Source: Rhypophila decipiens (lineage: Eukaryota > Ascomycota > Sordariomycetes > Sordariales > Naviculisporaceae). Taken from it: DNA of 64,000 bases. The notes under the pieces were generated by a model. The model searched no databases and had not been told where the DNA came from. It saw nothing but the letters and a program-made list of their open reading frames with translations. Within the stretch, counting starts at the first letter, position 1. The number at the start of each line of letters is the position of its first letter. Below are positions 1 through 64,000 of this stretch, piece after piece. The position numbers and the translations under genes were made by a program. The DNA lies in assembly GCA_033297075.1 (NCBI GenBank), contig MU858204.1, forward strand, positions 27,583-91,582, read 5' to 3'.

Positions 1-677
1 TCCAAATTCTTGTTTTCCCACGTTCTCACGATTATTTTGTAGACGAATCTGTTTTTGCGCCGTTCTTTCAGAACCGATCCGGTCCAGAAATCCACTTGAT
101 CTCTGCATCAAGAGAAACCCAAATCGGTGGGAGGGGAGGAGGAAGACCCTCCATTATGACGTAGTGTGTAGCGTCATTCCGGTTGGTAACTGGCTAGTGC
201 GGCAATGCGGCACGGCTTGGTTCCCACTTTTATCACCCCACAAGCGGGAAGGTGCCCCTTGGCGTGGCCGTCACTGATCTTTGTTCAACAGAGTGGGGCG
301 CTTCATATTCCCTTCAGTTGTCATTTCATGGCATTTGACTTTTCCAGTCGTCGTCGATTTCCATTGTGCAGCTTTTGAGTCAGAAATCGACGCTATTCAC
401 AACACTGTGCTTCGTGAGAATCAGAATCCCAAGGCGATGTCCTCAGTCAGTGGTGGAGAAAAGTGGTCAGATGAGGCCCCAACAAGAAGACCCTGACCGT
501 CAGGCGTCAGCCCAAAACCGGGATTCAGAGAATCTGACTTGGCAGTTCTCTCGGTATTTATGGTCACGATGCCGATTCCTCTTTCGGCTTGTACTGTGGG
601 AACGAAAGCGAGTGCCAAACATGACAGACGACCGTATTCGCGATCGGCATAATGACGGACCTGGGCGTATTCAACAA
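1..677. other. Intergenic, no gene recognised
   Basis: Short open frames on both strands show no recognisable domain, and overlapping frames are open on both strands, as in non-coding DNA. The first bases may belong to a gene outside the window, but nothing supports this. Confidence 0.5.
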
Positions 678-1066
678 GAGAATTCATACGTACACAACCG
701 CTTTTTCATACGTACACAACAATCTGGACCGGCCAAGTGCCTGGCGGCTGACCTTTTTGTGACCCACTTTTCCGTACAAAAAAGTCGTTTTTCGGGGTCA
801 ACACCCATAACCACTTGCTCGCAAACACAACACTAAATTGAACACATCACCGTCAATTGAACACATTGCCATCAATTGAACATATCGTCAATTGAACACA
901 TCGCTATTAGGTGTAGTTACGCCAGTGTAGTGGTGGTTTTGGCTTGATTGCTAGGACCCATGAAAGGGTGGCTTATTGTAGGAGAAAAGGCTATTTTTTC
1001 TTGCCGGCTGCCATGCGGGGAATGTTGTGTACGTATGAAAAAGTGGTTGTGTATGTATGAATTCTC
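678..1066. mobile_element. Foldback/MITE-like element with 43-bp inverted termini
   Basis: Bases 678-720 reappear as their reverse complement at 1024-1066 with about two mismatches. Each arm contains the motif TTCATACGTACACAAC twice (one copy slightly changed). The roughly 300-base interior codes for nothing recognisable and holds a four-unit minisatellite (836-904). Long perfect arms around a non-coding core suggest a non-autonomous foldback or MITE-type DNA transposon. I found no clear target-site duplication, so the outer limits are approximate. Confidence 0.5.
836..904 (+). repeat. Four-unit AT-rich minisatellite
   Basis: Four tandem units of 16-19 bases share the core CAATTGAACACAT, with small differences in the spacer. 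The array lies in the middle of the foldback element at 678-1066. CAATTG is itself palindromic. Confidence 0.75.
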
Positions 1067-2173
1067 ATCAACAAGGACTCGTTTTGCACGTTACCGAGCC
1101 GGGCCGAAACATCAAAAAGAATATCAGCTCCTCACGAAACATCGATCATTCTTTGTTCCTGACATCACAGGCCAAAATGTCATTTATTTTCTTCACTCTT
1201 TCGAGTCTTGGCGCGCTGCAGGTCGAAGGGTCTGGACCTCTGCTCCGTCTCCCCGCCCACACCCAGCAATGCCCTGAGGCCCTGGATGCCCCGCGATTTG
1301 AGGCTTATGATGCTGAAAGCGCCGCTGACGTCACAAATAAGCGCCGCTCCCGCTGGAAAGTTCATCGCTGACAAACAACACAAGTCTCATATCGTGAACT
1401 TCCCCTATCGGAAATTTCCACAGCGTCATGACAGCAGTGACACTTCGGCACCTTTTAACAAATGAAAAATTGGCCAATTAGAATTGACTCCTCACCCCAT
1501 GTCTGCTCGGACTGCAGGCATTACAGCTCGTTGATCATGATGGCATCTTGCATGAGGGCACGCCGGCACGGATCATCTCAATGTTGATGCAATGATGATC
1601 CTATCATCAACTTTAGCCAATGATGTGGTCGATTCAAGATATAGCTGGCTGATATTATTCCATATCTCCTTCCAGTGTCGAGTCGGGTCGACATCAAACG
1701 GAAGAACGAAAGCCATGGCCTGGCGTACCTCGGTGGAGTACTGAAGTCAGTATATATGTACTCGTCGTTGCACAAAGCCACAAACCACGGTCGCTTTGGT
1801 GACCGGCGGCATGTTTACTTTCCCCTTTTCCTTTTTTCTCAGTCTCGGTCCATTCACGATCTGAACTCCGTGCACGTGTTGATTACACTTGCATTCTTGG
1901 GCCCAGCCTCACAAGCATTATGGTAGCAACTGTCTCCTTTTCACTCAAATACGAACACGACGCACTTCGCCGTCTATCCTAGCCTATTTGGAGAGTAGCC
2001 CACTCATAGGAAACCGCCGGTGGTGGAGAAATCCGGGGGGAGCGTGCAGCTCTAGAACCCTTGAACCCCTAAAAATACGGCACCGGTACGGTGGTGTGAC
2101 ACAGGATCAGTTCATCAGTCCACTTGATGGTCTTGTGGTTTTGTAAATATTTACTAGGATCTACAGATTGTCG
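1067..2173. other. Intergenic, upstream of SDR gene
   Basis: No recognisable coding sequence on either strand; open frames are short and without domain resemblance. The last part serves as upstream region of the gene at 2325. Confidence 0.5.
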
Positions 2174-2184
2174 TATATATAAAA
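2174..2184 (+). promoter_or_regulatory. TATA-like box of SDR gene
   Basis: TATATATAAAA lies about 150 bases before the ATG at 2325. It is followed by an A/C-rich CAACAACAA leader typical of fungal 5' UTRs. The assignment is by position and sequence only. Confidence 0.45.
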
Positions 2185-2324
2185 CAACTAGGAATTAGGC
2201 AATCGTTGTATTCTTGACCACTGTTCATCATTTATCATTATCTCTTGACAAACTATAACAACAAGACACTGCCTAGGAAAAAGAAGGCAAACAAGAGCTA
2301 CACAACAACAACAAAACCCAAAAA

Positions 2325-3215
2325 ATGTCAGCATCAATCCCCCGCCAAGTCCTAGCCATAATCGGCACAGGCGGAATGGGCCTAGCAACAGCGCGCCGCC
2401 TCGCAGCAGGACGAACAATCTTCCTAGCAGACGCATCAGAATCCAACCTCGCCCTCGCAGCGCAATCCCTCAAATCAGACGGCCACTCGCACATTCACAC
2501 CCAAGTCGTCGACGTGGCAGATTACGAATCTGTCAGGAAATTTGCCTCTGCATCGGCGGGGAATTCACCGCATGGAGTTGTCGAGACGGTGGTGCACACC
2601 GCTGGCTTGTCTCCTGCCATGGCCCCTGCGAATCGGATACTGCAGGTCGATCTGCTGGGTACGGTGAATGTGATTGAGGCATTTGAGGAGTTTGTCGGCG
2701 TGGGCAGCTCGGTTACTTGTATTGCTTCTATTGCCCGGTTTGGAGCGACTGGACTGTTAACGCCAGAGATGGAAGCTTTCTTTGGGAATGCGAAAAGGGA
2801 AGAGTTGGATACCTTGAGTGAAGGTGTGGGAGAGGGGATCAAGAAATTGGTGGGCGAGAATCCCGCGCTGGCGTATAGTGTCAGTAAGGCGGCGAATATT
2901 CTGAGAGTACAGGCCGCGGCACGGAGGTACGCTGAACGCGGGGCCAGGATAAATAGTGTCAGTCCGGGGGTTATTCTGACGGAGATGGTACGGAAGGAGA
3001 TGGCTGGACCGAGTAGAGCTGCTATTCAGGGCATGATTGATGGTATGCCTATGAAGAGGGGCGGCGCGGCGGATGAGATTGCTGCTGCTGTTGCGTTTTT
3101 GGCTAGCAGAGATGCGAGTTATGTTACTGGCGCGGACTTGGTTGTTGATGGTGGCTTTACTGCTGGTAGTCAGGGGGCGATGAGCCAGGCTATGAATGGG
3201 CAGGGGAAGGAGTAG
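2325..3215 (+). CDS. Short-chain dehydrogenase/reductase (SDR)
   Basis: Predicted 296-residue intronless cytosolic NAD(P)(H)-dependent oxidoreductase with a Rossmann fold. What is visible: a glycine-rich dinucleotide loop GTGGMG at about residues 14-19, DVAD near 63 (adenine-ring contact), HTAG at 91-94 in place of the usual NNAG, the catalytic pair Tyr184 and Lys188 in YSVSK, SPG at 213-215 after the active site, and a C-terminal YVTGADLVVDGG strand typical of classical SDRs. Length is slightly above the usual 250 because of a 20-residue tail rich in Gly, Ser and Met. The ATG has an A-rich leader and a TATA-like box upstream. The substrate cannot be inferred; the close relatives of this type act on sugars, steroids or secondary-metabolite ketones. 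No pathway partners are adjacent. Confidence 0.9.
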   Translation: MSASIPRQVLAIIGTGGMGLATARRLAAGRTIFLADASESNLALAAQSLKSDGHSHIHTQVVDVADYESVRKFASASAGNSPHGVVETVVHTAGLSPAMAPANRILQVDLLGTVNVIEAFEEFVGVGSSVTCIASIARFGATGLLTPEMEAFFGNAKREELDTLSEGVGEGIKKLVGENPALAYSVSKAANILRVQAAARRYAERGARINSVSPGVILTEMVRKEMAGPSRAAIQGMIDGMPMKRGGAADEIAAAVAFLASRDASYVTGADLVVDGGFTAGSQGAMSQAMNGQGKE

Positions 3216-3426
3216 CACTGCGATACGGTGTTGGAATGATGATTGAATCTTACTTGGACTTTATTCTTTACGGGAAAATAGCATTGGCATATATGAGCAA
3301 AACTAACGAGTGTCCTTATTATAGTCAATAAACAAAAGGAAGAACAGTAAATACACTTAGAACTCAAACCAGCTGACAGTAAAACACCTCTCCCTCAGAC
3401 AAAGCCTGACAAATCCAATTTCTTCT

Positions 3427-5118
3427 CTACACCCCAGACACCAACGTAGTCCGCAAAACAGGCAGCGGCTGGAAAACATTCACATACGGACCCAACCGCT
3501 CCCCCTGGACTACAAACCTGGTAGTGTCCATAACACTACTACCCACAGGCACAGTCCAGGTATACGTATACGGTTGGGCACTCCCCCATACAGGTGGCGT
3601 CACAGTCACAGGCCCAACCCATTCCCACGACCAAGGCATGCCTGTATTATCCGGCGGCATGACACCAGTGTATCTATACAGATTTGAGCCTTCGGCCATG
3701 TATTTCGCGCAGACAACCTTATTGTCTGGCGGGAATTGCATGGCCCATCCGTTGGTGCAGGTGTAGGATCCGTTTCCGGTGACTGGGTCGCGGAGGAAGA
3801 GGCGAAGGAAGCCGTAGGGGACTAGCACGTCTGCTTTGTATGTTGTTGAATTTGTGCTGGGGGGCAGGGCGGTGAGGTTGGTGATGGATTTGCCGGATGG
3901 GAAGGAGAGGGTTGTCACGTTTAGGTTTGCTGAGGATGTGCCCAAGGCGCCGCCGCCTCCTATGGCGCGGACGAAGAAGGTCAGGGTTGTTCCGGCGGGG
4001 AGGGTGACGATGGTGATGTTTCGCATTGTGGATGGAGTGCTGGCGATATGAAAGTTCGTGATGCCCTTGAATGATTTGATGTAGATGTTGTAGCCTAGAG
4101 CGTTGGTCGCGGCGTTCCAGGTTAGACGGGCTGAGCTGTAATCCCGCTTGGGATTCGCGAGACTCGGGGGAGTACCTGCAGCTGAACCGGCGGCCCAGGT
4201 GGCACTTGGAGCGTTTAACGGGACACCGCCGGCTACAGCATCCATCTGGGCCTGCATGTAGATATCGCGGGGAAGTGTGTCGTACGGGTGGTCCCAAGTG
4301 TCGTCTGTGAGATGGATGAAGCCAGCCCCGCGTGCATTGGAGAGACTGACAGCATTTGCAACAGCCGAAGCCGGGGTGTCGTGAACAATGTGCCATATCT
4401 TTCTGGGATCTGAGGGTGTCCAAGTGAGCCCCTGGAATGACGAGTTATAGACCTGGTAGGTGTTTTCGAAGGTGACCAGCGTATCCATGGTACTCTCATA
4501 GCATTGGCCCACGGGGCAGCCGGGGTTGAGAACGGTCACCGCCCCGGGATGCCGTGTCTTGGTATATCGATTGATGTGCTTGTAGACGTCGGAATATGCA
4601 TTGCTCGTGCCACAATCCCACCAGCCCTCGTCGAAAAATATGCCGCCCATGCTGGACCCATATAGCTCGTACCAGATGTCAACATCTCGCTCTATTTGGG
4701 CAGTCCAGTCTGCAATTTGGCCTGAGCCGAGCCGCGTCTTGAACTGTGCGCCACCGAGGCCAAGGTAGCCGGTACGTACATAGCCGAGAACAGTCTTGTC
4801 TGAAGCATACGCTTGATCGATGACAGTCTTCCAGGTACTATCAACAGTGGAGTCTGGCCCATTGAGCACGTTGGCGATCACGATGGAGATTTTCTGCTTT
4901 GGATAGCCGATCAAGCGTGTCCAGGCGGCGGGGTCGGATCCAGGGTGAATATAGGACGCCAAAGCAATCTGTTGAGTGATGGATCTTTTGCTAAGGGGAG
5001 CTGATACCCCATCGATTCTCCAGTCTTGGGAAAGAACGTTGGGCAAAGAGACAGCAAATGAAATGAAACAGAGTAGGAGAGCCATGAGGCTGCCAATGGG
5101 ATTACAGGAGCGCATCAT
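3427..5118 (-). CDS. Spherulation-specific family 4 (spherulin-4-like) secreted protein
   Basis: Predicted 563-residue intronless secreted protein. A signal peptide is visible (MMRSCN followed by a hydrophobic run to about residue 30, ALLLCFISFAVSLPNVLSQ). Residues about 50-300 resemble the spherulin-4 / Spherulin4 fold, a TIM-barrel-like domain related to glycoside hydrolases. Recognisable pieces are ALASYIHPG, VIANVLNGPDS, VLGYVRTGY, GGIFFDEGWWDCG and the late FIHLTDDTWDHPYDTLP. The acidic FFDEGWWD stretch is the likely catalytic-like centre. Residues about 310-410 look like a fibronectin type III-like beta-sandwich (SARLTWNAATNALGYNIYI). The remainder is a Thr/Pro-rich region of unknown role. 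Several N-x-S/T sites fit secretion. In slime moulds spherulins accumulate during encystment; in filamentous fungi the family is usually a secreted or wall protein without defined activity. Confidence 0.8.
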   Translation of the reverse strand: MMRSCNPIGSLMALLLCFISFAVSLPNVLSQDWRIDGVSAPLSKRSITQQIALASYIHPGSDPAAWTRLIGYPKQKISIVIANVLNGPDSTVDSTWKTVIDQAYASDKTVLGYVRTGYLGLGGAQFKTRLGSGQIADWTAQIERDVDIWYELYGSSMGGIFFDEGWWDCGTSNAYSDVYKHINRYTKTRHPGAVTVLNPGCPVGQCYESTMDTLVTFENTYQVYNSSFQGLTWTPSDPRKIWHIVHDTPASAVANAVSLSNARGAGFIHLTDDTWDHPYDTLPRDIYMQAQMDAVAGGVPLNAPSATWAAGSAAGTPPSLANPKRDYSSARLTWNAATNALGYNIYIKSFKGITNFHIASTPSTMRNITIVTLPAGTTLTFFVRAIGGGGALGTSSANLNVTTLSFPSGKSITNLTALPPSTNSTTYKADVLVPYGFLRLFLRDPVTGNGSYTCTNGWAMQFPPDNKVVCAKYMAEGSNLYRYTGVMPPDNTGMPWSWEWVGPVTVTPPVWGSAQPYTYTWTVPVGSSVMDTTRFVVQGERLGPYVNVFQPLPVLRTTLVSGV

Positions 5119-7376
5119 AGTGCCAGAAGAACAGATATAGTGGGGCCAAAATAAGTATATAGAAGAGTCTGACAGAGGGATTGGTGAGTGTCTTGAGGTA
5201 CTCTAGACATTAATTCCACAGAGCAAGTGTGGAAACCAGCAAAGGTGGTTTGGCTTTATAGAGGACCGCGAGATGTGTGGCCAGCGTGGGTCATCACGAT
5301 GGTTGACAATTTGCCTCAAAGACCAGATCAAGTGCCAAAACTAGCACCATGTGAGCACCAAAGTTGAAGCAAAGTCCCCCGAAGCAACCTTTTAAAGACA
5401 ATGGCTTGCGCAAAAAGGGTGATATTCCAGTCACACAGTCGCCAAGAGGACCTGGAATGTAGGATGGGTGTCCTGAATGAGACGAGGTCTGCGGGCTAGA
5501 CCTCGCCATGGTTCACAATCACATTCCAAATAGGTAATAAGGGTTCGGTATACCCGCCACACGTGGGAGGTGTGGTAGTGGTAAGGGCAAGGTGTGATGT
5601 CCTTCAATTCAACCACTGGCATATATCATCGTGAGAGATTACAGCTTGTGTGACACATCTTACTCACCATTCTTGTTTTCTGGGATTTTGGGTTCATATA
5701 CTAACAGCATCTATTTACCCGCTGCCGCATCTGTCTGCATGGCCTTTCGTATGACCAGCTGACCAGCTTTAATATCGCATCAGCTCTCTCAATCCGCATA
5801 AAGTATTGAACCGTACCCTAAGGCAGTCAGCTATCGACAATAAGGTGAAGTTGAACACCGAGTTTCAGGTACGGTTCTTTTACCAGAGTTGCAGGCCGTC
5901 TTATTGGCCGACCAGTCGCATCAACGAAAGCGTATACCAGACCGAAATGTAGTTTGTATGGATAATCAATACACTTGGTTCTAGATATGCTGGAATAAAA
6001 AGGGGTATCCACAATTCGGTCGGAGACATTTCCAATAGTATCTTGTGGATCTTGAGACCTTCCTGTCACGGGGATATCTCGAAGGAGGACAACTGAACCA
6101 AACTGGCAACTGTCCCGGGAAGTGTATCTCGCTGCCTCGGTGTGGTAATATCGTTGCCGCTCCTTGACCCCGTTCTCGAAAAATTACCTCATCTGAAGCA
6201 TTGTCTTGGAAGTTGGAGTTCCAAAAAAAGAATATCTCGAGGGAAAATGATCGAACCAGTCAACTGGGAAGAAGGTGTGAAGCACATTACCACATCTGTC
6301 TCGGGACTGAGAATTACCACGCCCATGTCTTGTGCCCCCTCTTTTTCTCCGAACGACCACGTTGTACACCTTGAAGAACTGCTCCTTGAGCCACCAGCCG
6401 TACATGCATCTGGAAGGTAATCTCATATTCGATATTCCATCCAGCTCGGTGGGTTTTGCTGCATACCGCACATGCAATGGTAAAGCCTAATACCAGCTTG
6501 CTGGGTGCTTTGTGGGTATGCGATTTTGCTTGGCCATAAAAGGTTTCGAGCAAATACAATACTAGATTTCTACCTCTTTGTTTGTACTTGGCGGTAAGCG
6601 CGTGTTTATGGACGGTTGGATATTCAGTCGTAAGCCGGAATCGTCAAGGCTGAGAGGCTTGAGTCTGATGGGATGTTAGTTCGGACAATACCGAAGCGCA
6701 AGAGACAAAGAGTGCCTACCTTATCCAGACCTATGGGCTGACTTCGTCTAGTTAGTGGCTTTTTTGAAGATAAGGTAAACCATACTTATGAACATCTAAC
6801 TGCAGTGGGACTCTGGGTTATTTGGGATTTGGATACAGGCTCAAGAATGGGACTTGAGAATGGGCACGGTTACATGTTGGATTCGACAATGCAGGGACTT
6901 GCCGACTTGTCGTCGGAAAAGGGATCCGGATAGTCCATTTTTTAGGGTTATTGCCAACAAACCTTCGAACAGAAAAGCTCATAGAATAGGTTTCTAGTAC
7001 CTTATTACTACCACCTATCAGTAGTAGTTTATATTACTTACCACCGTCCTACTTCCAACCCCTGTTGTCAATATACAAGTAGCGATATGTCTGGAAGCCC
7101 GCTTGCTCCCCCAGCTTGGGGGCCAGATGAGTCGGGTCACTGTCGATTGGTTGATTCCTTTCCTGGCCTGTAGCACAAGGCACCCTCGCATCATGCACTC
7201 TTTGACCTACGGTCTGCTCTCGTTTGAGCCGCATTTGCGTGCTTTTTGAGACTTGCGACATCCCCCGCCAAACCCTCTTGAACCTGCCTTGTGGGAATAT
7301 TCAACCGCTGATCCAGAAAGTCTTGCTCACGAGTAATTATATCGTCGCCTTCTACACATGGTTACTTATCCCAGCG
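5119..7376. other. Intergenic, 2.3 kb, no gene recognised
   Basis: Shared upstream region of the minus-strand spherulin-4 gene and the plus-strand HET gene. Short open frames on both strands show no domain, and I could not assemble a spliced gene from them. Just upstream of 5118 the minus strand carries TATATACTTATTTT-like sequence as a possible promoter. Confidence 0.4.
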
Positions 7377-9692
7377 ATGGATTTATTACGGTGTAACATC
7401 TGCCGTAGCGACCTGCTGGGACCGAGGCCACGAGATCCTCAAGCGAAGGCAAGCTCAACCAGCTTTAAAGTATCAGACCTCGAAATATCGCACAAGACAG
7501 GCTGCGGGTTCTGCGAAATTCTGATCAAGGCAATACGGTTCGGATTTCTTGATGAGCAAGAGAGAGAACACCTTGAGGAGGAGTTCTTCCTTATATTCCA
7601 CCCCATACAAGGTGGGGGAATATGTCTCCGGCTCCATAGCCATCGGGAGGAGCCTTACGATGGCTTGGATATATATCTTTCGAGAGGTAACCGCTTGTTT
7701 GGTCGAGTCTATAGTTGGGTTAAAGCACTCGCACTAGTTAATAACCCGACAGGTAATATTACCGCCGGAGGTCTCCCTCCCGATTCTCCCAAGACCCCTG
7801 GAGTACCGGCCCCTCTTCAACTAGTACGGAACTTCCCACACGGACTCGGCGAGGTTAAAGAGGTCCCGGAGAGCCCTCAGTCCCCAAGAACATGGGCCTT
7901 TATCGCCTCTCACCTAGACCTCTGCATATCAAGCCATATAGCGTGCTGTCGAGGTGCACCATCGAATGAGTCAACGAGTATCTCATTGCCGTCGAGACTT
8001 CTCCAAATAGACAGTCACAAAGCAGGAAGTCAAATCAAGGTCCGCCTGGTCGATACAGATCCATCCGCCGCCGCAGCAGTGAAATATGCAGCACTTAGCT
8101 ACTCCTGGGGCTTCACTGCAACCCGGCCACCGCTGACCACAACGCGATCCAACCTGGCGCAGATGCGGGCCGGGATCGATACATCCGAAATGCCCCTGAC
8201 GCTGCAAGACGCAATTACCGTCTGCTTGCGTCTTGACGTGAGCTCGATCTGGATCGACTCGCTCTGTATCATCCAAGACGATGCTCAGGACTGGGCAGAC
8301 GAGTCTCGCAGGATGGGCACGATATACCAAAATGCATTCTTCACCATTGTCTCGGCGTCCACCCAGTCGTGCCACGACAGCTTCCTGAACAGTCGACGTG
8401 GAGGATCCCTAGCCATCGCCAGGGTCCGAGTCGGTGCCGGTGCCGACACCGACATCGAAATGGAGCATGAGAGACACATTGTCAAAGTCCGTCGTCGCAT
8501 CAACAGCGGCCACCACCTCCGATGTCACGAGGTATATCCAAACTCTCCCATCGACCCAATCGACAAGCGCGCGTGGACCCTCCAGGAACGCGCCCTATCT
8601 ACCCGGTCGATCGTCTTCACGGGGAAAGAAGTACAGTGGGAATGCGGCGCCTCAAAGGCTTGCGAATGTGACCTCGGGCCGGTGGAGGATACCATTCGCG
8701 AGTTTATACGGGATTCCTTCGACCTTGCCGACCGAAAGACGACAGTGTGGCCTCTTCGGGACATGCGACAAGTGGTGGTGAGGGACGACACCACCCCCTC
8801 GAAATCCCTACCTGGCTGGGAGATCCTGGTCACCGAGTACTCGCGGCGAGCCCTGACCGTAGACGCGGACAGACTCCCCGCGCTATCGGCGTTGGCGTCG
8901 AGCGTGTCGCCTTATTTCGACGATTCGGCCTACTTCGCGGGGCTCTGGAGCAAGGAGCTGCTCAGCGGGCTGTGCTGGTCGGCCTGGCATGATTTCACTG
9001 GAGCGCCTAGTGACAAGTCGCGATTCGCCAAACAATATGTCGCCCCTAGTTTCTCGTGGGCTTCTGTGATCGGCCAGGTGACCTATGCCAACGAACGTGT
9101 CGTCACGGTCGGCAGCCTCCGTTGGAGGGCCAGCGTGGCGGCGTGCCACATCAGGCACGGCACCCACGACGTCTTCGGGCGCGTCCTCTCCGAGTCATAT
9201 ATCGATCTTAGGGCGCCCCTATCCGTCGTGTCGCTAGTCAAAATGGGTAATAATAGCTCCAGGAAAACACTCGAGGTCAAGTTTCATTCCATACCGGATC
9301 CTCCATCATTTCTCGCCCGTGTCGACGGCCCAATTTACAGATCATCATATGAAGTTAGTGATACTCGTCTCGACGGCACAACAAAATCATCAAAAACCGA
9401 ACTCATCACCCTGCGTCGGTTTACTCATGGGCATATCGAAGACTACTACAGAAACGGGCATCATGACGATTTCTTTGATGTACCCATTCACTTTGTTCCT
9501 TTATTTGAGAATAACCGGACCGCATGGGATAGAACCACCATCTGGGGCCTGCTGCTTGGACGCAGGCTGTCAGCCGAGCCCGAGGCCGCCAACGAGTACG
9601 AGAGGATCGGGAGGCTGTCTTTAGACGTCAGGACCTCGAAATTCGATTTCGGGCGGCTGTATGAGCAGGAGACTGTTGTTCGTATATATTGA
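7377..9692 (+). CDS. Heterokaryon incompatibility (HET) domain protein
   Basis: Predicted 771-residue cytosolic protein of the HET family (PF06985), which triggers programmed cell death when unlike fungal cells fuse. The ATG at 7377 is chosen because the protein then begins MDLLRCNIC, the usual start of a Cys-containing N-terminal segment; the same frame is open for another 51 codons upstream, but those residues are not conserved-looking. HET core motifs are visible: YAALSYSWG (about 237-245), WIDSLCIIQDD (about 292-302) and RMGTIYQNAFFTIVSA (about 312-327), then RAWTLQERALSTR, the usual end of the domain. An N-terminal Cys pair set (CNIC, CGFC) precedes it. The C-terminal 350 residues are of unknown function. 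No intron is needed. HET genes are numerous and fast-evolving; the recognised partner is unknown. Confidence 0.88.
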   Translation: MDLLRCNICRSDLLGPRPRDPQAKASSTSFKVSDLEISHKTGCGFCEILIKAIRFGFLDEQEREHLEEEFFLIFHPIQGGGICLRLHSHREEPYDGLDIYLSRGNRLFGRVYSWVKALALVNNPTGNITAGGLPPDSPKTPGVPAPLQLVRNFPHGLGEVKEVPESPQSPRTWAFIASHLDLCISSHIACCRGAPSNESTSISLPSRLLQIDSHKAGSQIKVRLVDTDPSAAAAVKYAALSYSWGFTATRPPLTTTRSNLAQMRAGIDTSEMPLTLQDAITVCLRLDVSSIWIDSLCIIQDDAQDWADESRRMGTIYQNAFFTIVSASTQSCHDSFLNSRRGGSLAIARVRVGAGADTDIEMEHERHIVKVRRRINSGHHLRCHEVYPNSPIDPIDKRAWTLQERALSTRSIVFTGKEVQWECGASKACECDLGPVEDTIREFIRDSFDLADRKTTVWPLRDMRQVVVRDDTTPSKSLPGWEILVTEYSRRALTVDADRLPALSALASSVSPYFDDSAYFAGLWSKELLSGLCWSAWHDFTGAPSDKSRFAKQYVAPSFSWASVIGQVTYANERVVTVGSLRWRASVAACHIRHGTHDVFGRVLSESYIDLRAPLSVVSLVKMGNNSSRKTLEVKFHSIPDPPSFLARVDGPIYRSSYEVSDTRLDGTTKSSKTELITLRRFTHGHIEDYYRNGHHDDFFDVPIHFVPLFENNRTAWDRTTIWGLLLGRRLSAEPEAANEYERIGRLSLDVRTSKFDFGRLYEQETVVRIY

Positions 9693-10794
9693 AGATTGAA
9701 GAATGTAGGTGCCCATCTCATACCTCCTCTCCAATCTAAACTATAAATCACCGGCATTCTTACCGGCTTCCCCTATCCAGCAACCCGGCCCTTTTTCTCA
9801 TCTTGCCTCTGTTTGCGCCTGTGGTTGAATCACGCCGTGTCAGTACGGAAACCTGGGGTAATCATATTGTGTCTGCCTCTGGTTGATGTTGATGAGGTAT
9901 CTAGAGAGGTTCTGCTGTTGTGTGATCTGAGAAGACTAATCGGTGATCAAGTTCTCCGGCTCGGTCAGGAGGGCAATGATGGAAATGTCGTCGCTCAGAG
10001 GACTCTATACGAGTAGAAGAATGAAAATTGGGAATGTCGTCTCGGCAAATGGACACTGGAAAACCCGAGATCCACAGGTCCGCCTCGACGCCCGGCTCAC
10101 CCGATCCAAGCCGATGGCTGTTTGTTGGAAAGGGATCCACTTCGGCCCGGACCGGGCGAATTCATCCCCACTGCGCCGATGTTGCCCGGCCGAAAGTTGG
10201 AGAAGGCCCACCAGTTGGCCACTGCCTTCCAGTCCACTCGAGTCCAGGACTGGCTGCTGCCATTCGCTCGCCACGGTTCCCAGAAGTAAATGTTAACTTG
10301 GCACCCTCTGAGCTCTCGACACTGGAAAGCCCTCGACTCCCGCGGATCATGGACTGGCCAGAAAGAACCAAATGTGTTTTTTACAACCAGTTCCCTGCTT
10401 CTTTCCTTTCACCCTCCGAACCCACCGTTGACGCCCAGAACTCGTTCCGATTTGACCGAAAGTCGGAGCCGCTAGGATGGACTGGGACTAGACTCTCTTG
10501 ACTCCGCATAATCTTATCAGATGATCTTTTCTTCCCCCATCTTGGGCCTCTTGGGCCGCAGGGTGGACACTTTGAGGGGCACCATGTTCTCGCCGTCGAT
10601 CGACTCCGTCCGAGTCAAATATCAAGATTCAGTGGGTTTAAAACCCCGTGATACCCTCTGTTCCCCAGGTTTTTGCCAGACTTGATCACACCACCATCCA
10701 TGTTGTGTAACAAGACCATTGTTGGCCCAATATAAGACTACCGACCTTATCAACACCAACACCAAATACACCTATCCTGGGTACAAACAGCACA
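9693..10794. other. Intergenic, no gene recognised
   Basis: Overlapping short frames on both strands without domain similarity. A TATAAG motif near 10730 lies about 65 bases before the amidohydrolase ATG and may be its promoter. Confidence 0.45.
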
Positions 10795-12594
10795 ATGTCA
10801 GAGTCAACCCTTTTCATCAACGCAAGAATCTTCCGCTCCGGCGTCAAACCCGGGACCTCTCCAGGCCTCCATGGCCTACCCAGCTTCGCACAATGCATGC
10901 TCGCACGGGGATCCCAAATCGAGCATGTTGGCTCCGAGTCTGACGAGCCGATCAAAGCTGCGCTGTCAACAGCCTCTCCGCCAGCCATCGTTGACCTCAA
11001 GGGGAAGACAATCCTGCCAGGATTCGTCGACGGCCACATGCACCTCATGCTTCTCGGCCAGGCTCTCAACAAGCTCGACATTGGCCACTGCAAGTCACTC
11101 TCAGACATCCGCGCCGCCATATCCGCCTACGCCGTCGCCAACCCAGACGTCCCTCGGATACTGTGCAGAGGATACATGCACTCCATGACAGACCCTCACA
11201 AGGTAACCTCTGCTGACCTGGACGGTCTCGACACCCCCAGCCTCTCCGCGGGAAGGCCTGAACGTCCCATCCTGATCGATACAAAAGACCTCCACTCTTC
11301 ATGGTGCAACTCCTCCGCCGTGAAGGATCTCGAAGCAGACACTTGGCCAGACGTGCCAGGAGGGACCATCGAACGAGATGCGTCGACAGGTGCACTCACC
11401 GGCGTCTTTACTGAAGCCGCCAACATCACCTATGTCTGGCCGTACCTCGCCCGCGTAGCTTCCATGTCGGAACGAATCGAGTCGATCCGCGCCGCAGTAG
11501 CCAACTACCACCAATTCGGTTACACGGGCCTAATCGACATGGCCATGGACGAAGGAGCCTGGGAAGCTCTGCAGTCTGTCCGTCGCGATACTTCGAACCC
11601 CCTACCGATGCGAATCGCCGCCTACTGGCTCATCCGCCCCGGAAAATCTGACCAAGAACATCTCGCCCAGGTCGACCGCGCCATCGAGCTCTCCAAGCAA
11701 TACAACGCCACTACCTCGCCCGACTGCAGGATAGTAGGCATCAAAGTCATTTGCGACGGTATCATCGACGCCTGCACAGCCGGTCTTTCAGAGCCCTACC
11801 TCAGCTCAAACTCCCAAACTTCGCCTGACGAGCCTATCACAGCCGGGATCCCGCTCTGGACAGCCGAGCAGCTCATCCCGGTCGTAAAAGCCGCCACGGC
11901 CGCAAACCTCCAGATCGCACTACACGCCATCGGCGACGGCACAATCAAGACGGTAATCGACGTTCTCTCTACCTACGCCAACCCATCCAGCCGCCCGAGA
12001 GTCGAGCATCTGGAACTGTCTTCAGCGGAGGATGCCATACGGTTAGGAAAGGCAGGCATCACAGCCTCGATCCAGCCTGTCCACGCCGATCCCGCTATCT
12101 TACGTGCCTGGCCGAGACTGCTGGGAAAGCATAGATGTGGTAGGGCATTTGCATATCGCGAGTTTGCAGATCATGGTGCGCCGCTTGCGCTGGGAAGTGA
12201 CTCGCCTACTGCGCCGCATTGTCCGCTAGGAAATATCTATGTTGCTGCGACGAGAAGAAGCTTCAGGGAAAGGGGGATGGATGTTTCAGTGACTGTGGAC
12301 GACAAGGAGGATAGTAATGTGGTGAGGAATGAGAAGTTTAGACTTGGTGTATGTGAAGCGTTTGCCGCGGCTACCGAGGGCGCTGCGTATAGCTGTTTTG
12401 ACGAAGAGCGCATGGGGAGATTGGAGAAGGGCTTGAAGGCGGATTTTGTCATTGTTGGCGGGCTAGGTGGAGACGATTGGGACTGGGACTGGAAAGGGGA
12501 CGACAAGGAGGGAGATCGTCAGGTGGAGAGGTTGGCGAGTACGGCAAAGGTGGAGGAGACTTGGTTTGATGGGGTGAGGGTTTGGTCTGCTTGA
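10795..12594 (+). CDS. Amidohydrolase family 3 (YtcJ-like) protein
   Basis: Predicted 599-residue intronless metal-dependent hydrolase of the amidohydrolase superfamily, YtcJ-like/amidohydrolase 3 group. It should hydrolyse C-N bonds of a cyclic or linear amide; the substrate is unknown. Visible landmarks: an N-terminal composite beta-strand (TLFINARIFRSG), the first metal site LPGFVDGHMH with His81 and His83, the IVGIKVICDGIIDACTAG strand, IALHAIGDGT with the third metal His, RVEHLEL with the fourth, and the metal-binding Asp in LGSDSPTAP. The C-terminus returns to the beta-sandwich (GLKADFVIVGG). All expected metal ligands seem present, so the enzyme is probably active. Length matches the family (about 540-600). 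An odd acidic WDWDWKGDD insertion near residue 562 interrupts the last strand region. Confidence 0.85.
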   Translation: MSESTLFINARIFRSGVKPGTSPGLHGLPSFAQCMLARGSQIEHVGSESDEPIKAALSTASPPAIVDLKGKTILPGFVDGHMHLMLLGQALNKLDIGHCKSLSDIRAAISAYAVANPDVPRILCRGYMHSMTDPHKVTSADLDGLDTPSLSAGRPERPILIDTKDLHSSWCNSSAVKDLEADTWPDVPGGTIERDASTGALTGVFTEAANITYVWPYLARVASMSERIESIRAAVANYHQFGYTGLIDMAMDEGAWEALQSVRRDTSNPLPMRIAAYWLIRPGKSDQEHLAQVDRAIELSKQYNATTSPDCRIVGIKVICDGIIDACTAGLSEPYLSSNSQTSPDEPITAGIPLWTAEQLIPVVKAATAANLQIALHAIGDGTIKTVIDVLSTYANPSSRPRVEHLELSSAEDAIRLGKAGITASIQPVHADPAILRAWPRLLGKHRCGRAFAYREFADHGAPLALGSDSPTAPHCPLGNIYVAATRRSFRERGMDVSVTVDDKEDSNVVRNEKFRLGVCEAFAAATEGAAYSCFDEERMGRLEKGLKADFVIVGGLGGDDWDWDWKGDDKEGDRQVERLASTAKVEETWFDGVRVWSA

Positions 12595-13613
12595 GAAGAC
12601 GGACTTGGAAGTGAGGTTGGCGTGGTGAGATGAAGGACGATTGGTTGTAAAAGTTGGATATAATTCGACAGTCAGTTCATAAGACCGGCTATCTCGGCCT
12701 ACAAAGAAGCAATGTTGACAGTGTCTAGATGAGCTGAATGCAAGCAGCAAAGGTTTGTAATCGCCAGGGTCTTCCGTGCTTCTGAACAAGTGGTATACCA
12801 AGGGAAGTCTTGGTAGGGTGTGAATCCGGGAGATTTGGGTCCGTCTGCAGGGAGACGAGAAAGTCCAATTTGGGAGGACAAGAGATGCACACAAGGAAGG
12901 TGCACTTGGCCCGTAGGGGTCTTTCTCGTCTTGTCCTCCCGGGCCTTCCGTCTTTCTCCCATTCCCCTTACTGGGAAGTATTGAGTCCCATTTCTTTATG
13001 GAGTTGCCCTCGTCCCCTCACTGACTTCCACACTCCTTGTCCTCCACCTACAGCAGCCAGATGGACAGCATTTTGTTGGCTCATATCCTTTGTGAATCTG
13101 AATCTGAGCTATTAAAGGCTGACCATGACACAAAGTCACAGACTCGGCATATCCTCCTCTGTCTCTCCCAAGAGGATCTTAATGTCCGAGCAGTCGAACC
13201 CCTGGGAACACCAGTATTTCAGAGAGCTGAGAATGATACAGGGAGGAATAGTAAATGCCAACTCGTTCAAAATTTCCTGACAAGGGCTGAAGCCACATGG
13301 CGGCAATCGCTTGCCGGGCATGTTGTTTTCAATAGAGTCAAAGCTCTGTATTGGGGGATGTCATCGAGGCCCAAAGATTGAGACATGGTGAAGCTATTAC
13401 GGAATTCTATTACATACTCGGGAGACGAGTTGGCCTTGCTTGACCAGATCTCACATTCTCATGATATTTATATGTCCAACTCCATCCCCCTTGTCGACCC
13501 ATCTTCCTTCTAACCCATCATCGACCAGCAGAGCAGCAACAGCCCACAGCACTCATTCACTCGTCACTTACCCAGTTACTCTTTTGACCAAATCCCCACG
13601 CTCTTTTACAGCA
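12595..13613. other. Intergenic, no gene recognised
   Basis: No recognisable coding potential. The last 200 bases are C/T-rich, as is common before fungal start codons, and precede the gene at 13614. Confidence 0.45.
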
Positions 13614-14717
13614 ATGGCAGCAATCGTCCCCCGCGCGGCTCTGGATGTCTTTCACGGGCCTGCTGGCGAATGCGTCATTCAGCTGGAGGCCTTTGCCGCG
13701 CTCCAATGCAATTCCTTGATTTCCATCCAGCTGCCCTTTGACAAAACTCACAAGCCAGTCGTCAACGTCGAAGAGCAGTACATTCACATCACGCCCTCTG
13801 TTCCTCACCCGCCCGCTCCTACCCCTCACAAGGAGGCTCCTCCCGCTTGGGAGTATGTTCCCAACCCGCCCGTTGCGGTAAGTAACTTGGATTATGATGA
13901 GAGTAGTTGACTCGGGACAGGAGTGCTAATCTTGGACGGCTAGCTCGCTTCTTCTGAGCCGTGCGATGATGGCCCTGATCAGCCAAAGCCTACTCCTTGG
14001 GGTCCCGAAGAGCCTGGATTCCAGGGCGGCAATGGCAATGGCAATGGCAATGGCAATGGCAACGATCACGGTCGTGGAAACGGAAACGGCAACAACAACG
14101 GCAACGGAAATGGTCGTGGAAATGGCGGGAACGGCGGGAACGGTGGAGGTCGAGGTAATGGTGGGGGTAATGGTGGAGGTCGAGGCAATGGCCGGCAGAA
14201 TGGTGGCCAAAACAACAACGGCGGACCCAACAACGGCGGACTGAACGGCAATGGTGGACCCTTCAACGGCGACTGTCCTCCCCTTGTTAGCGTATCCGTC
14301 GACCTCGATAGTCTCGACATCGACGTGGATGTCTACCTCAACATCCTCAAGGATTCTGGGCTGGTTGACGCTGTTCTTAACCTCCTCGGGCTCGGCTCGC
14401 CATCGCACACCATCACTCGGAGCGGATATCAGGTCGAATGCGGTCTCTCCCTGGCCGAGGTCACCGTCGGTGACGGTGTCACTGCTACACCCGTTGATGC
14501 GGCCAGTGTCGAGGACTGCCTGGCTCAGTGCGTTGAGAACTCTATTGTTGCCACCGTCAACGACCTCCTTGGACTCGACGTCTGCTTGGGCGTCTCGTTT
14601 GACCAGGGTGTGGATGTTGACGCCTGCCTTTTCTTTACCGGCTCGCGGGACACCATTTTGGATGTCTCTGGAGGGATCCTCAAGCCTGATAGTCTTCTTG
14701 TTCTCAACATTGAGTAG
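13614..14717 (+). CDS. Asn/Gly-repeat protein with Cys-containing C-terminal domain, function unknown
   Basis: Two exons, 13614-13877 and 13944-14717, give 345 residues. The intron (GTAAGT to CGGCTAG, with GCTAAT as branch site) is phase 0 and joins two frames precisely. The N-terminal 88 residues hold a compact predicted domain followed by Pro-rich linkers. Residues about 117-205 are low complexity: repeated Gly-Asn with Arg, built on AATGGC-type codon repeats. The C-terminal roughly 135 residues form a non-repetitive acidic domain with five Cys, built from two similar halves each containing the word 'LLGL' (VLNLLGLGS and VNDLLGLDV). I do not recognise a family. No clear signal peptide is seen from this start; an upstream exon could supply one. 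The antisense strand is also open across much of the gene because of the repeat composition. Confidence 0.6.
14029..14260 (+). repeat. Coding hexanucleotide repeat (AATGGC-like)
   Basis: A run of GGCAAT units grades into degenerate GGN-AAY codons over about 230 bases, encoding the Gly-Asn stretch of the gene at 13614. Unit number is likely to vary between isolates. Confidence 0.7.
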
Positions 14718-15938
14718 GCTAACGTTATCTGTTTTGGGTTTGTTGATGGTTTTTAGACCGTCAAACATTGATTGATCTGATCAGGCAAGGAGGTAACAGG
14801 CAGAGGCAGTGCTTATTAGACGGTGGAATCAACAGCACAGAGTGATGTTGAACTTGTATTCTATACTGGGTTTTCGCTTCCCACGGTTCTTGTTTGCTAT
14901 AATATTATGTCTCGTTTACAATAACTTATACCTTTATGTCTTCTTATCAGGACCGGTTAGACATGAGCTTCGTGATTGAGCCCTCCTTTCTGACATGACT
15001 TTTGAACTCTCAGTTTGCATTTAGAACTGACTTCACATGTTCCAACATGTGTCACTTTTACAAATTGAACCCACGGTCACAACAGAGGTGGTCTCATATA
15101 CTTGCTTGCTAGGGAAAGTTCGTGGTCAAATCAAGGTTAGTCAACTGACCCAGAAACACCCACCTATCCTACTGTACGACCCATCCATTTCCATGTCAGC
15201 ACTTTTTACATGGTCGGGTGTTGCCCCAGGTCCCAGACATTTTCTCGCTATGGCAGGGTTCCGCATGAAATAAAAAAAAGTCCGAAACACGAACAGATCC
15301 GGTCTTTTTATTTTCTTACTGCACGAACTAACTCCCAAAACAAGGTTCATGCCCTCTTTGGGGTATATATGCCGCCGAGAGGTCAATAGTCTTCTAGAGC
15401 TTATGTCAGCCCTTGAGTTCTAGAATAATATCCAAGATTTGTTGCTACTTTGCCAACATTATACCGTCTCAGTACTGGACATGTACCTTACCAGCATGAA
15501 ATCCTCCACACCTGTCCTTCTTTGGACTGTTACATGTAATGGCTGATTGCAACCCCAGTCGCTAATCGAGCGATTTAACGAGATTCCTTTTCATGATTTC
15601 TCCAAACAAATGATATGCGGCCAACTCGGTACCATTCTTCCATACCGGCAATGATACCCTGCGGGACGGAGCAACTATCCCGTATTCATCAGAAGCTCGG
15701 TTTCGTATTCGAGTCGCCGAAAAGGAAATAAAACATGTCTCGCACCTTCGACATTGCTGCGTGGGTGGGATGCGTCTCAGTTCCGATGTTGCACCTTCCG
15801 ATATCGTCGGACCACGACATATATTGAGAGCCATTGAGTCTGGAAGAACAACGACCTTCTTATTAAACCTTTTCAAGTTCCTAGTTTCTCATCACCATTC
15901 TTGCCACCTCCTGGCGATCCCGGGAGAAATCAACCACC
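14718..15938. other. Intergenic, no gene recognised
   Basis: Contains no recognisable coding sequence. The final part is the promoter region of the P450 at 15939. Confidence 0.45.
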
Positions 15939-17722
15939 ATGGCAATCCTCGACACCATCTACGGCGAAGATGCCTCCCCGAAATACGTCCTCGCAACAAC
16001 TGCCCTCGGCTTCGTAAGTTCCATTTCCCCCCAAAAGCCCAAAGCACAAATCTAACCTCAAGCCCATAGATAACTCTCTACCAACTCTATCAAACAATCT
16101 ACAACATCTATTTCCACCCCCTGCGCTCCTTTCCCGGCCCTCTCCTCCACCGCGCTTCCACCCTCCCCTGGGCAATCCAGCACGCCTTCGGCATCGAAGC
16201 CTTTGCGACCCAAAAACTCCACGAAAAATACGGTCCCGTAGTGCGCATAACGCCCAAACACCTCTCCTTCACAGATCCCCGTGCATGGCGCGACATCTAC
16301 GGCCACCAAGTCAGCGGCAAAGCCAACACGCCCGAGTTATCCAAAGTCCGCGCATTCAGCTACACCATCGACGCTCTCCCCAGAAGCATCGTCAGTGCCG
16401 ACCGCGAAGAACACGGCCGTCTGCGCCGCGGCCTGTCCCACGGGTTTTCCGCTGAATCGATGCGTCAGCAGGAACCCATCATCATGAAATACATTGATCT
16501 TTTATTGCGCAGATTACATGAAGCGGCTGAGCTGAAGAAGCCGATCAACGCAGAGGCGTATTACAACTGGACCACGTTTGACATTGCGGGGGATCTCATC
16601 TTTGGCATGTCCTTCAAGTGTCTAGACGGGAGTGAATACCACCCGTGGATCGCATTCATCTTTCAGACGGTCAAAGCAGCTGCTGTCATGACGGTCATGT
16701 CTTATTGCGGCTTGCATTGGTTGGTCCAGGTCATGTACAACACTTTGGGCAAGAACCTGGCGATCAAGAATGCAGAGCAGTGGACGAATGTTATGCTGAA
16801 CAACCGGCTGAATAACGTCGAAGTTGGGAGGGTGGACTTGTTTGAAGGGCTGGTGAGGAAAAAGGAAGAGTGGAAGTTGAGTTTTGAGCAGATGGGTGCC
16901 AATGCTTTTATTCTTGTGCTGGCGGGGAGCGAGACAACCGCTACGACGTTGAGCGGCATGACTTATTTGCTTTTGAAGCATCCCGAGGTTATGGAGCGGG
17001 TCAAGAGCGAGGTGAGGGGCATGTTTAAGAGCAAGGAGGAGATTGACATGACTAGTGTTATGGGGTTGAAGTATATGCTTGCGGTTATTAATGAGAGTCT
17101 GAGGCTCTATCCGCCTGTGGCGACGAGTTTGGTTAGGGAGGTACCCAAGGGCTGTCCCGGTGGGGGAGTGAATATTGCTGGTTGGCATGTTCCTGAGGGG
17201 GTGAGTTCTTTCTTCTTTCTTTTTGGGGTGGCTGTTGATGCGGTTTTTGGATTTGACGCTGACGAAATATCTTAGTCGCTGGTCGAGGTACAACAGTGGT
17301 CTGTGAATCACAGCAAGGATAACTGGGAGGACCCGTGGGCGTTCAAGCCGGAACGGTTTCTCGAAGAGTCACAAAAGGATGGTGAGGAGGCAGGGAGGAA
17401 TGTCCTTGAGGCGTTGCAGGCTTTTAGTCTGGGACCGAGGAACTGCATTGGCAAGAAGTAAGTGGTCGAGCCTCAATTTTCTGCGTCCGTCTGTGATAAA
17501 AGAATGAGCGAGATTTCCCGCATGAAAGATGACGAATGCTAATATGATGACCAAAACAGTCTTGCGTACGCTGAACTCCGCCTCATCCTCGCCCGCATGC
17601 TCTTCGAGTTCGACTTGGCCCTGGCCGAGGACAGCAAGAACTGGATCGAGAGGCAAAAAGCCTATGTTTTGTGGGATCGGATCCCGCTGAATGTGTATCT
17701 GACGCCTGTAAAGCGGGGCTAG
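15939..17722 (+). CDS. Cytochrome P450 monooxygenase (isotrichodermin C-15 hydroxylase-like type)
   Basis: Four exons, 15939-16013, 16070-17200, 17276-17457 and 17560-17722, give 516 residues. All introns are GT-AG, and the last splits an Asn codon and restores the heme motif. It should be an ER-anchored class-II P450 hydroxylating a small lipophilic metabolite with electrons from P450 reductase. Visible features: an N-terminal membrane anchor (about 17-35), the hinge YFHPLRSFPGP, I-helix AGSETT at 310-315, the K-helix ESLR at 367-370, PERF in exon 3, and the heme loop FSLGPRNCIG with the thiolate Cys459. The hinge sequence and KYGPVVRITP resemble the CYP65/benzoate-hydroxylase-like group; that subgrouping is an impression. 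It stands alone, without biosynthetic neighbours. Length is normal and the gene looks intact. Confidence 0.88.
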
Positions 17723-17975
17723 AAACCTACAAAGGAAAGCATGATGTATATACGTACATATAATCTACAGAGTTTCAACATCAAAACGACAGACCCCATC
17801 TTCCTTCCCAGTGTGACTCGAATACACCCGGTTGGTGGAGGTAGGTAAGCATGCTGGCAACGTTCTTAGGGAGGCAAAGATTTTGAGTAATTTGGACTAT
17901 ATATATATTATAATAAATAAGATAAACGCTTTAAGTCTTCCAAAGCAGGCGTAATAACCCAGAAAGAACCCTTTA

Positions 17976-19590
17976 TTAATACTTCGTCAACCCATCACCA
18001 TAAACCTCAGCCAAAACATTCGCAACAAACAACCTCAAATGCAGCTCCTTCGCAACAGGCTCCAACCACACCAAAGCCTTAACCATCTTATCATCGCATT
18101 TAAACACCGCGGTCACAGCGGAGAGGCCATGGCCCAGCACCGGCGCAATCTGCACCACCTGGGTGAGGAACTCGTTCGCCGCCTCATTCCCCATCTCATC
18201 CGCCACCGCCTGCACCATCTCCGCCTTGAGCTCGGCCGCCATGTCCGAAGTCTTCCACCAGTCCTCGACCCCTTCCTTCCCGAGTGAGAATGCCTTGGTG
18301 CCAAGCTTCTCCAGCCAGGTGGTCCGGGTGATATGCTTGGCCTGGGCCCGCAGCGCCGCCGTCTGCTCCGAGTTCCCAAGCCCGACCGAGTCGATGGCCA
18401 CGTCGCGGAAGGCCTTGACGGTGTCGTAGGCTTGTCGCGCGGCGGTGTTGCCAAAGGGGACTAGGCTGAAGATGCCGTGCCACAGCCAGGCGAACTTGCG
18501 GCGCCCGCCGTCGCGGAGCTGTTGGATGCGGACGGCGACGGCGCGGGCGGAAAAGTCCTTCATCCAGGCTGCTGGGTCGATGTCGACGCTGTTGGGGCCG
18601 TATTCGGTGTGGATGCGTCGCGCCTCGTTGGTGTAGAATTGCTGCCAGGCGTAGGGTGAGTCGAGGTCTTTGACTAGCCAGTAGATGGACTCGGAGGAGA
18701 TTGGTTGGGGCTTTCGGTGGATGTAGGAGCCGCCGCCGCCGCCACAGCAAGAGCGGAGGATCCACCATATGAGGATTACTAGGAGGATGACGCCTCCTGC
18801 GGAACCGCCTGCTACTGCGCCGATCGTGGACGGTGTCCAGAACGGAGGGCTGGGATTGAAGACAGGTTCTGGATCGGGGCTAGGCGTGGGAATTGGATCG
18901 GGATTTGGATATGGGCCGGGATCGGGTACTGGTGCTGGGACTGGTTCTGGGACTGGTTCTGGGACTGGAGCTGGTGGTGGAGTTGGTATCGGAGCTGGAT
19001 CCGGGTTGACAGGGACTGGAGAGGGTTCCGGCTCAGGGTCAGGGCTCGACAATGAAGAACATCTTGGCTGGCCGGCTGTGTCGTAATAGCACGCGTTCCC
19101 CGGAGGGCAGCAGATGTCCACTCCGTCGCATAGTACGTCGCCTGGCCTGGCGCATGGCTGGAGATAGACGGTCAGTCAGTCAACCGATCCAGACCTGATA
19201 TCGGTTTTCAGGGTTTCTCACATTATCATTATTTGGACCGGCGCCGCACGTGTTGTCCGTCGCTGTCATAGAAACGCAACATGGCGCATCAGGGGTACCC
19301 CCTGTGCAGAGATAGCCAGAATTGCAGCAGACGCTGCCGCAACAGGTTTGATCATACCCGCAGCAGATGTTGCCCGGGCAGAGCAGGGTCTGGAGTGGAC
19401 ATCCCTGGCGGGGGCGGAGGAGACTGAAGGGAGAGGAAGGAGGGATGACCTGTCGCTTGGGGAGGCTTGCGCCGATGAATGGCTGGCCGAAGGGGTTCGT
19501 GTCGACGTCACGGTGGGCAGCTAGTAGCTCGCCGGATGGTATCGCTTGGGCGAGGGAGCTGAGGGCGAAGAAGACCTTGAGGGTTGTCAT
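17976..19590 (-). CDS. Single-pass membrane protein with Cys-rich and Pro-rich ectodomain
   Basis: Two exons on the minus strand, 19590-19222 and 19157-17976, give 516 residues; the 64-base GTGAGA...CCAG intron is phase 0. Residues 1-20 form a signal peptide (FFALSSLAQAIPSG). Residues about 64-155 are Cys-rich with paired Cys (CPGNICCGYDQTCCGSVCC, later VDICCPPGNACYYD), resembling small disulfide-knotted wall-binding repeats. Residues about 162-232 are almost pure Pro with Glu, Asp, Val and Ala. A transmembrane helix lies at about 235-258 (VAGGSAGGVILLVILIWWI), followed by CC and a Gly run. The roughly 250-residue cytosolic part is helical and of unknown function. The layout (secreted Cys module, extended stalk, one TM, cytosolic tail) recalls fungal cell-wall stress sensors, but no WSC domain is visible, so a sensor role is only inferred. 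Confidence 0.72.
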
Positions 19591-20460
19591 TGTTGTTGTT
19601 ATCAGGCTATGGCGATAGATGTCTAGGTAGGTATCAGTTTACTTTGATGCTTCTGTTCAAAGACGCCTCAGGAATACCTACTTCGTGGAGGGAGCCACAG
19701 AGATCAAATAGGAAGCCCCTCTTATACATAATTGTCGACACCATCGCACCCAACATTTTGAATAATTTCCAGCGGTGAAAATCCGGATATTGATCATTAT
19801 CTGTACGACACGACCAAAGTGCGGTTTTTAGCAACCAGGTGTATTGCCAATATTTGATGCGGAAGAGGCTGCATAACTGATCTGCCATTGGCGGGACCAA
19901 GGTGTGTCTGGACGGTGGTGGCGTTCCTGGCCCCTGAGTGGGAGTCTAGACCCTGACATCCACCACACCCCATGCTTCAGCCCAATTGTTAGAGACGAAA
20001 TCTGACATGGTCTTCACATGTTCACGTGTGGAATGGCTGGCTCGAAAGCTGCCAAAGAGCGGAAAGGTTCCGTGCAAGTACGCCTCACGTTCAAGTTCGA
20101 CGAGGACGAGCCAAGCCAACCAGAGAGCAAAGCCGCCCTCCAACTCCGATTCCCCCTATATCTCGCTGGCGCTGAACCGAATATGAAGGGATTTGGACTG
20201 GGGATTTGGAAATTTGAAAGCAGCGTAGCATGTTGTCTTTGCCACGCATGTTTTTAGTTCGTTCAAGATCTGGTGTTCTATTTCCGTGAACCGAGTTGAA
20301 AAAGAGGATGTTTATACAACTGAAGAAAACTGGCCCCGAGTCGCTAACAGAAGATGTTGCCGCTCTTACTCGAGAGGTAGTTAAATGAATATACATCCTT
20401 ACACCATATCGTGCGATTCAACAAACAAGTCGACCGGTTTAATGAAACGATCCGTTTCCT
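19591..20460. other. Intergenic flank of the giant element
   Basis: No gene recognised. Its last bases (to 20460) form the left chromosomal flank of the proposed 27.8-kb element. Confidence 0.5.
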
Positions 20461-20472
20461 ACAACAGCTCTA

Positions 20473-20920
20473 TGTGCTGCCCGAATCTTGCCCTCAGCCA
20501 TTTCCTAATTCGTGAGTGGGCCGGTGCTGCTGCTGCTTTTACATGTGCGGGGGTGTGCAGTGGGTGTGCTGGTGGTGGCGGTGCTTTTGGAGCCTTATTC
20601 TGCCACCCCGGTTAGAGTTGCCACAAAACCCAAAACTGGAAGAAGTCTTGCAAGGATTCTTTTATGGCTCTCTGGGTTCTCTTTTCCGTGCCTTTGTTCT
20701 TTTCTAAATTGATTTGTTCCTATTATTGAAATGCGCATTTGTAAGCCCAGCTACTTCAATTCACTAAAAGAGGAACATCGCACCTTCAAGAATTCAAAGC
20801 ACAACATTTCTCAAAAGAACAGGAATGAAGTAAGGCAAGTTAGAAACCCGTGATGATCTGTCATATTGCAAGGGAATAAGGTCGTAGTCAGACTTGTATG
20901 AACAGCCCGAGCGAATAGGG
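20473..20920 (+). repeat. Left-end repeat of the giant element (copy A)
   Basis: About 448 bases that recur at 55297-55853 in the same orientation, from TGTGCTGCCCGAATCTT to GCGAATAGGG, with many substitutions and a roughly 110-base insertion in the second copy. Non-coding: the small frame beginning MCCPNL is not conserved between copies beyond about 17 residues. The outermost bases form the inverted terminus shared with 48240-48262. Confidence 0.75.
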
Positions 20921-22390
20921 GGGTTTTTTAGTAAGAGGAAGAGTGGAAGCAGGGTTAGACACTCAACTGTCAAGCGGCATAGACAAGGCTGCCAGGGCTT
21001 TGTGATGCTCTAACCTGGCTGAGCCAATAGACGCTCTCCTAACATAACCTACTCGTATGAATGAAAACAGGGATTCGACGTGACATCGAAGCCATGCGTT
21101 ACAGCTTAGAGTCAGCATGGCTTTCATGTGAGTGATGGGTTCCAGTCCCTTGACGACTTGTACACAGCACCTGTGAGAGCTAAGTAGTCTCATAATTAGA
21201 TCTTATCTCTGAATCTTTCATTGAGAGCAAATCCCAACGCTATACTCATTGAAGGAGGCTTGGAATCTCTGCCTCGACTTTCCAGGCCTTAGGTTCCCAA
21301 ATCTCCTCGCTTGGATGTAATGTGGTCGGAAGCACTGAAGAAACAGGTCATATACTACTCTATGTTTTCTTTTTTCATCATCAGTTGTTTGCAGGTAAAT
21401 AGAGTCAGCCGTAGAAGGAGGGAGGGGTTGATGTTCCCCCTTGTTCACAGTTCCATGGTATAACGCAGCGTCTTAGGACTTCTTCCATGGCTTGCTCTTT
21501 CTGAATCTTGGCTTGCCCAGGTCACAATCGCAGTAATGAGACCACGCGGCCTCCTTAACGAAAATATGCCTCGTGGATCATTGAGTGCAATCCGTCACAT
21601 GAAGCATGAAAAGAATGGAGGACATCCCGATTCGTTCGTGACAGCATCGTTGGGGTTCTGGCACCAACAGCGTTAACCAGATCATTGCCCAATGAGAATG
21701 TTACGTATCATGAGCCGATCAGCTAGGACAGCCAACAAGCGGCGAAATACATGAAGGAAACGACAGTTCCGATCGTGTTATGTCAACAATACCTAGCCAA
21801 TTCCATCATTTGTCATCCCCAGGTTCTCCGGAGCGCTAGAGTTAGTGGGACTTAACCTTTTCTTTTTTACGGCTTTTGAAAGACCAACGTCCAACAACTT
21901 GATCCCTAATTACCACCTTCCAGAAGAAGAAGTGATATCGCTGCGCCAACAAGATTGTTAGTAGCCTCAGTCGCCTCACCTGTTACCTCGCCCGGATGAT
22001 TCTCTCCGTAGTCAAAACTTTTCACCATCACCAACACATTACCACCATTATCAGGGGTCTTTGGCATCACCTTTCTTGGCCCTCAACAGAAGATAGTTAC
22101 ATTCGACCAAGATATGGTATCAGTGCATTTGAAATGCTGGAGTTCGCCCCTTTTCGTGCACAGCTTGCAGAAGATATGGCGATTACCTTGGTTCCAGCTG
22201 TCAAGGGCCTCTACAATGACTACCCATATCGCCAACCATGTCTTTGAGACCTGAGTATGTCCTCAACTTGGTGTGTCTTGATCCCGTAGAAAGAAGCTCT
22301 TCAAGCTGGCCCACAATAAGCATCTCGAGGAATATAAACCGCCTTCCTTCCAATAAGAAGAAACGGAGACGTCTGAGCATACACACTACA
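20921..22390. other. Non-coding stretch between left end and Helitron relic
   Basis: No gene or repeat recognised in these 1.5 kb; AT-rich, with only short frames. Confidence 0.45.
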
Positions 22391-23989
22391 TCAAGGAACC
22401 GTACGACTGTCTTGCAACACCGCCGCCCCCGATGACTGAGGATGTGGTGCACCCGCCGCGATCTCTAACACTGCCGTGGCCCGCAACTCATTTAAAGACC
22501 CCATCGCCACCTGATGGAACTGTAGGAGTTGGCGCACTATCCCTGTAATCTCCGCCGAGCTGGCAGTGACCTCTGACTCCCCTATCGTGTTTCTCAGAAC
22601 GTCGATAAGTCGTGTGGCGGTACCGACATTATCAGACCGGTACCTTGTCTCCTGGTCCTCCTCTCCTTCACCCAGGCCCGATTCGACCGTGCCAGACGGT
22701 GCGTTGTTGTCCCCGGACATGGCAGCCCATTGCCTCGCGTCGCGTTTCGCGTCTTCTGCAGACCACCGGAGCAGCTGAATATTATCAACGTAATTTGATA
22801 CCCTCTGTGACAAGGCCTGCTTTTTCCCTTGCCAGATGTCGTTAATATCCCCTTGCGATTCGTTCAGAAAAGACTCCCACGGTACGAACATGGCGAGGTG
22901 CTGTACGGCCGCTCTGTATCAACAGCTGTCAGTTCACTAACCATTTCTATTTGTACCCCCTCCCCCGACAGAGCGTGATGAAATACGTACCTCCTGTAAT
23001 GTGTTTCGTCTTCTTCGTTGAAGTTCATGCTCAAATAACCATCCAGGCAGACGACAGCTTGCTTACCCGGCCTCCGCAACGACTGTATCCACATCTCTGA
23101 GGGAGGCCATGCGCTGCTGAAGTCCACCTCCCCCCACGCTGCCGCGCCGCTGCTCTTCCGCTTCAGCTTCACAATCGACAAGTAGTCATATAGCGACAGG
23201 TCCCGCAGGACGTCCCCGCGATGCGGGTACGCCTCTACCAAAGAAATCCTCTGCCCGGCCTCTTCTATAAGCACGGTCTCATCCACCGGTTGCTCCAAGC
23301 CTTCCATACCGGCCGATCGTCGGAGATGGTCCCATCTCCGGAAGATATACCAATACAGCGATGATGCGTTCAGAAACGTCCATGCCTCGTTGTTGGTAAA
23401 TTCCATACCATACCCCAACAGGTGCGACACAACCTCTACCTGCGACAGCGGCCGGTCCGTGAAGACCCGATTCGCAACCCTCATGAGAAACTGCTGTATT
23501 CTGTTGCCACGTCCGTCTTCCACGGAGGGCTCTCCTACGCCCTCCGCTTGCACCCCTCTGATCGAGTCCTGTCCAAGAACATCGATCAGTTCTGCCGCAG
23601 CGGCTGCCCGCTTCCAAACCGGATCTTCGACCTTGGTTGCGTACTTCGTCACGTAGTAGATGATCGCCATGGTTCTACGCTACGTCGCGATGAACGAAAT
23701 GTCGTGATTATGGCGAAGCCCTACCGCGATGCCTTTATTCCATCTGCTCACCATGCTATGATTACGCCGAATCTGCAGCACGCCCTCCTCAGTAAGCATG
23801 GTTTTTCTCCGATAGCTTCCATGGCGCCTTGAACCGGCAAAGCTCGCCGCTCCTTGTCTTTCCCTGTTGCCCGATCGCGTACTTTACGCATGTCGGGCTA
23901 TGCGTATGAATCTGCGCGGAACCAGCACAGAAATTCGCCTCCTCGTCGAATATGGCGGCAAACTGCTCACTGTTCTGCAGTAAGCCCAA
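22391..23989 (-). pseudogene. Helitron Rep-like (helitron_like_N) gene relic
   Basis: Reading the minus strand gives successive pieces of the Helitron helicase-like N domain: HTHSPTCVKYAIG and CRFKAPWKLSEK near 23,900, then after a frameshift near 23,810 LTEEGVLQIRRNHS and GLRHNHDISFIAT, an in-frame TAG near 23,680, then AIIYYVTKYATKVEDP with the tyrosine-containing Y..KY..K motif, and VFTDRPLSQVEVVSHLLGYG. An intron (22990-22914) joins this to FVPWESFLNESQ, DINDIWQGKKQ and LLRWSAEDAKRDARQWAA, the usual linker towards the helicase. The PIF1-type helicase itself is missing and the frame ends at 22391. It is therefore a truncated, frameshifted, inactive copy. Helitrons replicate by rolling-circle transfer and often capture host genes; whether this copy moved any neighbour cannot be told. 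Confidence 0.8.
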
Positions 23990-24505
23990 TAATTATGCAG
24001 CATCTCAGCCACAATTTTGACATGTAACCAACCCAATGAGAAGTTCATAGCCTTCCTGCATGCACAGTGGTGTGAATAAAAAGTCGGTTGCAATCATCCC
24101 CCATTCACATATTACTTCATGTTGCCACCGGTCCCAATCACTTTGTACACACCTGATCACCAACTGAGTATACCTGGTACCCGACAACACACTACAAGTC
24201 GAAGTTACCGACCATAAGATACTTGTATGATTCTTAATCTAACACCTAGTCAGCATCTTACCACACAGTACAATTATGTCCTCACCACCTAAATCCCTGA
24301 AGAAGGAGTTACTCAGGGTTGATCACTAACCCTCACCCCAAGTCTGGAGTGCTTCAGAACATCCCTCTTTATTAATTGCTTGTCTACAGCACTGGGCACG
24401 TGATAAATATTGTTATCTACCTCCACTGCACTTTACTCGGGCACTTCATACAAAAACCCCCTCCCTTCCTCGGTCGAGTATACCAGACCAATTCCGCAGG
24501 TGATG
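23990..24505. other. Spacer between Helitron relic and P450
   Basis: Could hold more decayed upstream Helitron sequence (minus strand), but I recognise no motif. It also contains the 3' end of the P450 gene at 24506. Confidence 0.4.
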
Positions 24506-26733
24506 CTAATTCTTCTCGCGCCGTGTGAAAACGACTTTGGTACTGTGTCTGGGCAGCATGGTCGACCGCCAAGTCAACCACCTGGAGTCTTGCTTATTCA
24601 GGAGCTCCAGGTCATAGGTCATGATAATCTGACCCAGAATGACCTTCATGACGGCAGTAGCGTAGTATCTGCCGGGACTGTATTTAGACAATGCGGCATC
24701 ACGTTAGTATACGGTCCTCTACCCACTAAGAAAAAGGAGAAGAAAACGGAAGCTCACCACGCCATACGGCCCGTCCCCCAAACATGGTACGTGCTGTCGC
24801 AGTCCGTCAACTTGGACGGCTTGGGCTGCGGCGTCTTGAACTTCTCAGCGGTGCCACTCCCAACGACGGCTGCGGCTGCCTGCTCTACGATAGCCGGATC
24901 CGCAAATCGGAAACCGTGAAACTGCAGAGGCTCGGGAAAGAAGTCTGGGTTGTGCATCATCGCCTTGACGGGGGTGCAGGCCCAGTCGCCCACGTTGAGC
25001 TTGGTGCCGTCCGACAGGGTGAAGGGCCGTAGGGCGGCACGACGCGTACTCTGCGCCTCGACCGGGGTGATGCGGGCAGACTCCTTGATGAAGCTGTCCA
25101 GCAGCGGAAGTCCCAGTCCGGTCTTTTCAAAGTCGGCATAGCCGGCGAGTAGTTCGTGGCGAATGGGCTCCAGGTACTCGGGATGCAGACAGAGGTCGTG
25201 GATGGCGAAGGTGATGGTCTAGGTAGGGGGTCGATCAGTCGAGACGAGCAAAAAGATTGGAGAAAGATTCGCGGGTGTGAAATTACGACCAAAACTCACG
25301 GTGGAAACGGCGTGCACAGAACCAAACCAAATGGCCATCAATTCGTGGACGATCCGCATTGGCGTCCAGGGGTTCGCCCGAGGGGAAGTTTCCATGATCC
25401 ATTGGATGCAGTCGGCCTTGTAGCAGTCAGTAACTTGAATCATTGGACTGGCCTTACTGCCAAACAACAACAAAAAGGAACAATACATGACGAGGGGTCT
25501 CATGACCCAGCTTCTTCCGGTCTCGCTCCAAGCATCTCTGCTCGGCCACGGGTACAAGAGTGTTATAGACGACCTCTTGATTCTTGATGCGCCGACTCAG
25601 TATTCGGCCAAGAACGCTGGGGACGAAAATAAGAGATTTGTTAGTATATTCTGCAACAGACCAAAGACTCGTAAGTAAAATACTCACGGGGATATAAATT
25701 TTGGCAGTAGGCGAACAATCTCGGCGCCGATCAACGTTTCTTCGACGTAGGCAAGTGCTGATTCCATGAAGGTTTCGTTCTTGGCTATCAATCGCATGGT
25801 GTTAGTTTGTGTTCAACACAGCAGAAGTGAAGATGCTCCCATACCCAAGTCATTCCCGAAGAAGGAAACCGCATTTGACAAAACTACCAGTTTCACGATC
25901 ATGGTAAAAACAGGACTTTGCCTGGATCCTATAAATGGATAAATAAACAGATTAATGATCTGGTCAGCTCGTCATTTGACATGTTTTGCCCGTTACTCAC
26001 CATTGATCACGGGATGAGAATCGTGAATCGCTTCAAATCTAGCCCGGATAATGGTACTCAAATCGGGAAGGATAGCGGGCAGGTTACTGGTCAGCATGGT
26101 GCGGAGAGCCTTGACGAAGCCGACGCCCTCGGTTCCTCGACGATCAAACCAGTTGAAAGCATGCATGGTGTACATGGGCTGAAGCATCTGCTTGGCCGCC
26201 GCCTGCAGCGAGAGAATGGTATCGGGGGCTGAGTCGAGCTCCTTGATGTACTTGGGTGAGGAAACGAAGACGTAGCGGCCATCAGGGGCGAGGACTTCAT
26301 ACGGCTCGCCATTAGACTGCAGAATGGCTTCTTTAGCACTCGCATCGACATAAAGAGGCATGATGAGATATGTGATACATTTTCAAAGCCACGCTGAATA
26401 ATTTCCATTCCACTGATGAGATATCTCCATGCATGGAAGCGACGGGAGATGGGTTTCAAGGTAATTCTGTTTAAGCCGTGGACCAGTTCAGTCTGTAAAT
26501 TTGTTAGCTTTGTTTTTGCGTGATCTCAGCACTTTTCGGCCTGGCATGTGATGACTAGCACGCACCAGAAGCTTATTCACAGGCTTGTAAACAAGTAGGA
26601 CGAAGAGGAGTGCAAGGATGCAGGAAACCGCAACAGCAGTAATGGAGTTGGCTTGAGCTGTCGACTTGATGCGCCAAGTTTGTTGTGGCCCTAGAGCCTC
26701 CTCAGCCGTGTTGTTGATGTTGAAGGTGTTCAT
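24506..26733 (-). CDS. Cytochrome P450 monooxygenase (ent-kaurene oxidase-like type)
   Basis: Nine exons on the minus strand: 26733-26566, 26492-26379, 26316-26001, 25928-25845, 25784-25688, 25616-25487, 25416-25300, 25218-24758 and 24677-24506. They join in frame to give 552 residues, with all introns GT-AG. The start MNTFNINN is the first ATG of the frame and is followed by one membrane helix (about 31-48). Motifs: EPYEVLAPDGRYVFVSS, MYTMHAFNWFDRRGTEGVGF, DCIQWIMETSPRANPW, an I-helix region LMAIWFGSVHAVSTTITF, ExxR as E388-R391, and the heme loop WGTGRMACPGRYYA with Cys496, where Trp replaces the usual Phe. The overall pattern is that of fungal P450s annotated as ent-kaurene oxidase-like, common in terpenoid and indole-diterpene clusters; the substrate is unknown. 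All codons between splice sites are open, so it is probably functional. First cargo gene after the Helitron relic. Confidence 0.85.
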
Positions 26734-29419
26734 CTTGGCATGTGGCAATTCGTCTGTGCTTCCAAAGACTGTCTTGGATGACTATGTGATTAGAGAATGC
26801 CTGAGGGTTCTGAGCCTAGGCAGGTGTCTTATTTCTAAACGAGCATCTTTCTTATTGAAGACAGAGGTGTCTGCAGCTCTCATTCATAATTACTTGGACA
26901 TGTCTATCCGTAGAAAGGGGTGGTGGAGGCCACACACCATTACGAACAGAAAAACCAACACATGTGCTATTCTGGCAGACTCTTGAGGATTCAACTTTGT
27001 CAACCTTGCTTGTATCATCCCACAGATATCGACTGGTTATTCAATTTCACAACGCTCCCCTCCACTCTCTCGTGGTGGACAGGTGGGAGGCTTGACGGCA
27101 GAGGTCGGCGGGAAGGCGGCTACACCAGGTGATTCGGCAAATACGCATGTACGGTACCAGCTACATGCAAGCAGACTCTCATGGAGCATGTACTGAGATA
27201 CTCAGAGTAGACACTTTCACAGTAGGCGGCGCAGTCGGTCGCAAATCAGGATATCGAACAGCCCAACACGGCTAAACTTGACTCCCGTCGACCGAATATG
27301 AAGCTCGCCAAGAGGAAGCTGAGAAAAACGAAGTGTAGTACTCAGTGTTCATCACACTGCATGCATTATTGCCTGTTCAGCACGATTGTTTTCCATCGCA
27401 CAAAACCTAATAGATTATGATACTTCTGCTTCAATTTTATTGCTTCTGCAAATTTATAATAGCATGCCTTGATTCTGCGGTCCTACGGCAGAGACGTAGT
27501 ATACGACCTGAGGTCCTGGGCCTTGTAGATACATGATGGAGCCTGATCATGACCCATTCAAATGGTCCTGCGGTTGGGCAGAACCAGATCACATCCGGGT
27601 TTCCTTACTATTAGCACATAAAGTCCCAAGAAGCAATATTAACTTTTAAGTCGACTGTCTATCGATTTTACAAGTAGGATCGTCTACTACCTTAACCCAC
27701 AGTCCGGCTAAATTGGGAAGCCCCAACCTCGTCATATCATCAGTTGAATTATGAATCCTACTTTGTTGGTTCTGTTCTTCTTACCCTGCACAGTCATGTC
27801 GAAACGTACCGAAGTCCCGTGCTTGACATGGTCGCAGACACAGCAGCTAGGAACTCAGCTTTATGGATACATGAATACTATGCTGATTCTTCTCAGCAGC
27901 AGCGGCTGATGCTCCCAGCTGCTCCACTCGCTCCACCATCACCAGAAACAACATCCCGAAGGTTAACGGGGTTCAGCGGGACAGGTTTGCAGAAGTCTAG
28001 TGTTTGGATACCAACCACCTCAGCTAATGTTTGTAGCGCGTAACGACTAACGACGAGCAAGAACCGACACCAGGAACCACCACTAGTGATACAACTTGAG
28101 CGGAACGCACAACCACCATAGTAAATGCTGCACACGGCATTTATGAGACTGGTGTGTGTTCCGCTTTCTAGAGATAACACTTTTACTTGGATCAAATTTC
28201 TTTTTGGAAAGAAAATATGAAACACTTATTCAAGAGGAAATCCACTACTAAATAGGTATTCACTACCAAATTACCTCATAGCCGTGCGCTCTTTCTGAAC
28301 CGGCAAGCTTGCTGAACTTTTTATCAGATTATTCCCTTGACTTATTTTGCTGCCAAAGTACCTTAGGTACGGTGGGATAATCTGATCGCCACGGCCCGTG
28401 CCGAAAAGGGAAATAAGAATCTCGCCGATCAAGACCACCTTGGTGTCACAACAGGGTGAGTCGACGGCTGGTGGTTCTGCCACCAAGCTACAGAGCTGCG
28501 GCCCTGAAGAAACGGGCAGGTAGTTTTTCAGAATGAAACTTCAAGATAACACTCGCTTGGATTATTCGCCATACAAGCCAACTGCGCGCTAGGCTTTGAA
28601 ATATCAACGCGGCTCGGCCTTTGGTTACCCTTCAACACATGGGGTTGCATGCTTGTCAAAGATGGGGACCAACAAGATATTGTCTGTGGGATGAGCAATA
28701 ATAATATGCATCCAGTACTATCTTGGCGAGACTTGCGGGTTGTTGGTTGTTTGGCCCCTCACCCTTTGACTACTGTTGTGCGAAACTTGTTGTCAATCTC
28801 AGGAAGGAACCGAATGCGCCAATTGATTGTTCACACCCACAGAGGAGTCGAGTTTCTAGACCTACCCCACTGCGTCAGCTTTACCAAACATGGCGCAGGC
28901 CTCTCCCGCATTGGATCTCGTCCCGTCCCTGCACCTCTCTTGGGCTGTCGGGGGTGCGAAGATCTCGTTCCCCGGAGTACAGACAAAACAGTTGGACCCT
29001 AAACCTCACACTTTATTAATTGGGTTGAACCAACAGCCAAGCAGCATGTCCAGGTTACAGTCACGGGAAAACAATACTGGCTCCCTACCTACCAGGTAAT
29101 CAGTGATCAATCACATTATGTTTTATTTTTTTGGCACAGTTTTTTTACTGTGTCCAGTTTCACTGCGCAGTAATGCGCGCGACAGGCACACACCACACCT
29201 GAACGACTCAACTGGCAGATGCCTGAGCCGGCCAAAAAAAATGAGATTTGACTCCTCCCCGGCTTGTACGTTGTCGGCAGGTTCCTGTACCTGAACCCTT
29301 TTGGCTATTTTTTCCTCATCCTTCTGCTCGCTATTTTCGCAGTCGCTTTTTAGGTGCTGAGCCTGACCCGTTTCTAGCGTCTTTCTATCACTAATCTGGC
29401 CAGTTTTCATCATTAAACT
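26734..29419. other. Intergenic 2.7 kb inside the element
   Basis: Upstream regions of the P450 (minus) and MFS (plus) genes, so the two are divergently arranged. No coding sequence or repeat was recognised in the middle. The AT content looks higher than in the flanking genes (27,360-27,760 especially), which could reflect old RIP-mutated DNA. Confidence 0.45.
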
Positions 29420-31162
29420 ATGGCCGACACGGACGCTAATACCTACACCACACTATCGGAGCCACCCGAAAAGCCGTCCATCAGGGTGACGGCCACAGAC
29501 ACCATAACAGGATCAACGACAACGGAGGAAAATGATTCTAGTGGCGCTGTTGCGGGTCCCGAGCCGGGGCGACTACCTACCACCACCGGAAAGCGCACGA
29601 GGCAGCCCGCCCGCTTCTGGATGATCATTGTGGCGCTGAGTCTGCTAGCCTTCATCTCGTCCCTCGACGCCATGATCATGGGAACCGCCCTTCCCACTAT
29701 CACGGCCCAGCTCGGCGGCTCCTCAGTCTACGTGTGGATTGGCAATTCTTTCGTTTTGGCCGCCTCCGCCATACAACCCATGGTCGGCCAGCTGTCCGAC
29801 ATCTTGGGCCGCAAGACGCCAACAGTCGCCAGCGTGGTGCTCTTCACCCTGGGCAGCGGCCTTGCCGGGGGAGCCGTCAATCCCGTCATGTTCATCGCCG
29901 GTCGCGCCATCCAGGGCCTCGGCGCCGGAGGCATCTACGTGCTTATCGACATCATCGCCTGCGACTTGGTTCCGCTACGCGACCGTGGCAAGTGGCTAGG
30001 CATAATCAACGCCTGGGCAGGGGTTGCAGCCGCTCTCGGCCCCGTGCTCGGCGGTGTCTTGGGTCAAGATAACTGGCGATGGATCTTCTACCTGAACCTC
30101 CCCATATGCGGCGTCGCACTTGTCACCATCATGCTGTTCATGCACGTCAACACGGGCGCCCCCACGTCTAGTATCAAGTCCCTAGATGTCGTTGGCAACC
30201 TCATTTTCGTCCCGAGCATCATCTCGGTGCTCATCGGTCTGGTGACAGGCGGCGTGGTCTACCCCTGGTCCTCCTTCCGGGTCATCGTGCCCATCGTCCT
30301 CGGCCTCGCCGGCTGGGTATGCTTCCACCTCCACCAGCACTTCATTGCCAGCAACCCACTCGTGCCCTCCCGCCTCTTCTCCAACCGCACATCGGCGGGC
30401 GGATACCTTCTGACGTTCCTGTCGTCGGTACTCATCCAAGCGGCGGGCTATTTCCTGCCCGTCTACTTCCAGGCCGTGGTCGGCACCACCGTCATGGACT
30501 CAGGTGTGTACTTTTTGCCCTTTGCCATGGGTACCTTGTTCGCCGCCGCCATGGGCGGCCTGGCCATGAGTCACTTTGGCGTCTATAGGACCATCCACGT
30601 CGCCTCGTTTGCACTGAGCGCCATCGGCTTTGGGCTGTTTACGCTGCTCCGGCCCGACACCCCCAAGGTGGCCTGGGCCTGGTACGAACTGATTCTCGTC
30701 TTTGGGCTCGGGCCCAGCATCTCGACCATCTTGCCCGCCATCCTCGCTGGCCTCAGCCAGAGCGACGTGGCGTCCGCCTCTGCCGTTTTCTCTTTCATCA
30801 AGACGTTTGGCTTCGTCTGGGGTGTCTCGATACCGTCTATCATATTTAATGGCGTGGTGGACAATAACTTGCATGTTGTCTCGGATGAGAATCTGCGTGG
30901 GCAGATGGCGAATGGTGGGGCGTATGCTTTTGCCAGCCGGGTGCACGGTCTCGTGCAGACGGTTGATCCAGTTGTGTGGAGCGAGGTTGTTGAGGTGTAT
31001 ATTGTGAGTCTGAAGGCTGTGTGGTGGTTCGGGTTGGCGCTCAGTCTGGTGGGCTTGTTTTGTGTGGCCATTGAGGATCACCTGGATTTGTCGACCGAGT
31101 TGGAGACGGAATATGGGGTTCAGGAGAAGAAGAAGAAGCCGACGGGGGGTGAGGAAACTTGA
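29420..31162 (+). CDS. MFS drug:H+ antiporter, 14-TM (DHA2) type
   Basis: Predicted 580-residue intronless plasma-membrane exporter. After a roughly 65-residue polar cytosolic N-terminus come about 14 hydrophobic segments, starting with FWMIIVALSLLAFISSLDAMIMGTALP. Motifs of the DHA2 family are visible: WIGNSFVLAASAIQPMVGQLSDILGRK (motif A region with D..GRK), the TM4 R in IAGRAIQGLGAGG (motif B) and GVAAALGPVLGGVL in TM5 (motif C, antiporter). Such pumps export secondary metabolites or toxic compounds in exchange for protons and often sit in biosynthetic clusters. That fits its neighbours here: P450 genes on both sides and two FAD oxidases downstream. The gene looks intact. Confidence 0.88.
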   Translation: MADTDANTYTTLSEPPEKPSIRVTATDTITGSTTTEENDSSGAVAGPEPGRLPTTTGKRTRQPARFWMIIVALSLLAFISSLDAMIMGTALPTITAQLGGSSVYVWIGNSFVLAASAIQPMVGQLSDILGRKTPTVASVVLFTLGSGLAGGAVNPVMFIAGRAIQGLGAGGIYVLIDIIACDLVPLRDRGKWLGIINAWAGVAAALGPVLGGVLGQDNWRWIFYLNLPICGVALVTIMLFMHVNTGAPTSSIKSLDVVGNLIFVPSIISVLIGLVTGGVVYPWSSFRVIVPIVLGLAGWVCFHLHQHFIASNPLVPSRLFSNRTSAGGYLLTFLSSVLIQAAGYFLPVYFQAVVGTTVMDSGVYFLPFAMGTLFAAAMGGLAMSHFGVYRTIHVASFALSAIGFGLFTLLRPDTPKVAWAWYELILVFGLGPSISTILPAILAGLSQSDVASASAVFSFIKTFGFVWGVSIPSIIFNGVVDNNLHVVSDENLRGQMANGGAYAFASRVHGLVQTVDPVVWSEVVEVYIVSLKAVWWFGLALSLVGLFCVAIEDHLDLSTELETEYGVQEKKKKPTGGEET

Positions 31163-31475
31163 GGGGTGTGGTGTGACAAAGAAGGGTTGGTCGATAACTG
31201 TGTAAGGAGCGTACCTATATACTGGAACCATCTGAATACCGGTTATTTGGAGTGAGCTCATACTATTCTCTTGTGAGGTGCTTTGTTATTATACTGTACT
31301 GTTCTGGACAGTATTGGGTGGTCATTTGACTACCATGTATCTTTTTTATCATGGTTTTGTCATGGTTTGTTACGATTGTGTTTGTAAAAGACTTTCCCCG
31401 TTTTTGAGGGCAAAATGAACAACAAGATCCTGGAATCTTCCCCTCCTCGGAATCAACTTGCACTGATGCCACTAG
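31163..31475. other. Convergent 3' intergenic region
   Basis: 313 bases between the stop codons of the MFS gene (plus) and a P450 (minus). They must hold both polyadenylation regions; no further feature was seen. Confidence 0.5.
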
Positions 31476-33359
31476 CTACAATTGTCTCCTCCGCACCCGA
31501 ACCTTGCCCTGATGATACGGCACCTTCAGCCAAACCACACTGGTCAACTCGGGCCTCTTGCCCACATACTCGATATCGTAATTGAGCACCATGTGCGCCA
31601 CCATGATCTTCATTTCGTTGAGGGCAAAAAAGCGCCCCGGACAGGCGTGTCTGCCGTACCCGAACGCCAAGAAGCCATCGTCCAGCGAGGTGGCCGACTT
31701 GAACTGCGGAGCGTCGCGGAAGGGGTTGAAGCAGTTGGGGTCGTCGTCTGAAGGGTAGATGACCGGGTCGCGATGGATGCCGTCGAGGGCGGTCGCGATG
31801 ACTGTGCCGGGAGGGATGTGGAATTTACCCCCTGGGCTGTGCAGTGAGATGCCGTGGGGATCGATTACCTAGATTATTTTTTGTTCTTTGATTAGTACTT
31901 ACCCTAGCTACCACTGGGTTTAGAAAAGAGTGGGCTCACAGTTCGGGGAAGGCCAACAGATGCAAAGGGTGTCAACCTCATCGACTCTCTGACAGTCGCG
32001 TCGACGAGCTTAAGTTTTTGAAGGGTGTTGCGGGTCCAGAAACCTCCAGCTTCTGCGAGGACAGTGGAAACCTCCTCGCGCAAGGCCTCGACAAGAGTGT
32101 TGGTGTTCTTTTCTCCATCATCGCCACCATCATAGGTGTAGATGTCGGGGATGACATTTTGCATGGTGAAACTTGTCGAATGCAGTGAGATGTCGTTTAT
32201 ATAGAGTAGACGACGGGTCACTCGCACAGGGTCGAGGTCAGTTGGATCTTGGGTTGCGTAGCTTTCTTCAATGAGCCATTGGAGGCCATCTCTCTGGTTT
32301 GTTCGGGGACAATCAGCATATATACGTCAGATTTTCTGTATTGTGCTGTGGTATGAACCTACAGGCGCCTCCCAGCAGAAGTTCGGGTCATTCCTTGCTC
32401 TGGCTGTATTAGCAAGCCGCTTCTTGATGAAGGGCAGACACAGCCACTTGGTGCGGAGAAACTGGTATTCGCAAGCCCAGCCTATCAACGTCCCGGTGAC
32501 GGGCCTGAAGAAGAGGGGTGTCGAACTGATCAAGAGAGCACCGAGAAATGTAATCATGCCATGGTCTCGCAGACTCTTTAAAAATGCAGCGTCCTTGCCT
32601 GTGCGAGTTTAGAGATCGATCATGAAGGCAAAGTGAAGAAGAAGGTTAGGTAGTACTACTTACATAGGGGCTCGCCGCAGAAAGCGGCATTAGACGCCCC
32701 CGTGATCAAGTCCAGGCAAGAGTCCCAAACGGAAAACTCCTTCCATTTGTTCCTGTCAGTTCCCCACAGTCGCGCAAAGGACGCCTCGAGCTCGGCAGCA
32801 ATGACAGGGGTGAGCACATCCAGATTCCGAGTCATCTGGTTGCGAACGATGTTCATCTGGAAAGGGCGGGAAACAACTCCCTGGTCTGCGATGGTGTACT
32901 TTGCCTGCATGGAGCCGTCCGTCGACGTTTTTTGCATGTCTAGCACCTTGTCGGGGAGCCCGTAGACCGTTTTGAGCTGTTTGGGCGGGATGATGACTAC
33001 CGGACCACGATCGACGCAGGGCATGATGAAGGGGGAGTTGAATCTTCCGAACTGCATGCCGGGGGGTTTTCTTAGTATGTGTTTTTCTTTTCCTGACCTT
33101 TTCAATCCTTGGGCAAAATTTAATTCACCTTTCTATACCCTTCAAGGCTCCATTCCTTGGACATGTTAAACGAGCGCAGTGACGCTCGCTCCCAGTCAAA
33201 CCACCGATTAGACCGGGTGCCGATGGTGGGTTTTCCCGTCTTCCAGTCTCGTGACCATGACCGTCTTCGTCGCGACAGGACATATCCCGTGACCAGGACA
33301 GCGGATATCAAGGTCGCAAAGAGTTGGACTTGGACTGGGAAGGCAGATGTCATGTTCAT
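31476..33359 (-). CDS. Cytochrome P450 monooxygenase
   Basis: Five exons on the minus strand: 33359-33139, 33070-32664, 32598-32363, 32293-31940 and 31868-31476, giving 536 residues. The first donor is chosen as GTATAG at 33138 because only this phase joins exon 1 to the KPPGMQFGRF frame; it is the least certain junction. One N-terminal membrane helix (about 8-28) is followed by a basic stop-transfer RRRRSWSR. Motifs: GPVVIIPP, an I-helix-like NDISLHSTSFT, ExxR at E391-R394 (VRESMR), and the heme loop FGYGRHACPGRFFA with Cys482. The combination resembles fungal P450s of secondary metabolism. It is transcribed convergently with the MFS gene and 3.2 kb from the Pth11-like gene start. Intact apart from the splice uncertainty. 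Confidence 0.82.
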
Positions 33360-34857
33360 CGTAGAGATTACTGCTAGGAGTTGTGCAGTGTTACAAGTTG
33401 AGGTCCGTTCGTGTGTTGACTTGGCAAGTTAAGGGACCGTCGGGACATCGGACGTCTGATAGAGGATAAATTTCACTGGATCTTTAAAGAGAATATGACT
33501 TCCTAGTTGTACTACAAATGGCGAGGAAACGAATAAGAAAAAAACTTGAAGGTTAACGGGGGCCCATGAAGACCCTGAAAACTCCCAAGTTCCAAAGCGT
33601 GTCATAAGACAGTAGGTGCAAGTCACCAGGCCCCGAACACTTCTTACTCTCACTTGCGACGGTTGGCTGTTGCTGGTCCACCATATCAAACTCTCGATGG
33701 TTCGCGCCGTCGACAAACATTACGCCAATGAGTGATTCATGGCGTTGGGCGGCTGAACGTCCTGGATAACACTTTTGAGGTTGTACATAGATCCAAGGGG
33801 TTGTTGGCTTGCCAATATGTTTCCCGATGTAACTTCTGAAGAAAGTTCCTGCAGCATCGGTAGGCTGGAAGGAGGGAATGATGGGAATAGAGCCGGAAAG
33901 ATGCCATAGCATGCATGGTGGGCCTGGAAAAACCGAAAGATTAGTTGGCAGGACTTTCGTATGGAGCATCAACTAGGATGCAATAATTGAGTGGACGGCC
34001 CGAGATCGTCGCTGCGTTCCTGCATAGAGATTCCGCAGACGGTCAACTTCAATCTGGACTGTGTGTGGGTGACAACGAACAAGAGGTGGTGGATGGAGGG
34101 TGTGGAAACGTCGAGGAAAAGCGGGAGCGATTGCGTGACCTATGCCCTTACCTTGTACTTCACAACGTCATTTACACCTACCAACCAGGGACGGTAGAAA
34201 CTAGCACAGGGTGGTATTGGTCTTCCGGTGTTTTGCTGCGGGCCATTAATAAATATGCGCGTTGAGTAGGTCACAGTGTTTATCTCAGCGTAACGCAAAC
34301 CATATACGAATGGACGGTATATGTAAGCCACTCACGGTCTCCTTGGGGCCTGTTAATAACGATGAGGTATTGATGCGGCGGTGGTTTATCTGGATGGGAA
34401 AGAGCGGGTGGTTGGGACAACATAGCATCAATTGATACGCCGCCTTCGTGTCACAAGGCCTCCTCTTGAGTCTTGCAGGAAACCATCACGTTGTACCGCA
34501 TGGGCTTTGTCTATACCAACGCTCCTGCGTCACATATGTTCATAGATGGACGATTACCCTATGCAGGCAAGACTTAGCCAAGCAGGTGGGCAGTCGGTTA
34601 ATAAAGCAAAATCGGAAGTAGCAAAAGTACTGTAATGATTGCCAAGGTACGCTCAAAGATTGAAGGAACACGGTTCGTTTCTCGTGGCTGGTGCCTGTAT
34701 TAACTAATTGATCGGAATTTTGTTCATGACCAAAAAAGCTTGAATCACCGAAAAGTAGCCAACACATCTCGCTCTACCACTGCCGCCCGCTAATACTTGC
34801 AGATAGTCGCTAACAACAGTACTGTACATATAATATTCCCAGCTGTTGGCTTATTCA
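33360..34857. other. Intergenic 1.5 kb inside the element
   Basis: Apart from the weak hydrolase-like stretch at 33553-33921, nothing is recognised. It includes the 3' end region of the Pth11-like gene and the promoter of the P450 at 33359. Confidence 0.4.
33553..33921 (-). pseudogene. Possible alpha/beta-hydrolase remnant (weak)
   Basis: The minus strand contains LIGVMFVDGANHREFDMVD, which resembles the strand-plus-loop after the nucleophile elbow of alpha/beta hydrolases (a MVFVDGA-like word). Neighbouring frames read PALFPSFPPSS. No nucleophile GxSxG, no complete frame and no convincing exon set were found. It may be a decayed hydrolase or a chance open frame. Confidence 0.2.
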
Positions 34858-36390
34858 TCACCACGGCAACGGGTTGTTCCCAACCGGTCTTACATGGACA
34901 TCTGCCACCAACTTCCTCGTCGATCGGTTCTGGTCCTCAAGTTGGTAGTACTGATTGATATTTGGCATGGGGCCAATGTTGCTCCTGCCTGTCTCTTGCG
35001 AGTCTTGGGATCCCTTGGACCCCTTGGCCCGAGTGATATTGCGGCTCGACGTATGAGAAAGCAGAGAAGTGAGGCGCGAGTACCAGCCTGACTTGACGAT
35101 GAAGGTGGCCCAGAATGCCTTGACGGCCGGAACGCAGCCGGCCGCGATGACAATGGTGGTCTCCAGGATGCTTGTAAAGAGCGTCAGTGTCTATAGTCCT
35201 TTATTGATATTCAAAGGTCTTGACAGTTACAAGGACTCCAGCAGGCTTGGACTGCTTTCCAAAACTTACCTTAGTTCCATAGCAAGCTGCACATCTGTCG
35301 TTTTGCCAGACCGGGAATCGAACTTGAACTTGGTCGACACAGCGGTGACAGCAATGGCGCTGTGCACAGAGATTATGTGTTATTGACTTCTCTCAGCAGT
35401 GAAACAGTTACCAGAGGATTTCTCGAGGTTTATTTGACTTACAGAAGACCAAACAAGAACACTACCAGTAGCCCAATCTTCTTCTGCAACGAGAGCTGTA
35501 GCTTGAGAATGGCTGGAAGTGGCAGGATAAAAATCACGACATCGGCAGCAAGTCCTATTGGAGCCAGAATCACACCCGTTAAGGAACTAGCATCGGTGCA
35601 CTTTGCCATGAAGCCAAGATAAACGGGGAGGATATCGTCTGCCGAGGGTGGCGCACAGATGACGGCGTTGTAAATATCGGCCGAAATGATGGCCAGTCCC
35701 AAGACGACAATAGTGATAATGGATGTGATCCGGACGCCACGGTAGATTCCAAAGATGCGTGCTAGGAGAACAAGGACAGGGAGTTTCGCCGTCCACATGG
35801 CGAATCCGGAGAGGAAAATTTCGGCTTCGGCATACTAGGGATCAATCAGTTCAGGTTATTCATCCATGTAGTCAACATTGGCAACGGATATCGGGATTCT
35901 GTACCTGAGCGATTCGACGAATGGCTGGACGCGGATCTGACGTTGTGAATAAAGCTGGATCGCCCTGGGCTGCAGTGGACAAGTCAGGTAAAGTGGCAAA
36001 GATAGGGAATGACGGGAATGACACACCCCGGATCAGAACAAGGAATACTGCAAAGCTAGCAGTAAGGAAAGCTGTTGCAATGACAGAAAGGTCTGGTTGA
36101 CGCGCGTAGGATTAGTATCCTAGTTTTGAAGATCGGATCTGCGGCATGGACAGTGCTCTACATAGCCCGTGCGAGCAAGGAGAGCAGAGCCTGAGCTGTA
36201 CACCTGCAACAGGCTTCAGCCATGAGAGAAATTGGCTCGTGTTCTTACAGTCGTCCAAGTGCGGTTTTCCTGTCGTGTGCAAGTTGGCCAAGAGACGCAC
36301 GGAGACTATGACAGCAGTGAAGATGGAGAGGACTATCCCGGCGGACAAGAAGCCGCTAGTATCGGGGGCCGGGGGAATGGTGGTGCTCAT
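34858..36390 (-). CDS. Pth11-like / rhodopsin-like 7-TM integral membrane protein
   Basis: Six exons on the minus strand: 36390-36249, 36092-36027, 35969-35905, 35834-35443, 35359-35270 and 35170-34858. They give 355 residues; if the small intron at 35970-36026 is retained the protein has 374. Seven hydrophobic segments are predicted, for example FLSAGIVLSIFTAVIVSVRLLA, VIATAFLTASFAVFLVLI, LSGFAMWTAKLPVLVLLARIF, ITSIITIVVLGLAIISADIY and IGLLVVFLFGLLAIAVTAV. The conserved loop LDDY after TM1, the Cys pair between TMs and the Ser/Thr-rich cytosolic tail fit the fungal rhodopsin-domain (PF20684) family. Such proteins are plasma-membrane proteins, some acting as G-protein-coupled sensors; no ligand can be inferred. 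It is divergent from the FAD oxidase at 37513, and both may share the intervening promoter region. Confidence 0.78.
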
Positions 36391-37512
36391 GATGCCGATG
36401 GTGATGCTAAGGAAAAGCAGCGGTGAAAAATAACTGAACGAATGGAATCGAATTGCATGCAGAGAGGAGAGCAAATCCCACTTTCATATTGGAAATATAG
36501 TTACCTACATATCCAAGGTCAGCAAACTAGTTCTGAAGACCTGATCAGACAACGTCAAGTTTGATGCCGGCCTGAAACGCCTGCCAACACCGGGGCCGAA
36601 CAGAGTGAACTTCGAATGCAGAGCCGGTGAAGGGCGGGCCGTGCCGTATCATCGCTCAAACCAATTCACCAAAGTTTCCGTTTATCAGATTGGCTCCTCC
36701 GGCAAATGCACTATTGCCAAAGTAGCAAGGAAAGTTAGAGGACAGGGCCGGAGTAAAGAGGGTGGGGTGAATGTATCAATTCAGCTCGAGGCTATCAACC
36801 GAAGTACCTTACCTGCCAAGAATTTACATGGCTAGAATCGCCAACTGCATATATGTGCCCCTTTGCCCGCTGCAATCTTGTCTACAGGCCTCTGTCCGAA
36901 AAATACACACACCAAGTAACAGGTACCGTACAGACCACTCGCGACTGGTCGTAAAGAAACCAACTGCATCAGTTGCGCAGAGGGGACCCGCAACGCCCCG
37001 ATCCGCCTATGGTCTGGTCCGAACAGTCACAGTTCCACACCAACCAGGAACTTACTGTACTATACCTGTAGTAATTATTCAATTAATTATCTATCCATGC
37101 CTGACAACGTAACCGGGTGCTGGGCCGTACATGTACCGTGTAATAATGTGTTTGCTAACCGTGACGAAGCCAACAGACGCATTCGCGTGCAGAAAGAAAA
37201 CCAGCTGTCAACCTGTCCCCCTCCTCCCTTTCCCGTCCCGCTCAAAGTTCCCATCAAGACACTATAAGTGATACACAATTAATATGTTGATTCCGCCCAC
37301 TGTAGCATTAGCAATTCCCACGTGGCCGTGTTACCTTGGTTCACCACCCAGAAAACACTCTTAAGAGGATTGGAAAAAAGAGAATGTTGGAAACGATGAT
37401 GATCCACTTCAGGTCAAGGTCCAGCGCCAGCCACCTCGTCGTCCGAGCCGCCGTTGCCATCATTTACCCCTTACTCCTGTCACAGAGCTTGCCTTTCATC
37501 TCACAAATCACT
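36391..37512. promoter_or_regulatory. Divergent promoter region between Pth11-like and FAD oxidase genes
   Basis: 1.1 kb between two divergently transcribed cargo genes. No coding sequence was recognised apart from a possible upstream extension of the FAD oxidase frame to an ATG at 37384. No specific operator was identified. Confidence 0.4.
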
Positions 37513-39143
37513 ATGGCAGAACCACTACCTCAGACAACAGTCAACGGTGTGGTTGAAACATTGAAGGCGGCACTCCCCATGGGGCGTATCCACCTCAGGG
37601 GATCCCCAGAGTATGAAAAGTTGAACAGCGCGTACCTGTCGGGTCTGGAGAGTGATCTCCGCCCCCTCGTCATCTTTCAACCCTCCACCGTGACCGAGAT
37701 CTCCACCTTTGTCAAAATTCTCACCCCCTTTGCGGGTGTGGTCGAGTGTGCCATCCGTGGTGCCGGTCAGCAGCCTCTTCCCGGCTGCGCCAATGTCGAC
37801 AACGGTATCACGCTGGAACTCAGCCTGCTCAACAGCATTACTCTCAAGAACCAGAACTCTGTTGTGCAGATTGGAGCCGGTGCGCGATGGGGTGTCGTCT
37901 ACCAGAAGCTTGATCCCCTCGGTAAGAGTGTGACAGGCAGTCGAAGTGCACAAGGTGGCATAGGAGGATTGGCACTAGCAGGTGAGTAAAAGATTCTCCT
38001 TTTTTGTCCCTCCCATACGACTACCTGACTTTACTTGGTCCTTGAGATGCTCATCCTTAATTCCTGCAGGTGGCCTCTCCTTCTTCTCTAGCAGCCAAGG
38101 CTTCATCTGCGACAATGTCCTCAACTATGAAGTCGTCCTCAGCTCAGGCAAGGTCGTCCAGGCCAATGCCAACGAGAACCGCGATCTCTGGGTAGCCCTC
38201 CGTGGCGGAGGCAACAACCTGGGCATCGTGACGCGATACGACTTCCGCACCTTTGACCAAGGCCTTCTGTGGGGCGGCAACGTCTTTTACTTTGCCGACA
38301 GCTTCCCGGGGCAGATCCAGGCCCTCATCACCGAGCTCAAGAAGCCCAATGCCACGGAACTGACGCACCTGATGATCAGCATCGGCTACTCGGGCGCCCT
38401 GGCCGCTGCGTTCGGTGTCCCCATCATGTGCTTGAACCAGCCCTACTACACCAAGGCTGTCGAGAACCCCCGCGTGCTCGAACCCTTTACCAACATTACC
38501 CCGCAGATCCAGGCGCTCAACTCGATGAGTTTGAAGAATGTCACGGCTGCGGCGTCGGAGCAGACCGCGGCTGGGCAGTCCCAAGTTAGGTACGTGTCAT
38601 CGTTTCAGTTCACATTCCATTGCCAACAAGAAGAGGACTAAAAATGTTGGCTTTACTAGGGCTGGATACATCAACATCCATGTCAAGGCCGACGTAGCCA
38701 CCCTCCAAGCTATCAGCGACATCTACACGGCGGCTCTCCCCCCGCTCTACAACGTTGCCGGCATCACGCTCTCCCTCACACTCCAGCCGTACCCCGTCTC
38801 GCTCCTGGCCAAAGGAGATGCCGCAGGTGGCAACGTGCTTGGCCTACATGCCTCGGACGGACCCATAGTGTCCGTCTTGCTGCTCTCGTACTGGGAGAAG
38901 AAGACGGACGACGCCGCCGTCATCGGCTTTATGGACGCGACGCTGGCCCAGATGCGGGCAGCTGCCACAGCCAAGGGCACCTTCCTCCCCTTCATCTACA
39001 TGAACTACGCCTGGAAGGGCCAGGATGTCATCAAGTCGTATGGTACGGCTAACAAGGCCAGGTTGCAGGCGGCGAGCAAGAAGTATGATCCCATTGGAAT
39101 GTTTCAAAAGGCATTCACGGGAGGGTTCAAGGTGTTTCCATAG
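37513..39143 (+). CDS. FAD-binding (PCMH-type) oxidoreductase
   Basis: Three exons, 37513-37981, 38070-38589 and 38660-39143, give 490 residues. The ATG at 37513 has a good context; the frame is open upstream, and an ATG at 37384 would add about 43 residues containing a hydrophobic stretch that could be a signal peptide, so location is uncertain. It belongs to the VAO/PCMH flavoprotein family (FAD_binding_4): LRPLVIFQPSTVTEIS, IRGAGQQPLPG, GARWGVVYQKL, GGIGGLALAGG and ALRGGGNNLGIVTRYDF are all visible. The position where many berberine-bridge-type enzymes carry the FAD-linking His (RGGGH) here reads RGAGQ, so the 8-alpha-histidyl bond should be absent. The usual C-terminal BBE motif is not obvious. 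It could oxidise an alcohol, amine or ring carbon of the cluster product. Confidence 0.83.
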
Positions 39144-40184
39144 AACTAGTCCAGGGTGATTTTTTTGCGTGTGGTTGGGGGCTTAAATACGAGAGGTGGG
39201 CAACTCAGAATGCAGCAATTTAGGGGGGGAAGTTAGAAATCCGGGGCGAAGTTAGTTGCACATGAAAATCGCCTATCCTTCAATGAGGACACTAAGCAAA
39301 GTAGTTCAATTATTGAAAATGAAATAAAGGATATGGAGTATCTGTGCTTGTCTAGGTAGCTCCCTACCCAGGTATTTTGTGTGGAATGGTTTCCCCTGAT
39401 ATTGGCTTCAAGTACTGTCACGGTCTTTTCTACCGCTGATCATCTTTGCCACTGATAACAGCAATAGTTAGCCATATTTGCAAGCTTCAAGATGCGCGGC
39501 ATCAAACCTTTCTGATTTAAGCGAGTGATCAAACGAGGGACGTAAACGGACTTGTCGAAATTGTCATTAACACATCAATCAGTACAGGGCGTGTGAGTTC
39601 GGTGCCAGACCTGTGCTTGAGCTTCAAGAGATATTGCAAGTACTCAATAACAATAAATGCAAGACCCCCTGCATAAGTAGCCAACTGACAAGGCGCCGTA
39701 CACCTGCACAAATATCTTGGTTGCATTGGGGTTCCTCCATTCGCATCCATCTGACCCCCCAACACATGTTGGCTGTTGGCTGGTTTCCCGTCCCTCACTC
39801 CAAATGGGGAGGTGGTAATCAAATACTTTACTTGTGCCATACAGATGCCATGTGGGCTTTGTCCAAATCCATGTACATGTACATACATCACTTTCACGCC
39901 TAGGAAGGAAAATGCTGACTGAGCTGCTCGAAATGTACCAGTATGAGAACTTCGATATATAATTACGTAGTAACCCATCGCAAAGCGGCCTAGATGTGAT
40001 CCAGGTGCAGACGATAGCTACTATCCACCAGGTTGAAATACATAGATAAGTAGGTAGGCAGTCCAAACTGAAGTTACTGAACACACCTATTGCGAGCGGG
40101 TGACCATCCATCTGTAAGTCAACCAGTTTCCCGCCTTCATTTCTGTTCCACAGCTCACTTTTGTAGAGAGACGGTCGTCCAGCC
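39144..40184. other. Intergenic, no gene recognised
   Basis: 1 kb between two plus-strand FAD enzymes; no recognisable coding sequence. The final part is the promoter of the gene at 40185. Confidence 0.45.
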
Positions 40185-41738
40185 ATGTTACTTTCTTCGA
40201 TGTCCCTCTTTATTGTGGCGGCTGGCTGCTCGGTCCAAACGGTTACAGCTGCGGCAGGACCAGGAGGATCGTCCTATCGCTACGCATCCATCATTGACAA
40301 CTACAAGGGCCAATACGACCAGGTACTGCAAAGAGACGTCTGCGTTATAGGCGGAGGAGCGAGCGGTGTGCACGCTGCCGTCTCATTGAAAGACCTGGGC
40401 AAGACGGTAGTCGTGGTTGAACGCAGCTACCGTCTTGGAGGCAATACCCTCACCTACCTGGACCCGGGCACGGGCATCCCCATCGACGTCGGGGTCGTGG
40501 TCTTCCAACCACTCCCGGTCGTCCGCCGCTTCTTTGCCAAATTTAAGGTGCCAATGGCTAATACTTCCACTTTGACACCCAACGCCCCTGGGCAACCCGC
40601 CGACCTCTCAGTTCCAGCTCCACTGTACCAAACCACCCAAGTCTTTAGAGACCTACGGCATGGAACTCCAGTCAACCTCACGCCGCAGGAGGGTGCCGCC
40701 GTTCAGAAGGCAGTGGCAGGTTTGGCGGCTATCATGGCCAAATACGCCTACATCCTAGAGGGCTTCCAGGCCCTCCCGGATCCGGTGCCCGAGGACCTGA
40801 TCATGCCCTTCGGCGACTTCATGACCAAGTACGACCTCACTGCCGCCATCCCCATCGTCTTCCAGGTGGCCCAGGGTCTGGGTAGTCTGCTCCACCTTCC
40901 CACCATCTACGTGATCAAGTACTTCAACCTCGGTGACATCAACGCCTTCGCCAATGGCTATCTCACCCAGGCCCAGGGCAACAACTCGCTGTTGTACACC
41001 CGAGCGGCAGAATACTTAGGAGACTCCAACATACTGTACGAGTCCACCGTCATCCAGGCAAACCGACCAAAACGAGGCGGCCAAAAACAACCATCAGAAC
41101 TCCTCGTCTCCACATCAGATGGCGGCGTCAGTCTCCTCACCTGTGGCCAAATTCTCCTGACCATCCCACCCACGCTCGCCAACCTCGCAGGCTGGGACCT
41201 CACACCCGAGGAGCACGCCGTCTTTTCCCAATTCACCGCCTCAACCGGCTATTGGACCGGTCTCATCAGAGGCCTTGGCAAGGGTCTCAACCAAACAGTA
41301 GCCTACCAGAACGCCGCCCCCAGCAGCTCATTCCACCTCCCCGTGCTGGGACCGGCCTTGTACAACGTCGCCGCCGTGGGCGTGCTCGATGACGTCTGGT
41401 GGATCAAGGTAGGCGCCGACACGGCGACTCTGCCGGATGAGCAGATCAAGATGCGGGCTATACGCGAGGTCCAAAAGCTGCAGAACGCGAGCGGAGGGCG
41501 GGTGTCGGTGACGGAGCCAGAGTGGTTGATCTTTGACTCGCACGCGCCGTTCATGATGCAAGTCCGGCCGGAGGTTATCAGAAGGGGTTTTTACAAGAAG
41601 TTGATGAGGTTGCAGGGCGGGCTGGGCGGGAGCATGTTTTATAGCGGGGCGGCGTTTCATACGCATTACAGCGGGTATTTGTGGAGGTATAATGAGGATG
41701 TGGTGATCCCCTTGATGGTGAGAAAGACGGGGAACTGA
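40185..41738 (+). CDS. Secreted FAD-dependent amine oxidase-like flavoprotein
   Basis: Predicted 517-residue intronless protein with a signal peptide (LLSSMSLFIVAAGCSVQTVTA). Residues 51-80 form a dinucleotide-binding beta-alpha-beta unit, VCVIGGGASG with the acidic ribose ligand Glu79, followed by RLGGNTLTY, the second FAD motif typical of NAD(P)-binding Rossmann-like/amine-oxidase flavoproteins. The rest matches the general length of the group. No covalent-FAD Cys context is evident at the C-terminus. Several N-x-S/T sites are consistent with secretion. Beside another FAD oxidase and P450s, it probably belongs to the same pathway; the substrate is unknown. Confidence 0.8.
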   Translation: MLLSSMSLFIVAAGCSVQTVTAAAGPGGSSYRYASIIDNYKGQYDQVLQRDVCVIGGGASGVHAAVSLKDLGKTVVVVERSYRLGGNTLTYLDPGTGIPIDVGVVVFQPLPVVRRFFAKFKVPMANTSTLTPNAPGQPADLSVPAPLYQTTQVFRDLRHGTPVNLTPQEGAAVQKAVAGLAAIMAKYAYILEGFQALPDPVPEDLIMPFGDFMTKYDLTAAIPIVFQVAQGLGSLLHLPTIYVIKYFNLGDINAFANGYLTQAQGNNSLLYTRAAEYLGDSNILYESTVIQANRPKRGGQKQPSELLVSTSDGGVSLLTCGQILLTIPPTLANLAGWDLTPEEHAVFSQFTASTGYWTGLIRGLGKGLNQTVAYQNAAPSSSFHLPVLGPALYNVAAVGVLDDVWWIKVGADTATLPDEQIKMRAIREVQKLQNASGGRVSVTEPEWLIFDSHAPFMMQVRPEVIRRGFYKKLMRLQGGLGGSMFYSGAAFHTHYSGYLWRYNEDVVIPLMVRKTGN

Positions 41739-42360
41739 ACTTTCATGTAGGTGGCATAAGAGGGTAGGAAATAAAGTTGGGGGCTGGGGTAGTTTTCAAT
41801 CCTTAGGTGTTGCTCATTCCTCGGTTTCATAGGATAACGTGGCATGGTAAGGGATGAAGTTCGAGATATTCATTATCACGGCGGGGGTTTTGTTTGTATC
41901 CTGGTTTTCGATGAATGGAGTAAATGAATGGAGTAGAACGAAGTATTCGCCGGTGCCTTGAGGAACGAAAGGTTCTTATGGGCCGCCCTCGGTAACCCCA
42001 CCCGCCCCACATTGCCTTGAGGAACGAATGCCTTGAGGAACGAAAGGCTCTTAGAGGACGCGCAAAAAAGCCTTACCCCTCAAAACAGTCCCACATTTAG
42101 TCCTGCAAAAATTGGAATTTATTTCGCCCGGAGGCACTAAGCCTAAAGGGCCTATATACGCTAACTACATTCGGTTCATATGCTTCAGCCTTTATCTCGT
42201 CAAAGCCCTCTACCTTTTCCGTTACACCGCCCAACACCTCTTGTCATGATTATTAGCAGAACAACTTGGAGAATATATCCCCAAGTGTTCAGCATCCTAT
42301 CTTCAGCAGCTGAAGCAGGATCTGCTGATTGAGGCTGCGCGGATCTTGGCCGAGATCCTT
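41739..42360. other. Intergenic with short direct repeats
   Basis: The 14-base word CCTTGAGGAACGAA occurs at about 41957, 42014 and 42031, the last two directly adjacent. No gene recognised; part may be the 3' UTR of the LINE fragment that follows. Confidence 0.45.
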
Positions 42361-42790
42361 TTACTGCGATGGGTCCATTCTCTCCCCGTTCCAATCCAAC
42401 CTCCCTGTTGACATGGCATACTTGATCACTGCCCGAACTGCCTTCATGTCTGGTAACCAATCCTTGGGGTCTGATGGCGCTTTTCCTCCTACAAAGAAAG
42501 AGAGACTTCCCCGTCTCGTTGTTGTGCATTGCAGCATGCCTTCACGTAGAGCCGTCCATTTTATGCATCGTAGTAGAAAGTGATCGATTGTTTCCCTCGC
42601 GTGACCACACTCGCATAGTTTGGATTCAGCGGCTCCGATTTTATTAAGGAACCCGTTCAGTCTTGCCATTCCCGTCCGCAGTTGAGCTAGTACGCACGCT
42701 TCTTTCCGTTTCACTTTGTTGTTCGGTCACGTACCGGAGGGAGGCAAACCCGATCCCGGGTCACCTGACTTGGCAAAGTTACCCTGCAGC
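42361..42790 (-). mobile_element. LINE (Tad1-like) ORF2 3' end fragment
   Basis: The minus-strand frame ending at 42361 reads LAQLRTGMARLNGFL, then LCECGHARETIDHFLLRC. This is the Cys-rich CxCG...ET.xHFLLxC module found at the end of ORF2 in fungal non-LTR retrotransposons, after the RNase H region. Only the last roughly 140 codons remain and the upstream part is broken. It is therefore a truncated, dead copy. Confidence 0.7.
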
Positions 42791-42879
42791 TTTGCTGACT
42801 AATTTGGATCGTGGCAGTTGGAGTGGCTTGCTTGGTGGCACAACACACCAGAAGACGTTCGTCTTTTTCGCATCGACAG

Positions 42880-43560
42880 CACGCAATCCGCAATGACAGA
42901 CTAACCGCAATCAAAGATCATCAAGGAGAATCCCATCGGGAACCGCCTTGATGCCTTCCAAGCTTTGTCTCATTCGACCTGCAAAGGCGGGCACCTATCC
43001 CACACTCCTGACGTGCTCCAGCAACTAACCCTCTGACCATCGCGCAGACCTCCAGAATCCCACCATTAACCTTCTTTTAGCATTACAAAGCCTTCGGGCC
43101 TCTCGTCTGCTCCGTTCCAGCGGCAGCGGCAAGAACCTCTTGAACTCCGACGACTTCGACCTCGACCGTATCAAACCTCTCCTAAATGCGGCTCTCGCCG
43201 ACCATCTAGACGATTCCCTTATCTGGAGCCGAGTCTGCAACGCCGTTATCGAATCGACCCCCAATCCCCAACCGATCGCATCATGACTTCAACAAACCCC
43301 ATGGTTGCGCGTAACACGAGCAGCTTCGCAAATTCTTCTGAACATCGCAAGCATGTGGACGGTGTGCTGAAAGAAGAGCTCGGCCCTATGTATGTTGGGC
43401 TCCGCAACTTCCACGAGGCATTTTTCGGAGGCGTTGCAGGTTTCGAGACTGCGTCTAAGGCAGTTCTGAAAAAGTGCATGGAAGGCAACAACCCACAATT
43501 TCGTATAGAAGAAGGGTAGAGAGGTGGCCGGAAGATGCGAACTAGGATCGTGTCTTCGGC
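42880..43560 (+). pseudogene. FunK1 fungal-type protein kinase, N-terminal fragment
   Basis: Pieces of the N-terminal region of fungal-type (FunK1, PF17667) kinases lie in three frames of the plus strand: RLTAIKDHQG, RLDAFQALSHSTCKGGHLSH followed by TPDVLQQLTL, IKPLLNAALADHLDDSLIW, then SSFANSSEHRKHVDGVLKEE with GPMYVGLRNFHE, and WPEDAN before an in-frame TAG. Frame changes and stops separate the pieces, and the kinase domain itself is absent. It ends at a C/A homopolymer tract. A decayed, truncated gene. Confidence 0.65.
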
Positions 43561-44224
43561 TCCCCCCCCCCCCCTCCCCCACCCCCCCAACAAAAAAAAA
43601 ACATTATGCCAAGCACTTGTCGATTGAAAAGTGGACGGAGCCACGGTACTCCCATGGCACATTCCCGTCTTCGCCTCGTATTTGGAGTGATTGGTGGAGC
43701 AGATTCAATTGGCCGGCTCCCTACACCTAGAGACCTAGTAGTGTTGTTGCTGGGTTTGCTGTTACGGATGTGGGACTAGGTGATGAACGGTTGGTATGTA
43801 CGGCGAAAGCAGGACATGAGTAATTCGAACAAGAGTGAAGTTTGGGTCCTTGTTCAAGAAAAAGGATAAGCTCCTGTTGGGTATTAGCTCTCCTCTCCAA
43901 AATCTCCCTGTGGCCCTTCATATCACCGTTCTCCTTCAAGTCAGTGATCCTGCCTCGGCCAGCCTGGGATTTCTCGAACAACTTCTCTGCCTCCTGTATG
44001 TTCGCGGAATGGCTCTCTAGGAAGGTGCAGAGTCCTTATAGCGGCCTAGTATTCGCGACCCGACAGGCCTCGGAGAATCTGGACACGGTCATGCTGTTAG
44101 GCATGCTCTCGATGTAAGGGCATAAGACGCTCATTTGTCACCTAGTCATTCTGGCACTTTATGAAGTATCTATATTTTTCGTACTAAGTACTCACAAATA
44201 AATCCACCGCTTACCCCGCTGCCT
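43561..44224. other. Non-coding, with C and A homopolymer tracts
   Basis: Bases 43561-43605 form a nearly pure C tract followed by an A tract. The rest shows no gene. It lies downstream of the recombinase pseudogene. Confidence 0.5.
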
Positions 44225-47200
44225 CTAACCTCTTCTCCTCTTTCGTTTTGTCTTTTTCTTTGGCCTATATTGCCGGACCAGCTCACGACCCAAATACTTC
44301 TCATGAAGCCACTGGTCTTTCCACTTCCCGCCTTTCCAGCGCACCCGATCCCGCATTCCGTCTGAATCCCGGCGGGTATCCAGGACCTGTACTCCGTGGT
44401 TGAGCCCCCGGTGTGTCTTATTAAGAGCTTTAATAAGCGCTCGGTCTTCAATGGTTTCTCGCGGCTCCCAACTGCAGGTCCCATCAAGCCATTTTACATA
44501 GAAATGGTCTTGTCTCCATCGGTCGAGCAAAACTTCAACGGAATACAAGTTGTCAGCCAGGGGATTTTCCTGATGTGCTGCTCCCTTGTCGCCTTCGGGG
44601 CATTTCGGCACCTTTATAGTAATCTGTGTTGTCCTCGACAGTGACTCCATCCTCATGTCTTGTGGCTGGGCGGCTGTGGATTGAACTACTGGGTATAAAC
44701 CTTCCACCGACAGGCCATCCATCTGCCCCAAGAACGCCCCGTAATTTTCGAGGCTGAGGTCAATAGAGTTTTCCGGGACGAGAGAGGGGCGCGAGAAATT
44801 CTGCGCGCCTGGATCTGCCGGTGCTTTGGGAAGGAGTGGCCTGTCACATACGAGGATTCCTCCCGCCGGCATAGCATAATCGGAGTTTTCCAGGTGGGGC
44901 GGCGGATCAGATCCGGCCCTGTCATGGTTTTCCGCTGTCCTCCATAACGAATCACCACAGGCGGAAGATAATGTCAAATCTGTGCAGCAGTCCATGGCGT
45001 CTCCAGCCCACCCACATGACGCGAGGTCGGTCAGCTAGCCAGGGAGAAGACCATGAACCAGGCTCTGTCTCACCATCGATAGAAGTAAATCCAGTCAATG
45101 GGGTCGATTCGGAGGCTGCCGATGGGTGTTCCCGAGGCTCGGAGTCCTCATCTAATACCGAAGAGAACGGCGTGCTAGCTCTGGAAGAGCCGATAACTCC
45201 TGCAGTTTGGCTCTAGAGAGTGGACCAGATGTATTCTTGTGTCGCAGCAACTTCTGTCGGATCGAGGTCCCCGGGTACCAGATTTCTGAACTTTCCGTTC
45301 GTACTGCCAACGTTCTTAGGAAGTGGCTTCGTTCCGGCTTTCCGAGGCGGGTAGCTATGGGCATCCTGGAGGTGCCACCAGCATTCCTGCGCCGTATCGT
45401 AAGTTAGGGAGCACACCAGGTGGGGACATGGAATGGCGTCCTGTCGCTTCTGCTCGTGGACGTATTCCGTAAAGCAGCTGTTGACGTGCTGTTCCTAGCT
45501 GGCCTTCTTCTGATACCCGCGCAGTCGAACAGCTGCCGGTAGGCTGTCCTTGCCGTAACAGGTCGCATACCGTCCGTCATAAGCGGTGGCATGCCGGAAA
45601 TCACAAAATCGTACCGCAGTGCATCTCCCAGGCGGTCGCAGACGTAACCCAGTGGCCACACAAAAAACAAAACTCTGCAAACCCGTGTTGTTTCTATGGT
45701 AGGCCATGGAACATGTGAATATGTGGCTCCACCTTTTGCCAGGCTCCTTTCTGTGAAATGTTAGTATGTGACAGCATAGGCTCTTGCGCTCCACTTACTC
45801 CTCTACATGCTCTGTACAACCTGGGGTCGGGCACAAACCTGTACCCTGCCGAGGTTGGAGAGACTGTTGGTACGCAACATTGGAGGGCTCTCTGATGAGG
45901 CTTATTAGGTGATTGATAGCCTGGATGCCTTCTGCACTCCGCAGCGGCGCATTGAGGAAAAGCAGATCGGCAAGCGAGCTACGATGCGGCATCATGTGGC
46001 GGAGACGGCCGAAACGAGTTCGATGTTGATCGGTATGGAACGACTTCGTACTATCCGAAGGGTGGATCCGTTCCTGGGTCTTTTGGATATTCAACAGTTC
46101 TTGGCGCACTAGTTTTCGCTTCCTTTCGTACAGCTCGGCTCGCTGGGATTTTAGCTCGCTAATGACCGCTGGGACAATGCTGCGTTGATCTGTCTTATGA
46201 TGCCATCGATAGCGCTGACAATCTCAATGTATTCGGGCCGCTCTTGTGGCTCGTCTTGTTGTTGTGCCGGCAGCGACAGGAACAGTTCCGGATTCCGCCG
46301 TACAGTGGCTGATCGGAAATCTTCAGCCATGTCTCTCCTCAGCTGAGTTCCGAGAAAGCTTGCTTGGCCGTCAATGCCGCATATGGAACTCAGGTAGTCT
46401 CTCGTGCGGGTTATTTGGTTCGTGTGCGCAGCAAACTTCAGGAGCTCGTCGTTCGAAAAGCCGTTTTCTGTAGCTAAATGTTAGCTAGCTGCAACCTTGA
46501 GAAAGGAGAAGCGTACCAGTCGCTTTGAGAATGGCATTGCGGCGGCCGCTGTGGACTTCTATAGCCTCTCGCAGCCTGGCGCGTTCCGATAGACTGGCGA
46601 GCTGGGAATTGAATGAGGAGCCCGTCTGTATTTTGTCCCAGACTGGACCGTCTGCCGAGACCTCCGGGAAAACTGGGTAGTCCAGCACCGTGTCCTCCCA
46701 TTCAAACTCCCACTGGCGTCCGTCCTCGGGCGGTGTGGCCGCTAAAACCTGCTCGAGAGTCTTATATCACTTGAGAGCGCCGGCAGCCAAGAGCACCGCG
46801 AGTGTGAATACCATCGGCTGAACAACGAGAAGCTGGTCGGGCACCTCCTCGTACAAGATGTGGGTTGGCCTGTCCATTCGTCGTCGTTAGTAGCCCACTG
46901 ACCGATACTGTAGAGACAAATTACCTCTGTGCCGGCTTGTCGTGTAGTCCCTTTGCGAATTCCCTCTTCAGACTGTAACGCAGTTCCGGCTGGCCGTCTT
47001 TCCATGTGACGAGTAGCACAGTATCCTGCCGCCCCGGAGTCAGCGGGGTCATCATGAATGCTTCGTATCCGTGCTTACTCTATAACGTAGCCCATTGCCG
47101 GTTCCTCTTCGAGTCGAGCCCTCGCTAATCTCGCCAAGCCTCGTGGGGGTATAGACGTGGCACTTCGGCTTGGCGCTGATGAAAACTCGATACGCCTCGT

Positions 47201-47822
47201 GCACGTACTCATGTGGGTCGTTCTCCCAGAGCTGTCGTTCCAGGTATATGAAATTTTCGAGGGTTAGGAATGTCTTCGTCCTAGTAAGTTCGGACAGACC
47301 GAGTTTCGATTTAATTCTTGTCTTGATATCCTTTGGTTTGTCAGAGCGAATGACTGTAGTGGGATGGCAGCAGTTGAACTTACATCGGTGACTGAATCGT
47401 GGAAGTCACGCGGGATGATAGACTCGGGATTCTGTAGATTCCAACCCGAGACGAAGCGCCAAAAATAATTTCTCACAGTCTGTACAGCTGCTTTCCCACT
47501 TGGATCAAGGATGCCTAGGGTGGAATTACCAATAAACTCGGCAAAGAGTTTGAGAGACTGTAAGCAAAGGGCACTTGCAACAGTGCCATGCTTTCTGAAT
47601 AAATCGTCTTTACACCTTTTATTCAAGTTAGCTTGTCTCACTTCCAATTCGACTAACAGCAACTCACTCATCCCACAATTCTAGCAGTATTTCATACTGG
47701 CCTTGGGTGTAGGGCAAGACTGGCCGTGGAACAGCATTGTTGTTAACATTATTAATATCGCCAATATACCCCTTCTCTTCGGCGAACCGTCTTGTCTTCG
47801 CTGCAGACTTTGCTTTAGGCAT
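44225..47822 (-). pseudogene. DUF3435 tyrosine recombinase ('captain'-like) with C2H2-like fingers and chromodomain, inactivated
   Basis: Minus strand, ATG at 47820-47822. The start reads TRRFAEEKGYIGDINNVNNN, the usual opening of the DUF3435/'FluG domain' family. Introns restore the frame repeatedly: GTGAGT near 47,690; GTAAGT at about 47,385; GTAAGC at about 47,080 leading to DTVLLVTWKDGQPELRYSLK; then RPTHILYEEVPDQ, WEFEWEDTVLDYPVFPEV, LREAIEVHSGRRNAIL, FAAHTNQITRTRDYL and IDGQASFLG, the region where the R..HxxR..Y recombinase residues should lie; a helical KSQRAELYERKRKLVRQELL follows. Further come GLCPTPGCTEHVEE and KRWSHIFTCSMAYH, then a finger CSLTYDTAQECWWHLQDAH. A 94-base intron (45073-44980) joins in phase to a chromodomain: YSVEVLLDRW, HFYVKWLDGTCSWEP. 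Lesions: TGA 46767-46769, TAG 45495-45497, TAG 45213-45215 and a frameshift near 46170. Captains excise and insert Starships; this copy cannot. Confidence 0.75.
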
Positions 47823-48059
47823 TCTAAAACAACTGTATAACGAAGACGGGGAGGAAGAAAGGGGTTAGCCTTGAGTAGGGCGCGCAAGACGGGAGAGGGA
47901 AGAATAGTGGCGGGACTGAGAGAACGAAGGCAGGCCAGTGGCCGATGATTCAAATCTGAAAGTAGTGTGAGAACTTGTAAGATCATAAGGGGGCCGTTTC
48001 TGGCCCCTATAAAAAGATCTAGGCCTGGTGGCAGAATAAGCACTAGGGACACCGCTGCA

Positions 48060-48264
48060 AAAATGACTCCTTGGTTGTCGCTGAAAATGACCCCTTGCAC
48101 ATTGCGAAAAGTTATAGTTTTCCGAACACTCCCTAGACCACATAATCCATATTCGTTCAGCACCCGGTGCCGTCCTGTGCCCGCCCTGTTTAGCCTCTGC
48201 TTAGCGCCTGCTAAAGCGGCGGGAGACTTTGGGGGCCGAGAGGGCAAGTTTCGGGCAGCACAAC
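48060..48264 (-). repeat. Right-end repeat of the giant element (copy A)
   Basis: About 205 bases, upstream of the recombinase gene, that recur in the same orientation at 55062-55289 at roughly 75-80 percent identity by eye. Shared landmarks are GAAAATGACCCC, TAATCCAT, CTGTTTAG, GCGGGA and GGGGGCC, ending in GGGCAAG...CGGGCAGCACAAC. The last bases form the terminus inverted to 20473-20495, and ACAAC is the proposed core. Confidence 0.75.
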
Positions 48265-48734
48265 GTGAGAAATGAAAATAATCAATGTTGTTGAGCTGTG
48301 TGCTCCTACAGGGTAGGCTGAGTAACAGTAACCCTATAGGAGGTGTTGCAGATCGGGCTCAGTAACCTGCAACGTGCGGAGCGGAAGTAATAGCTGCTAA
48401 AGCTAACCGGCGGTAATGGTGGTGCAGTGAAGGATTTAACTGCAGTGGAGGCAGGTGTGTTCAGTGAACGACAAGTGAAGGCACAACGAACTGTGCGTTG
48501 ATAAAGAGAGGAGAGTGCTCTGATTAACAATAACTATTGTACAAGAGTCTGCTGCTCTGCCTGTCACGACTGCCACAGGGAGATAATTCTCAACCATGAA
48601 GTCCACAATCTGCAGTCTGCAGTCCACACAGACAAAAGAGGAGAGAGGGAGAGAATACAGGCTTTACTTATACTTGTAAGCCTGTATTCTAGAGTATTCC
48701 AAGGAATACATTCTAGAGTATTCGGTGGAGACGA
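48265..48734. other. Right flank with hairpin cluster
   Basis: No gene recognised. At 48659-48727 two hairpins lie side by side: CAGGCTTTAC pairs with GTAAGCCTG around a short loop, and TATTCTAGAGTATTC recurs in near-inverted form. They sit at the truncated end of the LINE ORF1 relic. Confidence 0.45.
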
Positions 48735-49002
48735 ACGTTGATATACAACTATCGAGCTATATGTTTTACCAATGTCCTTCCTACTAAGCCAAGTAATCTT
48801 TGCAATATTGACTTCGTTCTCTACTCCTAATACTTCTATTGCTCCCGGAAGGATATTCCCGTCCGTATTAAGGACTACTATTCGGTTGGCGTTGTCGACT
48901 CTAATTGGGTATAGTTGGTCTCTAAGTACCCGTACCCTATGAACCGAAATCTTCTGTACTGCATCCTTGACAATTTGAACCTCATTTTCGTCTCTGTAGA
49001 TT

Positions 49003-49471
49003 TGTTACAACCTGACACCTAAGGTAGGTACAGACTGTAAGGCAGGACGCCTAACGGGGGTTGACAGTTGGAAAGGAGGTTGTACGCGGTAACTACTGCA
49101 AGTACTGTCACTGATCAGGTTGCTCTAACTAAGAGCTTGTAGGAGTAACAAGATAGTAGACAATGAACTTGATTGCTTGCGTGAGGAGTCCAAGAATCCT
49201 CGGACGGAAGGTGCGCAGCACCTTCCTACTATATAGGAAACTATCTGGCTGTAATGAACGTGTACCTATGTACTGGACCCGTGGACCCGTCGTTATTTCC
49301 CCGGGTCCCCGGGTCCATGGACCCGTTTAATCCAGGACCCGTTCCCGGGTCCTCCTTCCCCTGGGTCCACGGTGATTGGCTGATTCTTTCCCCTGCCTTA
49401 TTGGCTGCCACAGGTGGGACACTTCGCCGCCTGAGGCACTCATGCCTGACGCACGGCGTCAGGTCATGACA
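49003..49471 (+). mobile_element. Solo LTR, copy 1, with intact target-site duplication
   Basis: A 469-base LTR from TGTTACAACCTG to GGTCATGACA, flanked by a perfect 5-bp duplication AGATT (48998-49002 and 49472-49476). No internal region remains, so it arose by recombination between two LTRs of one inserted element. It contains a TATA-like CTACTATATAGG at about 49228, a hairpin just before it, and a GC-rich array of GGACCC motifs after it. Inserted inside the LINE ORF1 relic. Confidence 0.9.
49206..49226 (+). other. Conserved hairpin upstream of LTR TATA-like box
   Basis: GGAAGGTGC, a 3-base loop GCA, then GCACCTTCC: nine perfect base pairs. The equivalent sites are 52703-52723, 54096-54116 and 54566-54586. 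In the third the stem has changed on both sides (GGGGAATG/CATTCCCC), keeping pairing. Confidence 0.7.
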
Positions 49472-50467
49472 AGATTATTTTAACCCGATCCGGGTTCCGG
49501 GCTTCCTTCACTACTACTGTACAGCGCTAATTTCCCTAATTCTTACGAGTTTGAATTTCGGTCTCGATTGCCTTCCTGATATCTGCTACCTGAACCTTGG
49601 CCTTCTCTTTTTCTTCCACTCTAGATGTATCGACAGTGCAGAATAGGGTGTTTATAACGGTTATAAGCATCGTGTTCAACAGCGAGAGTGTATATAAACC
49701 GCTTAGTTAGCTCGCCGGTGGGGTTCGGGCAACATCGGCGTACAATGCCCTCGGACTCGTTTTGGCTGAAGTAACGGCGCCCGGGCTACGTAAAAAGGCA
49801 TCCATCTAGTTTCGGACATGTCGCAGTTCCTCCGATAACTGGGCTTTCGTGTCTAGCTGGGCTTTAGTATCTGCCAACGCGTTTTCTACCTGACGTAGCT
49901 AATGATGCAACTCCGAAATTGTGTTTTGCTGTCTCATCACCACGTCGAAAAGTTCGCGGATCGTATTTCCTTGCTCTTTGACTATTTCGCGCATCTCGTC
50001 TCGTTGCTCGTTGATCGCCTCCAGGAGCTTTTGAAGCGCCGACTTTCCTGTCTCTGCCACGTTGTTCGCTCCATTCCCGACTCCCAGTATACGCGTTGTT
50101 TTCGATGTCGCGGGTCGCATGGCATCGCTACTCTTTCTTGTCGATATACTTGTCGCGAATTCGAGCGATTGCATGGCTTCACGTACTTTCGCGCTCGGTT
50201 TCGCGCTGCGCGTCGGCCGTCGGGGCGGCGTTGGCGGGTCGGACGTGTTGACCGTGATTTCGCCCTGCGTCGCCGCCATGATGGCGCCAATCTGCAGGGA
50301 GACACTACCTTCGCAAAGGATCACCTCCCCTTAAATTGTAACAAAAGATTCTGTTGTCGTCTCTCGGTTTCAAGGAAGAGTAGGCGTCTCTTCAGGTTTA
50401 TACATCGTTGTAAAGGTGCCTTCCGCGGTCCATCGGCGTCGGGACACCTTCCACCAGGGATCACACT

Positions 50468-50569
50468 GATTAGTTGATGTTGCACCTAAGTGGGTCATGC
50501 ATCCTAAACCCGTTTGATTGGTCCGCGGCCTTCGCGTGGGGCTAGTCGTGATCAGGTCATGACAGAAGA
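50468..50569 (+). repeat. LTR 3'-end fragment (copy 5)
   Basis: About 100 bases ending in AGGTCATGACA and similar to the last part of the LTR at 53861-54345 (TGATTAGTTG..., GTGGGTCATGC, TTGATTGG). The 5' part of the LTR is missing or too diverged to see. It lies upstream of the LINE ORF1 start. Confidence 0.5.
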
Positions 50570-50862
50570 CTCCACGACCTTAATGCCCCCAGCGGCCAGA
50601 AGGTGTCAAAGGCAGTGAGTGCATCCTATTTGGCCAATGAGGTGGCCAGTTCACCGTCCGCCTCACTTTCATCAGGATGGATGGTTTTACAAAGCAATCA
50701 AGATACAAGAGGAGAGACGCATTAAAGGTGCTCCCTTGGGCACCAAGGCGGGGTAGATATCTATCTGAATTTCTTCTCTGTCGATGTCATTATTACCCTA
50801 TCTAACTACTCAACTTTCTGTTCATCATCGGCTCCAGTGAGAAACGGACCGTTGTGGTCAAA

Positions 50863-51804
50863 ATGGCAACAACTTCTTCACATAATGGCGGAGAGGGAAA
50901 GAGCAATGAGGTAAGTACAAGGAGAGATATATCAAACGCAGATATCTAACACCCGATTGAATCGCAACACAGGAGCGTAACGCCAGCATACTAAAAGGAC
51001 CAAATGATGAGATACTGCACAACCTGGAAAAGGGGTTAGTGATCCAAGTGAATTTTGGCATGTTCTTAGCTGATAATCTTCACGACAGCAAGCTAGATGA
51101 AAATGACAGAGTTATACTTATCATTGGACCGACTGGCGCGGGCAAGACAACCCTGTTGAAGTTGATCTCCGGGTGTCAAGAACTCCGTATTGGAGAGACG
51201 CTTCAGGCTGGTATGTAACGTCTATCATCCCAGTTTCACTAGTAACGGTCTATTTTAACACGAGCATACATGAAAAGGGACTATCCATTGCTACTGTGTG
51301 TCCGTCAAATTTGGGGAGCAGAACTTTGTTTTTATCGACACGCCAGGATTTGGATATCAAGGAGAAACGAAGAAGCAAGTGAAAAAACTCATCTGTGGTG
51401 TCGTGGGCCTCTTCACTCGCGAGTTGAAAGGTATCCACGGGATTCTCTATGTCCGCGACATTCGAGAAGAACGGGTCACCACCGGGGATCACGACTGTTT
51501 AACCTTCCTCCGCGAAATCGCGCCGCCCACAAAACCCAACCAGCTGCTCGATCGTCTGGTCTTTCTCACTTCTCACTGGGATACCTTGAGCGACAAATCA
51601 CGCAGGAAGGCCGAGACAAGGGAGACCGAACTCGTCAACAACACTTGGAGTGAGTTCCAGTCGGCCAGCCCACTTGGAGTGAGTTCCAGGTCGGCCAACC
51701 CGGCAGAGCGGGTACCTTTCGTCTTCAGGTTGACCTCGGGGAAGACCCGGATGCGCCAGAAAGGATTCAGGAGGAGAGAGAGCGTGTGGTGCGTGAAATT
51801 CTGA
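50863..51804 (+). pseudogene. P-loop GTPase (AIG1/TRAFAC-like) gene, truncated by frameshift
   Basis: Exons 50863-50910, 50973-51034, 51089-51210 and 51278-51804 join in frame to a 252-residue reading. Visible GTPase motifs: G1 GPTGAGKTT in exon 3, G3 DTPGFG in exon 4, and TSHWD as a candidate G4. The order and spacing resemble fungal AIG1/septin-like small GTPase domains found alone or in NLR-like proteins. In exon 4 a stretch beginning CACTTGGAGTGAGTTCCAG is duplicated in tandem (about 51654-51712); the roughly 29 extra bases shift the frame and end the protein at 51804. Beyond it, the original frame continues to 52058 (VREILSRYRKPGHLELDMPF and a hydrophobic helix region), ending at a GTAAGT donor. 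The full gene was therefore longer, and this allele lost its C-terminal half recently. A misassembly of the duplication is possible. Confidence 0.7.
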
Positions 51805-52500
51805 GCCGATATCGCAAGCCTGGCCATCTAGAGTTGGATATGCCTTTCATTGAAACTAACGCCGGAAGGATCACCATCACAATTGTCGAGGGTGTTCTCA
51901 AGGTAACCCTTGCGACGGGGATCATCGTCGCGGCGGTCAGAGCCGTTGGTGCAGTGGCTGTAACCGTTATACCGCCTGCGTTCAAGTTTATTCTAAAATA
52001 TGGTTATATTGTAAGTGATGGCGGTGCGGTTAATGCCGGACTCCGATTCAGTGCCTGAAGTAGTCATAAAGGGCTCAGTTTTTCCCTCTCGCCTAGTCGT
52101 AGGTTTCCAAGCGCCATTTCTAGGTTCATCAGTCTTTGTGTTTGTTGTTCTTGGTTCCAGTTAGCCGAATTATATAACGTGGACGCTATGAAAAAGCAAC
52201 TTATCAACACGATAGACTTTCTGGTGGCATATTGCACGTGCTGGTACAGTCGTGTATGCTTATCCAGTACACGGGACATTGTCAACCTTGATGAGGCTGG
52301 TGTAAGCACCTTAACGATCAACAAACATAGGAGCTTGTAACCGTAGTGACAGGGTACTAATCCAGCTATATTTCAACAACTAATAAGCGCAGCGACGCAT
52401 ACAAGCCGTTACGTCGACCTTAGAGCACCCACTAAGGCGGGCTAACAAGAATTGGAGCAAGTAAGGGCTGATTACAGCATCTGTGACGGATGATGCCATG
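51805..52500 (+). other. Downstream remainder of GTPase gene and spacer
   Basis: 51805-52058 is the out-of-frame continuation of the GTPase gene with a strongly hydrophobic segment (VLKVTLATGIIVAAV...VAVTVIPPAF). Past the GTAAGT at about 52013, a further exon may begin near 52158 (LYNVDAMKKQLINTIDFLVA). From about 52320 to the LTR at 52501 nothing is recognised. Confidence 0.4.
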
Positions 52501-52961
52501 TGTTACAACCTGACACCTGGGTAGGTTACAGACTGTAAGGCAGGACGCCTAACGGGGGTTGATAGTAGAAAAGAGGTTGATTCTGGTTAGTACGAAAGTA
52601 CTGTCACTGATCAGGTTGCTCTAACTAAGAGCTTGTAGAGTAGAACAAGATAGTAGACAATGAACTTTATTACTTGGGTAAGGAGTCCAAGAATCCTCGG
52701 ACGAAAGGTGCTGCGCACCTTCCTACTATATAGGAAATTATCTAGGCTATAATGACTGTGTTTCTATATACTGAGTAAGAGGCCCCGGAGTTGTTCCTGC
52801 CCCGAGCCCGAGGCGGTTTTGTCTCGGGACACCCGCCCCGAACCTTATGCTCCCCGAACTCGGGGCCTTCAGTCCTCGGGGCCTTCCTGATTGGCTCTCC
52901 CGCTGACCCACTCCAAGCTGCCTGAGGCATATCCGCATGTTATGCCACGCAGGTCATGACA
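52501..52961 (+). mobile_element. Solo LTR, copy 2
   Basis: 461 bases, TGTTACAACCTG to AGGTCATGACA, clearly homologous to copy 1 in its first 250 bases (hairpin, CTACTATATAGG). Its second half carries CCCCGA/TCGGGG motifs rather than GGACCC. The flanking pentamers CCATG and GACTA differ, so there is no target-site duplication; it probably results from recombination between different copies. Confidence 0.85.
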
Positions 52962-53088
52962 GACTACTGAGAAACTCAGAGAAATGAAGCCGGTAAAGAA
53001 CTCTGCGGAAATTAACGTAGGATAAGGAAATCAGTGTGCGCAAATTTTGGTTATAAATAAAAGAGAAGTAGGAAGTACGAATTTATCT

Positions 53089-53575
53089 TAGCTGAGAATC
53101 CTCAGCAGAGATTTTACTGGGAGCTTGTTCTGGGGGGTCTGGATTTGCTGAGAATCCTTCCCAAACTCATCTTAGATGCTGAGAATCCTCAGCAGAGATT
53201 TTACTGGGGCTATAGTGGATTTGCTGAGAATTCTTCATGAATGTATCTTAGACGCTGAGAATCCTCAGCAGAGGATTTTACTAGGGAGCTTTATCCTGCC
53301 AGGTGTGGATTTGCTGAGAATCCTCAGCAGAGGATTTTACCAGGGAGCTCCATCCTGCCAGGTGTGGATTTGCTGAGAATCCTCAGCAGAAATTTTGCCT
53401 CAGTGCTAAAAGCTCCGCTGAGGATCTTCAATGCTAAAAATAAATCTGCAGAACATTCTCAGCACCGCCACGGGAAAAAGCTCCCCAGTTACCAGAAAAA
53501 GCTCCCTAGTAGAATCTCTACTAAGGATTCTCAGCGTCTAAAATACATTCGTAAAGAATTCTTAGGATATCCACT
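53089..53575 (+). repeat. Palindromic tandem array with inverted half
   Basis: Five units of about 55-75 bases begin with the perfect hairpin GCTGAGAATCCTCAGC or a variant, followed by AGAGATTTTACTGGGAGCT-like sequence. From about 53400 the same words recur in reverse complement (AGCTCCCTAGTAGAAT, AAGGATTCTCAGCGTCTAA), so bases 53236-53310 pair with 53490-53565. Non-coding; a foldback element or decayed satellite. Confidence 0.75.
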
Positions 53576-53860
53576 AGCCCCAGCTCGTCGGGGATCCGCT
53601 AAGAGGATATATTTGAGGTTGAAAATCAGTATCAAAAGCAAGAATTTCCGGTCCGCACCCACAACTGCTGACCTGGACAACAGTGTCAGAAGCACGGCAC
53701 ACGCACGGATTGCGGGATTATTCAGTGATTAAGTCAAAAGGGATTAGAAAGTTGTATCTGTTCTTGTTCTTCTGTGGTTCTCCAGCTTCGTTAGAGGACC
53801 TCTATTATAGTTGTAAATAGTGGCAAGTTTACCACGCGGCCGTTACGTAGCTGTAGCGGC

Positions 53861-54345
53861 TTATTACAAATCCATGGTTCTGGCTCTTGCCAGAACCTCC
53901 CTTTCTAACAGTAGTACTGCTTGGCTGTAAAGCAGGATGCCTGGGGGTTTGGCAGTGAGATAAGAAGGTTGTAACAAGCAGTCAACAGCACGAACACTGC
54001 CGCTATAGGTTGCTCTACTAAGAGTTTACAGGTTTGAACAACATAGTAGACAATGAACTTTATTACTTGCGTGAGGAGTCCAGGAATCCTCGGACGGGGA
54101 ATGCCTGACATTCCCCTACTATATAGGAAACTATCTACCAGTAATGGCCGTAGTCCCGGCGTCCCGTGTGTTTCCCCTCGGGACCTCGTGGCCCGTCCCG
54201 AGTCCTTTGTGTCCCGGCCCCGCGGCCTCTCCCACTCGGGACCTCACTAATTGGTTGCATCTTCTCCATGTGGGTTATGCGTCCTGGGCTTACTTGATTG
54301 GCTAATGGGCCTTATATAAGGCTGGTCATGACCCAAGTCGTGACA
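53861..54345 (+). mobile_element. Solo LTR, copy 3 (diverged)
   Basis: Homologous to the other LTRs from about 53908 on; ends in GTCGTGACA at 54345. The first 50 bases differ (TATTACAAATCCATGG, then a GGTTCTGGC/GCCAGAACC hairpin) and match, inverted, the sequence at 63930-63985, so the 5' limit is uncertain. It keeps the hairpin with compensatory changes (54096-54116). Its GC-rich part uses GTCCCG/CGGGAC motifs. Confidence 0.7.
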
Positions 54346-54349
54346 GGCA

Positions 54350-54810
54350 TGTTACAACCTGTGCCTAAGGGGACTCAGACTGTAAGGCAAGACACCTAAC
54401 GGGGGTTTAACAGTAGAACAAGGAGGTTGGTCAGACAAATACGCGTGCACCGTCCCTAAACAGGTTGCTCTAACTAAGAGCTTGTCGGCTGAATAAGATA
54501 GTAGAGAATAAGATAGTAGACAATGAACTTTATTGCTTGTGTGAGGAGCCCAAGAATCCTCGGACGGAAGGTGCGCAGCACCTTCCAGCTATATAGGAAA
54601 ACTATCTAGCTGTAATAATTGTGTACCTATATGCTAGACCCGTATGTCCCGAGGACCCGAGCCTCCTGTCCTCCGGGACGCCGGTTCCTCGGGTCCATCC
54701 TGATTAGTTATTCCTTCCTCCTGTCAAACTGCCGTCTTATTGGGTGTCATAAGTGGGGGGCCTTGTTGCCTGAGGCATCCGTGCCTGATGCACGGTGCCG
54801 GGTCATGACA
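54350..54810 (+). mobile_element. Solo LTR, copy 4
   Basis: 461 bases, TGTTACAACCTG to GGTCATGACA, only 4 bases after copy 3. Closest in its first half to copy 1, with an identical hairpin at 54566-54586. A 16-base AATAAGATAGTAGAGA-type duplication occurs near 54493. No matching target-site duplication is seen. Confidence 0.85.
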
Positions 54811-55061
54811 TGCCTTAAGCATCCTGGGAAATTGTAGTGTTATTGTGGCAGAAGAAGTAGGTAGTATAAATAGCTAAGATAGGAGGAGGGATATTAGTAG
54901 GACTTAGAACAATGAGCGTAAGACAGCGGTTGTAGTTGAGTCAGGTGTTGAAGGTATTAGGAGGACTGACAAAGTCGAAATGAGCTATTTCTGTCTTTTA
55001 TATCTGAGGTCTGGGGTGGCAGAAATGGGTGCTAATATACTATCCTAGGTGTCAGGGCGCA

Positions 55062-55289
55062 GAAAACGGCTCCGTGATGGTCACCGAAAATGACCCCCCT
55101 GCGCATCGCAAAGAGTTGACATTTTTTATCAGGCGCCCCACGGACGCTCAACACAGCCTGGCCAGCCTAATCCATTTTCATACAGCACCCTGTGGCACCC
55201 TGTGCTCGACCTGTTTAGTCACTGTTTACCGCCTGTTAAAGTAGCGGGAAGATTGGGGGCCAGACAGGGCAAGATTCGGGAAGCATAAC
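55062..55289 (-). repeat. Right-end repeat of giant-element family (copy B)
   Basis: Homologous to 48060-48264 in the same orientation and ending in GGGAAGCATAAC at 55278-55289. No recombinase gene lies beyond it, so the element it belonged to is truncated or rearranged. It is followed directly by a left-end copy. Confidence 0.75.
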
Positions 55290-55853
55290 AGTCATATGTG
55301 CTGCCCGAATCTTTCCCTCAGCGATTTCCTAATTCGTGAGTGGGCCGGTGCTGGTGCTGGTTTAACATGTGCAGTGGGTGCGCCGGTGGTGGCGGTGCTT
55401 CCTGGAGCCTTATTGTGCCACCCCGGTTCGAGTTGCTACAAACCCCAAAATTGGAAGAAATCTTGTAAGGAGTCTTTTATGGCTCTCTGGGTTCTCTTTA
55501 CCGTGCCTTGGGCCTTTTCTAAATTAATTTGTTCCTATTAAGCTATTGAAATTCGCATTCATAAGCCCAGCTGCTTTAATCCTCTTAAAAGAGGAACATC
55601 GCACCTTCAAGAATTCAAAGCGCAACAATTCTCAAAAAAACAGGAATGAAGTAAAGCAAGTGGAATAAGCATGCAACAAACTTATCCGCACAACTCTGAC
55701 GGCCTCTGTTAATAGGCATCTGGACATTGTGACAGTGGCAAGGCATACCAATGGTAGTTTACGCAGCTGCAGTTAGAAACCCGTGATGATCCGTCATATT
55801 GCAAGGGAATAAGGTCTTAGTCAAACTTGCATGAGCAGCTCCAGCGAATAGGG
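55290..55853 (+). repeat. Left-end repeat of giant-element family (copy B)
   Basis: Homologous to 20466-20920 in the same orientation, starting AGTCATATGTGCTGCCCG and ending CAGCGAATAGGG, with an extra segment of about 110 bases near 55,660-55,775. It could be the left end of a second element extending to the right. Confidence 0.75.
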
Positions 55854-56079
55854 AATTTTGCTGAATTTAATCTTACATGGTCAGGAAAATAACGGCAAAG
55901 AATATACTATAAAAGCAGAAAGAATACCACAAGTTTGAGTTATGGACGTAGAATAAGGAGATTGATATAAAGGCGCCACCAGTAGCCGTAAGAATAGATC
56001 GCGACATTAAATGTAACCGACTGTGTGTTTCGAAGACATAGGTGAAGAAGAGGAGTAAGACCGGCAGTGATAACCCTGC

Positions 56080-56370
56080 GTGATGCGGCTCCTGGAACGA
56101 GACTATACCCGCGAATTCCGCCTGACGAAGCACCTACCGAACGACGCGATCCCTGAGATACCACTTTACACGATACTTCCACATACTTGGGGCTACGAAG
56201 AGGTCTTCTTCAATGACCTGGTAGATGGTACGGCTAAGAACAAAGCAGACTATGCTAAGATACGGTTTTGCGGAAACTAAGCCGAGCGTGATGGGCTGAG
56301 ATTCTTAGGTGGATACATGCTGCATCGACAAATCCGACAAGGCTAAGCTTCAGCACGCCCTCTGTCACAG
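56080..56370 (+). pseudogene. HET-domain N-terminal fragment
   Basis: The frame from 56080 reads MRLLERDYTREFRLTK, then IPLYTILPHTWGYEEVFFND and KADYAKIRFCGN, the opening of the HET domain as found at the start of HET/NLR-type proteins (usual word LSHTWG). A stop at 56278 follows; just after it other frames continue with AERDGLRFL and pieces of the VDTCCIDK region, so the gene is frameshifted and cut after about 90 codons. No remainder is found nearby on this strand. Confidence 0.7.
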
Positions 56371-56486
56371 TGAGCCGTGATAACACAAGCGATAGTGCCC
56401 TATTGAAACCACTATATAACACACAATTCTAAGGCTAGCTTGGAGCTTAGAATTTGACATCCTTTTTTAAGGCGGTTTGGCGTAGT

Positions 56487-56583
56487 GTAACGCGGAGTGC
56501 GCTATCGTTTGGCAAGGGTCACAGATGAACAAAGTGTTGTCGTTGCGGAGTTAGGTGTCCGCTAACCAGTGTGTATTGAAGCC
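56487..56583 (+). repeat. 97-bp inverted repeat, left arm
   Basis: Matches the reverse complement of 63185-63281 with about six differences (around 94 percent). Includes GCGCTATCGTTTGGCAAG and TGCGGAGTTAGGTGTCCGCT. The two arms enclose 6.6 kb whose only complete gene is the sacsin/NO VEIN-like one. Confidence 0.85.
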
Positions 56584-56840
56584 TGTCCTCCGGACTCTCT
56601 GGCTGCGCCAGAAAGTCTGTATTATACTTGTGCGGTCGAAATACAAAAGGAGTCTCCGAGGGGCTGAACTTGCCAAGCCAGTTCAGCCCGGTTCAGCTCC
56701 GTTCAGCTCCGTTCAGCTTCGACCAGCCGCACTGCACCTTAGCGCACCGGCCTCTGGGTTCTGGGTGTTACACCTAGTGGTGTGGTTCTAGATTCCCAAA
56801 TCGTCACACATGCCTTCAGGAGGCATATAGGAAGCAAGTC

Positions 56841-57059
56841 TTACCCTGGTGCTTTCCAGGGACTAGCCTTATTTATTGCCTTTATCACTCCGTCTGGCGT
56901 TACTCTCTGGGCCATGTCAAATCCTAGCTCCCACTCATTGAGAAAGGTCTGATCTAAGGTACGGTTGCTAGGGGTGATAGCTTGAATTTGCGTGATTGGT
57001 CGAGGCTCAAGAGGAAAGCGGGTCCTCGGAAGAAGAAAATTCTGGCGCGTTAACCACAA
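56841..57059 (-). mobile_element. LINE ORF2 reverse-transcriptase linker fragment
   Basis: The minus strand reads PLEPRPITQIQAI, ELGFDMAQRVTPDGVIKAI and NKASPWKAPG, matching the segment between endonuclease and RT in fungal non-LTR ORF2 (usual word ..AI....P.KAPGPDGI). Only about 70 codons remain. Confidence 0.6.
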
Positions 57060-57322
57060 CGTTGCCGACTTTGAGGGCCGTTGCAGCCGTGCGCAGCGGC
57101 CTCCGTGCTAGAATTATTGTAGTCGATGTGTAGTATTTTCGTAGAGCATTTGAATAAGGTTGCAATGTAGGATTTTGCCGTGGTATGCCGATTAACTAAC
57201 TTTAGAACCCCTACTAAAAAGAAATATCAAATCAAAATATCAAAATATCAAAAAGATTCCCGCACCCAAATTGGACTATAGGTACCCCTGGGGTGTACTC
57301 CCGCTATCTGGTCGAAAGAAAT

Positions 57323-60300
57323 CTACCGTCCAGGAACAACAGACCACGTCTCCCCAGTAAAGACCAATCCACCGCCCACTCTCAACTCCTCCGGGTCAAA
57401 ATACACGCACATTCCAGGCCGCGTACTCTCGATGCTAAACACTCGCAGAATTATGTAGACCTCCCTTGGATGACTTTGCTGGTGGTTGGCCGCGTGTATA
57501 TCTCTCATCTGTATCCATGGCTGTTTAGCAAGTGCCGTCTCGCATTGATAAACTTAGAAGGGGGAAGACCTACACGTTGATACTGCCCCCTGCTCATATA
57601 GAACGGCGTCCCACATGGCCCGCTGGTCGTCTTCACTTCAATAAAGAACTTGGTAACTTGGCCTATAGTGTTGGTGTTAATAGCACTGTTGTTAAGATAC
57701 CCATTATCTCGCAATAGATTTTTCAGGCGACAACTAGTATCGTCAAATGTAAAATCTGCAGTCTCTCGGCCATTCCACGGCAGCAGGTCGGCATAGTCCG
57801 GATGATAATCTGCAATGTATCGCCGGATGGTGCTCTGCCAGTTGGACCGATCAAAATTGTTCTGGTCGCCAGGCTCGGAAAGAAGTTGTGAGAGAAGTTC
57901 AAAGACGTATAATTCACCTGCTGCGCCGATTTTCTTGTCTCTTTCGAGTTGGCTGCTGGATCTGAATCTGTTGAGAGTTTCGAGGCCGTCGAAGCTTGTG
58001 AAGTTGTTTGATGATAGAGATGGGAGGTTGTTGAGAAGGGAGCTCATGTCGAAGGATCCTCGTGAGGGAAAGGCGGCCGATCGGGCGGCTGTTGTTACTC
58101 TTTGTAGGAGTGCACGGTATTGTCTGTCTTCGATTGCTTGCTGGGGAGGTGGCCCTGAATGACTCCCAATGTGACTGGATGTTGGTATTTGTGGGCGATG
58201 GCTTGCAGATACCATGTGGCTCTGCTGAGTTATCGTGTGTATGATTAATGGCGACGGAGATGCCTCGCCCAACTCAGTTGTGGGAGTCGCTATCCCGGGT
58301 GTTGATGCAGCCAGGGTCGAAGAGAGGACATCGCTGGAGTGGTCACTTTCCTCTTTACAATCACACACACCTACCTTCCCGCAGTTCCAACATTCTGTCA
58401 CTCGCTGCTCCACTTCCTTTACCTCTACCTCTCCCTCTTGTCCTTCCTCTTGCTCGTCGTCTCCGCCCTCCGAGTCATCTTCGATTATGTCTTGGTTATC
58501 GATAGGAATCTTGATGATACCCTGATGGTCAAGAATTAGGTCCACGGCTGACACATCCAATGCCAATATGGTGGCGAGAGCATTGACCATCGTACTGTCA
58601 ACTTTTCCCCTGGACATACCACTTCCACTAATAATCTGAGTGGTTGAGTCTCGCATCAGCCAATCTGCGAACCGGGCAGGTAAGAGCGAGCCGAAAGAGA
58701 ACTCCTGCAATTTCCTGTTGATGGGGACATAGATAGAGAGCGTATCGTTTTCTTCCGACATGTGCACGTCTCCCGCGACGGGCTCTTCAGTCTGGACTGC
58801 ATGTCCATTCTGGGAAATGGTTGAAATGCGAGATATCCCGCTTGTTTCTATTACTTGGGTTGTACGAAGCAGTCGGTAAAGGTCTTGAGGGTCGGATTCG
58901 TATCTGGGACTACCGAATGTGGCGGCAATTCGGAGAAGAGCATACGCCCTTCGCTTGACGTCGCGCTTGGATGCCGAAACGTTCCGCGACAATGCACCAC
59001 TGGAGACGGATGTAATATCCTTTACCGATCTGGAAAGATAGCGGTGTTCAAGGTTAGCCCATTCGAGAAAGGGCTTGAGCTGGCGGACTTCAGCAAGAGT
59101 GTAATCGAGAAGCTTGATCTTGTCCTCGAATCGGGCTGCCATGGAGTCGCGGTCGATGATTGCAAACTCGGTTTCTGCGGCGGAAACCAGTCTCTTCCCT
59201 CCTTCTGGGTATTTGACGGCGAACACCCGAGCCGCGAGCAGAGGGTGTGGGTCGAGTTGATGTCGTTCAGCTGGTTCTGTTTGGAGAAGCGAGTTGAACG
59301 ACCAAATGACATTTTTGATGTCGTCAACTGTCCGTTCATGGTGATGAACCTGTATCAGCTCATCGTAAATCATCTCCAGTGTAAGCGTTTGAACTCCAAT
59401 TTTGTCAATGAAGAAGTCCCTTAGGTCTTCGTAGTGATCGTTTAGTACCACCTTGCCTCGAATATCGGCAGTGCTCGACCACAAGCAATCGACGCTCTTG
59501 TGCCAGCTGGGTTGACCATTCTTTGGAACGAAGATCATTTCGTGCTCTTCGAAAGATTTTCTTAGGTCCTGGGGAAAGGCAATGATATTCAATGTACTCA
59601 AATACTCGTAGAGGCCGTAAACATGGTCAAGGTCGCAAAGTGCCGGTCGACTCCGCAAATACTGAATCTCCCTCGTGATCTGGGCCCATGTTTCTGCTTT
59701 GACAGACAGAGTCCGCTGAAAGAAACGAGAAAGCAGTGCTATCTGGTCTGAGCCCGGCCCAAGAAGCTCCTCATACGCGTGCTTGAGTGAAGTAAATTGT
59801 CTTGTGCCTGGAGGCCCATCCCATACAACAGACTCCAGTTTCGACCATTTCGCGGAGCTGCCGCGGTGTGGTGGGATGAACAGGTATCCTTTCTCTGAGT
59901 CAATAAAGTTTCGGATGAGGTCCCTTTCTTCCCCACGATCGATAGCGACTGTACATTTTGCGTCGATCGCAATATACAGGTTCACAATTCGCTCGGGGCG
60001 GGTAACGCTCCGAGCACGCCCGTAAGTACTGCTGTATATACTTCTCAGGATGGCTAGTAAGAAGCTGATGTTTTCGTCCTTGCCGACGGAGAAGATTTTG
60101 TGAAGGAAGGCCCACTTGGCGCTGATCTGCTCCGGCGACATTGTATCCGAGCCCTCCAGGGCGAGGAACGGGAAGAACTCGTTTTCCTGCAGATAACGCG
60201 AACGTTGGGTTTGAAGGTCCGGGAGTGGTAGCCAGGTATGCTCGAAACTCCAAATCACAAGGACGTCATCCTCCGCCTCTTCCCACTCATCCTCATCATC

Positions 60301-62739
60301 CCCTTCAATTGCCGGAATGCAAAGTCCTTTCCCCCAAGTTCTTTTGATTTGATCAATCAGTGATTGGTTTCCAACAATTTTTGACCCTTCGTATTTCCAG
60401 AGACACTCCAGAAAGCCAAGAAGTTTCTCCCGGCGATATTCCCGAACATAATCCCACGTATCTGATAGCGAGTCTCCCTGGCGCGATACGAGTCGGAGTT
60501 TTTCTCGAACACCAAGTGTATCCTGAAGCCACTTTGACCATGTTGGATGTGATGATGAGGGTGCATTCGGCTTGTCCTCGAGATACGTCGGGTGTATAAA
60601 TTTGACAGGGAGCCCTGGAGCATCGCTAGTTGGCTGGAGAAGGGCTTCCGGCCCATAGGCATGGGAACTAGGAAGGTAAAAGTCGTGGATTTGGGGGTTT
60701 CGGAACTCACCGCTACTAGCAAAGATGTTGATGTTCTTGAGGGGGTTCTGTCCCGGCAGATGAGTGAGATACAGGTAGTGGAGATGGGATTTAGAGTCCG
60801 TAACGCTGATTATTTGCGTTGAAGAGCGAGTGTAGGCATCCAGGATACAATCCTTCACAGTTGTGATTTGTGGTTCGACCGCACCCAGGAGGATGAAAAG
60901 TGCCTTTCGATCTTGGTTCACGACCGATTCGGGGTGGAGTATAGGCAGACTTATGGCGGGCGGGATTGGGATTCCATTCGTTGTAGGGAGGTATACTGCA
61001 CCGTCGTTGGCAGACACCCATAGTCCTGACCAAAGAGGAAGGAGGGACATGCCCTTCATTCGTCTGATAGATGAAGTTTGGCTCCGTTCAAACATTTTGG
61101 TCAAAACCTTTGCGACTCTTGAGTGCCATTCTTCATTCGTCGACTTGGACTTCATTTTTGAGGTGGAACTTTTAAGATCGGCCTCCAGCCCATCCACCAT
61201 CTCATCGAAATTCATAACTTTGAGCCCGTATTTTCTAAGAACCGACCAACTGGCGTAAGGGTAAGCTTTTGAGATGAATAAGTCTTTGCTTGGGTCTTCA
61301 AAAAGGGGATCTTCGTTGCCGTCTGCTGCCTCGCTTGCCAAAATCCTCACATCCCGAATCAGACGGGGATGGCTGCGGTGTCGTGAGCGTAAAGCGGGGA
61401 TCTCCGACAGGCGTGATTTGATCTTGGGCATTAGACCAGCCCAAAAACTGCTGGAACTGCCGTCTTCTTCTAAAGGGAGAAAGCTCGGCCATGAGTAGCA
61501 CAAGTCGGCATGCTCGCAGAACTGCAGAACAGCCTTGACAAATGTATCTGCAATGCCATCTAAAAGATCTATGTTTCTTTTTGATGTGGTGACGATCTCT
61601 TGTCGGTTTGCACTGGTGTCGAAGTCGCATTGGATGATGAACTTGAAATCTGACATTCTGACCGGCAGAAATGCAAATAGCTGTTGTTTCTCCGTGCTTG
61701 GTTTCGAGTCGCCTGTAAGAGGAAATGCGAGAATGACTTCGGTTGTGGAAGATGCTTGATTACCTTCCTCCGTGTTCGGAAGTTCCCGATTGTTGCTCTT
61801 AGAGATGCCGTAGACCGTGTTTCTGGTGACGTGGTAGTGTTTCTTCTCAACCGTCACTTCTCCCTCTCCGTCTGTCGAACTTGTCTCGAGGAAAACACGG
61901 TGGTTGTCCAAGTTGCCCACGTCAAATTCTCTGGAGTTTTCCAACTCGCCATCTTCGTCGTAGAATGACACACGGATTTGCCTGAGATTTCGGAGGAACA
62001 ACATGCAGGTTTGCTGAAGATCATTCAGTTGCTTGAAGATAGTGTCGCGAAGATGCTTGAGTTCGGCTTGATCGCCCTTCTCATGGAGATGAAGCGTCAT
62101 GCGAGTCAAGGGCTGTGGTAGCTCCTCGTCGGTTTCCTCCCAAATAGGAAGAACCATGCCTAAGCCCAAATCACCTCTGTCATGCTTGAAGTAGAAGGAG
62201 AAATTGCCAGACTGGATATAGACCTTCCGGGCAGCGATGAAAACCGACTTGAACCCAATTCCCTTGGCTCCAATATAGCCGTGAGATCCCGACTTTGTGC
62301 TTTCGCCGACGGAACAAATGGCCAAGAGATCGTTTCCCGTGAATCCATCTTCGTTGCACTCAACAATGATTCGATTGGGGTAAACCTGGAACGAGATGAA
62401 GGGCAAATTTCCATTTGCTTGGGCTCGTGTGAAGCGGTTGTCATCGGCGTTCTGGAGCAGCTCGAAGACGAACCGAGCATCACTGCCATAGATATTTTGG
62501 GCGAGACTAGTTCAAATAGCGACGAGTTAGTTAGAGATGATAGAGAACTAGGATGCAGAGGGGCCATACGTTTTGATCGAGTGTGCCGCCAGCGTGTCTT
62601 TGGCCAGCATGCTTTCCTCGATGAGACGCCGAATATCTGGTCTCCATGCTTCGATCTCGGCCATGATGTCGTCGCCGACGAACCCAAACTTTCGGGAAAT
62701 GTTCAGAACCTCCGCCTTTGCCTGAGCCCTATCTGCCAT
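57323..62739 (-). CDS. Sacsin/NO VEIN-like protein: GHKL ATPase fused to a PD-(D/E)XK-like domain
   Basis: Three exons on the minus strand, 62739-62570, 62506-57574 and 57520-57323, give 1766 residues; both introns are GT-AG and the joins are in frame. The N-terminus carries an HSP90/sacsin-type ATP-binding fold: FVFELLQNADDN with Glu72 and Asn76 (N-box), NEDGFT at 108-113, and the lid/glycine motif GYIGAKGIGFKSVF at 133-146. A long helical middle of unknown fold follows, then an acidic run, a Cys cluster CWNCGKVGVCDC near 1430, and a Ser-rich linker. The C-terminus is NOV_C/DUF3883-like: Glu1588 (GAAGELYVFELL), Asp1641 (TADFTF) and Glu1680-x-Lys1682 (FIEVKTT), the residue set of PD-(D/E)XK nuclease folds, ending in VYFDPEELR and GETWSVVPG. 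Related ATPase-nuclease proteins occur in prokaryotic defence loci; the fungal role is unknown. No lesions seen. It is the only long intact gene in this transposon-rich region. Confidence 0.85.
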
Positions 62740-63184
62740 CTTGATCGACTGTCCTCGAAATTTGTATGTTTGAAAGATAACGAAGTGTAGTGTTTGGGAG
62801 TTGTAAATTTCAAGGAGTTAGTGCCTAGCAGTTGATTACGATCTGAATGTATCTCAGATAAGGTGTTGGGAATTGAAGTTGAACGAATTTCCACAGGGAT
62901 GTAGGCAACCATTAGGCCCCCTTTCGAGTGCTCAAGCAATGAAAGTTAGCCGCCGAGGTTGTCCCTGGAAACGTCGTTGGTTTCCCAACTTGCATATTGC
63001 GTAGTGATGAAACTCAACCCCTGTTTATCATGTCAACTTGGCCGCATTTCGCACAGTGCCAAGCGAAATCACACACTGTTTTATCGCACAACGCAAGGAA
63101 GATGGCATTCCCAGATTAGCTAACTTCAACCAGGAAGTCAGAACAAAAGAAACAAAAAAAAGATAGGCAAGCCTCAGCCATGAT
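62740..63184. other. Upstream region of the sacsin/NO VEIN-like gene
   Basis: 445 bases between the start codon and the right inverted-repeat arm. No coding sequence recognised; must contain the promoter. Confidence 0.45.
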
Positions 63185-63281
63185 AGCCTCAATACACACC
63201 GGTGAGCGGACACCTAACTCCGCAACCACAACACTTTGTTCATCTGTGACCCTTGCCAAACGATAGCGCACTCTGCGTTAC
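63185..63281 (-). repeat. 97-bp inverted repeat, right arm
   Basis: Reverse complement of 56487-56583 with about six differences. Similarity stops on both sides, so it is a discrete unit rather than part of a longer duplication. Confidence 0.85.
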
Positions 63282-63333
63282 AGAAACCAGATGAATGCCC
63301 TTGTTCGCATCCGTTAAAATTTTATTGTTACTG

Positions 63334-63912
63334 CTATAGCGATAGCCTATCTTCTTTCCAGCAAGTATCCTTACCGTAGTCGTGCAGAACAAAAGCCATC
63401 ATGAGATCGGTGAAAGACGATATTAAAAAAGACTTTCGGACGTCGTGGTGCAACCTCACCCGCTCCATTTCCCACACAGTCCACAGGTTTGTTGAGACCA
63501 AGTGCCGGATTATAAAGTCGAGCAGTCGTACCAGCTCCACCACCGTGTTCATGTCCGAGACCGGGCCCAGTTTCTTGTCAAGAAGCGAGAGGGCGTCGGC
63601 GTATACCATCGGCCCGACTTCGAGTATGTTGTCGCCTCCAGCTAGCCTGCGAGCCCGGTCTTTGTCTCGTGTTGTAACGAGGATGTATCCGTTTCGGCTC
63701 TGGGGCAGATACGTCAGCAGAGGCTTGCTGTCTTGGGCCTGTCGAATCTCGCCGTAGAACACGTCTCTATCGTCGGCGCTGTCGAGGATCATGATCCATC
63801 TCCCATTCCGTTCGTTGGACAGTCAGCTGTACACATGCTGTGGGATGTCGGCTTTGTGCTGGTTCCGGCCCGGCAGCTTGGCGGCGTCGGCAATTGCCCT
63901 GAAGCCTGTCAG
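63334..63912 (-). pseudogene. NLR-type NB-ARC fragment
   Basis: The minus strand reads FRAIADAAKLPGRNQHKADI and QHVYS, an in-frame TGA where Trp is usual, then LSNERNGRWIMILDSADD (Walker B region of NB-ARC), LLTYLPQSRNGYILVTTRDK (the sensor TTR motif) and ILEVGPMVYADALSLL, ending at VELVRLLDF. The P-loop lies outside the fragment, cut off by repeat sequence at about 63,930. After LDF the expected LPLA motif is absent; the frame continues to a possible GTAAGG donor near 63,380. NB-ARC ATPases act in fungal non-self recognition; this one is broken. Confidence 0.72.
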
Positions 63913-63929
63913 ATGGAAAGGGGTGCCTG

Positions 63930-63985
63930 TCAGAAAGGAAGGTTCTAGCAACTGCCAGAACTATGGATTTGTAACCATTGCCACA
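63930..63985 (-). repeat. Inverted copy of the LTR-3 5' segment
   Basis: Read on the minus strand it gives TTACAAATCCATAGTTCTGG and ends GAACCTTCCTTTCTGACAG, matching 53861-53912 on the plus strand. It abuts the broken NLR fragment. Probably an LTR or MITE terminus. Confidence 0.65.
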
Positions 63986-64000
63986 GACGCGTCATAGCTT

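Follow-up and report, generated by a model that had tools for sequence, protein, structure and literature searches.

The window analysed here is a stretch of DNA of 64,000 nucleotides that corresponds to positions 27583-91582 of contig C160 in the host assembly (45.7 Mb in 408 contigs), and its right edge is the end of that contig. It contains a segment of 27.8 kb bounded by the short direct repeat ACAAC, at 20461-20465 on the left and at 48260-48264 on the right (no strand assigned to either; the right copy reads GTTGT in the orientation of the captain gene). The AAC at 20463-20465 forms the core of a family of repeated ends, to which belong the left, captain-distal end LE1 (20463-20920, plus strand) and the right, captain end RE1 (48125-48264, minus strand). 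Between these ends lie several metabolic genes and, as the first gene from the right, a DUF3435 tyrosine recombinase, the captain.

Genes between the two ends

Pfam scans covered 30 open reading frames (ORFs) of the interior and seven captain-side pieces. From left to right they identified a P450 piece (24757-25218, minus strand; PF00067, E 2.7e-12), an MFS transporter with an open ORF of 580 aa (29420-31159, plus strand; PF07690, E 7.2e-38), a second P450 in two pieces (31479-32326, minus strand; PF00067, E 3.9e-19 and 9e-8), a fungal rhodopsin-like piece (35442-35834, minus strand; PF20684, E 7.8e-17) and an FAD-binding oxidase in several pieces (37312-39140, plus strand; PF01565, E 2.4e-9), the C-terminus of which weakly resembles the berberine bridge type (BBE, E 0.018, below cut-off). 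These are followed by a CpaO-like flavoprotein with an open ORF of 517 aa (40185-41735, plus strand; PDB 9vex, E 7.8e-52), the best solved relative of which is beta-cyclopiazonate dehydrogenase. At least two of the cargo ORFs, those of the transporter and the flavoprotein, are open, and no synthase gene was found among the interior ORFs scanned with Pfam. A possible reverse transcriptase tail is present at 42364-42726 (zf-RVT, E 0.03, below cut-off). Nothing was marked by the RIP indices over the segment as a whole; its TpA/ApT index is 0.75, versus 1.04 over the adjacent 48265-55289.

The nearest named relatives of the transporter are found in the sordariomycete fungi Podospora australis and Apodospora peruviana (84%), Madurella fahalii (78%) and Chaetomium globosum (73%). 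At least 15 of the 89 other flavoprotein matches pair with a transporter match on a contig of equal size, a comparison made by eye with the best 120 of 907 transporter matches and with equal size as a proxy for contig identity. The locus tags of transporter and flavoprotein differ by four in C. globosum, where they span CHGG_09829 to CHGG_09833, as well as in M. fahalii and on both Monosporascus contigs, and by two in Cudoniella; the intervening genes are known as tags only. In the window three genes separate the pair, which is the spacing implied by tags four apart. Since the relatives of both genes are paired on equal-sized contigs, the interior contains a gene set that is conserved among fungi. 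The host itself has no closer relative of the flavoprotein than one with 35% identity. A literature search found no papers naming the C. globosum locus tags that were searched.

The captain (45216-47822, minus strand, lower limit uncertain) reads inward from an ATG at 47822, which lies 442 bases from 48264. PF11917 (DUF3435) matches 46533-46859 on the minus strand (C160:74115-74441) with 29.7 bits versus a cut-off of 25.8, and one TGA falls within the matched region. An earlier note, made from the letters of this DNA, had described a captain pseudogene at about 440 bases from the right limit; its position and direction stand, whereas most of the frame breaks are introns and a stop remains. Six introns of 48-55 bases, each with GT, a CTAAC- or CTGAC-like motif that we take to be the branch site, and AG, account for most of the frame changes. 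Three kinds of lesion remain: a TGA that lies in frame at 46767-46769, a shift of frame near 46200 where no canonical intron was found, and a stop near 45495 with C-terminal disorder beyond it. The captain is probably dead. Downstream of it, an ORF at 44228-45034 (minus strand) weakly resembles a chromodomain (PF00385, E 0.043, below cut-off) and may be either the tail of the captain or a separate gene. It occurs once in the host genome and its structure model has a mean pLDDT of 40.7, too low for use.

Copies of the ends in the host genome

The earlier note had delimited the element base by base, by means of a 5-bp direct repeat and 22 of 23 inverted terminal bases. ACAAC is indeed present at both limits and the inverted match was reproduced: the left terminal inverted repeat (20473-20495, plus strand) equals the reverse complement of the right one (48240-48262, minus strand) at 22 of 23 positions, for which plain arithmetic gives a chance expectation of about 0.002 in 64 kb. 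The 23-base pattern, with one position A or T, occurs five times in the 45.7-Mb assembly versus zero times for the reversed control; when up to three mismatches are allowed the numbers are 22 and four. Known ends account for 13 of the 22 loose matches, a set that misses the end on C135, the repeat of which carries an insertion. The other nine (L069-L077) have no end context and were rejected as chance matches.

The termini were also searched against the genome, as the note had proposed. With 20463-20920 as query, 10 rows at eight places were obtained; the captain end has six copies, at 48264 and 55289 in the window and on C64, C153, C135 and C139. All stand beside unrelated DNA. The contigs C133, C138, C153 and C64 terminate within an end. 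The outward flanks of the eight left ends (1500 bases each, 762 for C316) lack mutual similarity at E 1e-5, and those of the six right ends are likewise unrelated to one another. Mean pairwise identity per 10-base block of the left ends rises from 0.22-0.34 outside to 0.77-1.00 inside (28 pairs); for the right ends the values are 0.21-0.32 and 0.79-0.96 (10 pairs among the five ends that align gap-free, the sixth having an insertion). Beyond the inverted repeat left and right ends are dissimilar.

Both limits are thus genuine recurring element ends, but the precision claimed for them holds only as far as the short repeat allows. The left tip is AAC in seven of eight copies, the exception being C316, and the right tip is GTT in all six; the two bases outward of the left AAC are AC in four of seven, and the two bases inward of the right GTT are GT in four of six. 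Since only AAC/GTT is constant across the copies, the dependable direct repeat is 3 bp rather than 5 bp. As judged from these copies, the agreement over ACAAC is that of a constant 3-bp core and a common preference for the next two bases, and the limits are therefore certain only to within 3-5 bases.

A second copy of the full element was not found in the host genome, where the ends alone recur. On C279 similarity to the 27.8-kb element is absent beyond the end over a further 9.1 kb of interior. The match of the left end on C167 ceases after 108 bases, and the copies on C167 and C19 are both short (about 110 bases). Short solo ends occur on C135 and C139, the former retaining about 65 bases of the right end followed by an intact gene.

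Next to the right end on C139 stands a truncated relative of the window captain. Its weak piece begins 42 bases from the tip; the strong match, in which 66-75% of amino acids and 68.6% of bases over 512 columns agree, begins at about 130-140 bases. This neighbourhood ties the end to the captain family independently. In the host genome, a protein search with one captain piece matched only the window captain and C139. In a search for captain relatives with a one-frame query (X at stops), none of 7988 scored candidates reached E <= 0.001, a weak negative since much of the query was non-coding. Genome-wide, DUF3435 matches 20 rows on 13 contigs, the window included, and several of these are broken; other captains are found on C7, C263, C221, C242, C1 and C370, none adjoining the ends described here.

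One insertion or two relics

Cryptons are tyrosine-recombinase elements with short direct repeats, and in this the window element resembles them. According to PMC12134995, Starships differ from Cryptons in having inverted repeats and a large cargo; the element has inverted repeats and metabolic cargo, and classification as a Crypton was rejected. Starships are defined in PMC12153272 by a DUF3435 captain as first gene at one end, direct repeats, cargo and a size of about 20-700 kb, and terminal inverted repeats are given for 18 of 20 Starships of A. fumigatus. In common with these Pezizomycotina elements, the window element has a captain as first, inward-reading gene, though broken, short flanking direct repeats (ACAAC), terminal inverted repeats (22 of 23 bases), cargo, and a length above 20 kb. 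If LE1 and RE1 bound one element, its cargo is unrelated to transposition and its size of 27.8 kb lies in the range given. Judged by anatomy the element is a Starship, and the Starship-type organization proposed in the earlier note is borne out by the recurring ends, the inverted repeats, the DUF3435 captain first inside the right end and the metabolic genes.

There are also differences. Unlike described Starships, the element has a broken captain and a direct-repeat core of 3 bp; a GTT(GT) core is absent from the target sites in Table 1 of PMC12153272. Chromodomain genes are described in PMC12153272 and PMC12506042 for the Starships Janus (Phoenix family), Sanctuary and Frontier, which the window element would resemble in its possible chromodomain ORF, a match below cut-off. 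In Sanctuary and Frontier the chromodomain gene is reported to lie at the far end from the captain, whereas the candidate in the window adjoins the captain.

We consider it likely that LE1 and RE1 delimit a single insertion, a Starship-type giant transposon of 27.8 kb that carried conserved metabolic genes and, given the stop and other lesions of its captain, is now probably immobile. On this reading all that lies in between would be cargo, as the note had inferred. LE1 and RE1 face each other and share ACAAC, and a search with the inverted-repeat pattern, allowing three mismatches, found no other ends between them. For eight left and six right ends scattered at random over 45.7 Mb, the expected number of facing pairs no more than 28 kb apart is about 0.015, a rough figure since ends cluster. 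The left flank of the element is single-copy in the host genome; the left-hand part of the window, at 7-17 kb, carries HET, amidohydrolase and P450 genes. A paralogous empty site was sought via the repeat that starts at 48289 and was not found; the seven copies shown differ upstream of the repeat.

The same facing arrangement, common ACAAC and low random expectation, together with the more than 450 bases of end sequence that LE1 retains, make it unlikely that a resident metabolic cluster was merely enclosed by two independent relic ends, LE1 left by one insertion and RE1 with the captain by another, while the genes between never moved. Some weight must be given to this alternative because the gene set is conserved and solo ends occur elsewhere in the genome. 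The 15 cases in which relatives of transporter and flavoprotein share equal-sized contigs come from fungi in which no Starship was shown. Moreover, another right end and left end lie only 7 kb away, which means that ends cluster in this region.

That further right end, RE2 (55134-55289, minus strand; 98% identity with the beginning of C153 over 156 bases), lies beyond RE1 in identical orientation, and LE1 could pair with it to form an element of 34.8 kb in which RE1 represents a nested element that lost its own left end. We regard this as highly improbable, since LE1 has ACAAC like RE1, whereas RE2 has ATAAC, and a DUF3435 match is absent beside RE2. Although some copies of the ends measure about 110 bases (C167, C19), it is hardly tenable that these ends derive from a common type of short inverted-repeat element with no relation to the captain, as the same right end stands beside the same captain family on C139 and as left and right ends differ past the inverted repeat.

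Read from right to left, the single insertion that we favour would run from the captain end at 48264 to the distal end at 20463; its captain would pair the two inverted ends and cut at GTT, and the excised element would close into a circle with one GTT, which would insert at GTT(GT)-like sites. The insertion bounded by LE1 and RE1 would have brought in the conserved metabolic gene set, the captain having gained its stop and other lesions later.

Fixing the limits of a Starship usually takes a second strain with an empty site. In the present case the copies of the ends in a single fragmented assembly place the limits to within 3-5 bases, and they also provide the GTT core and the terminal sequences that go with one captain family. 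Should LE1 and RE1 stem from one insertion, the broken Starship would house a conserved metabolic gene set, a case of relevance to the question of how such clusters pass from fungus to fungus and later become settled.

A second joint and the surroundings to the right

RE2 meets a second distal end, LE3 (55287-55853, plus strand), across a single AAC at 55287-55289. LE3 is 86% identical to LE1 over 378 query bases. Such a joint would be expected from the closure of a circle, from a head-to-tail pair or from the insertion of one element at the core of another, and it is consistent with the AAC/GTT core. It may have arisen when a circle integrated or when elements inserted in tandem, or it may be a fault of the assembly, three readings that are inseparable since the ends are repeats, the contig stops 8.7 kb on and DUF3435 is absent beside RE2. 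Only tentatively, and with more doubt than confidence, do we read it as the trace that a Starship family in circular or head-to-tail form left in the chromosome and that, with the 27.8-kb element 7 kb away, would make up a serial array at one core. The joint may then have arisen from an element that inserted exactly at the captain-tip GTT of another, or from an integrated circle. If true, a serial array at one core site would reveal the crossover core (GTT) by sequence alone. A literature search whose coverage excluded most subscription papers listed none on a head-to-tail joint of Starships.

A dispersed repeat at 48289-48706 starts 25 bases outside the right limit, and the stretch 48265-49000 has 14 genome matches, its own place included. 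Another repeat occupies 49000-49282 and has further copies at 52498, 53925 and 54350. The segment 50134-50364 is 99% identical to the end of C316, at about 530 bases outside the left end on that contig. Between RE1 and RE2, 104 bases at 52379-52482 (plus strand) are 78-89% identical to the DUF3435 captains on C1, C58, C221, C242 and C263 and form a remnant of another captain family. Past the beginning of LE3 lies an open frame of 1668 aa (57508-62511, minus strand) with a match to a sacsin domain (PF25794, E 3.3e-9). Finally, the last 94 bases of the window (63907-64000) are 99% identical, reversed, to DNA immediately beyond the captain of C221, which is either a repeat or a hint that the two contigs join.
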